The position numbers and the translations under genes were made by a program. This document shows, in pieces, positions 1-64,000 of a DNA stretch of 64,000 nt. Every line of letters starts with the position of its first letter. Positions within the stretch are counted from its first letter, which is position 1. The notes below the pieces were generated by a model. That model saw nothing but the letters and a program-made list of their open reading frames with translations. It ran no database searches and had not been told where the DNA came from. The stretch is taken from NCBI RefSeq assembly GCF_963675165.1, contig NC_087390.1, forward strand, positions 413,001 to 477,000, in the 5' to 3' direction. This DNA is from Halichondria panicea. Lineage: Eukaryota > Porifera > Demospongiae > Suberitida > Halichondriidae.

Positions 1-3000
1 ACAATGGCGTGCATTTTCTTGTCCATAACGTTTCCAAATCGCTTAATACCACAGCGACGAGCGGAGAACTTCTTCATGGATTGCGGAATGAATTGAATAT
101 CAATTTGCTCGAATTTGTTGTCTGAAACGTCAAGGTCTGTTAGATTTGGAGCGAGACACGGAAGTGCCTCAGGGTAGAAAGTGAATTTGTTTTTGGCAAG
201 ATTTAGTTTGCTGAGTGACGAGTAGTCACATGTTTCAATAGCACTAACTGTACTAGTAGCTCCAGGATCTGAGATTGGAGTCACATTGTGGAAGACTGAG
301 GGTTGTCTTCGCAGTGATGATGCATCTTTGACTGAGATGGGATTAACGTAATCCACACCACCTATAACCCTGTCTGCCAGTCCAAACATGCCCGAAGGTC
401 CCCTCGTTGATACCTGAATATCTCTAGAATCCTCCATTGAGTCTTCAGGTTCACACCAAGGTAGAACTGTTAGTTTGTTTTTGCTCAAATCAAGTTCTTG
501 AAGAGACTTACACAACCATAGTGTCTCAGGGATGGAAGTCAGGGAGTTGGACGAAATATTCACTTGCTTGAGTTGTTTAAATTTGAAAACAAAGTCTGGG
601 ATTGCTTTCAACTTGTTGTTCGACACGTCTATAAATGACAGAGACTGAGTGAGAGAATCTACGTCGATATTACTCAAGTTGGGTAATAAGCTCGCTAGTT
701 CGTTATTCGCAACACGAAGCGATTGCAATTTAGGGAGTAACCACACGCAAGACGGTAGCGACTGCAGCTTGTTTCTCGAGATGTTTAAATCCACCAGATT
801 AGTGCATTCCCAGCCCAACAATAGTCCTGCATTCGGAGTCAAGACAGCTTCAGGCAGTTTGGTGATGGCATTTCGAGACAGGTTGATTTCGTGGACTTCG
901 GGCAGTTTGAAAACTTCAATAGGTACTTCAGTAAGACTGTTAGTATCGAGACTAATATCCAAAATTCGATTCGAGTGAACCGTTGTCAGTTGAGGGATTT
1001 CCGGGGTTCCCTCGCGGCGCGATCTCCCGTACGTTCCAGTGTCGCCAGAATCGCTGATTAATACGGGACGAAAAATGACGTCGTCTGAAAACCAAGTTCC
1101 GCTGCATTGTGGGAGGAGTTTGCTGCTCCATAGTAGATGAAGCCAATGCGGAGCACGTTTACCGTACTTTTTCTTTTGTTCTTTTGTAGGTTCCACTAAC
1201 GAACAATCGAACGATAGAATCAACTGCATAAGTTCAGTGTTTTGTAGAAGATGTGCTATTCGACACGACAAACCGCCGGCATCTTTTGCTCCACGCTCCA
1301 GCAATGTACGTACAATGTCTTTCTTGCCGTACACACATGCTTCGGCGAGGGGCGTGACTAACAACTTGTCGAATATCGTATATCCTGAATTGGTATCCTT
1401 TGGCAAAACTTCTAACTTGCCCGTGTGACCGAGAAAAACTCCTATAGACGATTCTCCAGGGGACACAGCACCAGAGATGGAACGAATAGGCCTGCTGCCA
1501 CTGTCTGTACTATCAGTACTAATTTTCCTGTCACTGGGGCGTTGCTTGGGCATGGTGAAAGCATGAACTCGTTCCGAGCCAGCAGGAGGGGATTTCACTT
1601 CGTCTGTTGGGGTGTGTAAACCGCTTGAGGGCGATTCGGACGAATTCGTAAGCGGCTGTTGCAGGTTGGACCATGAGGACGTGGGGGTGGGTGTGGCAGA
1701 GGATTTATTTTGTGAGGGGATAAACTGTTTTTCGGGGGAACAGGGGTCACTCGAGGGTTCGTTTGTTTCGTCAAAGCTCATGTCCGAAGGCAGCATTCGA
1801 CCATGACGTTGCTTTTGAATGAGATGGACTAATTGTTTGTGCGTGTCTTTCGACGGTCTTGCCTCAGGGCTAATCTCGATGTCCTCCGTTGATAGAAGAA
1901 TTTTCACGATTTCAACTGCTCCTTTTTTAACAGCCACGTGGAGGGGGGTCCGCTGTGAACTCTTGATAGCACTGTTAACATTGAGCGTGAGGACATCCTT
2001 GCGTTCTTTCTGGAATTTAATCAGTCGTTCGACAATGTCCGTAAAACCGTAATAGCACGCATTGAAGAGGGGTGTTCGATTCAAATCGTCCATAAAATCC
2101 AGAGTATATTTTTGCTGATGTTTTCCAGCGTTATGCTGTATCACTCTGTCCAGAGCTGTTAAAATAGCATCGACCATTTCGATTTTCCCCCGAGAGCAGG
2201 CGTGATGGAGGGGGGAGCGTTTAGAGTGAGCATCTTGGATGAAGACCAGGTTTGGGGAGTGGCTGAGCAGCATAGTGACAATCTGAAGGTTGTTGTTTCG
2301 ACACGCGATGAGGAGGGGCGTGTCATACGTGTCCAGGTTGTGTAGGGGCTGGTTAGGGGAACGATCGAGGAGGAAGGCGACAGGTTTCTCCAGGTTGTTG
2401 GTAGCGGCTCTGTGAGGGAGGGGGAGGGGGACAAATATAATATCAGTACTTTTATGTATACACGTCTAACGATGTCCAGCGTTAAATAGAGCATCTTTGA
2501 ACGGCCATAACTTTAGTTTCGTTAGTCCAATCACATTGATTTTCTGATTTTCTAAAAGCTTACAATGATGTTAAGAAGGTGTCTTAAAATCAAAAGTCTA
2601 TTTTGGGCTTGTTTTTGTTCCAAAACAGGAAGTTATTGGCCGGTTCCAAAATTGGGATTTGAGCATACCATTTGAAAGAGCTCCTTCTAAGCTTTCAGAA
2701 AATCATAAAATCGTTGAAATTGGATCATCAGAACTCAATTTATAGAGCTGACTTTAACAGTACTTTTTACATGACTAGTACTAACGGTAAGATACACACA
2801 ATTAGAGCAAAGGTAGCCTAGTTATAATTAGCATTTTTTTGCCAATTGTACTGCCCTTTGCAGCTCACTTGGAAGTTTAGGGCAAATAGTAAATTGCAAA
2901 AAACCACTTGAGATAAGTGTAACAGTTTACATAAGTAAACCACAATACTACAATGTATAAGCAAGGAAAAAAGTTTAAATTTTGGAATAGATCAGATCTT

Positions 3001-5464
3001 TGTGTTTTGTTGTTGTAGTTTTTTCACGCTCATGATTTGTTGTAGCTCACGTTAAGTTTTGGCAAATAGTGTATTACAGTAAAATGCAAAAAACCACTTG
3101 AGGTAAGTGTAACAGTTTACAGCTAAACCACAACTTGGCCAGATCTCTATCTATAAGGTACAAAGTTTGGGCTCTAGGGGTAGATTGATTACGATATAAA
3201 CTGCCTAAACTAAAACTATCTTAAAATTGTTGACTGAGAAACAGCCTGCTGCTGAACCAGTCTCCAATTCTCTGCCACTTAATACGCCACTTAACTCCTC
3301 TTAATAAGGATTAGTTTTTCCTGGTTACCCAACTAGTAGTTTATGCTGAATATACTGTAGGTATAGCCAGATGTATATTATAGCCACATAAAGATCTGTT
3401 TCTTAAACTTTGTACCTTGTTCTATAGCATTGTGGTTTACTTGTGTAAACTGTTACACTTATCTCAAGTGGTTTTTTGCAATTTACTATTTGCCCAAAAC
3501 TTCCAAGTGAGCTGCAAAGGGCAGTACCACTAACAAACAACATGCTGTTACGCATAGCAACCCTGACCTGTATAGCAGAGTGTTCTGATAGAAGTCAGTC
3601 CATCTGGTTGCCAAGTCCCTGTGGTCTGGAGGAAGCTGCTCGTACAGCTGGTAGAACTGGTCGAACTTCTCCTCCGCTAACATGGAGTGGAGATCTGCAC
3701 AGATAAGGAAAACATTATACTATTGTGCTAGCATTGAGACGAGAAAAGGCTACTAGAATATGAGATATGGGACACGCTGACCTGACTGACAAAGTGAAAT
3801 TTAAAATTCGTTCGGGGACTCCTTCAGTCGCCATAACTTGAATTCCGTGGAACCAATTTCAACGATTTTCTGATTTTCTGAAAGCTTAGAAAGAGACCTT
3901 TCAAATGGTACCATCAAAGTTCATAATTGAGAGATAAAAGTATTTGCCAATTTAGCTGTACCATGGATTATAGCCCATGGTCCGAGGCCGAAAAATGACA
4001 AATTATGACCCCATCTAAGTTTTGGATTGAAACACATCATTTGAAAGGTTTTTTTCTAAGCTTTCAGAGTATCCTAAAATTGTTGACATTGGATCAACGA
4101 TACTAAAGTTATAGCCATTGAAAGATGTTCAACTACACCCCCCCTTCGTTTAATGATACTTGTGCACAATTATTTGTACAGCAAGTACAATACTATGCAT
4201 ACTATCAGTACGTGCGTACAAAGTACATGTACAATGTACCATATTAGTTACGGCTTGATTGTGTGTGTTTCAGAGTGACAATGTCGATATTCACAACCAA
4301 GGATATATGCTGTGTGGACTAAAGTCTTATAATGAATACACAACGACTCTAGTTAGCCAAGTACACCATAAACGCAGCTAGCCCAATTTTTGCAGGTACA
4401 TACAGATACATCAAAGGGAATGAGCTAAAAAGCTACATTCTCCAATACTTTTATCCTAATGTTAATAATTTATCTATAGACTAAGTGGCACAAGTGGCCA
4501 CATGCATGCACCATGAGACACAGAGTCTGGGAAAAATTAGTAGTAAAAAAATCCCCACAATAAACTATACCCCAAAAAGGAAGTTGCTTTCTAGACTAGT
4601 ATCAAATAAGCATAGCACAATAAATGTAAACTGTTACGTTTATTTATGATGCTCTAAACACATGGAAATTAACCTATCAACTATAGCATGGTTTATTTAT
4701 ATGCATGATGCTCAAAACACATCAACTATAATTTTTCTCAGTAAATGCAAAGTAATGTAGAAAAGTACATTAATTTTATTAGTATATAAATCACAACTGT
4801 ACATATGTATTTAGAAGCATACACACATGTGCAGCTAGTGGTCGGGAAGTCTTAACTAACCATCCACTGGGAACAGCAATAAAAGGTCAAAGTCTATGGA
4901 CAACAATTTCATATGTAGCAGCTACAGTAACAATTGTGGCGAAATTCCTGAATTTATAATAATAATTATGCTGTTGGAGCATGCAAGCAACCCACAATCT
5001 TGTTTTCAAACTTTTTGTTACTTCAGTGCACATGCTCTTCCAACCCTACTCTTCCCCATTTTTTCACAAAATGTTTTTTGCGCTTGTTATAATTATGTAC
5101 ATGTAGGAGTGAGGTTATAGAGTCAAGAAAGCTATATATTTATCTACCAGGAAATGAAAATGTCCTTACACAGCACATAATTGAGGTACCTGCACACACA
5201 CACACACACACATACACCCACACCCCACATACACACACACACACACACTCACCGTCCACTCGTTGTTGCTGTTCCCTGGTCCTCTTTGGTATCTGGAATC
5301 GTGCTATGGCATGATTGAACACTCTCTCACAGTTGACCTTCCCTCGGACCAAGTGGATGGCTTTCTCCTGGCGTGTGTTTCTCAACTCCATTTTAGCACC
5401 GTTCTCGAGGAGAATTTGCAAGCAAAGTTCGTAGCCTTTCCTAGCGGCCAGGTGGAGAGGAGTC

Positions 5465-5496
<32 letters not shown>

Positions 5497-5507
5497 GGTT
5501 GAGTGTG

Positions 5508-5539
<32 letters not shown>

Positions 5540-6737
5540 TGAGTGTGGTGTGTGTGTGTGTGTGTGTATGTGTGTGTGTGTGTGTGTGTGAGTGTGTGGG
5601 TGTGAGTGTGTGTGTGTGTGTGGACGTGGGGGTAGAGTACATGTATGGATATAACAACAATAGTGAGAGAAAATTAACAGCTAAAGGGAGTGCCTAGTTG
5701 CTAGCTGCCTTGGCCTTGCTTCCTTATCTATAATTGCTCTACTTTAACTTTAAATATACTCCACTTGGCTTCTCTATCAAAGTAACTAGGTGAGGTTAAC
5801 TTCCACTAACTCCTAGTCATAGAGCACAGTCTCTCATAAAAAATTTGTGTACAGGCAATATGTAACTTCTAATGTAGTGAATAATAACTATGACTTGTCA
5901 TAATAGCTGGAGGGATTTTGCTAGTTACAAGATCTATGTAATTTATAGCTGGAGGGGTTTTTGCTCATTACACGATCCTGTAATAATAGCTCAATCAGCT
6001 AAAAGCTTGTAATGTATACCCCTAGTCTACCAAAGCCAGAGGGACTAGCTGGAATATGAGACACAGTGCATGAGTATTGTACTGGTTGTCAACTCACCTG
6101 ACAGAGGTCTGGTGGTGCAGAGGTTGCATTCGGGTTGCCTGGAGACAGAGAAATGAAGATATAATTAATAATCCATAAACCATAAACTTGCTAATTTAAT
6201 CCTACAATATGTATCCACAGTATAATATGAGATCAGGCAATAAACTGACCCTCTGAATAAGATGGCATGGATCTCTATAAAGTACAATGCTTTCATAGCT
6301 ACAGCTGTAGCCTTGGTCAAACCACAACATATCAAAGCAACCTGATATATGCACCATGCATCATTTTATATGATTGGATATGCTACCACAACAAGATAGT
6401 TCAATAAATTTCGACAAAGTGTGTGTGTGTGTGTGTGTGTGTGTGTTCTACTCTTGATGTGTGTGTTCGTTGTTTATCTAGTTACTAGTACAAGCACAAT
6501 GTACGTACCTCCGAATGAGAGCAATATCTCAAGACACTCCCAGAGTCCATTAGCGGCAGCTAGATGAACGGACGTCTGTCCACTGTAACGCTTGATAGGA
6601 TGATTGATGAGCTTCACCACTGAACTCGGTGAAAACCTACTCAGGAACGATCGCAGCACCTGTGTTTGTGAATCGTAGGGGTCCCTGTTGAGTAAGAACC
6701 CGAGTTGGTCAATATCTGTGGCATTGTAGGAGGTCAT
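1..6737 (-). CDS. Ankyrin-repeat + leucine-rich-repeat protein, LRRK/ROCO-like N-terminal part (runs off left edge)
   Basis: I read five exons, with every junction in phase: 6737-6509, 6138-6098, 5463-5253, 3694-3568 and 2409 to beyond base 1, giving about 1005 residues. Ankyrin repeats are visible at about residues 50-130 (QTSVHLAAANG, TPLHLAARKGYELCLQILL), 225-380 (SPLHHACSRGKIEMVDAIL, TPLHVAVKKGAVEIVKILL) and 565-590 (TPLAEACVYGKKDIVRTLL). A Ser/Thr/Pro-rich linker covers about 405-525. About nine LRRs follow from about 680 to the edge (VDLNISRNKLQSLP, FIDVSNNKLKAIP, ELDLSKNKLTVLP). Ankyrin followed by LRR is the N-terminal order of LRRK1-type ROCO kinases, which sense and signal in the cytoplasm; the GTPase and kinase parts would lie to the left of the window, so this identity is inference. 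The start is the ATG at 6737. Introns hold MITEs and long CA/TG repeats. It could instead be another ankyrin-LRR protein without a kinase. Confidence 0.8.
2498..2760. repeat. Dispersed foldback-like repeat, copy 1
   Basis: It lies in the last intron read of the ankyrin-LRR gene. A block around GATTTTCTGATTTTCT and AAAGCTTA is followed about 170 bp later by an inverted version (TAAGCTTTCAGAAAATCATA). Related copies are at 3811-4140, 27936-28140 and 61345-61620. No open reading frame of interest is present. Confidence 0.6.
2851..3524. mobile_element. MITE with ~100-bp terminal inverted repeats and TA target duplication
   Basis: The left arm, starting CTGCCCTTTGCAGCTCACTT, reappears as its reverse complement ending at 3524, and the arms match over about 100 bp. 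TA dinucleotides flank both ends (2849-2850, 3525-3526), as in Tc1/mariner-type insertion. A third, partial direct copy of the arm lies at about 3045-3130. There is no transposase frame. The element sits in an intron only 43 bp from exon 4 of the ankyrin-LRR gene. Confidence 0.8.
3811..4140. repeat. Dispersed foldback-like repeat, copy 2 (fullest)
   Basis: It is bounded by CATAACTTGAATTCCGTGGA on the left and by an inverted relative (TTGACATTGGATCAACGATA and following bases) on the right. It carries the same AAAGCTTAGAAA core as the copies at 2498, 27936 and 61345. The rest of this intron, to about 5140, is AT-rich sequence in which I see no gene. Confidence 0.6.
5191..5250. repeat. (CA)n microsatellite abutting a splice donor
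   Basis: An interrupted CA run on the plus strand lies directly downstream of the donor of exon 3 of the minus-strand ankyrin-LRR gene, so the transcript carries GU repeats there. Confidence 0.85.
5464..5622. repeat. (TG)n microsatellite forming a splice acceptor
   Basis: A long interrupted TG tract on the plus strand. In the minus-strand transcript it is a CA tract that ends in the acceptor CTCACAG of exon 3. It takes the place of a normal polypyrimidine tract. Confidence 0.85.
6419..6446. repeat. (TG)n microsatellite in intron 1
   Basis: A short uninterrupted GT/TG run in the first intron of the ankyrin-LRR gene, about 60 bp downstream of the exon 1 donor on the minus strand. Confidence 0.85.
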
Positions 6738-7637
6738 TGTCTAGTCTCTTTCCCACACTCAGAAGCTAGTAGAACACACTTATAGCCAGACTAGCTGAAG
6801 CTTTGGCCGGCTAGCTTCATTGATGATCTTGAGTGTTTCACATAGGGGAGTTACCACGCCCCTCTTTCAATATGGTCATATTGAGGTAGTCTCATAAATA
6901 CACCGCCCTTCTGTTAGGGGCGGCTTATTCCTGAGACTGGTGCAAAGTGAATGGGAATACAGAGAGAAAACTTAGGTTATGTAAAAACCATGCAGACTGA
7001 AATATTTCCATGATATGCATGACTGTGTTAAATTAGCCTCGAATCCAGGCCGATTAAAATACGTATTTTAATCGGCCTGGAACCAGGTTGTGCATGTGTG
7101 CATGTGTCAGCCATCAAAGAGACTATCACGTACTATACTACAATCTAACACCCTATCTGCTACAAATATAAATATCGATGTGTCAATGGATTATCGATAA
7201 TGCAGTTGAGTCGTGCTACCCACCAATAGTTACGGCCGCCTGTATCTTGGCTTTGTGAAAAGGTGTTGTAGCGAAAAGACAATATTGATGTAATATAGAA
7301 ATCAACAATGATAAGTTTCCGGACCGAGGTGTTTATGAATCCTTTGGACAAGTTATAGAGTATGTAAACAACGCTATTAATAGCATGTTATAAGATCTAC
7401 ATGTTCTACTATAAGAACAGTAAAAAATACATTTTGCATTCATAATTATTGTGAACTCCACCACCGCAAACAACATGCACTACTATGTGATCTACACTCT
7501 ATTAAATGGCATTATACTGAATCATCTACTTTCACTAGGTCAGGATGTGGTCCCACAGCAGATGGTTCATGGTCACTTTTATTTAATGCATTATCATGCA
7601 TTAGTTGGTGCTTCTACAGAAGACACACCGCAACAAG
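6738..7637. other. Intergenic region between divergent genes
   Basis: This stretch must hold the 5' ends of the minus-strand ankyrin-LRR gene and the plus-strand membrane protein. I see no convincing gene in it. The notable feature is the palindrome at 7045-7080. Confidence 0.5.
7045..7080. repeat. Perfect 36-bp palindrome, probable TAGCCTCG-family element
   Basis: The sequence is its own reverse complement, centred on TACGTA, with arms beginning CCAGGCCGATTAAAAT. It is preceded by TTAGCCTCGAAT, the terminal motif of the elements at 46015 and 60907. The right-hand terminal motif is degenerate and I found no clear target duplication. Confidence 0.7.
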
Positions 7638-10600
7638 ATGCTACTTCTAGTTCTAGCCACATTACTGGCTGCTTTGGCTCTACACCCAGCTAATGCATAC
7701 CAAGAGTATGCAACAGTCATTGCAGTGTACAATTCTACTGGTGAGTCTGCTATTGTGAATTGTAGCAATGGCACAAACTACCACTACAAAATCAACGATC
7801 TACCACTTGGTAATATCACTAGCGGGACATTATTGAGACTGTGCTCCAAGTCTTTTATACTGACGAAAAATCTGTCGCTCTCTAATCTTGAAAACATTGC
7901 TTTAGTTGGATACAACTCTCCAACAGTGAAATGTGATAAGGAAACAAATCTAGGTATTGTCCTAGGAGCCATTCGCAATCTTGAGCTACATAACTTCACA
8001 GTTGATGGTTGCGGGGTGATGACGACTATTGATTCGAAAGCCGACCATAACATAAAGTCGGGTGTTATCATTCAGTATTCCACTAATATCACTGTGACTG
8101 GTGTCAACATTACAAAAAGTCCTGGGAGTGGTTTGGCCCTGTTTCGCAACAATGGATCGGTCCGAGTTGAAAATTCGGTATTTGAAAAAAATGGGATAGA
8201 TAGGCTAACAGGTGGGAATGGAATTTACATGGAAACTGGGTCTTCGTTCCCTTCAACTTCTACATTAGCAGAATATACGTTTGCCAAATGTGATTTTCTT
8301 TTTAACACTGCCGCAACAGGCAAAGACAATATCATCGCAGGGTTTAGTCGATTCGACAAAGGAGGCGGCCTGTGTGTGTATATCCGTGCCAGTGAAAAGC
8401 ATAAAGTCACCATTTTAAACAGTCGTTTTATAGGAAATCGAGCTGAACATTACGGAGGTGGACTATTCGTTAGCTATCTTGGTAAAGCAAGAGACAACAT
8501 TGTTCGAGTTTTAAATTGTAACTTTTCGCTGAACACTGCAACATTTGGAGGAGGAACATATGGAGGATACCTCCATACACGCTTACAAGGATTAGAAACA
8601 CCACTAAATTGCTCTCATATTTACGAATATCTAAATTTCACAGAAAACCAAGCAACATTTGGAGGAGGGTCTAGTGTTTTTGCTTCAAAGACTTTAAATA
8701 GAAATTCCAATGCACATGTCAACTTTGTGAACTGTACTTGGATGAGGAACATAGGTCAATACGGTGCAGCAGTTACTATTCTCCCTAACGCCTGGAACTT
8801 GTACACAGAAGGTTATTTACCGACTCCAAGGTTCGTAGGCTGTACTATATCCAACAATCATGTGAAATTTAAAACGATGTTCAAGAATGAATATTATGCT
8901 GAGTATTCAAAGGGCTCGGGAGCATTTTATTGTTATGGTCATAATGTTTCATTTGAAAAACAGACACTTATCGAAAACAACCAAGGCTCAGCAATGTACC
9001 TGGGCTCATGCTTAGCCATTTTTTACGAGAATTCTATCACATATTTTGTAAATAACACAGGCTACCAAGGAGGAGCTATATATGAACTATCTTCTGTAGT
9101 GTACGTTCAAGATAATTCTGCTCTCTATTTCTCAGCGAACAAAGCTGAAGACAAAGGTGGAGCCATTTATGAACATTCATTTTTCATGCATATTTACGAT
9201 TACTCCAAGACATGCTTCATTGACTACATCGATAATTTCACAGAAGTGACTGAACGTAACATCTCGGTTACATTTATTGATAACGTTGCCGGTAAGTATG
9301 GCCACTCGATATACACATCTTCTTTGCGACCTTGCTACAATCGTTTTTCTTTTTCTGCCGCAAACCTATCTGTTGACATATTCGACCAAGTCGGTAATTT
9401 CACCTACTTTCCTGAGAACAGATCTATGGAAATCGCAACTGCCATCAATCACTCAAATATTACTGCTGAACATTGGTCAGAGAATCTTCTATTCATCCCT
9501 GGAAAGAGAATGAGGTTACCTTTTGTTGATGTAGACGATTTGAACCAGGCAGTTCGAACAAGCTACTTGGTCACAATTCAAAATGGCTCTAGATCTAATG
9601 TGACTGTTAGTCCAGATTATACTGATATTTCGAATAACATGCTACTTTTGTATGGAAAAGATAGTACCACTGTTACATTATCCGACACATCTTCCCGACA
9701 AATAGCTCTCACTTTTGAAATAACGATGCAGGCCTGTCCTCCAGGTTTCATACATGATGATGTCTCTCAAGGCTGTATATGCTCTGCTGGTTTAAATGAG
9801 AGTTATGCTGGAATTGAACATTGCAAAGTAAGTCTTATGAGAGCTTATAGTAAGTACGGGTACTGGATTGGCTATATGGAGAACAAAACTGAAAATGACA
9901 GCTCGTTAATTTCTGCATACTATAATCCTACTGAAAATTTCTCTAATCCCACTGGGTACGGCCGTCTACTTCCCGAAACAGCTAACAGAACAGAGCTGAA
10001 TGATATTATGTGTAATGAGGCACGGACAGGATTTCTCTGCAGTCAGTGTATGGAGAATATGACAGTTCACTTTCATAGCCGGGAATTTGCATGTAAGTCC
10101 AACAAGTATTGTACCTTTGGCTGGTTGTTTTACATTCTTAGTGAAATAGTTCCTGTCACCATAATCTTCCTTGTGATCATCTATTTTAACATTTCTTTCA
10201 CTTCTGGCCTCGTAAATGGCTTTATATTTTATTGTCAAATGGTCGAAGTGATTCAAATAGTTTCTAATGGCTTCATCTCTTTGTCAGAAACTGCTCAAAT
10301 TGTAAATAAAGTCCATACTTTCATATACTTGAGCACCACCTTAAATTTGTTCTTTCTTGAAGATCTTTCATTTTGCCTGTGGGAAAATGCAAGTGCAATG
10401 TCAATTGCGGCTTTCAGTAATGTTACTCTTTTCTATGCACTCGTTCTTGTGGTTCTTGTTACCTTTGTGTTCAGAAACTGCTCCTTTAGGTGTACATGTA
10501 GACGTAGTTCTTCAGGGTACTTTCCACTGGCACTGAACCCGAATTTTCAAGGCAGCATCCTTCACGGTTTAGCTGCATTCTTGATTCTTTGCTATGCTCA

Positions 10601-11363
10601 TTGTGGCCATTCCTCGTTGCCTTTGCTACTGTCTGTGAGTGTATACAGCAAAGGACCAACTGTTTACCAGACAATGGTGAATGTTCAACCAGATATTGAG
10701 TGGTTTAGTCCTCAGCATTTACCTTATGCAATGCTGTCTCTTCTACTTGTATTTTTCATGCTTTTCTTACCTCCAATTCTTCTGGTTGTGTACCCACTAC
10801 ATTACAAAGTCCTGGCTTTCTTAAGGATTGCCGAATTTCGATGCGTCCAAATTGTGTTTAGTCCTCTGGATAAATTAAAGCCCTTTTTCGATTCGTTTCA
10901 AAGCTGCTTCAAAGACAAATTTCGTTTTTTCTCTGGCCTCTATTTCATTTACAGATTTAGTATGATTGTAATTGTATTCAACCACAGTGCTCAAGTAAGT
11001 TTTTTCTTTATCGAAGTTCAGTTGGTGATTATGCTTACTCTTCACGCTTTATGCCAGCCATACAAAGAACAGTTGCACAATGTGATCGACACTCTCTTAT
11101 TCTGTAATCTTGCTGTCATCAATGCTATCACATATTACAACGTCTCTGCTTCTATGGCAAACGTGAGAGATCTAAACCTCTTGGCAACCACGTGGTTACA
11201 AACGATACTGATCATTTTGCCTCTACCAATCATGTTGGTGTTTCTATTTGCACACACACCTTGTGTACGTGCTTGTCGCAGAACGTCAATAAGTGTTCCT
11301 ATTGAGGAAGATGACTTGCCAGACAGAATGCAGGTCAATTACTACCAAGCAAGGGACAATTAA
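7638..11363 (+). CDS. Single-exon beta-helix ectodomain / multi-TM membrane protein (diverged Pmp-like family member)
   Basis: 1241 residues without an intron. The ATG at 7638 is chosen because it opens a signal peptide (MLLLVLATLLAALALHPANA); the frame extends 11 codons upstream only without an ATG. Residues about 100-620 have right-handed beta-helix character, with repeated GGG/GGA turns (GGGLFVSY, GGGTYGG, GGAIYE) and many N-glycosylation sequons. A Cys-rich stalk follows from about 698 (CPPGF, then GFLCSQCMENMT). Eight or so hydrophobic helices start at about 826 (FGWLFYILSEIVPVTIIFL), and there is a short tail. The order of parts matches the four minus-strand paralogues at 19569-55451, but sequence similarity is low and there is no clean rung array. 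It is presumably a plasma-membrane surface protein; ligand and role are unknown. Confidence 0.85.
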   Translation: MLLLVLATLLAALALHPANAYQEYATVIAVYNSTGESAIVNCSNGTNYHYKINDLPLGNITSGTLLRLCSKSFILTKNLSLSNLENIALVGYNSPTVKCDKETNLGIVLGAIRNLELHNFTVDGCGVMTTIDSKADHNIKSGVIIQYSTNITVTGVNITKSPGSGLALFRNNGSVRVENSVFEKNGIDRLTGGNGIYMETGSSFPSTSTLAEYTFAKCDFLFNTAATGKDNIIAGFSRFDKGGGLCVYIRASEKHKVTILNSRFIGNRAEHYGGGLFVSYLGKARDNIVRVLNCNFSLNTATFGGGTYGGYLHTRLQGLETPLNCSHIYEYLNFTENQATFGGGSSVFASKTLNRNSNAHVNFVNCTWMRNIGQYGAAVTILPNAWNLYTEGYLPTPRFVGCTISNNHVKFKTMFKNEYYAEYSKGSGAFYCYGHNVSFEKQTLIENNQGSAMYLGSCLAIFYENSITYFVNNTGYQGGAIYELSSVVYVQDNSALYFSANKAEDKGGAIYEHSFFMHIYDYSKTCFIDYIDNFTEVTERNISVTFIDNVAGKYGHSIYTSSLRPCYNRFSFSAANLSVDIFDQVGNFTYFPENRSMEIATAINHSNITAEHWSENLLFIPGKRMRLPFVDVDDLNQAVRTSYLVTIQNGSRSNVTVSPDYTDISNNMLLLYGKDSTTVTLSDTSSRQIALTFEITMQACPPGFIHDDVSQGCICSAGLNESYAGIEHCKVSLMRAYSKYGYWIGYMENKTENDSSLISAYYNPTENFSNPTGYGRLLPETANRTELNDIMCNEARTGFLCSQCMENMTVHFHSREFACKSNKYCTFGWLFYILSEIVPVTIIFLVIIYFNISFTSGLVNGFIFYCQMVEVIQIVSNGFISLSETAQIVNKVHTFIYLSTTLNLFFLEDLSFCLWENASAMSIAAFSNVTLFYALVLVVLVTFVFRNCSFRCTCRRSSSGYFPLALNPNFQGSILHGLAAFLILCYAHCGHSSLPLLLSVSVYSKGPTVYQTMVNVQPDIEWFSPQHLPYAMLSLLLVFFMLFLPPILLVVYPLHYKVLAFLRIAEFRCVQIVFSPLDKLKPFFDSFQSCFKDKFRFFSGLYFIYRFSMIVIVFNHSAQVSFFFIEVQLVIMLTLHALCQPYKEQLHNVIDTLLFCNLAVINAITYYNVSASMANVRDLNLLATTWLQTILIILPLPIMLVFLFAHTPCVRACRRTSISVPIEEDDLPDRMQVNYYQARDN

Positions 11364-11886
11364 AACAAATTATAGCTAGTCTACTAGATCCATGTAACTA
11401 TAACTATGAAGCTCTTCTAAACATTTTGAAGTGTAGTCTGTATCTGCTTATGTTGTCGTGTGTGTGCACTTGTGTCCCATTATCCCCCCAAATTTCATTT
11501 GTGTTATCGCCGATCTATTATGATTGTGATGCAGTGCGCGTGCGTGGGCGGCTGGATTTTGCTCTATTGTTGTGGTGAGAGTGATGTGTGCGGCGAGTTT
11601 GTGAGGCTACACTACAATTACCGTATATACCACATGGCCGATATGGCATGGCAATCCACGGGATGTTTCATTATTGATACACTTCTGAGTTCAAGTGTGT
11701 TGTTTGCTGTTGCCTTGAAGAGTGTAGCTAGCTAGCTACGGCGGTACATTTCAGTGAATGTGAGTTAAACAATTGTGTGCGAGGAAGTAGTGTATCTATA
11801 ATAGCAATTGTAGCTAGATCTAAGTCAAAATTGAAAAAATCCTTTTTTTTATACTCTCCAGTTATTAAAGAGAGTTGAGATCTGAT
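11364..11886. other. 3' flank of the membrane protein gene and 5' flank of SOAT
   Basis: AT-rich sequence between two plus-strand genes. A 91-codon frame at 11460-11735 has no recognisable features and I do not call it a gene. No promoter element stands out. Confidence 0.4.
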
Positions 11887-14800
11887 ATGGATAGCATCGA
11901 GTCATTGAAGCACAAGAATGGGCTCAAGAGGAGGAAGCAGCCACAGCAGCAGGTTTGTGGGATCAAGTGTGTACGTGTACATGTGTGTGTGTGCATGTAC
12001 CTAGCTAATGTGATTACCTAGCGAGACCACATGCATACACCACCAGCCAGCCATCTTGTGTTGAAGTCTGAGAACAGCAAATGCTATAATTATAATTATA
12101 TTGTATATACACGGCCTTATTTACAGTGAGACTACGTAGCTCTCAACAACAAAATATCGTAAAGACATACATCCTATTCTCGAATTCCCCTGTAGAGTAC
12201 AGCCACACAATGTGTTTCTTTGTGAGCGTGTATGGTACAGTTATTCAGAATCGTGTTGTCAACTTTAGTCCCAAACTATTGACTGACATGTGTTCACTTG
12301 TATCATCATACGGTGACATTATTTGCCTAGATCACATGCTCGTACATACAAAAATAAGGTACATACAAAAATAAACTGCTTTCCTTGTAGTGGTTGCATG
12401 CTTTGGCACTTTATGATGTACAGCTATTGTCCAATTTGTCAGTTTGCATTTTTCATAATTATAATAATTTTATATTGTACATGTTGTTCATGATCTATGC
12501 AGGATGTCGATGATGCTCCGAGTCATGTTGCTATGCCGATCAGACAACGGAGCAGTTGGTGAGTAAGCTCCTCTCGTTATATTGAAATTAATCACTATGA
12601 GCCTGTAGCTATAACCATGGCTGCAACCATGTTGTGTTTAACCACCTGGCTACGAGAGAAAAAAAACATTGAAACTATCACCCGTCTCTAAGTCAATTTC
12701 TATGTTTAGGTTATTCTATTTGTGGGTGTATTTTCCTGCCTAAATATATATGCCCTTGCATATGACCAGAAAACGTTGTGTTAATTATAAATCCTTTGTT
12801 CTCTTTGTGTGGACTTGGGTGGTCAGATCTTTTGTGTATCAGATGTCAGTTAATGATGTGGTGCATAACATGGCCACATAAAGCCCTACATTATCAGCGT
12901 GTAGTAAAAATGTGGTCGGACAGTTTTGTATGTACAAAATCAATTTTTTGGTTTATAGCGTCACTGTATTGCGGTCTTTGTGAGCTATTAAGTTTTGAGT
13001 GGTACTGTAAAATTCTCTCTCTTGTCTCTTGCAGGCCTCGTATATTCAAACCACAACTGTCACTAAACGAGTAAGTCTGTGATTTTAATTATTCCGTTAA
13101 TGTCATGTATTGAGCTTATAGCGTTTTGATTCCACAAATTGCAGATGCTGTATTATATACATGACTTCTCCCCCCCCCAGTGAACTAACAGTATCCGATA
13201 AGAGTTTTCAAATCATCCGTGATATTGCCATGGTGTACACGGTGCTGTTCATTGCCTATATTCTTACCCGGGACTTGTACATCAGAGGAAAGTAAGTGAC
13301 AGCTAATGCAGTGATGCCTGTGTATTTTTGCAGGCCACCCTCTATAATACAGCCAGGTTAATGGGCCCCAAAGTCTCCATAGCATGTGTTTGGACCTGTG
13401 TTAGCAGGCCACCCTCTATAATACAGCCACTGTTAGTCTGTCCAACCCTAGCCATTGTGTAAAACTTTCAATAGAAATGTTGTTAGCTTCAGTATTAGAA
13501 ATGTCATTAGCAAGATATCGATATAATTATACCACAAAAAGATTCAATTTTTATTATCGTTTGGTTGCTGTGATGGTGGTTTGTAGTTTGGTTTCAGTTA
13601 CCACCTAGTCACGTTTATACTATGGATTACATCGATCACCTAATTTCCATTGTTACTATTAGCATAATTATCAGATATTATACCAACTAATCTGTTTGTG
13701 TAAGTATCCATCGTTTAATTATGTATCTCACAGTATGGTTGCTATGGGGTACCCATGAAGTTATTTCACGATCCATTTCACTGCTAACACGCTTAATTGT
13801 TATTGTTACTACATCCATTACCACCCACACACCACCCACACACACACACACACACACATACCCACCCACACATACAGAGATGTGTCCTGGCTGACCTCTA
13901 GTTTAGGAACTCCTGAAGTGATGGTCAAGGCCTTGAGTATAGAGCTGTGCTTACTGGGTCTGGCACTCACGGTGCAGCCTTCTCTGCAAGTGAGACCACC
14001 ACCATACACCACCTTGAGTCACTAGCTACTGTTTTAGATCAGATGAGGTCCGACACGAGTACCTCGATTAGGCTAACATTAAGGTACTGCATTTAGTCAC
14101 ATGCAACAATGACTTTACTGACTTTAACGTTGAATTTTGCACGTGACCAAGTGTAATCGAGGCACTCGTGTCGTACCTGCTCTGGTTTTAGATGCAGCCT
14201 ATAGAAACATGTATTGTTAAAATAATGTGTAAAGTTCTACAAATTAGTACGTCTTTGTGGAGAGTATTAATCAATTCTCTAGTTAGCACCAATTTATTTT
14301 CAAGACTGTATTACACAAATTTATACAGAGTACGTAGAAGAGAAAATTTAGTGACTTGTTCTCCCAAAACAAGACGCCCTCAATGTATCTATGACACCAT
14401 TTATTTCTGAAGTATTATTGATTTTTCTTACCCTCCAGATATGGCGTTACATGAGGGATATTGTACCCAGTCTGCGTAGAGTTTTCGATGTATCGTTCAT
14501 CCTTGTCTTCGCTGGCTATGTGTTTGGAACAGCTGCCCTCGTGTGCTACGTGTCCTACCAAACGCCATTCCCTACCTACTTCTCTGGAGTGCTCACCATC
14601 GAGCAGGTAATGGACTAACTACGCTAACAATTGTGGTCATGTATAAGCACTGCGTAGGTATAAGTCTCAGTGGTGTAGGAAGGGGGAGGGGCTCCAGGGG
14701 TTGGAGCCCCCCCTCTAGGCTATTAAGTAGAGATGACTTATCTAAGCTGAACTATGTATATATGTAGACTCTTTTTTCATTCAAAAACCATTGAGAAATT

Positions 14801-17800
14801 TCTTCCTACGCCACTGAGTCTACTGTAGTCTAAGACCTAGGTATGCAACTACTAGTAGATAAGCCTCAGTGGCTTTGTTGTGTGGTAGACTATAATTATA
14901 GACATGTCCTTTGATGATACTACATGTACCAGCATATGCCCCATGCATGCAGTCAGTGTGTGTCTTTGATCTTTGCACAAGTATTATTGTACTCCAGGCA
15001 TGATGGCTGCTGTGTTGAACACACACATTATTGAACTCACACAATTTGTGAATGTTAGACCATATGCTCTGAGCACAGCACAATCATCACCTGACCTAGC
15101 TAGTGGTTTAATTAATGAACCTTCTATACTGATCAAGACCATGATTCCATTTGCACTATATGGATGTGGTTAGCCTTTCTCTGGGAAACGTATTAATAAT
15201 AATATAATCTCAATACAAAATTCCCCATACAAGAGTGTGTATGCATGGTAACCATGGTGACCACTCCTCCACTCAGCTGCGACTGTCCATGAAGACTTAT
15301 TCCTACGTGCGTGAGAATGCCTACAAGGTCATCTACCCGTGGAACAAAGAGGACCAATCAGGTTAGAGCCGCTTAGTTGGCTGCTAGCATTCTTTTGGCG
15401 TTAGGTCTAATTATGCCTACCGGGTTAGTACTTAAACTGTATACTCCCGCCCCCTCCTACGCAGGCCCAGCTGTGTGGTACAAAGGTCAAATGGAGCCAA
15501 AGGTCGGATCGTACAGTCAATTCCTCTACTTTCTCTTTGCTCCCACCATGATCTACAGGGACAACTACCCACGGTACAACTGATGCTTATCCCTTATCCC
15601 TAACAGTTTTATCGTTAATTTTAGAATTTCTATCTGTCGTTGACTTGATTGGTTAACTTTTTTTTCATTCCAGAAATCCTGGTCCAATCAATTGGAAGAA
15701 TGTCGCTGTGTATTTAGCACAGGTACGTAATACTATAAATATTTAGCGTAAAACGCGTGTATAAATAGAATATGCATGGACTAATTTCACAATCATTTTA
15801 TCATCTCGTAACAGTTTGTGCTCTCCCTGTGGTGTGTGGCCATCATCTGCTCTGAATTCATCTTCCCAAAATCTCTAAAGTGAGTTCATTCTGAACGGAC
15901 TGTCAGTGTTACGTTAGCTCCAACTTTGACCGTGAAGTTTACTCGTACTCAACACTCACACACACACACACACACCCCCATACCCCCTCCCCACACACAC
16001 ACACACACACACACACAGGTCGGAGGTTCTACTATTGTCGTACATGGCTAGTCTAGTGTACGTACTCCCGATCACCTTCCTCTCTCACACCAGCTTCCTC
16101 CATAGCTACCTCAACTTCTCCTGTGAAGTGCTGAGGTTTGCAGACAGAGAGTTTTATTCAGTGAGAAAATTTGTACATAAGAGTATTAATGGCAAAAGAA
16201 GGGCTTAGTTATTATAGAAATCAATCTGTTGATTGTATGCATATGGAAATTATGTTACTGCACTGTTAAAGTATTGCCTGAGAAGCCTTAGCTTAGCATG
16301 TACAATCGTAAGTATACATGTACATTGCAAGGGCAGCTCTGAGTTATGTATCAGGTTGAGAACTTCCTGTTGCTTGTTGTGATGTTTGTGTGTTGTGAGG
16401 CTTCTGTTGTTCCTTGGGTACTTATTGAGCTATAGTGAGTACACATAAGTAGCCTTTCCTGTTCATACAGTGTGTACTGCAGAAGAGATCCGACATGCGT
16501 GCACGAATCACTACAAGTTCAGTGCATTGATGTCATTGCGGTTCCCAGGCCAATGATCTAGCACTTGTAGTGATTCGTGCACGCCATGTCGGACCTCCTC
16601 TGAGTATATTATAGTGATTTGGTGGAAGTTACAGGTCCCATGCATGGTAACTACTTGTAGACAGGCAAGCAGCTTTTACGCCAAACATTGACTCTGTTAC
16701 TACTATATAATTATACCTATCTTTTTCGATCAACCCAAATTAAGTTGATCTCCTGTTTGGACCTGTGTTAATATAGCTAGACCACCTCTTTATTACAGCC
16801 ATGCACTGTTGGTCTACCAATGCATGCAAGGGGGTGAAGCTATAAATCACTATAATCATTATTTAGGACTGGTGGACTTGCACATCGTTCTCTACATTCT
16901 ACCGCAAGTGGAACATACTGGTCCACGATTGGCTGCACTCGTACATCTACAGGGACATAAAACATGTGAGTGTGCGGAAGGGGAGGGGGGCTACCAATAC
17001 ATGTACGTATACGTATACAGGCCACTGGGCCACTGCTGGTAAGCCCTGGAGTATGACAATGCTGTATATTCTCACATGTATATATTATAGGCCACTGCTG
17101 GTTAGCCCTAGGATAACAACAATCTACTGTATATGTGCTCTCCTATAATTATACAGAGTTGTTACATACTGCATGCTGGTTATCCCTGGGATAACAATAC
17201 TATATACCCCCCCCCCCTCCATCACACACTGCAGGTGACTGGTCGTCAGTGGATGGCCGTGTTTGCCACCATCCATTTATCAGCAGTTATTCACGAGTAC
17301 ATCGTGGCCATAGCTCTGCAATTTGCCTTCCCTCTGCTTTTCTTAGAGTTTGCTATTGGAGGAGGTACTGTTTATAATTCTGTTGGGTCCGGTCTATAGT
17401 TTCTAAGTCATAATTATCATTTTTCTACTACGAAATTTTTGAGGGGCTTAATTTTCGCGGATTTCTTGGGTTAACAATCCTACACGAAAATTAATTCCAC
17501 GAAAATTGTTCTTTAATTAGAATTACCTGCTATAACGTGCAAAGATTTAATGGCGTGGCTTCCGGTAAGCAGCCATTCCGCAAACATTGTGCAACGAAAT
17601 GCTTTTAGAGGCCAATCCATAAAATATAAGTGCCTCAAAAATTTCGCGCTATACGGTAATTCTTAAATTGAAATTGCAAGTTAGGGTACACGCAGTACGT
17701 AGCTATGTCTTGATAGAGATCACTGTGTCTTTCTAGAATTATCCCTCTATGAATATATAATTATATGACGATGGTTCTCACACGTATATACATTATAATT

Positions 17801-18364
17801 ATAGCCATGGTCTACTTCCTCCGCCCCAAGTCTATGGAGAGGCTGTACAACATACTGCTGCTGATAGGGTTCTGCTTCGGTGGAGCTAACTTGCTCTTCT
17901 TCTATCAAATGGAGTTTGCAGCACGAATCTACTGCCCTAGACAGGTATGCACATAGCTGGTTATAATCATGTGTCTCGTGTCACTGTTGATGAAAGGTCC
18001 ATATTTTATGATAGTATCACATGCAGATTCATTTGTAGCGCATCTATACATGTATATAATTATATACAGTGTATTAGTTGTAATCTACCATTAATTTTTT
18101 TGTGAGCACTTTATTGGCCTCTCTGAATTGAACTTCCTCCAACTTTGAGCATTGAATGCTAAAGTTGTTCATTGACATAACATTGTTCCATAAGAGAATA
18201 TAATCATTCCACTGCTAATTAACTGCGTGACAACAATACAATTAGTGCAGGTCCTTAACTCTTTCTTTCTTTCCTCCTCCTAGCGGTCGCTGCAGAATTT
18301 CTTCCTGCCTCAGCTGCTTGACTGTTACCAACACATGAACAATAATATCACTTCGAATTTCTAA
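11887..18364 (+). CDS. SOAT: Sterol O-acyltransferase (ACAT/SOAT, MBOAT family), complete
   Basis: Fifteen in-phase exons: 11887-11952, 12503-12558, 13035-13070, 13181-13291, 13878-13989, 14439-14606, 15277-15361, 15465-15573, 15674-15722, 15815-15879, 16019-16160, 16867-16965, 17235-17364, 17805-17944 and 18284-18364, encoding 482 aa. The family esterifies cholesterol with fatty acyl-CoA in the ER membrane. Diagnostic stretches are [13 protein letters not shown], the acyl-CoA-site motif FYSDWW across the exon 11/12 junction, [16 protein letters not shown], and [11 protein letters not shown] with the catalytic His in exon 13. The tyrosine-rich YRDNYPR segment is SOAT-like rather than DGAT1-like. 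Length fits the family (about 480-550). Exons 5 and 11 have CA-repeat acceptors. Introns hold MITEs at 14040, 16480 and 17431. AATAAA overlaps the stop codon region and recurs at about 18519. Exons 11-15 were copied repeatedly downstream. Confidence 0.93.
13826..13877. repeat. CA-rich tract forming the exon 5 acceptor of SOAT
   Basis: An interrupted CA run leads into CATACAG, the acceptor at 13877. There is almost no polypyrimidine tract. Confidence 0.75.
14040..14184. mobile_element. MULE-like MITE with perfect 9-bp target duplication
   Basis: The ends CAGATGAGGTCCGACACGAG and the reverse complement of GTCGTACCTGCTCTG form inverted repeats of about 30 bp. GTTTTAGAT is present directly before (14031-14039) and after (14185-14193). 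A 9-bp duplication is typical of Mutator-like elements. It is 145 bp long, lies in SOAT intron 5 and has no coding capacity. Confidence 0.85.
15957..16018. repeat. (CA)n microsatellite forming the exon 11 acceptor of SOAT
   Basis: Two CA runs separated by a C-rich spacer end in ACACAG at 16018. The same layout is kept, with different lengths, at the pseudogene exons starting 35077 and 56324. Confidence 0.85.
16480..16602. mobile_element. MITE in SOAT intron 11, related to the 14040 element
   Basis: Inverted repeats of about 38 bp: CAGAAGAGATCCGACATGCG at the left against the reverse complement of CATGTCGGACCTCCTCTG at the right. The CAGANGAGGTCCGAC tip is shared with the element at 14040. 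I find no clean target duplication. A truncated copy sits at the equivalent place in the SOAT pseudogene at about 57204, so it was inserted before that duplication. Confidence 0.8.
17431..17659. mobile_element. CCGTATAGCGCGAAA-type MITE in SOAT intron 13
   Basis: The right end CGCGCTATACGG and interior TTCGCGG / CGAAAA motifs match a family also seen at 62263 and, more loosely, 62827. The copies in the SOAT fragments at 35473 and about 47016 show it predates the duplications; the 47016 copy still has the left tip ACCGTATAGC. Confidence 0.65.
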
Positions 18365-19568
18365 TAAATATCTAATTTATATCTAAATGGATAGGAAAAT
18401 AGTATAATTATGCACTTTAAAGATTTACACACACACATACACACAGTTTTTTTGTCACATTTTACTTATAATAAACATTATCCTTTGTGTGAAAACTTTC
18501 TGCACTCCCTTTGTAACAATAAATGACTTTTTGCAAAATTTGTTGTAAAATTTTTAAAATGCATGGTGGGTGAGACCAGGCTACGCCTTAATATAATGTA
18601 GCCCCTCCCTCTAGCTATACCTGTTCACTGAACAGATATCTATAATGTAGTGATTAGGGGTTGGTTTATGCTAGCATAATTTTGGTAATTTTTTTGAATT
18701 ACAGGTCAGTATACGAGTCCTAGTATAAACTATTGGAATTACTGGCGCATGGTTAATTATCTCCTTGCAATTCTATATATATTATAGATAGAGTCACGTG
18801 GCAATTACTTATAGTTTGATGTTACTTGTGCAACGACATGGGGCCTATGCTGTACTTGGAGGAATAATGTGGGAATATTAAATAGGCGATTTGAAAAGAA
18901 TAATAGGCTGTTTACTTGAGCATAAAAGAATAGCATAATAGGTAATATCTCGAGCATAATCTACCAATCCCTACTGGTGATTGAACAAACACTGACATGC
19001 ACACACATATATAGTACATGCATGAGGAAACTATTAAGACAGTTGATATTTCATTGTGTATAATTATTATTAAATTATACGTTTTATTATGATCAAGATA
19101 AATAATATAATTATTGTGAAGGTTTGCTCCCCATGCACTGTTTGACTACAAGCCATTTAGTTAATCAAGCCATCAGATAGTCTTCTGTTTTCATTCAGCT
19201 CCTTTCTTATAATGACTGTGGAATTCAATTCTGTCAACAATTGCAATCCGAACAACGGCGCGAGGCATTAGCACAGCGCAGCTTGCACCCGTTTGCAAAA
19301 ATTTTAGACCCTCAAAACTTACCCACTATAATATCATTATATGGTATAATCATTATAGTACAATGCATGTCTTGTTAGCCAAGGGAACCAAACATTCAAT
19401 TATATAGCACAACAATTTTAACTCTACAAAAAAATCTTATCTCTCTTTAATTAAATTACAACGCTGTAACACAAACAATTACTAACGTCAGTAACTGTTG
19501 ATATGCCTACGAAGATTATTTAAGTTGTATATACATGTTATAAAGGTACCTCAGCTAAATAAGACAGT
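18365..19568. other. Tail-to-tail spacer between SOAT and receptor A
   Basis: The 3' flank shared by both convergent genes. Large parts recur at 36344-37219 and 47961-48723, which shows that it belongs to the duplicated unit. It contains short CA runs and no gene that I can see. Confidence 0.6.
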
Positions 19569-22500
19569 TCACACTTCATTGTGTATCGGACCGATTTCTG
19601 TGTGTGTAACAACCGGACGATGGTTGACTCTTTGAGGGGGAGGGGCTGGTCTGTAGTCCTCTGCAGCGAGGGGGGCTAGTTCATCCATGTAGGATAGTCT
19701 CAGCTGATCCGGCCTTGTGGCTGGTCTAATGATGGGAGGAGTGATGTAACGATCGGGGTCAGCTTCTTCCACGGCTCCATCAGTGTAAGGTGGGTTCAAG
19801 GCGTCTCTTTGTTCATAGTCGTCTACTGCTTCGAGTAATTCGTCATCATCATTTTCATCGGCTACTTGCTGATACATTTCCCAGGCATTGTTAGCTCGTC
19901 GGAGTCTAATGTCTGCAGTACCAGCACATAAGTTCCTTTTGACATAGTTAACAACTTCCTTTATCTTGAGCCATATTTTGGTCTTCTTCAGTATAAAGTG
20001 GTGGAAATGGTAGCTGATTATTATCACAAAGAGTATGAAAGCTATAGACATTGAAACAAAAGCCAGTGTTTCTTGTTGTCGGTTTGTTTCAACAACATAG
20101 GAAGTGGCATAGGATAGAATGCCGAGGTTAAGTAGAAACAATGCTTCTAGATATTCACTAAGTTGCTTTTTATACACTCGGTTGTTCAATGATATCAGTC
20201 CGAATGCAATACACCCAGATGATAGCACAGGGAGAGAAGTGTCTGGAGCCATTGCAACTACTAGATTATGAGCGATCAGAGCGAAGAGGAGCAGTCCCAC
20301 CCAGTAGCGATGCTTGGGAGTGAATGGAGCATGGTATGCATCCATGAAGCCGATGTATTTTGTGTTCTTAGTCCATTTCATAACTTTTGAACAGTGCTGA
20401 AGCCATTGTCCAAAGAAGAGCAGTACAGTGAACAATCCACCAGCAATGAGGATAATGGCAGCAGCAAAAAACTGAGGAATGTGATTGGGAGTGAAGTATT
20501 GAACATTGCCGTCATACAACCAAACAGTGTTTGTTGAACCGTCAGGATAATCCAAGACCCTGTATTGTAGTGCAGCAATGATAAACCGTAAAAATTTTGA
20601 ATAAGAGAGTAGGACGAGTGTGCCTAGTGCAGCAACTGGGTTCCTGTTGGAGAGGAGCTTTGCAAACGAGTCAAAATAGTTGCTCAAAATTATAACAAGA
20701 AACATTAGAAGAAACAAGTAAGCTGGGAAGACAAGTTGAAGGAGCACTTTTGCTTGAGAGTTCATTCCATCGTAAAAGCATATCTCTATTCCCAAGTCAA
20801 GATTCACCCAGGATACGAAAACTGTTAAAAAGTTGTTTAAATTAGGTAAGAAAATCGCTCTATTAGCTGCTAGTATATTGGCATAAAAAATGAGACCTTG
20901 AATATTCCCAGTTGCTATAGTGATGTTGAGCACGAGAATGAAAGCAACTAGCAATATGCCAGCCAGCGCAAATGAAATTAGCAAAAAAAGGTAAAAATTA
21001 GAGCATTCTTTACATTTTGACGTAGCCAACATAACACTGAGTCCTGATTGACATTCTCCACACAAGACACCACTTCGATTGTAGGCACATTGTTCGTCAC
21101 GGTTGCTTAGACTGATGTTGACTGGCCTTTTTACGCAATAGTCAAATGCACAGTTACTAACAACATAACCTGTTTTGTTGGTAGTATTTATGACTTCTAT
21201 CCATATGTTGTTATTACTTTCTAGCTTTATGGTTTCATTTTCCTCAGAACAGTTTGTTATCTGATATTGTAGCAAGTCTGGATCACAGTCACACTTGCAC
21301 TCAGTATCGGACTGAATTGGTTTGAGTCCAATAGGGCATGTGCAGGGTAGAAAAGAAATTTTGATGAGTTGTTTTGAAATTCCCAAATTGATGCATGGAC
21401 CCTCGGCATAGAGTTCCACTTGAGCAGAGCTGTCTTGTGAGAATACATTGTACTCTAATTCTGTGCATTGATGACCAACTGTTTGTTTTGCCTGTCCTTC
21501 TTTGAGACGATCAAATCCACTATCAGTGATAACAGAACTGTGAATTGTGGCATTCATTGGATTTCCAACTTGGTCAACAGCCATAACACTGATTTTAAAT
21601 GCGTGTCCCTTTCTTGGAGAAACATAATCATTTTGTGAATAGTTACAAAACATCACCTGAACAGGCCCAGAGGAGATTGATAATTCGGTGGAGGATTTTA
21701 TGGTGTTATTTATGTAGTCCAATATAGATCCATTTGAATAAATCTCATATTCAGCATTTTGATTAATTGTACACCTGTCCAACAGACCTCCGTAGATGTC
21801 TGCTCCTGACTGGGTAGCCGTGTTGTTAGTCATGAATGTGTTGAAATAGTTTAGATTTCTGTCCCACCCATACAGTTTAATTGTTTGAATGAAGCAGCCA
21901 GAAAAAATGGTGTGAGTATCATCATCTTCTGTGACCCCTCCTCCACATGCGCTCCTCTGTGTGTCATCTGCCACAAATATTCCTCCTCCGTACTGAGCCA
22001 AGTTGTTGTTAATCATTAACTTGACATTAAATGTAGACCTAATACGGTCACCTTTAGTTTTAAATAGGTAGAGTTTCGAACTTTGCTGTAGAAACAGTCC
22101 ACCTCCACTAGCATTAGCTGTGTTTGAGTCAATGTTGACGTGTGATTGAGCAAAGTTAATAGTTGAAGACACTGCATGTATACCTCCACCATTCTCAGCA
22201 ATGTTGTGAGCAATCTCACTCTGTGTATTTAGAGGAAGTGGATTACCATCTGCATCTACCATCTGCACTGATTGGAACTCAACTTCGCTAAAATATGCAT
22301 AAATCCCTCCACCATCTTTGTGTGCTGTGTTGTGGTAGATCTCTACTGGCACATTTACAAAGAGTGCACTCTCTCTCAGAAATATCCCTCCTCCAGAGGT
22401 AGCTGTGTTGTTGGTGATGAGTACTCCTTCTGTGTTAATGTATATTTCACTCTGGTCAGCGCTGATAGCTCCTCCAAGTATACCGCGATTGTTACTCAGT

Positions 22501-24710
22501 GTTGTAGGTCCATTAAACTTGATTCGACTATTGAAAGCATAAATGGGGCCATTGTTGCTGACAATATTCCTTCCAGTGAATGTTACATATGACTTCGAAA
22601 TGTTCAAACTGCCTATGTTATTAGTAATGTCAGTATTGTGGATGATAAAGGTGGAAGATGGGAAGACATCAATTGTTCCACTTTCATTAGCAACATTGTT
22701 TGTCAGAGTACTGTCGGAGATGGACACACTGCCTCTGTAAACACTAATCGCTCCACCATAGTTAGCTCTGTTGTTTGTCAGCTCGCTATTGGAGATGGAC
22801 ACACTGCCTGAGCCAACACTAATCGCTCCACCAGTAGTAGTACCTCTGTTGTTTGTCAGCTCGCTATTGGAGATGGACGCACTGCCTGATTTAACACGAA
22901 TCGTTCCAACAATGTCAGCACTGTTGTATGTCAGTGTGCTGTTAGAGATGGACACATTGCCTGAGTCAACATCAATCGCTCCACCATAGTTAGCTCTGTT
23001 TTTTGTCAGCTCGCTATTGGAGATGGACGCACTGCCTGAGTCAACACGAATCCCTCCACCAAAATAAGCACTGTTGTTTGTCAGAGCACAGTCAGAGATA
23101 GACACATTGCCTGACTCAGCATAAATCGCTCCACCATTATGGTCGACTTTGTTGTTTTTCAGCTCACTATTGGAGATGGACGCACTGCCTGAGTAAACAA
23201 AAATCACTCCACCATCGTTAGCACTGTTGTTTGTCAGCTCACAGTTAGAGATAGACACACTGCCTAAATAAACAATAATCGCTCCACCATAGTTAGTAGC
23301 ACTGTTTTTTGTCAGCTCACTGTTGAAGATGGACGCACTGCCTGAGTAAACAAAAATCACTCCACTATCGTTAGCACTGTTGTTTGTCAGCTCACAGTTA
23401 AAGATAGACACACTGCCTGAGTCAACAATAATCGTTGCACCAGAGTTAGTAGCACCGTTTTTTGTCAGCTCACTGTTGGAGATGGACGCACTGCCTGAGC
23501 CAACACCAATCGCTCCACCATAATTAGCACTGTTGTTTGTCAGCTCACAGTTAAAGATAGACACACTGCCTGAGTAAACAATAATCGCTCCACCATAGTT
23601 AGTAGCACTGTTGAATGTCAGCTCACTGTTGGAGATGGAAGCACTGCCTGAGCCAATACCAATCGCTCCACCATAATTAGCACTGTTGTTTGTCAGCTCG
23701 CTGTTGGAGATGGACACACTATCTGAGCCAACACTAATCGCTCCACCATTGTTAGCTCTGTTCTTTGTCAGCTTGCTGTTAGAGATAGACACACTGCCAT
23801 TATTAGTAGCTCTGTTGTTTGTCAGCGTACTGCCAGAGATAGATATACTACCTGAGTAAACACTAATCGCTCCGCCATCGCTATAGGCACTGTTGTTTGT
23901 CAGCTCACTGTTGAAGATGGACACACTGCTTGAGACAACAGCAATGGCACCACCATACTGAGAAGCTTTGTTATTTGTAAAGTTACACCCAGTGATCACT
24001 ACAGTACCAGATACCACTTCTACTGCTCCTCCACTCCCAGCACTGTTACAGTTGAACTCTGTGTTGTTGATAAGAGAGTTGTTTGACTTAATGTAAACTG
24101 CACCTCTACTATTTCTAGTAAACTCGTTTTTTGTTATGTACACATCACCAGCCTCAATGTGCAGTGCCTGACCAGTGTTGTTCATAAAGAGAGTGCTCTC
24201 AATTGTTGCAGTTTGAGTATTAGCAATCTTAAATATGTGGGTTTCTGTCTGATTAAACTTCATGAAGTAGCAGTTTTTGATATAAACATCGTGGGAACCA
24301 ACAATGATTACTCCTTGATGTGAGTTTGGTGATCCGATATTCACTCCAACGAAACTCAAGCATTCAATGTTCAATTTGGTAATACTAACAAAACGTATCG
24401 CACCATTGCTATGGAATCCAACTACAGCTGTATTTTTGTTCTGGCCAGTGATTTGCACATGTGAGAAGTTACGAATCAATAACTGCTCGGTTAACACATG
24501 ATCTCCAGGTAGAAAGCTCAAGGTGAGATTGTCTCCATCAGATAACAGGTCTGTTTGGACAAGCTGCTCGAGAGTGAAACAAGTTCCATTTCGATATTCA
24601 TGACACAAGTAAGTTGAATCCACTGGCACAATGTGATAGTGCTCACTCCTGGTAACAGTAGCTAGGATCAGTAGCAGTATTAACCAGCTGAGAATACTTC
24701 TAGACAGCAT
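19569..24710 (-). CDS. Receptor A: signal peptide, ~18-rung Pmp-like beta-helix, Cys-rich stalk, multi-TM domain, cytoplasmic tail
   Basis: 1713 residues in one exon; the ATG at 24710 opens a clear signal peptide (MLSRSILSWLILLLILATV). Residues about 230-690 hold about 18 near-identical rungs of 25-26 residues with consensus SGSVSISNSELTNNSA then GGAI. The GGAI and LTNN-type motifs resemble the GGAI/FxxN repeats of chlamydial polymorphic membrane proteins. Looser beta-helix continues to about 900. A Cys-rich stalk with CTCPIGLKP and CAYNRSGVLCGEC occupies about 1120-1235. Eight or nine membrane helices follow (about 1237-1575), then a tail of about 139 aa with acidic and Pro-rich parts (ENDDDELLEAVDDYEQRD, PAPPP). 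The layout fits a surface receptor, not a bacterial autotransporter. Alternating rung types show a two-rung higher-order repeat. It is convergent with SOAT. Ligand and signalling are unknown. Confidence 0.9.
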   Translation of the reverse strand: MLSRSILSWLILLLILATVTRSEHYHIVPVDSTYLCHEYRNGTCFTLEQLVQTDLLSDGDNLTLSFLPGDHVLTEQLLIRNFSHVQITGQNKNTAVVGFHSNGAIRFVSITKLNIECLSFVGVNIGSPNSHQGVIIVGSHDVYIKNCYFMKFNQTETHIFKIANTQTATIESTLFMNNTGQALHIEAGDVYITKNEFTRNSRGAVYIKSNNSLINNTEFNCNSAGSGGAVEVVSGTVVITGCNFTNNKASQYGGAIAVVSSSVSIFNSELTNNSAYSDGGAISVYSGSISISGSTLTNNRATNNGSVSISNSKLTKNRANNGGAISVGSDSVSISNSELTNNSANYGGAIGIGSGSASISNSELTFNSATNYGGAIIVYSGSVSIFNCELTNNSANYGGAIGVGSGSASISNSELTKNGATNSGATIIVDSGSVSIFNCELTNNSANDSGVIFVYSGSASIFNSELTKNSATNYGGAIIVYLGSVSISNCELTNNSANDGGVIFVYSGSASISNSELKNNKVDHNGGAIYAESGNVSISDCALTNNSAYFGGGIRVDSGSASISNSELTKNRANYGGAIDVDSGNVSISNSTLTYNSADIVGTIRVKSGSASISNSELTNNRGTTTGGAISVGSGSVSISNSELTNNRANYGGAISVYRGSVSISDSTLTNNVANESGTIDVFPSSTFIIHNTDITNNIGSLNISKSYVTFTGRNIVSNNGPIYAFNSRIKFNGPTTLSNNRGILGGAISADQSEIYINTEGVLITNNTATSGGGIFLRESALFVNVPVEIYHNTAHKDGGGIYAYFSEVEFQSVQMVDADGNPLPLNTQSEIAHNIAENGGGIHAVSSTINFAQSHVNIDSNTANASGGGLFLQQSSKLYLFKTKGDRIRSTFNVKLMINNNLAQYGGGIFVADDTQRSACGGGVTEDDDTHTIFSGCFIQTIKLYGWDRNLNYFNTFMTNNTATQSGADIYGGLLDRCTINQNAEYEIYSNGSILDYINNTIKSSTELSISSGPVQVMFCNYSQNDYVSPRKGHAFKISVMAVDQVGNPMNATIHSSVITDSGFDRLKEGQAKQTVGHQCTELEYNVFSQDSSAQVELYAEGPCINLGISKQLIKISFLPCTCPIGLKPIQSDTECKCDCDPDLLQYQITNCSEENETIKLESNNNIWIEVINTTNKTGYVVSNCAFDYCVKRPVNISLSNRDEQCAYNRSGVLCGECQSGLSVMLATSKCKECSNFYLFLLISFALAGILLVAFILVLNITIATGNIQGLIFYANILAANRAIFLPNLNNFLTVFVSWVNLDLGIEICFYDGMNSQAKVLLQLVFPAYLFLLMFLVIILSNYFDSFAKLLSNRNPVAALGTLVLLSYSKFLRFIIAALQYRVLDYPDGSTNTVWLYDGNVQYFTPNHIPQFFAAAIILIAGGLFTVLLFFGQWLQHCSKVMKWTKNTKYIGFMDAYHAPFTPKHRYWVGLLLFALIAHNLVVAMAPDTSLPVLSSGCIAFGLISLNNRVYKKQLSEYLEALFLLNLGILSYATSYVVETNRQQETLAFVSMSIAFILFVIIISYHFHHFILKKTKIWLKIKEVVNYVKRNLCAGTADIRLRRANNAWEMYQQVADENDDDELLEAVDDYEQRDALNPPYTDGAVEEADPDRYITPPIIRPATRPDQLRLSYMDELAPLAAEDYRPAPPPQRVNHRPVVTHTEIGPIHNEV

Positions 24711-24900
24711 ATCTGAGGTGCATGTATATGAGGATGATTGTTAGCGTGTTAATCATTATGCTGCTCCAAGAATGCTCAACAATGCATACCCTGTAATATG
24801 TTACTATACAATATCTTCAACTCACTTATTCAATGGACACTCTTTTCTGTTTTACTATGCTTCTACTAGTCAACCAGCGCTTTAAATATTGTTTTTTTTA
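24711..24900 (-). promoter_or_regulatory. Conserved 5' flank of receptor A
   Basis: The first ~190 bp upstream of the ATG are recognisably shared with receptors B (33743-33970), C (41609-41830) and D (55452-55660). Shared blocks include ATTATGCTGCTCCAAGAATG, CTCACTTATTCAATGGA and TCTTTTCTGTTTTACTAT in plus-strand sense, plus an AT-rich TTTAAA that could serve as a TATA-like element. Promoter function is inferred from conservation and position only. Confidence 0.45.
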
Positions 24901-24999
24901 GTGATTGCCATAATTATATATGGACTTAGGGGAGTTTGAAAGCAAAGCACCACATACTGGCAAGGCCATCATCTGTGCTGTATATTGTAGTCTGCATGG

Positions 25000-25523
25000 C
25001 CTGTATGTATATAGGGGTATAAACCCAATACCTGCTATGTGGTTCCCCAGTTTGAAAGCATAATTATAAAGCACTGTATAATTATAGTTCATGCCAACCA
25101 CATATTGGCATGGCCATATGAAGTATTGTTGTCTAACCTATAATATATATATATTATATATATATGGGTAGACTCAGCACCTCCCATGGGGTTCCCCAGT
25201 TTGAAAGCATATAAAGCACCCGTTCATGTCAACCACATATTAATTGGCATGGCCATCTGAAGTATTGTTGTCTGACCTATAATATATATATATATATATA
25301 TGGGTAGACTCAGCACCTCCCATGGGGTTCCCCAGTTTGAAAGCATATAAAGCACCAGTTCATGCCAACCACATAATTTATTGGCATGGCCATCTATTGT
25401 TTGACCTATAATGGGTAGACTCAGCACCTCCCATGGGGTTCCCCAGTTTGAAAGCATATAAAGCACCCGTTCATGTCAACCACATATTAATTGGCATGGC
25501 CATCTGAAGTATTGTTGTCTGAC

Positions 25524-25575
<52 letters not shown>

Positions 25576-26160
25576 TAGACTCAGCACCTCCCATGGGGTT
25601 CCCCAGTTTGAAAGCATATAAAGCACCAGTTCATGCCAACCACATAATTTATTGGCATATGGCCATCTATTGTTTGACCTATAATGGGTAGACTCAGCAC
25701 CTCCCATGGGGTTCCCCAGTTTGAAAGCATATAAAGCACCAGTTCATGTCAACCACATATTAATTGGCATATGGCCATCTATTGTTTGACCTATAATGGG
25801 TAGACTCAGCACCTCCCATGGGGTTCCCCAGTTTGAAAGCATATAAAGCACCAGTTCATGCCAACCACATAATTTATTGGCATATGGCCATCTATTGTTT
25901 GACCTATAATGGGTAGACTCAGCACCTCCCATGGGGTTCCCCAGTTTGAAAGCATATAAAGCACCAGTTCATGCCAACCACATAATTTATTGGCATATGG
26001 CCATCTATTGTTTGACCTATAATGGGTAGACTCAGCACCTCCCATGGGGTTCCCCAGTTTGAAAGCATATAAAGCACCAGTTCATGTCAACCACATATTA
26101 ATTGGCATGGCCATCTGAAGTATTGTTGTCTGACCTATAATGGGTAGACTCATAGTACCT
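25000..26160. repeat. ~112-bp minisatellite (9 clear copies plus a degenerate one) upstream of receptor A
   Basis: The start of the unit, GGTAGACTCAGCACCTCCCA, recurs at about 25166, 25302, 25413, 25574, 25686, 25798, 25911 and 26023, with a decayed version at 26142. Spacing is 111-113 bp except where TA runs have grown inside a unit (136 and 161 bp). The unit contains GGTTCCCCAGTTTGAAAGC and CATGGCCATCTG, which occur once upstream of the other receptors. Short frames across it are artefacts of the period. Confidence 0.9.
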
Positions 26161-26850
26161 CCCATGCATGAGTGGTTCCCCATGCAGTAACCAGAAGATA
26201 AGGGTCTGACTGTCGGAAGCATCCTGTTTAAGAAAAAGCATGAAGTCCCACGATGTGAGATAATTATGGTGTATAATTAATTATAGATATACGCAATATA
26301 ATTTTCAATACAATCATGTTGGTTGTACTTTTAGTGATTAATTTTTGATTGCTTCTTTGTAAAGTATAATACCTCGTAAAGTCAAACTGAGTCAATAATT
26401 ATGATAGCATAATACACTCACTTCTGGTAACAGTATAGCTAGGGTCGTGAAAATACCCACATCCATAATACCTTCTCAAAATCGATCGATTTTGTCTTCT
26501 AGATGAGCCTATCATTATTATAGTATAGGCATTAATTTTATTTATAGTTGTGTTCCAATGTAGTCTAATTCCAATGTTCTACGTACTATATTAAATTATG
26601 GCCATAACTACATGCTGCTTATGCATGGCTATGTACATAGTCATGGTGATGTACATACAATATATGCATGGCCATTATGATACATGCAGTCAGTGCCTGT
26701 AATCTATAGAGAGTAGAATACCACAAATTTGTGAATATTGGTACACAAATGTGAATATGCAACAGTAGGTAAATGATTGAGTTTCAAAGTGTTTCCATGG
26801 CAACCTAAGGTTGTGGATATATGCATGGTGCTTATATATAATTATTATAA
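26161..26850. other. Intergenic, no gene seen
   Basis: AT-rich sequence with short palindromic AATTATAATT-type words. No reading frame, RNA gene or repeat that I can support. Confidence 0.4.
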
Positions 26851-27195
26851 CAGCAACAAATTGTTATATTTGGCAATCGCTTAGCGATGGCCGGAAAACA
26901 CCAACCGTTGTTGGCTAAGGTCTGGAGCTCTGGCACAACACCAGTGGATATTTATCTAATATATACAGCAATAAATTGTTATATTTGGCAATCGCTTAGC
27001 GATGGCCGGAAAACACCAACCATTGTTGGCTAAGGTCTGGAGCTCTGGCACAACACCAGTGGATATTTATCTAATATATACAGCAATAAATTGTTATATT
27101 TGGCAATCGCTTAGCGATGGCCGGAAAACACCAACCGTTGTTGGCTAAGGTCTGGAGCTCTGGCACAACATCAGTGGATATTTATCTAATATATA
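26851..27195. repeat. Three tandem copies of a 115-bp unit
   Basis: Copies start at about 26851, 26966 and 27081 and are nearly identical; each contains GGCAATCGCTTAGCGATGGC, itself holding a small palindrome (ATCGCTTAGCGAT). One or two substitutions separate the copies, so the amplification is recent. Confidence 0.9.
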
Positions 27196-27223
27196 CAGGG
27201 TTTAATCATTGTTTACATAATAG

Positions 27224-27356
27224 TTAGACACTGTTTAGGAAGTTTCTACATGATTTAGAAGCCCAAAGGGCTGGTTGTAGTATCCCGAACGCAGTGATGG
27301 TTCTACTAGCCCTGAGGACTTCTAAATCATGTGGAAACTTCCTAAACAGTGTCTAA
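27224..27356. mobile_element. 133-bp foldback MITE
   Basis: TTAGACACTGTTTAGGAAGT at the left is mirrored at the right by CTTCCTAAACAGTGTCTAA. The arms extend about 50 bp to AAGCCC/GGGCT around a short loop. No target duplication is clear and there is no coding capacity. Confidence 0.8.
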
Positions 27357-27935
27357 GCACTTGATTTTAGATCATAGCAACCATGAGTATTTAGCCAATC
27401 AGAGTTGAATGTTCTTATCTAATCTTTGCTACATGATTTTCTAAGTGAAGTACATGATTTTCTAAGTTGGATAGAACACTTCCTTTAGCCAATTAAATTG
27501 CAGTACTTATGGCAAACATGATCTAAATAATAAGTACACATGCTGTTTCGTACTACTCGTACCTTTTTGATTAGCGATGTAACTCAAAGCAAAATAATAA
27601 TTATTGTCAGCTAAGGCTTAATTGTTTTACACATGAATTGTTATTAAATTGTCTAACGTTTGGTAAAAACCACACTTTACTTCCAGAGATAATTGATTAT
27701 TACATACATTTTTCACAATTACCCCCGTTTTCACCTAAATCTTGAGAAATAGGTTTTGATGTAGCTTATTTAAATTTATTCACTTATACACAATGATAAT
27801 AATTATTAGTTCACTAATCTAGAGATACATTTATTAAGTGATATATTTAAATACTCACAAATTTGTGATATTCTACTCTCTATAGATTACAGACACTGTA
27901 CATGTGAGTCGAAGCCATCTACCACATGCCCATTG

Positions 27936-28140
27936 ATATTGGATCAACTGTACTCAAGTTATGGCTGTTGAAAGATGTTCAACTACACCCCCACCCCGTT
28001 TAATCAATCTTTTTCAGCTGCCATACTTGAATTCCATGGATCCAATGTCAAAGATTTTATGATTTTCTGAAAGCTTGGAAAAAAACCTTTCAAATGATGT
28101 GTTTCAAAGTTCATATTTGAGAGATAAAAGTATTTACCAA
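27936..28140. repeat. Dispersed foldback-like repeat, copy 3
   Basis: It shares GTTGAAAGATGTTCAACTAC and GATTTTCTGAAAGCTTGGAA with copy 2 at 3811-4140, but the two halves are in swapped order. The surrounding 27357-28509 has no gene that I can support. Confidence 0.55.
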
Positions 28141-28526
28141 TTTGTCTTTACCTCCTCCCAGAGCTGTCCAGAGCTGTATGGGTCTTTACACAAGTATTTT
28201 ACTATTATAGGTTAATCTATAATTACAGCCCCTCTCTCTACCTGTTTACTGCCATACTTGAACTATATGACCATGGTTATATAATTATACTAGTGATTGA
28301 TACCGGCAAACAAACACGCACACATAATTGTAATAGATCTAGTACATTATAGTGTGGTAGCTACATAAGACAGATGATACTTTATTGCGTATATACCGGT
28401 ATTGTGAAGATTACTTTTTCTTGTGATCGTTATAATTATTGTCAGCACAAGTGTCGCTTCCATTGTTTTTGTACGCATCTTGTGTCATAATAAAGTCTCA
28501 TAATGAATTGTAATCTATATAGTATA

Positions 28527-28691
28527 CCGTATATAGTGGGTAATTTTTGAGGGCCAATATTTTCGCAGATTTCATGGATTTCACCTAGCCACAAAAAATT
28601 CAACTTTAAAAATGCATGTTCAATATTCAAGTCCACTAAAAAAATCTATCCTCAAAAACATTATACATGAAATTCCCAATTCACGTAACGG
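28527..28691. mobile_element. CCGTATATAG-type MITE
   Basis: CCGTATATAGTGGGTAATTT at the left and a diverged inverse (AATTCCCAATTCACGTAACGG) at the right, with TA on both sides. It belongs loosely to the same group as the elements at 62263 and 62827. Confidence 0.6.
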
Positions 28692-28909
28692 TATAATTAT
28701 ATAGTACATGTCTTTAAGTTAATTGTTAGCCAATATTTTGTGGGAACCAGTAAAATAATAATATAGCACAACTAAAATCAAAATCCTATCTCTCTTTAAA
28801 CTATAGTGACACAAACAATTGCTAACAATAGTAACTGTTGGAAATACACAATATGCCTACAAACATTATTTAAGTTGCATAAAAGTATACCTCAACTAAA
28901 TAAGACAGT

Positions 28910-31900
28910 TCACACTTTATTGTGTATCGGACCTATTTCTGTGTGTGTAACAACAGGACGATGATTGATTCTTGTAGGGGGAGGGGCTGGTCTGTAGTCC
29001 TCTGCGGCGAGGGGGGCTAGTTCATCCATGTAGGATAGTCTCAGCTGGTCCGGCCTCGTGGCTGGTCTGATGATGGGAGGAGTAATGTAACGATCAGAGT
29101 TAGCTTCTTCCACGGCTCCATCAGTGTAAGGTGGGTTCAAGGCGTTTCTTTGTTCATAGTCGTCTACTGCTTCGAGTAATTCATCGTCATCATTTTCATC
29201 GGCTACTTGCTGATACATTTCCCGGTCATTGTTAGCTCGTCGAAGTCTAATGTCTGCAGCACCAGCACATAAGTTCCTTTTGATATCATTAACAACTTCC
29301 TTTATCTTGAGCCATCTTTTGGTTTTCTTCAGTATGAAGTGGTGGAAATGGTAGCTGATTATTATCACAAAAAGTATGAAAGCTATAGACATTGAAACAA
29401 AAGCCAGTGTTTCTTGTTGTCGGTGTGTTTCAACAACATAGGAAGTGCCAATAGATAGAATGCCGAGATTAAGCAGAAATAATGCTTCTAAATATTCATT
29501 AAGTCGCTTTTTATACACTCGGTTGTTCAATGATATCAGTCCGAATGCAATACACCCAGATGATAGCACAGGGAGAGAAGTGTCTGGAGCCATTGCAACT
29601 ACTAGATTATAAGCGATCAGAGCAAAGAGGAGCAGTCCCACCCAGTAGCGATGCTTGGGAGTGAATGGAGCATGGTATGCATCCATGAAACCAATGTACT
29701 TTGTATTCTTAGTCCATTTCATAACTTTTGAACAGTGCGGAAGCCATTGTCCAAAAAAGAGTAGTACAGTGAACAATCCACTGGAAATGAGGATAATGGC
29801 AGCAGCAAAAAACTGAGGAATGTGATTGGGAGTGAAGTATGGTACGTTGCCATCATACAACCAAACTATAACACTTGTACCATCGGGATAATCCATAACC
29901 CTGTTTTGTAGTGCAGCAATGATAAACCGTAAAAATTTTGAATAAGAGAGTAGGACGAGTGTGCCTAGGGCAGCAACTGGGTTCCTGTTGGAGAGGAGCT
30001 TTGCAAATGAGTCAAAATAGTTGCTTAAAATTATAACAAGAAGCATTAGAAGAAACAAGTAAGCTGGGAAGACAAGTTGAAGGAGCACTTTTGCTTGAGA
30101 GTTCATTCCATCGTAAAAGCATGTCTCTATACCCAAGTCAAGATTCACCCATGATACGAAAACTGTTAAAAAGTTGTTTACGTTAACTAAGAAAATCGCT
30201 CTATTAGCTGCTAGTATATTGGCATAAAAAATGAGACCATGAATATTCCCAGTTGCTATAGTGATGTTGAGCACGAGAATTAAAGCAACTAGCAATATAC
30301 CTGCCAGTGTAAATGGAATTAACAAAAGAGGGTAAGGATCAGAACAATCTTTACAGTTGGACGTAGCCAACACAAGACTCAGTCCAGATTTACATTCTCC
30401 ACATAAGACACCACTTCGATTGTAGGCACATTGTTCGTCAGAGTTGCTTAGACTGATGTGGACTGGTTTTTCTACACAATAGTCAAATGCACAGTTACTA
30501 ACAACATAACCTGTTTTGTTGGTAGTATTTATAACTTCTATCCATATGTTGTTATTATTTTCCAGCTTTATGGTTCCATTTACCTCAGAACAGTTTGTAA
30601 TCTGATATTGTAGCAAGTCTGGATCACAGTCACACTTGCACTCAGTATCGGACTGAATTGGTTTGAGTCCAATAGGGCATATGCAGGATTGAAAAGAAAT
30701 ATTGAGGAGTTGTCTTGAAATTCCCAAATTGATGCATGGACCCTCAGCATAAAGTTCCACTTGAGCAAAGCTATCTTGTGAGAGTACATTGTACTCTAAT
30801 TCTGTGCACTGATTGCTAACATTTTGTTCTGCCTGTCCTTCTTTGAGGCGACCAACTCTACTCTTAGTGATAACAGAACTTCGAATTGTAGCATTCATTG
30901 GATTTCCAACTTGGTCAACAGCCATAACACTGATTTTAAATGTGTGTCCCTTTCTTGGAGAAACATAGTCATTTTGTGAATAGTTACAAAACATCACCTG
31001 AACAGGCGCAGAGGAGATCGATAATTCAGTGGAGGATTTTATGGTGTTAGTTATGTAGTCCAATCCAGATCCATTTGAAGAAATCTCATATTCAGCATAT
31101 TGATTAATTGAACACCTGTCCAATAGACCTCCGTAGATGTCTGCTCCTGACTGGGTAGCCGTGTTGTTAGTCATGAATGTGTTGAAATAGTTTGAATCAG
31201 AGCTGTAGTACCCATACAAATCAATTGTTTGAATGAAGCAGTCAGCAAAAATGGTACGAGTATCATCATCTTCTGTGACCCCTCGTCCACACGCGCTCCT
31301 CTGTGTGCCATCTGCCACAAGTATCCCCCCTCCGTATTGAGCCAAGTTGTTGTTAATCATTAACTTGACATATCGATCCTGAATCCTATATTCTTCATCC
31401 GTTTTAAATAGGTACAGTTTCGAACTTTGCTGTAGAAACACTCCACCTCCATTAGCATTAGCTGTGTTCGAGTCAATGTTGACGTATGATAGAGTTAGTT
31501 TAATAGTTGTAGATACTGCATGTATACCTCCACCATTCTCAGCAATATTGTGAGCAATCTCACTCTGTGTATTTGGAAGAAGTGGCATACCATCTGGACC
31601 CCGCATCAGCACAGATTGGAACTCAACTCTGCTAGAATATGCATAAATCCCTCCACCATCCTGTGCTGTGTTGTGATACATCTTTATTGGCTCATTTACA
31701 AAGAGTGTACTCTCTCTCAGAAATATCCCTCCTCCAGAGGTAGCTGTGTTGTTGGTGATGACAACTCCTTCTGTGTTAATGTATATTTCACTCTGGACAG
31801 AGCTGATGGCTCCACCAAACACACCACGATTGTTACTCAGTGTTGTAGGTCCATTAAACTCGATTCGACTATTGAAAGCATAAATGGGACGACCATTGTT

Positions 31901-33742
31901 ACAGACAATATTCCTTCCAATGAATGTTACATTTGACTGCGAAATGTTCAAACTGCCTATGTTATTAGCAATGTCAGTGTTGTTGATGATCAAGGTGGAA
32001 GATTGGACATAAATCGCTTCACTATAATTAGCAACGTTGTTTGTCAGCGTACTGTCGGAGATAGACACACTGCCTGAGTCAAAAACACCAATCGCTCCAC
32101 CACGACCAGAGTTAGCTCTGTTGTTTGTCAGCTCACTGTTGGAGATAGACACACTGCCTGATTCAACATAAATCGCTCCACTATAGCGGTTAGCACTGTT
32201 GTTTGTCAGCTCACAGTTGGATATGGACACGTGCACGTGCACACTGCCTAAATTATGAATCGCTCCACCATCATAGTCAGCTCTGTTGTTTGTCAGCTCG
32301 CTGTTTGATATAGACACACTGCCTAATACAACATAAATCGCTCCACCATACTTAGTACCTCTGTTGTTTGTCAGCTCGCTGTTGGATATGGACACACTAC
32401 TGACTGAGTAAATACTAATCGCTCCGCCATGTTTAGCACTGTTGTTCGTCAGCTCGCTGTTGGAGATGGACACACTGCCTGATTCAACTTCAATCGCTCC
32501 ACCATCATGGTTAGCACTGTTGTTTGTCAGCTCGCTGTTGGAGATGGACACACTGCTACCTGAGTTAACATTAATCGCTCCACCACCATAGTAAGCACTG
32601 TTGTGTGTCAGCTCGCTGTTGGAGATGGACACATTGCCTGAGTCAACTTGAATCGCTCCACCAAAATAAGCACTGTTGTTTGTCAGCTCGCTGTTGGAGA
32701 TGGATACACTGCTACCTGAGTCAACATTAATCGCTCCACCAAAATTGTCAGCACTGTTGTTTGTCAGCTCGCTGTTGGAGATGGACACACTGCTACCTGA
32801 GTTAACATTAATTGCTCCACCACGCCAGTCAGCAGTGTTATTTGTCAGTTCGCTGTTGGAGATGGACACATTGCCCGAGGTAACACTAATCGCTCCTCCG
32901 CCATCGCCGCTATATGCATTATTGTTTGTCAGCTCACTGTTGGAGATGGACACACTGCTTGAGACAACAGCAATGGCTCCACTAAACTCAGAAGCTTTGT
33001 TATTTGTGAAGGTACACCTAGTGATCACTACAGTACCAGATACTACTTCTACTGCTCCTCCGTTCTCAGCACTGTTGTAGTTGAACCCTGTGTTGTTGAT
33101 CAGAGAGTTGTTTGACTTAATGTAAACTGCACCTCCACTATTTTTAGTGAACTCGCTATTTGTTATGTATACATCATCAGCCTCAACGTGCAGTGCCTGA
33201 CCAGTGTTGTTCATAAAGAGAGTGCTCTCAATCGTTGCAGTTTTAGTTTTAGCTATGTGTGTTTTTTCCAGCTGATTTGAGCCAAACTCCATCAAGTAGC
33301 AATCGTTAATGTAGACATCATGGGAACCAACAATGATTACTCCTTGATGTGAGTTTGGTGGTCCGACATTCACTCCAACGAAACCCAAGTGTTCAATACT
33401 CAATTTGGTAAGGCTAACAAAACGTATCGCACCATTGCTATGGAATCCAACTACAGTTGTACTTTTGTTCTGGCCAGTGATTTCCACATGTGAGAAGTTA
33501 CGAATCAATAGCTGCTCAGTTAACACATGATCTCCAGGTAGAAAGCTCAAGGTGAGATTGCCTAAACCAGATAACAAGTTCAGTGTTTGAACAAGCTGCT
33601 CGAGAGTGAAACAAGTTCCATTTTGATAGTCATAACACAAGCTGGTTGAATCCACTGGCACAATGTGATAGTGCTCACTCCTGGTAACAGTAGCTAGGAT
33701 CAGTAGCAGTATTAACCAGCTGAGGATACTTCTAGACAGCAT
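28910..33742 (-). CDS. Receptor B: ~14-rung beta-helix, Cys-rich stalk, multi-TM domain, cytoplasmic tail
   Basis: 1610 residues in one exon, starting at the ATG at 33742 with the same signal peptide as receptor A. Rungs of 25-27 residues run from about residue 230 to 587 (about 14 of them), then looser beta-helix, a Cys-rich stalk (CICPIGLKP, CAYNRSGVLCGEC), a membrane domain from about 1134 and the shared tail ending ETHTEIGP-like and HNKV. Apart from the rung region, alignment with A and C by eye is close along the whole length. One rung carries an insertion (SVHVHVS) made by a short GTGCAC duplication. No SOAT 3' end lies to its left, unlike A, C and D; similarity to their 3' flanks stops about 200 bp below the stop codon. 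It is presumably a plasma-membrane receptor; function unknown. Confidence 0.9.
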   Translation of the reverse strand: MLSRSILSWLILLLILATVTRSEHYHIVPVDSTSLCYDYQNGTCFTLEQLVQTLNLLSGLGNLTLSFLPGDHVLTEQLLIRNFSHVEITGQNKSTTVVGFHSNGAIRFVSLTKLSIEHLGFVGVNVGPPNSHQGVIIVGSHDVYINDCYLMEFGSNQLEKTHIAKTKTATIESTLFMNNTGQALHVEADDVYITNSEFTKNSGGAVYIKSNNSLINNTGFNYNSAENGGAVEVVSGTVVITRCTFTNNKASEFSGAIAVVSSSVSISNSELTNNNAYSGDGGGAISVTSGNVSISNSELTNNTADWRGGAINVNSGSSVSISNSELTNNSADNFGGAINVDSGSSVSISNSELTNNSAYFGGAIQVDSGNVSISNSELTHNSAYYGGGAINVNSGSSVSISNSELTNNSANHDGGAIEVESGSVSISNSELTNNSAKHGGAISIYSVSSVSISNSELTNNRGTKYGGAIYVVLGSVSISNSELTNNRADYDGGAIHNLGSVHVHVSISNCELTNNSANRYSGAIYVESGSVSISNSELTNNRANSGRGGAIGVFDSGSVSISDSTLTNNVANYSEAIYVQSSTLIINNTDIANNIGSLNISQSNVTFIGRNIVCNNGRPIYAFNSRIEFNGPTTLSNNRGVFGGAISSVQSEIYINTEGVVITNNTATSGGGIFLRESTLFVNEPIKMYHNTAQDGGGIYAYSSRVEFQSVLMRGPDGMPLLPNTQSEIAHNIAENGGGIHAVSTTIKLTLSYVNIDSNTANANGGGVFLQQSSKLYLFKTDEEYRIQDRYVKLMINNNLAQYGGGILVADGTQRSACGRGVTEDDDTRTIFADCFIQTIDLYGYYSSDSNYFNTFMTNNTATQSGADIYGGLLDRCSINQYAEYEISSNGSGLDYITNTIKSSTELSISSAPVQVMFCNYSQNDYVSPRKGHTFKISVMAVDQVGNPMNATIRSSVITKSRVGRLKEGQAEQNVSNQCTELEYNVLSQDSFAQVELYAEGPCINLGISRQLLNISFQSCICPIGLKPIQSDTECKCDCDPDLLQYQITNCSEVNGTIKLENNNNIWIEVINTTNKTGYVVSNCAFDYCVEKPVHISLSNSDEQCAYNRSGVLCGECKSGLSLVLATSNCKDCSDPYPLLLIPFTLAGILLVALILVLNITIATGNIHGLIFYANILAANRAIFLVNVNNFLTVFVSWVNLDLGIETCFYDGMNSQAKVLLQLVFPAYLFLLMLLVIILSNYFDSFAKLLSNRNPVAALGTLVLLSYSKFLRFIIAALQNRVMDYPDGTSVIVWLYDGNVPYFTPNHIPQFFAAAIILISSGLFTVLLFFGQWLPHCSKVMKWTKNTKYIGFMDAYHAPFTPKHRYWVGLLLFALIAYNLVVAMAPDTSLPVLSSGCIAFGLISLNNRVYKKRLNEYLEALFLLNLGILSIGTSYVVETHRQQETLAFVSMSIAFILFVIIISYHFHHFILKKTKRWLKIKEVVNDIKRNLCAGAADIRLRRANNDREMYQQVADENDDDELLEAVDDYEQRNALNPPYTDGAVEEANSDRYITPPIIRPATRPDQLRLSYMDELAPLAAEDYRPAPPPTRINHRPVVTHTEIGPIHNKV

Positions 33743-33970
33743 ATCTGAGGTGCATGTATATGAGGAGGATTGTTGGCATGTTAATCATTATGCTGCTCCA
33801 AGAATGGTGGCTGTAAGTCGATAATTATGTAATATATTATATGTAATGCATGTGCCTATAGTTACTGTAACTCACTTATATATATATTCAATGGATGCTG
33901 AACTCTTTTCTGTTTTACTATACTATATTGCTATAGTCAACAAGCGTTTTAAATGCATTGTTTTCCGCAT
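33743..33970 (-). promoter_or_regulatory. Conserved 5' flank of receptor B
   Basis: It carries the same ordered blocks upstream of the ATG as the other receptor copies, including ATTATGCTGCTCCAAGAATG and TCTTTTCTGTTTTACTAT in plus-strand sense. The regulatory role is inferred. Confidence 0.45.
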
Positions 33971-34074
33971 GCCATGTACTAAGGCCGGGAGTTTGAAAGC
34001 TATACAATTCAACCACATAAAGGCATGGCCATCTGTTGTCTGACCATGCATTGCGGTATAGGTTCATCTTCCCC

Positions 34075-34560
34075 GTGGTTCCCCAATATTGATTCCTTCT
34101 TTGTGGTTGAGCCCAAGGCAGTTTCCCCGTGGTTCCTCAATATTGATTCCTTCTTTGTGGTTGAGCCCAAGGCAGTTTCCCCGTGGTTCCTCAATATTGA
34201 TTCCTTCTTTGTGGTTGAGCCCAAGATAGTTTCCCCGTGGTTCCTCAATATTGATTCCTTCTTTGTGGTTGAGCCCAAGGCAGTTTCCCCGTACGTGGTT
34301 CCCCAATATTGATTCCTTCTTTGTGGTTGAGCCCAAGGCAGTTTCCCCGTGGTTCCCCAATATTGATTCCTTCTTTGTGGTTGAGCCCAAGGCAGTTTCC
34401 CCGTGGTTCCTCAATATTGATTCCTTCTTTGTGGTTGAGCCCAAGGCAGTTTCCCCGTACGTGGTTCCCCAATATTGATTCCTTCTTTGTGGTTGAGCCC
34501 AAGGCAGTTTCCCCGTGGTTCCCCAATATTGATTCCTTCTTTGTTGCTGATACCCAAATG
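34075..34560. repeat. 54-bp minisatellite, about 9 copies, upstream of receptor B
   Basis: The unit contains CAATATTGATTCCTTCTTTG and GTTGAGCCCAAGGCAGTTTC. Copies start every 54 bp from about 34075, two of them with a 4-bp GTAC insertion. Because 54 is a multiple of three, several frames stay open on both strands and mimic repetitive proteins; I treat these as artefacts. The same unit occurs once above receptor C (about 41910) and twice above D (55764). Confidence 0.9.
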
Positions 34561-34977
34561 GCTTCCTATCTACACTTCTATTAGATAGTGCACTGAATGT
34601 CTCTGGTGTCAACTATAACCGTTATCATAAATACCTCTGCATGCATTCAGATGTGTGGAGAAAAAGTATAAAATAGTGAAGCATCATTGAATAAGTGAGT
34701 AGAAGATATTGCAGTATTAAACGATACAGGGCATGCATTGTAAAATACATATACATGACCATGCATTCAACACAGTGTGTCCTAAAGCTCCGATCCAAGA
34801 TTCTGCTCTATATGTGTATTCATTCTGTTAGCGAATCTCTTTATTTCGATGGACTTCATGTCACTAACAGATAAAACAAGACAATGCTCATTATACAACA
34901 GTATAATGATATCAATGTGTTTCATGCATAGAACATAATTATAGTTAATTCATTTACAGTAACATGCACACACCCAC
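34561..34977. other. Intergenic, part of the duplicated unit
   Basis: No gene seen. Nearly the same sequence recurs at 55862-56260 above receptor D, so it is part of the duplicated block. Confidence 0.5.
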
Positions 34978-34997
34978 ACATCCACACCCCACACACC

Positions 34998-35076
<79 letters not shown>
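34978..35076. repeat. Long (CA)n microsatellite
   Basis: About 95 bp of nearly pure CA directly before the SOAT exon 11 relic at 35077. It corresponds to the acceptor microsatellite at 15957 in the intact gene. Confidence 0.9.
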
Positions 35077-35078
<2 letters not shown>

Positions 35079-36343
35079 CGGAGGTTCTACTGTTGTCGTA
35101 CATGGCTATAGTCTAGTGTACGTACTCCCCGATCACCTTCCTCTCTCACACCAGCTTCCTCCATAGCTACCTCAACTTCTCCTGTGAAGTGCTGAGGTTT
35201 GCAGAAAGAGAGTTTATGCTGTGAGAAATGTGTACACAATTATTTATTTCGAGGATATGGAATAGCAGCCTCTTTGTAGCATGCATGCATGTGATATTAA
35301 TTCACGGGTATAAATGTTCTTGGTAAATGCTTATTATGCCAAAACCGCAAACATTATAATGGAAATTGTACTATTTGTTTAATACAAGTATTTTGCCATC
35401 AGAGAAGCCTAGCTTGGCATGAGAAATGTGTACACAATTAGTACCCAAGAAAAAACAGAAACCACACATACAAATTAATTCCACGAAAATTGTTATTTAA
35501 ATTACCTGCTATAACGTGCAAAGATTTAAAAGCGTGGCTTCCGGTAAGCAGCCATTCCACAAACATTGTGCAACAAAACACTTTTAGAGGCCAATCCACG
35601 AAATATAAGTGCCTCAAAAATTTCGCGCTATACGGTAATTTTTAAATTGAAATTGGGCAGTTAGGGTACACGCAGTACGTAGCTATGTCTTGATAGAGGT
35701 CACTGTGTCTTTTTATTATCCCTCTATGAATATATATGACGATGGTTCTCACACGTATATACATTATAATTATAGCCATATGGTCTACTTTCTCCGCCCC
35801 AAATCTATGGAGAGGCTGTACAACATACTGCTGCTGATAGGGTTCTGCTTCGGTGGAGCTAACTTGCTCTTCTTCTATCAAATGGAGTTTGCAGCACGAA
35901 TCTACTGCCCTAGACAGGTATATGTATGCATATAGCTCAGTAATAATTATATATCACTGTAGATGAAAGGTCCATATTTTAACATGCAGATTCATTTGTG
36001 CACATCTATATAATTATATAATTATATACAGTGTATTAGTTGTAATTGACAAATTCTACCATTTTTGTGAGCACTTTTTTGGCCTCTCTGAACTAACTGA
36101 ACTGAACTGAACTTCCTCCAACTTTGAGCATTGAATGCTAAATTGTTCATTGACATAACGTTGTTCCATAAGAGAATATAATCATTCCACTGCTAATTAA
36201 CTGCATGACAACAATTACAATTAGTGCAGGTCCTTAACTCTTTCTTTCTTTCCTCCTCCTAGCGGTCGCTGCAGAATTTCTTCCTGCCTCAGCTGCTTGA
36301 CTGTTACCAACACATGAACAATAATATCACTTCGAATTTCTAA
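35077..36343 (+). pseudogene. SOAT 3' fragment 2 (relics of exons 11, 14 and 15)
   Basis: Exon 11 relic at 35077-35219 has a 2-bp TA insertion (GGCTATAGTC), a 1-bp insertion at TCCCCGATC, and a changed 3' end (GAGTTTATGCTGTGAG) where FYS and the donor should be. Exons 12 and 13 are missing: sequence jumps from intron 11 into the MITE of intron 13 (about 35473). Exon 14 relic at 35776-35917 has a 2-bp AT insertion just after its acceptor. Exon 15 at 36263-36343 is intact. There is no upstream part of the gene, no active-site His and no FYxDWW motif. It is not functional as an acyltransferase; whether it is transcribed is unknown. Confidence 0.9.
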
Positions 36344-37219
36344 TAAATATCTAATTTATATCTAAATGGATAGGAAAGAGTATAATTATGCACTTTAAAG
36401 ATTTACACACACACACACACACACACACAGTTTTTTTGTCACATTTTACTTATAATAAACATTATCCTTTGTGTGAAAACTTTCTGCACTCCCTTTGTAA
36501 CAATAAATGACTTTTTGCAAAATTTGTTATTAAGTATGGTGGGTGAGACCAGGCTACACCTTAATATAATGTAGCCCCTCCCTCTAGCTGTATACCTGAT
36601 TGTACTATAGAACAAACACTGACATGCACACATATATATATTGCTGTATAGCTATAGCTATATACACAGTTGATACGTATAATTAATTATTGTGAAGGTT
36701 TGCTCCCACTGTTTGGCTACAGGCCGTTTAAATAACATGCAGTTGCTTCAGTAGTTAATCAAGCCATCAGATAGTCTTCTGTTTCCATTCAGCTCCTCTC
36801 CAATAATTATTATAATAACTGTGGAATTCAATTCTGCATGTCAACAATTGCAATCAACAATAATAACATAATATTTATACCTCTTCACCTCTTCTTGAGC
36901 AAAAGCAAAACAACGGCGAGAGGCATTAGCACAGCGCAGCTTGCACCACTCGTTTGCGAAATTTAAATCCTCGAAACTTACTCGCTATATATCATTATAC
37001 GGTATAGTACATGCATGTCTTGTTAGCCAATGGAACCAAACATTCAATTATATAGCACAACAATTTTAACTCTATATATACAAAAAATCCTATCTCTCTT
37101 TATAAACTACAATGCTGTAACACTAACAATTACTAATTACGTCAGTAACTGTTGATATGCCTACGAATATTATTTTAAGTCGTATATGTTATAAAGGTAC
37201 CTCAGCTAAATAAGACAGT
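36344..37219. other. Duplicated 3' spacer between SOAT fragment 2 and receptor C
   Basis: It aligns by eye with 18365-19568 and 47961-48723, including the CA run at about 36405-36430. No gene seen. Confidence 0.55.
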
Positions 37220-40200
37220 TCACACTTCATTGTGTATCGGACCGATTTCTGTGTGTGTAACAACCGGACGACGGTTGACTCTTTGAGGGGGAGGGGCTGG
37301 TCTGTAGTCCTCTGCGGCGAGAGGGGCTAGTTCATCCATGTAGGATAGTCTCAGCTGGTCCGGCCTCGTGGCTGGTCTGATGATGGGAGGAGTGATGTAG
37401 CGATCAGGGTCAGCTTCTTCCATTGCTCCATCAGTGTAAGGTGGGTTTAAGGCGTCTCTTTGTTCATAGTCGTCTACTGCTTCGAGTAATTCATCATCAT
37501 CATTTTCATCGGCTACTTGCTGATACATTTTCCGGGCATTGTTAGCTCGTTGGAGTCTAATGTCTGCAGCACCAGCACATAAGTTCCTTTTGACATAGTT
37601 AACAACTTCCTTTATCTTGAGCCATATTTTGGTCTTCTTCAGTATAAAGTGGTGGAAATGGTAGCTGATTATTATCACAAAGAGTATGAAAGCTATAGAC
37701 ATTGAAACAAAAGCCAGTGTTTCTTGTTGTCGGTTCGTTTCAACAACATAGGAAGTGGCATAGGATAGAATGCCGAGGTTAAGTAGAAACAATGCTTCTA
37801 GATATTCACTAAGTTGCTTTTTGTGCACTCGGTTGGTCAATGATATCAGTCCAAATGCAATACAACCAGATGATAGCACAGGAAGAGACGTGTCTGGAGC
37901 CATTGCAACTACTAGATTATGAGCAATCAGAGCGAAGAGGAGCAGTCCCACCCAGTAGCGATGCTTGGGAGTGAATGGAGCATGGTATGCATCCATGAAG
38001 CCGATGTATTTTGTGTTCTTAGTCCATTTCATAACTTTTGAACAGTGCGGAAGCCATTGTCCAAAGAAGAGTAGTACAGTGAACAATCCACCAGCAATGA
38101 GGATAATGGCAGCAGCAAAAAACTGAGGAATGTGATTGGGAGTGAAGTATGGCACATTGCCGTCAAACAACCAAACAATGTTGGTTGAACCGTCGGGATA
38201 ATCCAAGACTCTGTTTTGTAGTGCAGCAATGATAAACTGTAAGAATTTAGAATAAGAGAGTAGGACGAGTGTGCCTAGTGCAGCAACTGGGTTCCTGTTG
38301 GAGAGGAGTTTTGCAAACGAGTCAAAATAGTTGCTCAAAATTATAACAAGAAGCATTAGAAGAAACAAGTAAGCTGGGAAGACAAGTTGAAGTAGCACTT
38401 TTGCTTGAGAGTTCATTCCATCGTAAAAGCATGTCTCTATACCCAAGTCAAGATTCACCCAGGATACAAAAACTGTTAAAAAGTTGTTTAAATTAGGTAA
38501 GAAAATCGCTCTATTAGCTGCTAGTATATTGGCGTAAAAAATGAGACTATGAATATTTCCAGTTGCTATAGTGATGTTGAGCACGAGAATTAAAGCAACT
38601 AGCAATATGCCAGCCAGCGCAAATGGAATTAGCAAAAAAAGGTAAAAATTAGAGCATTCTTTACATTTTGACGTAGCCAATACAAGACTGAGCCCTGGTT
38701 CACATTCTCCACACAAGACACCACTTCGATTGTAGGCACACTGTTCGTCAGGGTTGCTTAGACTGATGTTAACTGGCCTTTTTACGCAATAGTCAAATGC
38801 ACAGTTACTAACAACATACCCTGTTTCGTTGGTAGTATTTATGACTTCTATCCATATGTTGTTATTACTTTCCAGCTTTATGGTTTCATTTTCCTCAGAA
38901 CAGTTTGTTATCTGATATAGTAGCAAGTCTGGATCACAGGCACACTTGCACTCAGTATCGGACTGAATTGGTTTGAGTCCAATAGGGCATGTGCAGGGTA
39001 GAAAAGAAATTTTGATGAGTTGTTTTGAAATTCCCAAATTGATGCATGGACCCTCGGCATAGAGTTCCACTTGAGCAGAGCTGTCTTGTGAGAATACATT
39101 GTACTCTAATTCTGTGCATTGATGACCAACTGTTTGTTTTGCCTGTCCTTCTTTGAGACGATCAAATCCACTATCAGTGATAACAGAACTGTGAATTGTG
39201 GCATTCTTCTTTGGATTTCCAACTTGGTCAACAGCCATAACACTGATTTTAAATGCGTGTCCCTTTTTTGGAGAAACATAATCATTTTGTGAATGATTAC
39301 AAAACATCACCTGAACAGGCCCAGAGGAGATCGATAATTCTGTGGAGGATTTTATGGTGTTATTTATGTAGTCCAATCCAGATCTATTTGAAGAAATTTC
39401 ATATTCAGCATTTTGATTAATTGTACACCTGTCCAATAGACCTCCGTATATGTCTGCTCCTGACTGGATAGCCGTGTTGTTAGTCATGAATGTGTTGAAA
39501 TAGTTTGAGCTTTGATTGCTTTTCTCATCATACAGTTGAATTGTTTGAATGAAGCAGTCAGCAAAAATTGTGTGAGTATCAACATTTTCTGTGGCCCCTC
39601 CTCCACATGCGCTCCTCTGTGTGTCATCTGCCACAAGTATCCCCCCTCCGAACTGAGCCAAGTTGTTGTTAATCATTAACTTGACATATCGATCCTGAGT
39701 CCTTTCTTCATTCGTTTTAAATAGGTACAGTTTCGAACTTTGCTGTAGATACACTCCACCTCCACTAGCATTAGCCGTGTTTGAGTCAATGTTGACGTAT
39801 GATTGAGTAAGTTTAATAGTTGAAGATACGGCATGTATACCTCCACCATTCTCAGCAATGTTGTGAGCAATCTCACTCTGTGTATTTGGAGGAAGTAGAT
39901 AACCATGTGGATACCGCATCAGCACAGATTGGAACTCAACTCTGCTAGAATATGCATAAATCCCTCCACCATCCTTGTGTGCTGTGTTGTGATAGATCTC
40001 TAGTGGCTCATTTACAAAGAGTGTACTCTCTCTTAGAAATATCCCTCCTCCAGAGGTAGCTGTGTTGTTGGTGATGACAACTCCTTCTGTGTTAATGAAT
40101 ATTTCACTCTGGACAGAGCTGATGGCTCCTCCTAACACACCGCGATTGTTACTCAGTGTTGTAGGTCCATTAAACTCGATTCGACTATTGAAAGCATAAA

Positions 40201-41608
40201 CGGGACGACTATTATTCCTAATAATATTCCTTCCAATGAATGTTATATTACTTGAGTAAACACTAATCGCTCCACTATTGTTAGCACTGTTGTTTATCAG
40301 CTCACTGTTGGAGATGTACACATTGCCTGAGTAAACACCAATCGCTCCACCACCGTCAGCACTGTTGTTCGTCAGCTCGCTGTTGGAAATGGACACACTA
40401 CTGCCTGAGTAAGAGATGGACACACTACTGCCTGAGTAAACAACAATCGCTCCACCATACTTAGTAGCACTGTTGTTTGTCAGCTTACTGTTGGAGATGG
40501 ACACACTACCTGAGTCAACAAGAATCGCTCCACCATCAAAGTCAGCTCTGTTGTTCGTCATCTCGCTGTTGGAGATGTACACATTGCCTGAGTCAACAAT
40601 AATCGCTCCACCACCGTCAGCACTGTTGTTTGTCAGTGTACTGTTGGAGATGGACACACTACTGCCTGAGTAAACATTAATCGCTCCACCATAGTTAGTA
40701 GCACTGTTGTTCGTCAGCGTACTGTTGGAAATGGACACATTGCCTGAGGTAACACTAATCGCTCCTCCGCCATCACCGCTATATGCATTATTGTTTGTCA
40801 GCTCACTGTTGGAGATGGACACACTGCTTGAGACAACAGCAATGGCTCCACCCCACACAGAAGCTTTGTTATTTGTGAAGGCACACGAAGTGATCACTAC
40901 AGTACCAGATACTACTTCTACTGCTCCTCCGTTCTCAGCACTGTTGTAGTTGAACCCTGTGTTGTTGATCAGAGAGTTGTTTGACTTAATGTAAACTGCA
41001 CCTCCACTATTTTTAGTGAACTCGCTATTTGTTATGTATACATCATCAGCCTCAACGTGCAGTGCCTGACCAGTGTTGTTCATAAAGAGAGTGCTCTCAA
41101 TCGTTGCAGTTTTAGTTTTAGCTATGTGTGTTTTTTCCAGCTGATTTGAGCCAAAGTCCATCAAGTAGCAATCGTTAATGTAGACATCATGGGAACCAAC
41201 AATGATTACTCCTTGATGTGAGTTTGGTGGTCCGACATTCACTCCAACGAAACCCAAGTGTTCAATTCTCAATTTAGTAAGGCTAACAAAACGTATCGCA
41301 CCATTGCTATGGAATCCAACTACAGTTGTACTTTTGTTCTGGCCAGTGATTTGCACATGTGAGAAGTTACGAATCAATAGCTGCTCAGTTAACACATGAT
41401 CTCCAGGTAGAAAGCTCAAGGTGAGATTGTCTCCACTAGATAACAAGTTCAGTGTTTGAACAAGCTGCTCGAGAGTGAAACAAGTTCCATTTCGATAGTC
41501 ATAACACAAGCTGGTTGAATCCACTGGCACAATGTGATAGTGCTCACTCCTGGTAACAGTAGCTAGGGTCAGTAGCACTAACCAGCTGAGAATATTTCTA
41601 GACAGCAT
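37220..41608 (-). CDS. Receptor C: ~9-rung beta-helix, Cys-rich stalk, multi-TM domain, cytoplasmic tail
   Basis: 1462 residues in one exon from the ATG at 41608 (signal peptide MLSRNILSWLVLLTLATV). It is the shortest intact copy: only about nine rungs, residues about 230-455, and the block after the rungs is shorter than in A and B, with the 'NTDITNN ... GSLNIS' stretch absent. One rung shows a fresh internal duplication of SGSSVSIS. The stalk, the membrane domain from about residue 988 and the tail match A and B closely. It is convergent with SOAT fragment 2, repeating the SOAT/receptor A arrangement. Presumed surface receptor; function unknown. Confidence 0.9.
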   Translation of the reverse strand: MLSRNILSWLVLLTLATVTRSEHYHIVPVDSTSLCYDYRNGTCFTLEQLVQTLNLLSSGDNLTLSFLPGDHVLTEQLLIRNFSHVQITGQNKSTTVVGFHSNGAIRFVSLTKLRIEHLGFVGVNVGPPNSHQGVIIVGSHDVYINDCYLMDFGSNQLEKTHIAKTKTATIESTLFMNNTGQALHVEADDVYITNSEFTKNSGGAVYIKSNNSLINNTGFNYNSAENGGAVEVVSGTVVITSCAFTNNKASVWGGAIAVVSSSVSISNSELTNNNAYSGDGGGAISVTSGNVSISNSTLTNNSATNYGGAINVYSGSSVSISNSTLTNNSADGGGAIIVDSGNVYISNSEMTNNRADFDGGAILVDSGSVSISNSKLTNNSATKYGGAIVVYSGSSVSISYSGSSVSISNSELTNNSADGGGAIGVYSGNVYISNSELINNSANNSGAISVYSSNITFIGRNIIRNNSRPVYAFNSRIEFNGPTTLSNNRGVLGGAISSVQSEIFINTEGVVITNNTATSGGGIFLRESTLFVNEPLEIYHNTAHKDGGGIYAYSSRVEFQSVLMRYPHGYLLPPNTQSEIAHNIAENGGGIHAVSSTIKLTQSYVNIDSNTANASGGGVYLQQSSKLYLFKTNEERTQDRYVKLMINNNLAQFGGGILVADDTQRSACGGGATENVDTHTIFADCFIQTIQLYDEKSNQSSNYFNTFMTNNTAIQSGADIYGGLLDRCTINQNAEYEISSNRSGLDYINNTIKSSTELSISSGPVQVMFCNHSQNDYVSPKKGHAFKISVMAVDQVGNPKKNATIHSSVITDSGFDRLKEGQAKQTVGHQCTELEYNVFSQDSSAQVELYAEGPCINLGISKQLIKISFLPCTCPIGLKPIQSDTECKCACDPDLLLYQITNCSEENETIKLESNNNIWIEVINTTNETGYVVSNCAFDYCVKRPVNISLSNPDEQCAYNRSGVLCGECEPGLSLVLATSKCKECSNFYLFLLIPFALAGILLVALILVLNITIATGNIHSLIFYANILAANRAIFLPNLNNFLTVFVSWVNLDLGIETCFYDGMNSQAKVLLQLVFPAYLFLLMLLVIILSNYFDSFAKLLSNRNPVAALGTLVLLSYSKFLQFIIAALQNRVLDYPDGSTNIVWLFDGNVPYFTPNHIPQFFAAAIILIAGGLFTVLLFFGQWLPHCSKVMKWTKNTKYIGFMDAYHAPFTPKHRYWVGLLLFALIAHNLVVAMAPDTSLPVLSSGCIAFGLISLTNRVHKKQLSEYLEALFLLNLGILSYATSYVVETNRQQETLAFVSMSIAFILFVIIISYHFHHFILKKTKIWLKIKEVVNYVKRNLCAGAADIRLQRANNARKMYQQVADENDDDELLEAVDDYEQRDALNPPYTDGAMEEADPDRYITPPIIRPATRPDQLRLSYMDELAPLAAEDYRPAPPPQRVNRRPVVTHTEIGPIHNEV

Positions 41609-41830
41609 ATCTGAGGTGCATGTATATGAGGATGATTGTTGGCATGTTAATGATTATGCTGCTCCAAGAGAATGGCTGTAAGTCTATATTATATGTATTT
41701 GTAATGCATATAGACTACCTATAGTTACTGAAACTCACTTATTCAATAGATGCTGAACTCTTTTCTGTTTTACTATACTATATTGCTAGTCAACAAGCGT
41801 TTTAAATGCTTTGTTTTTCGCACTAAGGGA
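41609..41830 (-). promoter_or_regulatory. Conserved 5' flank of receptor C
   Basis: It shares the upstream blocks listed for receptor A. Similarity to the B and D upstream regions continues to about 42060, including a single copy of the 54-bp unit, and then stops. Confidence 0.45.
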
Positions 41831-42160
41831 AGTATACCAAGTTCAATCACATAATGGCATGGTCATCTGTTGTCTGACCATTGCGGTATATAGGATCAGT
41901 TTCCTGAGGTTCCCCAATATTGCTTCCTTCTTTGTGGCTGATACCCAAATGGCTTCCCTACACTGAATGTCTCTGGTGTCAACTGTAACCCTTATCATAA
42001 ATACCTCTGCGTGCATTCAGAGAAAAGTATAGAAAACAGTGCAGCATCATTGAATAAGTGAGTTGAAGATGTTGCAGTAACTGCTGTTTTAGACCTTGAG
42101 CGTGTGCTATATTAGCACCGTGGTGTGCTAAACAGTGATTCAGCACGGTTCCGTACAGAA

Positions 42161-43438
42161 TGTCACTAAATGAAAAAGTGCCCCAAGTATATAGGAGAGC
42201 TTTAATGCTCATCGGCACTATACCTCTCCTATATACTATGAGGCATTTTTATAATGCAATAATTTCCCCAGGTATATATGAGAGCATTAATGTCCAATGG
42301 CATTAATTAAAGCTCTCCTATATACTATAGTAATGTTAGGCAGCCTTCCATACAGTACTAGTATCTTTTCATGAATGAGCTAGTGATCATGAGTTGGTGG
42401 ATTTGATATAGATAAGAAGTGAAGCAACTAATTTATCAACATTAGCACCTTCATTAACTTAAGCGCCTCATATCATTTTAGGCCACTCCAAATGAGACTG
42501 TAGTTTCCCGTCAGAGACTCTAGTAAATTATATGCGGGTGTGAGCAGTATTACCGTATATCTTCTAATTTATCGGACACCCGGACACTCTTTTGGGCAAT
42601 TTTCATTGTTCTAATACAACGGACACTCCAGTACTTTAATATTACATTTGTTCTAAATATCCGGACAATACCTTGAAAAGTTGAGTTACCATTCATGCAT
42701 AGACGGCAAGTAAGACTTGGAGTGCTGCAGTTAGATAGCTTTGAGTAGCTAGTTTTAGATAGTTAGTGCAACTATTCAGTCGTACCTTGTTCTATTAAAC
42801 TTAGCTAGCTCGCATGCAGCTGCTTGCTTGTTCTAATTATTCCGGACACTTCGCATGCTCTATAAAAATCTGTTCCAATTATACCCGGACAATTTCCAAA
42901 ATAATTATTTTTTGCTGTCTGATAAATTAGAAGATATACGGTATACACACATACACCCACAAACAGAACAAGAAAAAAGTAATTTAAATATTTCATTGGA
43001 TAATTAGAGAAATAATGGCCATAATGACTATTAATGCGGTAGCTAAAGCAGGAAGCGCGAGTTGGACGGGAAACTACAGTCTCATTTGGAGTGGCCTTAC
43101 ATTAACACCTTTTGGTGGGCTATATCTCCCTTCATGCAGGGAAGACTTAGTGCCCTCAATCATTAAGCGTATCCCATATTATTATAGGAGAGACTTAGTG
43201 GCCTCAATTATAAAGCATATCCCATATTATTATAGGAGAGATTTAGTGCCGAGCATTAAATGTTTCCTAAAGTATATAGGAGAGCTTTAATGCCAATGGA
43301 CATTAATGCTCTACTATATACCTGGGGAAAGTGTGCACATGCATTATAAAAATGCCTCATAGTATATAGGAGAGATATAGTGCCGACGAGCATTAAAGCT
43401 TTCCTATATACTTGGGGCACTTTTTTCCTTTAGTAACT
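42161..43438. mobile_element. Large foldback structure with a MITE in its loop
   Basis: The outer arm at 42161-42330 (AAAGTGCCCCAAGTATATAG, GCATTTTTATAATGC) returns as its reverse complement at about 43267-43438. A second block, GGCCACTCCAAATGAGACTG at 42481, returns inverted at 43066-43098. The CTCTCCTATA motif recurs several times within the arms. The likely source is a non-autonomous foldback transposon. I did not find a target duplication. The 91-codon frame at 43015 lies inside it and is not a gene. Confidence 0.7.
42553..42941. mobile_element. 389-bp MITE with TA target duplication, nested in the foldback
   Basis: CCGTATATCTTCTAATTTAT at the left and its near-perfect inverse at 42922-42941, with TA immediately outside both ends (42551-42552, 42942-42943). 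Interior CGGACA motifs repeat. No coding capacity. Confidence 0.85.
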
Positions 43439-43804
43439 TCAGCACACTACATGTGCTGTTTCGTAGGCATATAGCACAGCCTATGTGTTGTATTGGTGTG
43501 CTTTTTCATGGCTTGTAATTTTGATGTTCGATTACATGTGCTAAATGGACTGTGCTAAATGTAATGGTGTGCTGAAACAGGTAAACATGCTAATTCAGCA
43601 CAGTGTGCTGTTTTCAGTACCAAATAAGGGCATGCAGTACAACAGATATGCAGCTGCAGCTGCATAGCAACAAAGACTTTTTTTTTTATTTGCTGTTCTT
43701 GCAAAGAAGAAAAGAAGTTGAGTTTAGACATGGTTTGAGAGCTGTTTGACAAAACTGTGGAACTAGGTAAGTTTCCCTCAACATGCTGAACAATGCTGTA
43801 CAAT

Positions 43805-44060
43805 GTAATTGCACAGCTATTGTATAATAATTATTGTACCAGGTGTCATACAGTACACAGGGGAGCATCTGTACAATGTAATTGCACAGCTATTGTATTG
43901 TACCAGGTGTCATACAGTACACAGGGGAGCATCTGTACAATGTAATTGCACAGCTATTGTATTGTACCAGGTGTCATACAGTACACAGGGGAGCATCTGT
44001 ACAATGTAATTGCACAGCTATTGTATAATAATTATTGTGCCAATTGTACCAGGGTGTCAT
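43805..44060. repeat. ~64-bp tandem repeat, about 4 copies
   Basis: The unit contains GTACAATGTAATTGCACAGC and GGTGTCATACAGTACACAGG. Two units carry a 12-bp ATAATAATTATT-type expansion. The unit includes the tip of the CAGGGTGTCATACAG transposon directly to its right, so the array probably grew from that tip. Confidence 0.85.
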
Positions 44061-44701
44061 ACAGTACACAGGGGGAGTATCCCCCTCTGGCTCCAACCCC
44101 CCCCCCCCTAAAATTTGCATTCAGGTATATGTGACAGGCTCTGGGAAAAAGGCCATATTGGAGCAGGCTACAATTGTTGAGATTTAAATACCAGATGATA
44201 GAGCAAAGAATTGCCTATGCATTGATATGCTTAGTTTGCACATACCTCTTTTCATACCTGAGTTATGCGCGTTGGAAACTCAAAGTTCTGAAATAGCGAT
44301 ATTGAGAAACGCCCACTTAAAAATTGCTAAATTGGGGAAAGTAAGGTAATGGTGGCTGCTTAGTCAAAGCGCTTCGGTGGAACGCGTTGGATTCAGAGCA
44401 TCAGATTTTACAGAGAAGTAGTATAAAGAAAGACTGCAGATAACTATAAGCCATGAAAAATTATTATGAGATTATACACTGCAGTCCATAAATCTGGCTA
44501 TTGCTCAATACCAATAATTTTTATCTGCTCCAATATGGCCTTTTTCCCAGAGCCTGTCACATATTAGTAATGTTGTATGACCGAGTATCCATAGCCTGTA
44601 TTAGTACTAACCAGGGTATTGAAATAACATGCAGTTGACTTTTTTTTTAAAGAATGCCTTATATTTCCCCCCTCTACTTTAAAATCCTGTATGACACCCT
44701 G
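44050..44701. mobile_element. CAGGGTGTCATACAG MITE (outer element of a nested pair)
   Basis: Both ends begin CAGGGTGTCATACAG in inverted orientation. The interior next to the ends is C/G-rich (CCCCC... against GGGGG...). A second MITE at 44130-44561 is inserted inside it. A third end of the same family is at about 46744-46830. Confidence 0.7.
44130..44561. mobile_element. TGTGACAGGCTCTGGG MITE (inner element)
   Basis: Inverted repeats of about 36 bp with tip TGTGACAGGCTCTGGGAAAA, flanked by TA at 44128-44129 and 44562-44563. Its clean boundaries inside the outer element show that it was inserted later. No coding capacity. Confidence 0.85.
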
Positions 44702-45241
44702 TAATAACTCTACAATATAATAATGATGCAGGAAGGACAAGCAAGTAAAAGGTTGAATGGGGCTCAACAAAGTGGAGACCAATTGAAGCCTATAATTATT
44801 GCCAAAGTTTCATAGCACAATAAGTGAGTTATTTACTTATTCTAATGAAAGCACCGCGAACGGAACGGGGACTTTATATTTACCACTTTGTAAGTTCATA
44901 ATTGAAACGCAGTTTAATTAAACTTTTATATCGTTTCGGATTAAGCTTTATATGCAGCTCTTTTCTGACAATTAAGGGAAGGCTTGTCAGTAGTGGATTA
45001 TATTTGTTGTTTATCCCTTACAACGAGTATTGTCAGTGGAAGACAACTTCTCAATCTGCTCTCTGTACGAGATGAATTGATGGGCCCGAATATTGATGCT
45101 GCTCTATAATAGCTCTATAATAGCACAACAAGAACTCATTTGCATTATCATAGTCTCGCAAACTTAATTGTGCGTAAAACGACTATAATGTCTTACTAAG
45201 AGTTCATTAGGAAAAGTACGCAACTCCACTAACAGTAGTAC
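44702..45241. other. Intergenic, no gene seen
   Basis: AT-rich sequence between two transposons; no frame, repeat or RNA gene that I can support. Confidence 0.4.
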
Positions 45242-45651
45242 AGGGTTTTGCAGAATCTTTGAAATAGAGGGTGTAGAGCGTTTCTTATAATTATGGATAT
45301 CTAATGTTTACACATTGTGGTGTCATATACACATTGTGGTGAAATGCATGCCAAGTCTGATTGGGAAGCAAAATTCAAAAACAAAATGGCTTTTTCTTGT
45401 GAAAAAAGCTGACCAAGGTATTATTTGGGATATAAGATGGAGAATAGTGCATCAGACAGAGCTGCTTGGACTGTCTTATCAAAGTGTTGCTGAGAATCTT
45501 CAAGTTGATCCATCAACTGTTTGTAGAATAGTGCATTGTTGACATGCTGACTAAGATCTAAAACTTTATGGTTGACCACAGATAACCTTATAAGGAACGC
45601 TCAACGCAAAACGCTTTTTTGTGGATATTGCAAAGATTCTGCAAAACCCTG
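45242..45651. mobile_element. Tc1/mariner-like deletion derivative with TA target duplication
   Basis: CAGGGTTTTGCAGAATCTTT at the left and its inverse at the right (about 20 bp), flanked by TA on both sides. At 410 bp it still encodes a helix-turn-helix from a transposase N-terminus but no catalytic domain. Confidence 0.8.
45315..45542 (+). pseudogene. Transposase N-terminal helix-turn-helix fragment (Tc1/IS630-like)
   Basis: A 75-codon frame inside the element at 45242-45651. Its C-terminal half, including WRIVHQTELLGLSYQSVAEN and then a VDPSTVCRIV recognition helix, resembles the HTH that binds the inverted repeats in Tc1/IS630-type transposases. The DDE/DDD catalytic domain is missing because the element ends about 110 bp later. 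Not a working transposase; at most a DNA-binding remnant. Confidence 0.6.
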
Positions 45652-46014
45652 TAAGCATTCTGTCTAACTTACGTCACAACCACATGCTGTTGTATAAACT
45701 GTAAAATCTTAAAATGAATGGATGAATAAACGTTAGTGATGATTACCACTAATTTTATTCATTGCTTTTCCTTATCAGCATTGTTATTGTTATTGTTGTA
45801 TCTCAAGTGGCTGTGGTTACATGCAATAGTATTATACAGACTATTGGTGTTGCGTACTCTTCCTCTTGGTGTTATATGACTCTTTCTGTAGCTAGAATTC
45901 TTTGCTTTTGGCTCATGTACTTTTTCACTCGGCATTAGTCATGAATCACAGCAAATACTTTTTTTATTTCGCCCCATAATAATTATAAGTTTCATCGCAA
46001 TGCATACTTTGTTC

Positions 46015-46605
46015 TAGCCTCCTTCACAAGGCCTAATTATTAGGCCTGCTACTGACTGCTTGCGCATGCGCAAAATTATTGGATAATATTCCCGTAATGT
46101 TTTCCATTAAACTGAATTTTTACCCGAATTATATCCTGAATAACATAATTACTATATAGACGAAGAATACTCTTCATATTAAAAGTCAGACACAGAGCTA
46201 TATAGCTAGCTAGCTAGAGACAGAGCTGTATTGGTTACAGCAGCAATTTCTTTCTGATAGAGTCGACTTTCACCAAGGTTAGTGTTAGATGGGCGTGGCC
46301 TATCCATATAGGCTATTGTCAGCCTTTCCCTCCGTTCAGAGGATTGTTATCCACACTGTTGCAGGCTGTGAGTCTTTTGTTAACATAGTAGGCTAAGGGT
46401 AGCTATTAGAATGCTATCACACGGGCTAGAAACCTTCTTCTATCCACTTTCTTCAATCCACTTCCGTTCGTTGTGACGTCATTGTTTTACTGAGCATATA
46501 CAATGGTATCCGAATTACCCACTTTTCGGGTAATAGGTGGCGCATGCGTAAACAGTCGATACCAGGCCCTCTCTTCGAGCGAAGAGCGGCCTGGAATCGA
46601 GGCTA
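46015..46605. mobile_element. TAGCCTCG-family MULE-like element with 9-bp target duplication
   Basis: Ends TAGCCTC and GAGGCTA are flanked by perfect ACTTTGTTC copies (46006-46014 and 46606-46614). Each terminal region contains its own small hairpin (AGGCCTAATTATTAGGCCT on the left; GGCC arms around TTCGAGCGAA on the right) followed by GCGCATGCG-type sequence. It is 591 bp long with no transposase frame. Confidence 0.9.
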
Positions 46606-46743
46606 ACTTTGTTCATGCTATGACTGATGTTATTAGGTTGTTTAGCACATGTGCAAACGTGCTAAAACTGGAGACATTTGTTTAGCACGGTTTTCTGTGC
46701 TAAATCAGCACGTCTTTTTTCTCTGCCAGCTATATATGCACAC

Positions 46744-46830
46744 TCAGTCATACAACTAGTACCTGAATGCAAATTTTAGGGGGAGGGGATATCCCCCCTT
46801 TTCCCCTCCCCTGTATGACACCGTGCTCAC
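46744..46830. mobile_element. Orphan end of the CAGGGTGTCATACAG element
   Basis: ACCTGAATGCAAATTTTAGG followed by G-rich then C-rich sequence and CTGTATGACACCGTG. It is the inverse of the left end at 44050-44126 and stops about 25 bp before SOAT fragment 3. It may mark the junction where the duplicated SOAT segment was joined. Confidence 0.65.
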
Positions 46831-46852
46831 ACCCATCCATCACACACTGCAG

Positions 46853-47960
46853 GTGACTGGTCGTCAGTGGATGGCCGTGTTTGCCACCATCCATTTATCA
46901 GCAGTTATTCACGAGTACATCGTGGCCATAGCTCTGCAGTTTGCCTTCCCTCTGCTTTTCTTGGAGTTTCCTATTGGAGGAGGTACTGTTCTGTTGGGTC
47001 CGCTAAATACCGTATAGCACAAAATTTTCGAGGGGCTTAATTTTCCCGGATTTCTTGGGTGCTATAGCAATCCTACACGAAAATTAATTCCACAAAAATT
47101 GTTCTTAGAATTACCTGCTATAACGTGCAAAGATTTAATGGCGTGGCTTCCGGTAAGCAGCCATTCCGTGAACATTGTGCAACGAAATGCTTTTAGAGGC
47201 CAATCCACGAAATATAAGTGCCTCAAAAATTTCGCGCTATATTTCGAAATTGCAGTTAGGGTACACGCAGTACGTAGCTATGTCTTGATAGAGGTCACTG
47301 TGTCTTTCTATTATCCCTCTATGAATGTATATAACGATGGTTCTCACACGTATATACATTATAATTATAGCCATGGTCTACTTCCTCCGCCCCAAGTCTA
47401 TGGAGAGGCTGTACAACATACTGCTGCTGATAGGGTTCTGCTTTGGTGGAGCTAACTTGCTCTTCTTCTATCAAGTGGAGTTTGCAGCACGAATCTACTG
47501 CCCTAAACAGGTATGCACATAGCTCAGTTAGTAACGATTATAATTATATCACTGTTGATGAAAGGTCCATATTTTATGATAATAATTTTAGTATCACATG
47601 CAGATTCATTTGTGCGCATCTATATAATTATATAATTATATACAGTGTATTAGTTGTAATTGACAAATCCTACCATTTTGTGAGCACTTTTTTGGCCTCT
47701 CTGAACTAACTGAACTGAACTGAACTTCCTCCAACTTTGAGCATTGAATGCTAAAATTTTTCATTGACAAAACATTGTTTCATAAGAGAATATAATCGTT
47801 CCACTGCATGCTAATTAACTGCATGACAACAATACAATTAGTGCAGGTCCTTAACTCTTTCTTTCTTTCCTCCTCCTAGCGGTCGCTGCAGAATTTCTTC
47901 CTGCCTCAGCTGCTTGACTGTTACCAACACATGAACAATAATATCACTTCGAATTTCTAA
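46853..47960 (+). pseudogene. SOAT 3' fragment 3 (exons 13-15, all intact)
   Basis: Exon 13 (46853-46982), exon 14 (47371-47510) and exon 15 (47880-47960) have the same lengths, splice sites and phases as the functional gene. They encode the last ~117 residues, including [11 protein letters not shown] with the active-site His, and end at the normal stop. Exons 1-12, including FYxDWW, are missing and replaced upstream by transposon sequence. The protein differences seen are few (for example AIGG to PIGG, QMEF to QVEF, PRQ to PKQ). As it stands this is a truncated copy, not an acyltransferase; it could act as 3' exons if spliced to something upstream. Confidence 0.85.
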
Positions 47961-48022
47961 TAAATATCTAATTTATATCTAAATGGATAGGAAAAGAGTA
48001 TAACTATGCACTTTAAAGATTT

Positions 48023-48055
<33 letters not shown>

Positions 48056-48723
48056 TAGTTTTTTGTCACATTTTAACATTATCCTTTGTGTGAAAACTTT
48101 CTGCACTCCCTTTGTAACAATAAATGACTTTTTGCAAAATTTGTTGTTAAGGCAAAATGCATGGTGGGTGAGACCAGGCTACGCCTTAATATAATGTAGC
48201 CCCTCCCTCTAGCTATACCTGTTCCTAATTGTGATATTGAACAAACACTGATATGCACACATATATATATTGGTGTATAGCTATAGCTATATATACAGTT
48301 GATACGTATATAATTAATTATTGTGAAGGTTTGCTCCCACTGTTTGGCTACAGGCCGTTTAAATAACATGCAGTTGCTTCAGTAGTTAATCAAGCCATCA
48401 GATAGTCTTCTGTTTCCATTCAGCTCCTCTCCAATAATTATTATAATAACTGTGGAATTCAATTCTGCATGTCAACAATTGCAAAAGCAAAACAACGGCG
48501 AGAGGCATTAGCACAGCGCAGCTTGCACCACTCGTTTGCGAAAATTTAGATCCTCGAAACTTACTCGCTATATATCATTATACGGTATTATAGTACATGC
48601 ATGTCTTGTTAGCCAATGGAACCAAACATTCAATTATATAGCACAACAATTTTAACTCTATATATACAAAAAATCCTATCTCTCTTTATAAAATACAATG
48701 CTGTAATACAAACAATTGCTAAC
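47961..48723. other. Duplicated 3' spacer interrupted by a LINE
   Basis: It aligns by eye with 36344-37140 up to CAATTGCTAAC at about 48723, where the retrotransposon begins. It contains a CA run at about 48024-48050. No gene seen. Confidence 0.55.
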
Positions 48724-51048
48724 ATACCTTGTTTCATGCTGTACCATTTCCCCCCTGTCCAATTCTGATCATATGGGTATTTCTATTGTTTGTAAATTAC
48801 CTACCCAGTACAAAAGGCCACTCACACCTAGAAGAACGGTGTGGTGTTACAGTCTCAGGGTGACTTTGTGAAAGCTCGCGAATTGCTACAGCAAGTAGAC
48901 TGGGACAACATACTAGACACAGAAGATGTTGACACCTGTTGGGAGAAATGGCAAACCTTGTTCCTGAATATAATGAACCAATGCATACCCAAAAAAACTC
49001 TTCCTCGCCGAAAGCACCTACCATGGATTAACCACTCGCTCTTATCATGTATTAAACAGAGAAACTCCTTACTAAAGAAATACAAGTTAACTGGTAATCC
49101 AGTAACTCTTCTACACTTTAAATACATAAGGAACAAAATTACCTCTGAACTTCGTAAAGCCAAAAGAGCTTTCTTTAACAAACTCCATCACGCTGACTCT
49201 AAGACTTTTTGGAAACTGTACAAAACTCTCAACAGGAAGGAAACTAATATACCCTCTCTAAGATGGCCACTGTCTGGCACTGTGACAAATAGCCGAGCTA
49301 AAGCAAACATTCTCAATGAACAGTTCTTCAAAAACTTCAACAACCATTCTGGCAATCTACCAGGAAACTGCCTGTTTGACACTAATACTCTGTCTAACTT
49401 ACCTGATGACTTCCTTTGCTCAGAGGATACACTTCTTCCACTTCTCACTACGCTGGATGTAAAAAAATCAACTGGAGCGGACGGCATCTCAGCTCTAATG
49501 CTAAAAAACACTGCACATTCTATAACCCCCAGCCTCTCCAAACTTTTCAATCTCTCTATCAAAACTGGTAAGGTTCCCAGAGACTGGAAGTTCGCTCGTG
49601 TGGTCCCAATCCCAATTAAGTCTGGTGACAGAGAAAATCCTGCGAACTATAGACCAATATCTATTCTGCCAGTCATCAGCAAAATTCTGGAGAGGCACTT
49701 CCTGAGCGTCATGACAACTCACCTCAATACTAACTCTCCCCTGTCCTCTCAACAATGGGGATTCACTGCAGGGAAATCCACAACTGCAGCCCTCATATCT
49801 TTTTCACACGACTGCCTTGAATCCCTGGATGGGGGTAAAGAGATGTGTTCTGTGTTTTTCGATCTCAGCAAGGCCTTTGACTCAGTCCCTCACCTTCCTT
49901 TGCTAAATAAACTGAAACAAATTGGATTAAACCCATTCATCACCAAATGGATTGAAAGCTATCTATCGGGAAGGCTCCAGCTGCATGGTTGTTCTTGATG
50001 GTGTAGAATCAAGCCTCCTACCTGTGATTTCAGGAGTCCCTCAGGGGTCAATTCTTGGCCCTCTACTCTTCTTAATCTATATTGATAAGGCCGCCAACTG
50101 TGTGTCATCGAGCAGCATAGTAATGTATGCTGACGACATCGCGCTCTACAGGTCAATCAGTTCACAATCTGACTACTCAAAACTCCAGGATGATGTGAAC
50201 TCACTCTGCTATTGGATATCTCACAATCACTTGAAGTTAAACGTTCAAAAATGTTGCTACATGACCTTCTCTAGGAAACACTCACCCACACTTCCGAACT
50301 CCCCTCTTACTATTGAGGACAATTTTTATCTCTCAAGGGTAGATGTCTTCAAATACCTTGGCGTCAACTTCTCAAGTGATTTCTCCTGGACCAAGCATAT
50401 TACTTCTACATGCAATAAATCGAGAAAACTTATTGGCATGCTTCACAGAAGCTTTTACAAATACTCGAAATCTGACTCTACCTCGAAATTATACAAATCA
50501 CTAATTAGACCTTATCTAGAATACGCCTCTGCTGTCTGGAGTCCCCACTTGGCTAAGGATATCAAGTTACTGGAGGATACCCAGAAGTTTGCCCTAAAAG
50601 TGTGCACAAAGAAATGGGATGAGAATTATGAGACACTGCTAACCATGTGCAACATAAAAACGCTAGCTATGCGTCGGAGCATAGTCAGACTCTGCCTACT
50701 CTTCAAGATTATATCAGGGGACATATCCTATCCCAATCCTCCGTTCACCATTAGAGCCCAGCTTTACCAATTAAGACATCTGAACACTACACAGCTTTCG
50801 GTCCCATTCGCGGCAACTAATAACTTTAAATTTTCCTTCTTCGCAGATACTATTACAACTTGGAATAAATTAGGTTTTGTTACAGACGGTATTTCACTTG
50901 CATCCTTTAAAAATCATTTACTGTAAATTAATGAAGTGTAATTTAGATTGTTGTGTACTGTTTTTGTGTATGTAGGTAGGTAACTGATTTGGATTAGCTA
51001 GTATTCTGCTATTTTCTGTTACCTTTGCTGTATGCATAAATTTGTTTA

Positions 51049-51079
<31 letters not shown>
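48724..51079 (+). mobile_element. 5'-truncated non-LTR retrotransposon (LINE) with poly(A) tail
   Basis: About 2.36 kb ending in AATAAA and a run of about 28 A. It starts inside the endonuclease domain (the SDHMG motif remains) and continues through reverse transcriptase. It sits in the 3' flank of receptor D: host sequence CAATTGCTAAC precedes it and CAGTAATAACTGTTGATATG follows. The same stretch is uninterrupted beside receptors A (about 19480) and C (about 37130). I could not define a target duplication. Confidence 0.9.
48731..50926 (+). pseudogene. LINE endonuclease-C-terminus / reverse transcriptase, frameshifted
   Basis: Three frame segments. 48731 to about 48850 encodes the end of an AP-endonuclease domain (LSNSDHMGISIV). 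48841-49998 encodes the connector and the first RT motifs, including FFDLSKAFDSVPH with a catalytic Asp. The remainder, to the stop at 50926, holds GVPQGSILGPLLF, the YADD box in VMYADDIALY, and FKYLGVNF. Frame changes lie near 48850 and 49980. The motif set is that of jockey/CR1-type LINEs, which copy their own RNA at a nicked target site. This copy lacks most of the endonuclease and is broken, so it is not autonomous. Confidence 0.88.
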
Positions 51080-51082
<3 letters not shown>

Positions 51083-51160
51083 GTAATAACTGTTGATATG
51101 CCTACGAATATTATTTTAAGTTGTACATGTTATAAAGGTACCTCAGCTAAATAAGACAGT

Positions 51161-54100
51161 TCACACTTCATTGTGTATCGGACCGATTTCTGTGTGTGTA
51201 ACAACCGGACGATGGTTGATTCTTTGAGGGGGAGGGGCTGGTCTGTAGTCCTCTGCGGCGAGGGGGGCTAGTTCATCCATGTAGGATAGTCTCAGCTGGT
51301 CTGATGATGGGAGGAGTGATGTAACGATCAGGGTCAGCTTCTTCCACGGCTCCATCAGTGTAAGGTGGGTTCAAGGCGTCTCTTTGTTCATAGTCGTCTA
51401 CTGCTTCGAGTAATTCATCGTCATCATTTTCATCGGCTACCTGCTGATACATTTCCCGGGCATTGTTAGCTCGTTGGAGTCTAATGTCTGCAGCACCAGC
51501 ATATAAGTTCCTTTTGATATCATTAACAACTTCCTTTATCTTGAGCCATATTTTGGTCTTCTTCAGTATGAAGTGGTGGAAATGGTAGCTGATTATTATC
51601 ACAAAGAGTATGAAAGCTATAGACATTGAAACAAAAGCCAGTGTTTCTTGTTGTTGGTGTGTTTCAACAACATAGGAGGTGCCAATAGATAGAATGCCGA
51701 GGTTAAGTAGAAACAATGCTTCTAGATATTCACTAAGTTGTATTTTATACACTCGGTTTTTCAATGATATCAGTCCGAATGCAATACACCCAGATGATAG
51801 CACAGGGAGAGAAGTGTCTGGAGCCATTGCAACTACTAGATTATGAGCAATCAGAGCGAAGAGGAGCAGTCCTACCCAGTAGCGATGCTTGGGAGTGAAT
51901 GGAGCATGGTATGCATCCATGAAGCCAATGTATTTTGTGTTCTTAGTCCATTTCATAACTTTTGAACAGTGCGGAAGCCATTGTCCAAAGAAGAGTAGTA
52001 CAGTGAACAATCCACCAGCAATGAGGATAATGGCAGCAGCAAAAAACTGAGGAATGTGATTGGGAGTGAAGTATGGCACATTGCCGTCAAACAACCAAAC
52101 AATGTTGGTTGAACCGTCGGGATAATCCAAGACTCTGTTTTGTAGTGCAGCAATGATAAACCGTAAGAATTTAGAATAAGAGAGTAGGACGAGTGTGCCT
52201 AAGGCAGCAACTGGGTTCCTGTTGGAGAGGAGCTTTGCAAACGAGTCAAAATAGTTGCTCAAAATTATAACAAGAAACATTAGAAGAAACAAGTAAGCTG
52301 GGAAGACAAGTTGAAGGAGCACTTTTGCTTGAGAGTTCATTCCATCGTAAAAGCATGTCTCTATACCCAAGTCAAGATTCACCCAGGATACAAAAACTGT
52401 TAAAAAGTTATTTAAATTAGGTAAGAAAATCGCTCTATTAGCTGCTAGTATATTGGCGTAAAAAATGAGACCATGAATATTTCCAGTTGCTATAGTGATG
52501 TTGAGCACGAGAATTAAAGCAACTAGCAATATGCCAGCCAGCGCAAATAGAATTAGCAAAAAAAGGTAAAAATTAGAGCATTCTTTACATTTTGACGTAG
52601 CCAATACAAGACTGAGCCCTGGTTCACATTCTCCACACAAGACACCACTTCGATTGTATAGGCACACTGTTCGTCAGGGTTGCTTAGACTGATGTTAACT
52701 GGCCTTTTTACGCAATAGTCAAATACACAGTTACTAACAACATACCCTGTTTCGTTGGTAGTATTTATGACTTCTATCCATATGTTGTTATTACTTTCCA
52801 GCTTTATGGTTTCATTTTCCTCAGAACAGTTTGTTATCTGATATTGTAGCAAGTCTGGATCACAGTCACACTTGCACTCAGTATCGGACTGAATTGGTTT
52901 GAGTCCAATAGGGCATATGCAGGATTGAAAAGAAATATTGAGGAGTTGTCTTGAAATTCCCAAATTGATGCATGGACCCTCAGCATAGAGTTCAACTTGA
53001 GCAAAGCTATCTTGTGAGAATACATTGTACTCTAATTCTGTGCACTGATTGCTAACATTTTGTTCTGCCTGTCCTTCTTTGAGGCGACCAACTCTACTCT
53101 TAGTGATAACAGAACTGCGAATTGTAGCATTCATTGGATTTCCAACTTGGTCAACAGCCATAACACTGATTTTAAATGTGTGTCCCTTTCTTGGAGAAAC
53201 ATAGTCATTTTGTGAATAGTTACAAAACATCACCTGAACAGTCCCAGAGGAGATTGATAATTCGGTGGAGGATTTTATGGTGTTATTTATGTAGTCTAAT
53301 GTAGATCCATTTGAAGAAATCTCATATTCAGCATTTTGATTAATTGTACACCTGTCCAATAGACCTCCGTAGATGTCTGCTCCTGACTGGGTAGCCGTGT
53401 TGTTAGTCATGAATGTGCTGAAATAGTTTAGACCACTGTGTAAATACAGTTTAATTGTTTGAATGAAGCAGTCAGCAAAAATGGTGTGAGTATCATCATC
53501 TTCTGTGACCCCTCCTCCACATGCGCTCCTCTGTGTGTCATCTGCCACGAATATTCCCCCTCCGTATTGAGCCAAGTTGTTGTTAATCATTAACTTGACA
53601 AATAATTTCTGCCTAAAATTAGGATACATTTTAAATAGGTACAGTTTAGAACTTTGTTGCAGATACACTCCACCTCCACTAGCATTAGCTGCATGTGTTT
53701 GAGTCAATGTTGACGTAGGAACGAGTAAGTTTAATAGTTGTAGATACTGCATGTATACCTCCACCATTATTCTCAGCAATGTTGTGAGCAATCTCACTCT
53801 GTGTATTTGGAGGAAGTGGATCACCATCTTGATCCCACATCAGCACAGATTGGAACTCAACTCTGCTAGAATATGCATAAATCCCTCCACCATCCTGGTG
53901 TGCTGTGTTGTGATAGATCTTTATTGGCTCATTTACAAAGAGTGTACTCACTCTCAGAAATATCCCTCCTCCAGAGGTAGCTGTGTTGTTGGTGATGATA
54001 ACTCCTTCTGTATTAATGAATATTTCACTCTGGTCAGCGCTGATGGCTCCTCCTAACACACCACGATTGTTACTCAGTGTTGTAGGTCCATTAAACTTGA

Positions 54101-55451
54101 TTCGACTATTGAAAGCATAAATGGGACGACCATTGTTACTGACAATATTCCTTCCAATGAATGTTGCATTTGACTGCGCAATGTTCAAACTGCCGATGTT
54201 ATTAGTAATGTAAGTGTTGTTGATAATCAAGGTAGAATCTTCGATCACATAAATTGCTCCACTCGCAATGTTGTTTGTCAGCTCACTGTTGGAGATAGAC
54301 ACACTTCCTGAGTCAATATCAATCGCTCCACTACCAAAGTTAGCACTGTTGTTTGTCAGCTCACTGTTGGAGATGGACACAACACTGCCTGAGTAAACAT
54401 AAATCGCTCCACCATCGTTAGCACTGTTGTTTGTCAGCTCACTGTTGGATATGGACACAACACTGCCTAAGTAAACACTAATCGCTCCACCAGAGTTAGC
54501 TCTGTTGTTAGTCAGCGTACTGTTGGAGATGGACACACTGCCTGACAGAACACTAATCGCTCCACCATAGTCAGCTCCGTTGTTTGTCAGCGTACTGTTG
54601 GAGATGGAAACATTGCTACCTGAGTAAACATAAATCGCTCCACCAAAGATAGTAGCACTGTTTTTTGTCAGCTCGCTGTTGGAGATGGACAAAGTACTGC
54701 CTGAGCCAACATAAATCGCTCCACCACCCCAGCCAACACTGTTGTTTGTCAGCTTGCTGTTGGAGATGAACACACTACCTGAGTCAACATAAATAGCTCC
54801 TCCACCAACCCGAGAAGCTTTGTTATTTGTAAAGTTACACCGAGTGATTACTACAATACCAGATACCACTTCTACTGCTCCTCCATTCTCAGCACTGTTG
54901 TAGTGGAACCCTGTGTTGTTGATCAGTGCGTTGTTTGATTCAATGTAAACTGCACCTCCACTATTAGCTATGTGGGTTTTTTCCGGCTGATTTGAGCCAA
55001 AGTCCATGAAGTAGCAATCGTTAATGTAGACATCGTGGGAATCAACGATGATTACTCCTTGATGTGAGTTTGGTGGTCCGACATTCGCTCCAACGAAACC
55101 CAAGTGTTCAATACTCAATTTGGTAAGGCTAACAAAACGTATCGCACCATTGCTATGGAATCCAACTACAGCTGTACTTGTGTTCTGGCCAGTGATTTGC
55201 ACATGTGAGAAGTTACGAATGAATAACTGCTCAGTTAACACATGATCTCCAGGTAGAAAGCTCAAGGTGAGATTGTCTCCACCAGATAACAGGTCTGTTT
55301 GAGCAAGCTGCTCGAGAGTGAAACAAGTTCCATTTCGATAGTCATAACACGAGTTGGTTGAATCCACTGGTACAATGTGATAGTGCTCACTCCTGGTAAC
55401 AGTAGCTAGGGTCAGTAGCAGTAACCAGCTGAGAATACTTCTAGACAGCAT
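51161..55451 (-). pseudogene. Receptor D: broken fourth copy of the beta-helix/multi-TM gene
   Basis: It starts at the family ATG at 55451 (a longer frame from 55568 only adds upstream sequence). About nine rungs are present. Compared with A-C there are: an in-frame loss of about 38 codons before SGGAVYIE (about 54966); a 4-bp GCAT insertion at 53691-53694; a 2-bp TA insertion at about 52657-52660, inside CAYNRSGVLCGEC; and a 17-bp deletion at 51300/51301 near the C-terminus, between two CTGGTC words. The first two shifts sum to six bases, so only the middle ~345 codons are out of register. The third cuts off the conserved tail, whose codons remain in another frame down to 51161. No intact protein can be made without frameshifting; otherwise the copy is well preserved, so the breaks look young. 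Confidence 0.88.
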
Positions 55452-55660
55452 ATCTGATAATGTATGAGGATGATTGTTGACATGTGAATGATTATGCTGC
55501 TCCAAGAATGGCTGTAAGTCTACAATTATGTATTTGTATTGCATGCCTATATACTTACTGAAACTCACTTATTCAATGGATGCTGCACTCTTTTCTGTTT
55601 TACTATAATTATACTATATTGCTATAGTCAACAAGCGTTTTAAATGCTTTGTTTTCCGCA
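55452..55660 (-). promoter_or_regulatory. Conserved 5' flank of receptor D
   Basis: Blocks as for receptor A, with a short deletion next to the start codon (ATATCTGATAATGTATGAGG instead of the GAGGTGCATGTATATGAGG form). Function inferred. Confidence 0.4.
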
Positions 55661-55763
55661 TGCCATGCACTAAGGGAAGTGTGAAAGCTATACCAGTTCA
55701 ACCACATAATGGCATGGCCATCTGTTGTCTGACCATTGCGGAATATATAGGATCAGTTTCCCT

Positions 55764-55862
55764 GTGGTTCCCCAATATTGATTCCTTCTTTGTGGTTGAG
55801 CCCAAGGCAGTTTCCCCGTGGTTCCCCAATATTGATTCCTTCTTTGTGGCTGATACCCAAAT
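55764..55862. repeat. Two copies of the 54-bp unit upstream of receptor D
   Basis: The same unit as the array at 34075-34560, here in two copies only. The small frames across it are not genes. Confidence 0.8.
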
Positions 55863-56259
55863 GGCTTCCCTATACACTTCTATTAGATAGTGCACTGAAT
55901 GTCTCTGGTGTCAACTATAACCCTTATCATAAATACCTCTGCATGCATTCAGATGTGTGGAGAAAAAGTATAAAATAGTGCAGCATCATTGAATAAGTGA
56001 GTAGAAGATATTGCAGTAACTATATATTGCAGGGCATGCATTGTAAAATACCTTACATTGACTCAACACAGTGTGTCCTAAAAGTTCCGATCCAAGATTC
56101 TGCTCTATATGTGTATTCATTCTGTTAGCGAATCTCCTTATTTCGATGGACTTCATGTCTAACAGATAAAACAAGACAATGTCATTATAGATCTTCAATG
56201 CTACAAGAGTATAATGATATCAATGTGTTTCACGGCATAGAACCTGAGTTAATTCATTT

Positions 56260-56323
56260 ACAGTAACACACACCCACACCCCACACCCCCCCCACACACA
56301 CACACACCCACACACACACACAG
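56260..56323. repeat. CA-rich microsatellite before SOAT fragment 4
   Basis: Shorter and more interrupted than the run at 34978; it ends in the old exon 11 acceptor CACAG. Confidence 0.8.
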
Positions 56324-56568
56324 GTCGGAGGTTCTACTGTTGTCGTACATGGCTATAGTCTAGTGTACGTACTCCGCGATCACCTTCCTCTCTCACACCG
56401 GCTTCCTCCATAGCTAACTTCTCCTGTGAAGTGCTGAGGTTTGCAGACAGAGAGTTTATGCTGTGAGAAATGTGCACACAATTATTTATTTCGAGGATAT
56501 GGAATAGCAGCCTCTTTGTAGCATGCATGCATGTGATACTAATTCACGGGTATAAATGTTCTTGGTAA

Positions 56569-56877
56569 GGCCAAGCAAAGTCAATTTGTAGTTTCTCAGG
56601 CTATTATTCTTAAAATAGCAAGCGGATTGAGGCATTTGATAAATATTAATGATAATGAGAATTTTAATTGAAAACACACCCCTAACTTCCTCAATAAGCG
56701 GAAGTGCATAATTTTTATTTATTAATTTTAGTCATAATTATATTCATGACCAAAATTTATCCTTTTCTTTTCTTTTAGTGCCTTTAATTTGAGGTCACGT
56801 GATATTTAACTTTTTTGTAAAGCTGCCAATTTCCAAGCGCGAGGGCCTGAGAAACTACAAATTGACTTTGCATGGCC
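56569..56877. mobile_element. Harbinger-like MITE with TAA target duplication
   Basis: Inverted repeats of about 33 bp: GGCCAAGCAAAGTCAATTTG at the left, its inverse ending GCATGGCC at the right. TAA directly flanks both ends (56566-56568, 56878-56880). The equivalent place in SOAT fragment 2 (about 35321-35330, GGTAAATGC) has one TAA and no element, which fixes the boundaries. Confidence 0.88.
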
Positions 56878-57203
56878 TAAATGCTTAATATGCGAAAACT
56901 GCAAACATTATAAACAAAAAGGCTGCTATTCCACAAAATCCTATACCCTCGAAACATACTCGCTATAAATCTATTTGTTAATTGCGTATGGAAATTGTGG
57001 AACTACACTGTTTAATATCAAGTATTTTGCCAGCTTGGCATACATGTGCAACTGCAACTGCATTGCAAGGGCAGCTCTGAGTTATGTATCAATAGCTTCC
57101 AGGTTTGTGCTTTATATATGTGTGGTTTCTGTTGTTCCTTGGGTACTTAGTGAGCTGAGTATGGTGAGTACATAAGTGGCCTTTCCTGTTCATACAGTGT
57201 GTA

Positions 57204-57310
57204 CAGAGGAGGTCCGACATGCGTGCACGAATCACTACAATTTCAGTGCATTGATGTCATTGCGGTCACGTCCATGCAGGCCACAATGCATTAGCACTTG
57301 TAGTGATACT
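57204..57310. mobile_element. Truncated copy of the 16480 MITE
   Basis: CAGAGGAGGTCCGACATGCG at the left and CACTTGTAGTGAT near the right, then lost. It is orthologous to the intron 11 element of the intact SOAT gene and was carried along in the duplication. Confidence 0.75.
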
Positions 57311-57739
57311 ATAACACAGGTCTAAACACATGCTATTACCTATACAGGTGTTAGTGGACCCCACTGTTGGTCTACCCATGCATGCTGCTATACATTACAC
57401 AAGTTTTAATTTCTTAGGACTGGTGGACTTGCACATCGTTCTCTACATTCTACCGCAAGTGGAACATACTGGTCCACGATTGGCTGCACTCGTACATCTA
57501 CAGGGACATAAAACATGTGAGAGTCCGGAAGGGGGGGGCTACCAATACATGTACGTATATTTGCTGCATGGTAAGCCCTGGAGTATGACAATGCTGTATA
57601 TTCTCACATGTATATAATTATTATCATGGAGAGGATGTACAACATACTGCTGCTGATAGGGTTCTGCTTCGGTGGAGCTAACTTGCTCTTCTTCTATCAA
57701 GTGGAGTTTGCAGCATGAATCTACTGCCCTAGACAGGTA

Positions 57740-57845
57740 CACTGTAAAAAATGAAGTGCGGTGGGCACACTAAAACCAAAAAAGCGTGCTATATGCGACG
57801 GTTTTAGTGTGCCCACTGCACTTTTTTCACTCATTTTTTACGGTG
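57740..57845. mobile_element. 106-bp TA-flanked MITE next to an old splice donor
   Basis: CACTGTAAAAAATGA at the left and TCATTTTTTACGGTG at the right, with longer inner arms (GTGGGCACACTAAAACC). TA at 57738-57739 and 57846-57847. The intact SOAT gene (17941-17950) and fragment 3 (about 47507-47517) read CAGGTATGCACA here without the element. Confidence 0.9.
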
Positions 57846-57974
57846 TATGCACATAGCTCAGTTAGTAATGATTATATATATCACTGTTGATGAAAGGTCC
57901 ATATTTATATACCTATACATACATGTTCACGATTATTGCTCTCTTATGAAAACAATACAAAACAGACTATAATT

Positions 57975-58190
57975 TATATACGTTTGCTACTGCCTAATGA
58001 AAGACAGTAGGGCTGCTACCTAGTGAAAGGTAGTAGGGCTGCTGACTAATGAAAGGCAGTAGGGCTGCTGACTGACATCAGAATGAAAGACAGTAGGGCT
58101 GCTATAAGGGCCTAGTGAAAGGTAGTAGGGCTGCTACCTAATGAAAGGCAGTAGTGCTGCTGACTGACACAAATGAAAGACAGTAGGAAG
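57975..58190. repeat. Short tandem repeat, ~25-33-bp units
   Basis: About seven repeats of AATGAAAGGCAGTAGGGCTG-like units, with variants CTAGTGAAAGG and GACTGACA. Irregular spacing; no coding signal. Confidence 0.8.
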
Positions 58191-58374
58191 TGGTTTTTCC
58201 CGGCCACCCACTACAGCTCCAGAGCCCCGGTTTATAACCCACACGCTACATGCATGACAGGCACAATATTTGTTTTTTGTACTCGTGACCCTTTACCAAA
58301 TTTTACGTGAAAGCTGCGCATGGGCACAAGAGCTAGCTACACTCAGGAACGAAGGCTCAGACAAGACACAGAGA

Positions 58375-58720
58375 CGCTTGAGGCTACAAGTACGTCTAAA
58401 GCAGGTCAGAGCAGCTCAAATGGGGACCTCCTGAGTCTAAGATCACACAGACACGCCTGCATGCAGGAGGTCACAGCAGCTTACTTGCCATGTTTCACTT
58501 CCAAGTCTTGTGTTTTTGTGATAATAAACCTGCTAGCTCAACAGGACAAAACAGAGATAGAGGCCAGTCACTAGGACAGGTCAGAGCAGCTCAGATGGAG
58601 ACTTCTGAAGTTGCACAGGCACCTTTAGACAATACAGCACTACGGCAGGTCAGACCAACTCAGATGGAAACTTCTGAGGCCACACAGGCACGCTTACAAC
58701 AGGTCAGAGTAGCTTTAAGG
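58375..58720. repeat. Degenerate repeat of CAGGTCAGAGCAGCTCA units
   Basis: CAGGTCAGAGCAGCTCA-type words followed by ATGGAGACTTCTGAG-type words recur at about 58402, 58576, 58643 and 58698. Open frames of 84-85 codons cross the area but look like products of the repeat. The neighbouring 58191-59036 has no recognisable gene. Confidence 0.6.
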
Positions 58721-59038
58721 ATTGTTTACACTGACAGTATACTATAGCCTTGTAATTTGGGTCCAGCAAAAAGTGATAATAATAATATCTCCTTGCTTAG
58801 TTTGTACAGCCAGCTCTTTCGTGCTGAACTTTCACTCATAGATATAATTATGTTTCACTCTTAGTAAGTCAACTTCATGTTACACCATGCACAGTCAAAG
58901 ACAACAACCCTACACCACTCTGACAGAATAATTGTCACGGGGTATACAGCTGGCACAGGAAAGTCGTCTACATGGACTACTCAGTTATTCACAATCACTG
59001 TTCATTAATTTTTTAATTCGATTCATAAATAAACAATA

Positions 59039-60781
59039 CAGTGGAACCTCCATTAACGACCACCTCCGAATAGCAACCACACGCTATATAACGGCCAAGA
59101 GCTCAGGTCCAGATTGAAACTACAATGACTTCAATGTAAAGCAACCTCTCAAAAGCGACCACCTCTCTACTCCGTACAACGAGCAGCTTTCTAGTCCCCA
59201 ACTAGCTTTAGCAATGGAAAATAACCTCCCAGAACGGACAGCCACACCCAGAATTAGCAGAAAATTATTGCTGAGATAGCATTATTTTGCACAATCGTGA
59301 AAACCTGGCTGTAGCTTGTCTCTACAGCCTTTTCAAAGCTTGTATGAGCTAAAGAAGCAGTTAGCAAAGCCCCAAGATTCATTTGCAGCAAGAAATGACT
59401 CGTAGAAAATACATAGCTGGAAATCGAAACCTCCCAAGGAAGACCACCTCTCTATAACGGCCAAAAGGCTGGTCCCCAATGGTAGCGATGTCAGACCGAT
59501 TTTCATTTTTGCTATTTCTAACTCCTATGTATTACTATCTCTTTTGAACACTCTAGGCAAACCAGAAAAACTTTACTGCACTGGATTTGGTCAAGCGAAT
59601 GCAGAGATACAGTGTTTTGAAGAACATTAGCCAGGGAAAAATTCGTACAAAAATTTACCGCATTTTAATGTACTTGGGCGGGACTTATGAAATTTGTTGT
59701 TAATACCGGAAATGATCTTAAAGTTAGCATATCTGCTGAACCGCTTGGTCTATTCTCTTTTAAAAAAGTATGAAATGGACACTCAGGACTCAGGAGTTAA
59801 CATTGTAACCATTTGATATCTATTATATGAAGTTTATAATGTTTCTGTAATGTATATCTTTATGATGTCCCTATAATAGTATGATGTCTCCTGCTTCAGA
59901 GAGTTCTTTTGGATTTAAAGTAACCATGCTATCTTTTCAGTATATTATTGTATCATGTTTCAGAACTCTCATCAATGTCCACCTTACGCTATCTGTTTCT
60001 TGATCTTTATAAGCAACTTTTCTGTCAATTTTATTTGGTCTAAATAATTCGTTTTTTAGTGTGATGTAGATTTAAGGCTATACAACTATAAATCTATGAT
60101 ATACAACTCTGTTGACAGCTTCTAATTAATACAGTAGATTACTCTTGTCTTTTTTTGTGTGCAAATTGAATCAGTTCTTGCAATTTAATAGTTTTGGTAG
60201 ATTACATTGTTGTCCCTGGAATTCTCTCCAATCTTTCTTGTTTCTTTTCAACAGAGGCTTTCAGATTGCTTCAATAATTACTTTCAGTAACTTCTAAGAA
60301 CTTCTAAGAAATAAATACAGCTATTGGTACACTTGGCTTGATTTTACTGCATTTCTATTCTCAGCTCCACCCATCTATCCATGCAATATGTGATTCCGCA
60401 AGAAATAAAAGCTTATTGTAGCAACTTTTTGCATAATCTGGAGAGAGTTAGAGATGAAAGACATGCTCACTTGTGTTTTTGTTCATTTTCATGTTTGGTT
60501 GCCAAAATGATGATCACCTTTGAGAAAAAATCACACACAAAACAAGCATCAAATGCTAAAATCATAAAAAACTGTTATAAAAATCAAATTCTACGCTATT
60601 TTTTACCCCTGGGAACAGCTGTTGTTTGCTAGACTCTTCCAGGGCTTGCGGAAAGCCCTTCTTGTTCACTCACTTTCTGGTCCCGTTTTATACCATTGAA
60701 TTACTGTACGAAAATACGCCCACGCACTACTTCCGGTCTGACATCTCTACCAATGGTGTCCGTTTTATGGAGGTTCCACTG
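59039..60781. mobile_element. Pogo/Tigger-like non-autonomous DNA transposon, 1.74 kb
   Basis: The ends CAGTGGAACCTCCATTAACG and the inverse of ATGGAGGTTCCACTG are flanked by TA (59037-59038, 60782-60783). Subterminal blocks with ACCACCTCTCTA and CAATGGTAG.GATGTCAGACC recur in direct and inverted orientation (59155, 59445-59495, 60730-60755). The CAGTGGAACCTC tip is typical of pogo-type elements. No transposase frame is present; the longest frame is 83 codons. Confidence 0.85.
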
Positions 60782-60906
60782 TATACTTAAAATTATACCA
60801 CATTGTACCAAAAATGACTGTACAACAAATACAAAATTGCTCGCTCACCCCAAACATGCTCTGCATGCTCCTAGTATTATTACATAATTGAGGTCTGACC
60901 AGCATC

Positions 60907-60939
60907 TAGCCTCGATTCATCGGCCTGGAATCGAGGCTA
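60907..60939. mobile_element. 33-bp minimal TAGCCTCG-family element with perfect 9-bp target duplication
   Basis: TAGCCTCGATT...AATCGAGGCTA with only a few bases between the arms, flanked by ACCAGCATC at 60898-60906 and 60940-60948. Same termini and duplication length as the 591-bp element at 46015. Confidence 0.85.
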
Positions 60940-61017
60940 ACCAGCATCTAGAGGGAGGGGCTATATTAGACGGACAACAGTCGAGGGCGGCGACGCCCGT
61001 CTAACGCTTTCTGCAAG

Positions 61018-63693
61018 ATGTCCTCCTGGTTAGTGATCCTGCTGGTGCTGGCCTTGCTCTACTTGCTGTACAAGCTGGTGGTGTTTGTCAGAGCTGATGC
61101 TGATCTCACACTCCTCAGCAGAACACTAGACACCCGTTACTTTGACAACAAGGTGGTGTGGGTCACTGGAGCCTCTTCTGGAAGTGAGTTTTTGCGGCTT
61201 TATAGACACAGAGTGCATAAAATACCAGGCTGAATCTTACTATGCTGTATTTTAAATTTAGTCGGCTATACTTTGGGCCAGCTAGGCTATATAGCAACGT
61301 GAATGGACTGATCTCTACGTACATGCAGCTATAGCGGATCTTCACTTTAATTATAGTTTGGAACCAATTTCATGATTTTCTGAAAGCTTAGAAATGGCAC
61401 CATACAAGCTCATACAAGTTCATATTTGGCATTATGAAGCCAATTTCGGCCATTTTCCATGGATTGTATATATATAGCCCATGGTCCAAGCCCGAAAAAT
61501 TATGGCTTCAAAGAAATTTTGGATTGAAACACATCACTGATTTGTTTTTAAAAGGCAAACAAATTTAAGTGGATCAACGGTAATAAAGTTATAGCTGTTG
61601 GAAAGTGTTCGCTACACCGTCCCTCGTTTACCATCATGATATGTACGTAGCTCTTATCTATGCAATCATTTCGTTACCCATTTTCAGTTGGAGAGGAGCT
61701 GTGCTACCAGTTGTCTAGACTGGGTGCTAGACTAATTCTCAGTGCAAGGTCAGAGGACAAACTGGAGGTGGTCAGGAAGGGACTCGCAAAACCCAACCAG
61801 GCAAAGTGAAAGCGTATTTCAGAAATTGCAATAAACAAAACAATCTTGTTTGCTCCATATTCAGGAGTGAATATTATAGTGTATACAGTACAACTATTGT
61901 ATTTGCTTCTATATTATTTAGGATCCTGCCAGTTGACCTGAGTGACCCCTCTGCCACTAGGGAGGCTACTGAAAAGGCAAAAGCTCTGTTTGGAGGAATA
62001 GACATTCTCATCAATAATGCAGGTACTGCATGCAACAGTCCAAGATTGTTTGTTTGGTGTACTGATCCTATCCCTTCCAATTGTAGGTGTCTTTACCAGG
62101 TCACTGTTTATAGATATGCAAGAGCCTACACACAGACGTCTCATGGAAGTTGACCTCTTTGCACCCTGGATACTGACCCATGATGTCTTGCCAGGTAGGT
62201 AATTAATTAATGCTTGGTCATAATCATGTACACACGTATACATGAGAGTTGGAGTATATTTACTGTATAGCGGGGATATTTCGTGGGTATAAATGTTCAC
62301 AGTTTTCGCTGATCAAGCATGTATACCACAAACATTTATACCCACGAATTAATATCGCATGCATGGGCTGCTATTCCGCGAAAATTAAATTCGCGAAATC
62401 TTTCTAACGGTCAATCCACGAAGGTTTATACCCTCCGCTCGAAGTATACCGCTATATACGGTAATTGCACTGTAAATTTTTTATACCTAGCTTGCTTGTA
62501 TACACAAGTCAAGTCTCTTAATTTAAATTGTAAATATGCATTCTGTAATAGGAATGCTCTCTTCTGGTTTCGGTCATGTGATAAACATTTCGTCCATTGT
62601 GGGGAAATTCAGCACTGGCAGAAAAACTTCCTATTCTGGTGCCAAGTTTGGCCTTAACGGGATGATGGACTCTCTTCGCTGCGAGGTCTGTGCACACACT
62701 TTAAACCTCTGATTTAATTATTGGAAGCGTTTTTATGATCGGAGAAAAGGGGTCATTAAGTAAACCCGTTTTAATTTCTAAGAATCATATAATATTCTTG
62801 GTAAATGGGGCTGTTCTAATTATATACCGTATAACGGGTAATTTTCGTGGTCAAGCTGACCTCCACGAAATTTTAACGTAGGCGTGGCTTACCATAACGT
62901 GTGAATGCAGTGCAGGCAATGAGACTTACATACTCACAAAAATCACTGTTTTCCAGATAAACGAATATTTCACCCCACGTACGAAAATTACCCACTATAC
63001 GGTACATCTTGTGTCAGTATAATAATAGTGTGTGCTCACATTAATTTTTGCTCACTATAATTATACAGGTTATAGATAAGAATGTCCATGTGACTAACGT
63101 GTGTCCGGGGCCAGTGAAAACAGCTGTGGCAGAGAATGCTCTCCTGTCTGATGGATCCACCAACAACAAGAAAAATCCTCTCATTGAGGGCGGGATGACA
63201 GTTCAAAGGTCAACTCAGTGTGTGCATACTAGAATTGGTATAATAATCATATGGAAATCTTAGGAATAGAAAATATCGTTCATCTCAGTTTATGCCAAAT
63301 TAATAATTAGTGTAAATATTGCATAGATGTATAGCAGTACTGCTAAAAAAAAGAATGCACTTTGACCTGATTCTAGCCACATACTAAGACTCTATTCTAT
63401 TTATACGTATACAGGTGTGCAGAGCTTACTCTGATCGCTGCGTCTAGTCAGCTCTATGAGGTACGCCATCAACAATTCATAAATACTCGGACTGGTATCT
63501 CAATCACATGGTATCTCAATCACATGGTATTCATTAGTTAAATATACTTTTCTTATCCAAGCAGGTATGGATCTCGAAGCATCCCTATCTCCTGTGCACC
63601 TACCTGGCTCAGTATGCTCCCTCACTCTGCAAGTGCCTACTGCACTGGTGGAGTCAGAGGAAAGAGAAGATGAATAAAGATAAAAAGAATTAA
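61018..63693 (+). CDS. DHRS7: DHRS7-like short-chain dehydrogenase/reductase
   Basis: Eight in-phase exons: 61018-61183, 61688-61805, 61922-62022, 62087-62194, 62552-62685, 63069-63208, 63415-63460 and 63565-63693, encoding 313 aa. An N-terminal membrane anchor (SSWLVILLVLALLYLLYKLV) is followed by the Rossmann fold. Visible motifs are the cofactor loop TGASSGIGEE (GxxxGxG type, split by intron 1), D-L-S-D at the second strand, NNAG, the catalytic Ser in INISSIVGK, YSGAKFG with the catalytic Tyr and Lys, and CPGPVKT. The family reduces carbonyl or steroid/retinoid substrates with NADPH at the ER; substrate here unknown. Human DHRS7 is about 339 aa, so the length fits. The ATG opens the anchor and follows a short leader. 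Introns carry MITEs at 62263 and 62827. A tandem copy starts 100 bp downstream. Confidence 0.9.
61345..61620. repeat. Dispersed foldback-like repeat, copy 4
   Basis: In DHRS7 intron 1. It shares CATGATTTTCTGAAAGCTTA and TGGATTGAAACACATCA with copy 2 at 3811-4140, but is more decayed. Confidence 0.55.
62263..62461. mobile_element. CCGTATATAGCGG-type MITE in DHRS7 intron 4
   Basis: CTGTATAGCGGGGATATTTC at the left and ACCGCTATATACGG at the right, TA on both sides. The interior is rich in CG-containing words (TTCGCGAAA-type). Confidence 0.75.
62827..63002. mobile_element. CCGTATAACGGG-type MITE in DHRS7 intron 5
   Basis: CCGTATAACGGGTAATTTTC at the left and GAAAATTACCCACTATACGG at the right, flanked by TA (62825-62826, 63003-63004). 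Same group as the elements at 28527 and 62263. Confidence 0.8.
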
Positions 63694-63792
63694 CTATATG
63701 ATTTTTCCAATTGTCTACTCTAGATCTTATCTCATTATGACTCATGGGGGGGAGGGGCTAGCTAGTATTATATAATATTAATAGTTATCAAG

Positions 63793-63958
63793 ATGTCCTC
63801 CTGGTTAGTGATCTTGCTGGTGCTGGCCTTGCTCTACTTGCTGTACAAGCTGGTGGTGTTTGTCAGAGCTGATGCTGATATCACACTCCTCAGCAGAACA
63901 CTAGACACCCGTTACTTTGACAACAAGGTGGTGTGGGTCACTGGAGCCTCTTCTGGAA
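63793..63958 (+). CDS. Exon 1 of a second DHRS7-like gene (tandem copy, cut by the window edge)
   Basis: 166 bp, the same length and phase as exon 1 at 61018-61183, starting at the ATG at 63793 and ending with the GTGAG donor. The one difference I noticed changes a Leu to Ile in ADADLTLL/ADADITLL. It encodes the membrane anchor and the start of the Rossmann fold (KVVWVTGASSG). The rest lies beyond base 64000. The similarity stops within a few bases of the donor: the intron sequence differs at once. A recent tandem duplication is the simplest reading. Confidence 0.88.
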
Positions 63959-64000
63959 GTGAGATCGTTTAAAATAATCACGATTTGCAATATATTATGG

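Follow-up and report, generated by a model that had tools for sequence, protein, structure and literature searches.

The 64-kb window (the whole stretch of DNA that was analysed) carries on its minus strand an array of long genes whose products join a ladder of short repeats, or rungs, to a multi-pass membrane domain; a divergent member of the same superfamily lies on the plus strand. The features are as follows:

7638-11363, plus strand: divergent superfamily member, 1241 aa in one frame, with a beta-helix match above cut-off
19569-24710, minus strand: G1, 1713 aa in one uninterrupted frame, about 18 rungs
19569-19994, minus strand: G1 tail
19995..20999, minus strand: G1 multi-pass membrane domain, residues 1238-1572 (coordinates converted from residues)
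22662..24002, minus strand: G1 rung array, residues 237-683 (converted from residues)
28910-33742, minus strand: G2, 1610 aa in one uninterrupted frame, about 13 rungs
32000..33031, minus strand: G2 rung array, residues 238-581 (converted from residues)
37220-41608, minus strand: G3, 1462 aa in one uninterrupted frame, about 8 rungs
37664..38635, minus strand: G3 membrane domain, residues 992-1315 (from hydropathy only)
40247..40900, minus strand: G3 rung array, residues 237-454 (converted from residues)
51164-55451, minus strand: G4, the fourth copy, split into four pieces by three frame changes
54265-54804, minus strand: rung array of the G4 N-terminal piece, about 8 rungs

The first-pass annotation had described four paralogues with 18, 14, 9 and 9 rungs. 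G1 to G3 are indeed intact frames; G4, with its three frame changes, is a broken copy in this assembly and not a fourth intact paralogue. The first-pass count for G1 stands, and the others were slightly high: a rung profile applied at a threshold of 12 bits or more finds 18 rungs in G1, 13 in G2, 8 in G3 and 8 in the N-terminal piece of G4. By profile count in this one assembly, rung number among the paralogues ranges from 4 to 18. Tandem Repeats Finder gives the main array rows scores of 227 to 1356 and periods of 75-78 bases, the best period for G1 being 153 bases. A reverse transcriptase (RVT_1) is also present in the window, and no Rfam family reaches its threshold anywhere in it.

Each protein of the array begins with a signal-peptide-like N-terminus and continues through an N-cap, a right-handed beta-helix, a fixed lower part made of further beta-helix-like coils below the rungs, a Cys-containing stalk, the membrane domain and a tail. 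The rungs share a constant frame, SIS..L..N and GGAI. Among G1-G3 the rungs are 69-78% identical, with many gaps, while identity is 87-93% in the stalk, 92-96% in the membrane domain and 90-96% in the tail, so that the description of these last three parts as almost unchanged is borne out. Hydropathy places ten hydrophobic segments in the G3 membrane domain at a lenient threshold of 1.3 and five above 1.6. Per 100 aa, the outer parts carry 1.7-4.8 N-glycosylation sequons and the membrane domain and tail 0.2-0.5 (uncorrected for composition), a distribution that fits the proposed topology. The idea that the rungs act as a glycan switch was set aside, the rungs holding 173 sequons against a shuffle mean of 182, with no enrichment.

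G1-G3 and the N-terminal piece of G4 match the Pfam families Beta_helix (PF13229) and Chlam_PMP (PF02415) above cut-off, the latter with 47.8, 55.9, 52.0 and 60.8 bits, respectively, against a cut-off of 20.6. The divergent plus-strand protein reaches 14.9 bits with PF02415, under that cut-off; it has a membrane domain of the same kind as G1-G3 and is 22% identical to the array over membrane domain and tail. NCBIfam yields the POMP repeat above cut-off for G3 and for the divergent protein; two other matches fall far below. The stalk of G1-G4 scores 15.9-19.0 bits with DUF7630 (PF24633), for which the cut-off is 27. For the membrane stretch, Pfam offers nothing better than E 0.1 and NCBIfam only IcmV_IVB, at an E of 0.025 and far below cut-off; PDB sequences gave no match to membrane-domain profile A1 up to E 10. 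Taken together, the solved-structure sequence searches returned two chance-level matches only (E 0.32 and 0.38). When prokaryote genomes were scanned with the membrane-domain alignment, 86 stretches fitted by pattern, none of them a relative.

At least 91 loci genome-wide scored for this membrane domain, and a set of divergent relatives exists beyond them. Of the 91 loci scored, 50 lie in a frame that runs for 1300 codons or more without a stop and 41 do not, which suggests that turnover may be high. Among 20 loci examined, L022, L026, L028, L029, L030 and L013, the last with its signal peptide interrupted by a stop, are broken; another relative, L033, has a short ectodomain and a membrane domain of the same kind. 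The first pass had noted neither the divergent plus-strand member, nor that the family extends far beyond the window, nor that variation clusters in three codons of each rung, as described below.

Selection differs along the proteins. dN/dS is 0.23-0.28 in the membrane domain, from which we take the sampled genes to be maintained, and 0.61-0.73 in the rungs taken as whole segments; the proposed opposition of a constant membrane end to a more variable outer end is supported, and uniform purifying selection is excluded for the sampled paralogues. Rungs as whole segments are not outstanding everywhere (in the four C14 genes the rungs give 0.61, the N-cap 0.66 and the lower helix 0.61), and the case for diversification therefore rests on single codons. 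In the C6 genes dN/dS of the tail is 0.59, and there the tail is not constant. That rungs are duplicated or exchanged within genes, in line with the unequal exchange that had been proposed, is supported by the finding that 33% of rungs, compared with 5.7% in shuffles, have their nearest counterpart within their own gene; rung distance also rises with separation along the array. Within a gene, the mean nucleotide distance between rungs is 0.163, a value taken from the 120 of 184 profile-detected rungs that fitted the rung pattern and hence biased towards rungs that are alike. These pattern-fitting rungs are more than about 80% alike within a gene, the degree of likeness by which HNWD-type repeats are recognized.

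The same 120 rungs, from 17 genes (L013 among them), form the codon sample. Variation is concentrated in three codons of each rung, namely that of the last residue before GGAI and those of x1 and x3 in GGAI-x1-V-x3-SGS. Here pN is 0.545-0.611, compared with a pS of 0.225; the pattern constrains columns 1-11 and GGAI beforehand, and the low pN of those columns is partly a product of its construction, whereas that of the variable codons is not. For x1 and x3, pN/pS is 2.52 (95% of 1000 gene bootstraps, 2.10-3.16), in a sample whose rungs share ancestry and conversion and are thus not independent. In a hold-out comparison, the top three columns in the C14 genes (38 rungs) were also the top three in the C6 genes (82 rungs), and the hold-out ratio for these columns was 2.70. 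At codon positions 1, 2 and 3 of x1, nucleotide diversity is 0.70, 0.63 and 0.03; on a rung tree built without the variable codons these positions need 54, 47 and 2 changes, compared with 7.5 on average for the third bases of the remaining 21 codons. The 120 rungs carry 96 distinct variable triplets, and Tyr, Gly, Asp, Ser or Asn make up 69% of the 360 residues at the three sites. Richness in these five residues is a likeness to the variable residues of antibodies. Judging from strand alternation and from the published Pmp models, x1 and x3 would face outward.

Two accounts would explain this variation without selection for new specificities. The many broken copies, G4 and the six loci listed above, invite the view that these are decaying duplicates lacking a selected function, their variable codons merely unconstrained; yet relaxed codons should not exceed pS, and x1 and x3 do so about 2.5-fold, and the membrane domain is under purifying selection. 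This account is contradicted for the sampled copies, and we find it scarcely credible. The other account invokes programmed mutagenesis, that is, a mechanism that rewrites particular codons at their first two bases, in place of selection on ordinary mutations. NNY variable codons are a feature of diversity-generating retroelements, and the variable codons here have that form in 118 (x1), 109 (x3) and 98 (loop codon) of 120 rungs, the third base of x1 being almost fixed. Near-identical rungs fit as well: the 77 pairs that differ at a single one of the remaining 63 bases still differ, on average, at 3.7 of the 9 variable bases. However, the adjacent adenine-rich codon, N11, stays AAC in 117 of 120 rungs, although the pattern fixes only the Asn and not the silent base. 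This speaks against adenine-directed rewriting of a whole tract, an idea prompted by the NNY codons that we have set aside; moreover, 5 of the 13 rung pairs that are identical elsewhere match at the variable codons too. Targeted mutagenesis strikes us as very unlikely.

Two further alternatives concern what the proteins do. In an adhesion or matrix family, rung ladders of differing length would serve as a stalk or glue that binds cells or matrix, and the variable residues would act in homophilic or generic adhesion, no signal being passed to the cell. The range of 4 to 18 rungs agrees with this, as does the higher adhesion reported on overexpression of trichomonad Pmp proteins with the same motifs (PMC6701047). 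A single anchor would be enough for such a role, yet a multi-pass membrane domain is kept at low dN/dS, and diversification codon by codon goes beyond what variation in length needs, although homophilic adhesion for self-recognition would fit it. On balance we regard an adhesive family as unlikely. A family of channels or transporters, in which the multi-pass domain would form a pore, the beta-helix would gate or tether it and different gating ligands would account for the diversity, seems to us improbable. The five to ten hydrophobic segments, depending on threshold, and the L033-type relatives would suit a pore; the membrane stretch, for its part, matches no Pfam family better than E 0.1, no solved structure and, in NCBIfam, only the sub-threshold IcmV_IVB, which does not prove that a channel is absent.

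Probably, so far as sequence can indicate, the array consists of members of a large, germline-encoded and diversifying family of cell-surface recognition receptors. The earlier suggestion of such a family gains codon-level diversification and loses one of its four copies. Of the three diversified positions in each rung, one would end the turn before GGAI and two would alternate on the next strand, and with rungs stacked the variable positions may line up in columns along one face of the helix. These columns would make a putative binding surface to which each rung contributes two to three variable residues. As rungs are locally duplicated and exchanged, the variable residues would change in number and in order; selection at the variable codons could tune specificity, and the constant membrane end would relay the signal. 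By analogy, we liken this mode of working to that of the HET-D/E high-internal-conservation repeats, set on a Pmp-type beta-helix and an unclassified multi-pass membrane domain. Ligand binding and signalling are the functions that we infer, with recognition of microbes, of food particles or of self and non-self as the candidates.

More tentatively, and with rather more doubt than confidence, we speculate that the family is an innate germline repertoire of well over a hundred animal receptors, in which antibody-like variable residues, arranged in beta-helix columns and reassorted rung by rung, represent one more solenoid-based answer to repertoire recognition, next to LRR and WD40; a mechanism that favours exchange between rungs and the rise of new variants at these codons may perhaps be involved. 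If the host is an animal, as seems likely, the receptor reading bears on how animals without rearranging immune receptors recognize many microbes and on self/non-self discrimination in sessile animals, and since the diversified residues can be pinpointed to single codons, both questions become testable. If it is true, the Pmp-type beta-helix would join a short list of modular recognition solenoids.

Among known systems, the variable lymphocyte receptors of lampreys and hagfish are LRR solenoids, somatically assembled, whose variable residues sit together on one face of the strands. The array proteins would resemble them in placing variable residues on a shared face of solenoid repeats and differ in being encoded by complete germline genes, G1-G4 having no LRR match in Pfam. 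The chlamydial Pmp proteins, as described in two reports (PMC10715098, PMC11166332), have in their repeat region 9-25 rungs built, like those of the array, on GGA(I/L/V) and (F/L/I)xxN motifs, which are buried, with turns variable on one face. In contrast, the array proteins diversify in the turn and the strand after GGAI and carry a multi-pass membrane domain and tail in place of an autotransporter, with no Pfam match to an autotransporter beta-barrel or Pmp middle domain. The trichomonad Pmp proteins, whose overexpression raised adhesion, are a eukaryotic expansion, membrane-anchored, with Pmp repeats (PMC6701047). They have one membrane span near the C-terminus, whereas hydropathy gives the array proteins several hydrophobic segments; an NPx[YF]-type motif occurs in some of their tails, and NPPY in only 8 of the 17 tails sampled here; hypervariable codons, present here, go unmentioned in the accessible part of that report.

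Among the open-access papers searched, none described a system with this exact build, and the first-pass annotation knew of none, but the mode of evolution has a fungal parallel. The HET-D/HET-E (HNWD) repeats of Podospora anserina are kept near-identical through concerted evolution and unequal exchange, with four hypervariable codons per repeat that are under diversifying selection and lie on the predicted interaction surface (PMC12222747). Those proteins are NOD-like receptors with a WD40 beta-propeller, NACHT and HET domains, whereas the array proteins, in which G1-G4 have no Pfam match to NACHT or WD40, couple a beta-helix to a multi-pass membrane domain and are encoded by dozens of loci. 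The two systems nonetheless share repeats that are alike but for a few diversifying codons, three in each rung here and four in each repeat there.

Three intact paralogues (G1 to G3), a broken fourth copy (G4) and a distant relative are arranged as follows in the window, which covers positions 413001-477000 of contig C14 in a 131-Mb genome:

7638-11363, plus strand: distant family member
19569-24710, minus strand: G1, single uninterrupted frame of 1713 aa
28910-33742, minus strand: G2, single uninterrupted frame of 1610 aa
37220-41608, minus strand: G3, single uninterrupted frame of 1462 aa
51164-55451, minus strand: G4, four pieces with three frame changes

Each intact protein begins with a hydrophobic, signal-peptide-like N-terminus, followed by an N-cap (about 235 residues), the array of beta-helix repeat units (rungs), a fixed lower part of more beta-helix-like coils, a Cys-containing stalk, a membrane domain (in G3, ten hydrophobic segments when the hydropathy threshold is lenient and five when it is stricter) and a 141-residue tail. 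The array genes require no intron in the coding frame; introns in the 5′ untranslated region are possible. Beta_helix and Chlamydia Pmp repeat matches exceed the Pfam cut-off in G1 to G3 and in the N-terminal piece of G4; the rungs carry GGAI, and LxxN substitutes for FxxN. A profile built on 73 seed rungs (25-29 residues each; calls at 12 bits or more) counts 18 rungs in G1, 13 in G2 and 8 each in G3 and the N-terminal piece of G4, close to the 18, 14, 9 and 9 of the first-pass annotation.

The copies share blocks of 3.1-4.2 kb that reach past their 3′ ends into the flanks, with 88-94% identity among the matches listed, and segmental duplication explains the set of G1 to G4. Between copies lie tandem satellites at 25086-26166 (period about 113 bases), 26846-27198 (about 115), 34069-34544 (about 54) and 43832-44026 (about 64, in three perfect copies). 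These satellites could favour unequal exchange. A plus-strand retroelement, whose two reverse transcriptase frames (RVT_1) overlap, lies at 48832-50926, between G3 and G4. Elsewhere in the window are a long minus-strand frame with ankyrin and leucine-rich repeats that runs to the window edge (3-2465) and two short plus-strand frames that resemble exons of other genes, one matching part of a short-chain dehydrogenase above the cut-off (61731-62150) and one with a weak MBOAT match below it (17112-17396; E 0.035); domain search of the frames 14355-14615 and 15936-16205 gave no match.

The family extends well beyond the window. A protein search with the membrane domain and tail of G3, in which 91 of 402 first-look candidates scored, gave 99 matches; eight are second pieces of listed loci, leaving at least 91 loci, 67 on contig C6, nine on C11, six on C14 (four in the window) and nine elsewhere. 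Of the 91, 50 lie in a frame that runs for 1300 codons or more without a stop, and one of these 50 (L019) has a masked stretch; frames were read only for fetched loci. With the distant member at 7638-11363 as query, at least 88 matches were obtained from 371 candidates, some being pieces of the same locus and some having frames of merely about 480-690 aa. Locus L033 (frame 2004-3950) joins a membrane domain of the family's kind to a short Cys-containing ectodomain in which a search for a beta-helix match found none, and L034 joins one to a longer ectodomain with a Pmp-repeat match. Frames of similar length to that of L033, the only one read, are numerous among the matches on C5, C7, C8 and C10.

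For evolutionary tests we took the best-scoring 20 loci outside the window in the G3 search. Thirteen, among them L020 with its different tail, have a full frame, L013 is open apart from a stop inside the signal peptide, five are broken (L022, L026, L028, L029 and L030), and L019 was excluded because of masking; G1 to G3, L013 and the 13 full-frame loci make up the 17 genes tested. By a counting method on pooled pairs (ranges span C14 pairs, C6 pairs and C14 versus C6), the membrane domain has a dN/dS of 0.23-0.28, the stalk 0.32-0.36, the lower helix 0.48-0.61, the N-cap 0.53-0.66 and the rungs 0.61-0.73, these last being rough values from an array alignment. The tail stands at 0.28 among C14 genes and 0.59 among C6 genes, and is thus less constant than the window implies. 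Since whole rungs in C14 genes (0.61) do not exceed the N-cap (0.66), the case for diversification rests on single codons.

The profile finds 184 rungs in the 17 genes at the same threshold, and 120 of them fit the strict pattern used for codon-by-codon analysis. Because the pattern itself dictates which residues columns 1-11 and GGAI may hold, their low pN is in part built in; the variable columns and silent changes lie outside its restriction. Of 24 columns, three are exceptional, namely the residue that precedes GGAI (pN 0.611) and x1 (0.545) and x3 (0.586) in GGAI-x1-V-x3-SGS, against a pS of 0.225 across all rung columns. Jointly, x1 and x3 give a pN/pS of 2.52 (2.10-3.16, 1000 gene bootstraps) and the three turn columns 1.47 (1.21-1.86). 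The top three columns are the same in C14 and C6 genes, and those picked in C14 genes give a ratio of 2.70 in C6 genes, where other columns have a pN of 0.116. As a control within the codon, nucleotide diversity at positions 1, 2 and 3 of x1 is 0.70, 0.63 and 0.03. On a rung tree built without the three variable codons, these positions require 54, 47 and 2 changes at x1, 49, 38 and 18 at x3, and 58, 47 and 19 at the loop codon; the other 21 codons require a mean of 7.5 (maximum 15) at third positions and 184 in total at first and second positions. Outside the rungs, pN exceeds 0.5 in 2 of 235 N-cap columns, 12 of 403 in the lower helix, 0 of 115 in the stalk, 3 of 335 in the membrane domain and 4 of 135 in the tail. 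The four highest of the twelve lower-helix columns fall within columns 1055-1125 of the 17-protein alignment; these highly variable columns may belong to loops of this fixed part.

Tyr accounts for 23% of the residues at the variable sites of the 120 rungs, Gly for 14%, Asp for 13%, Ser for 12% and Asn for 7%, a usage that resembles antibody paratopes. In GGAI-x1-V-x3, conserved residues (I and V) alternate with variable ones (x1 and x3); if I and V point to the core, x1 and x3 would point outward, an orientation suggested by the alternation, and would adjoin the turn bearing the third variable residue. Position 12 of the rung is two-state, Ser or Arg (AGT 65, AGA 43 of 120), and Ser there can give position 10 an N-N-S sequon for glycosylation, present in 50 of 120 rungs.

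Could the variable codons be constantly rewritten? In the 77 pairs of rungs that differ at a single one of the other 63 bases, a mean of 3.7 of the nine variable bases differ; of 13 pairs identical elsewhere, 5 are also identical at the variable codons, and for this reason selection on ordinary change fits better than constant rewriting. As for the arrays, 33% of rungs have their nearest rung within their own gene, compared with 5.7% under shuffled labels (maximum 14.2%, 1000 shuffles), and rung distance rises from 0.152 between neighbors to 0.21 at a separation of eight rungs (10 pairs at eight). Locus L024 holds a run of three identical rungs, and in G1 the repeat period spans two rungs (153 bases). 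The arrays are most simply explained by duplication and loss of rungs locally, together with exchange.

The first-pass annotation proposed a diversifying recognition family, and the evolutionary evidence is stronger than it could see from sequence alone. Diversifying recognition is the best-supported reading, and we consider this function, which we infer, reasonably probable; variable adhesion, its main rival, seems to us unlikely. We found no description of a family of beta-helix, multi-pass receptors among the titles and abstract openings listed in searches of mainly open-access literature. One domain survey, with a sponge proteome among its data, reports 18 segments clustered together, two of them annotated as pectin-lyase-like (PMC3386278), and this cluster may or may not be related. 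The rungs share their scaffold with Pmp repeats. In trichomonad Pmps the repeat is reported to occur with a single span and with endocytic motifs in the tail (PMC6701047); here NPPY occurs in 8 of 17 sampled tails. In its mode of repeat evolution the family matches HET-D/E of Podospora, for which alike repeats, a few diversified codons and unequal exchange are reported (PMC12222747).
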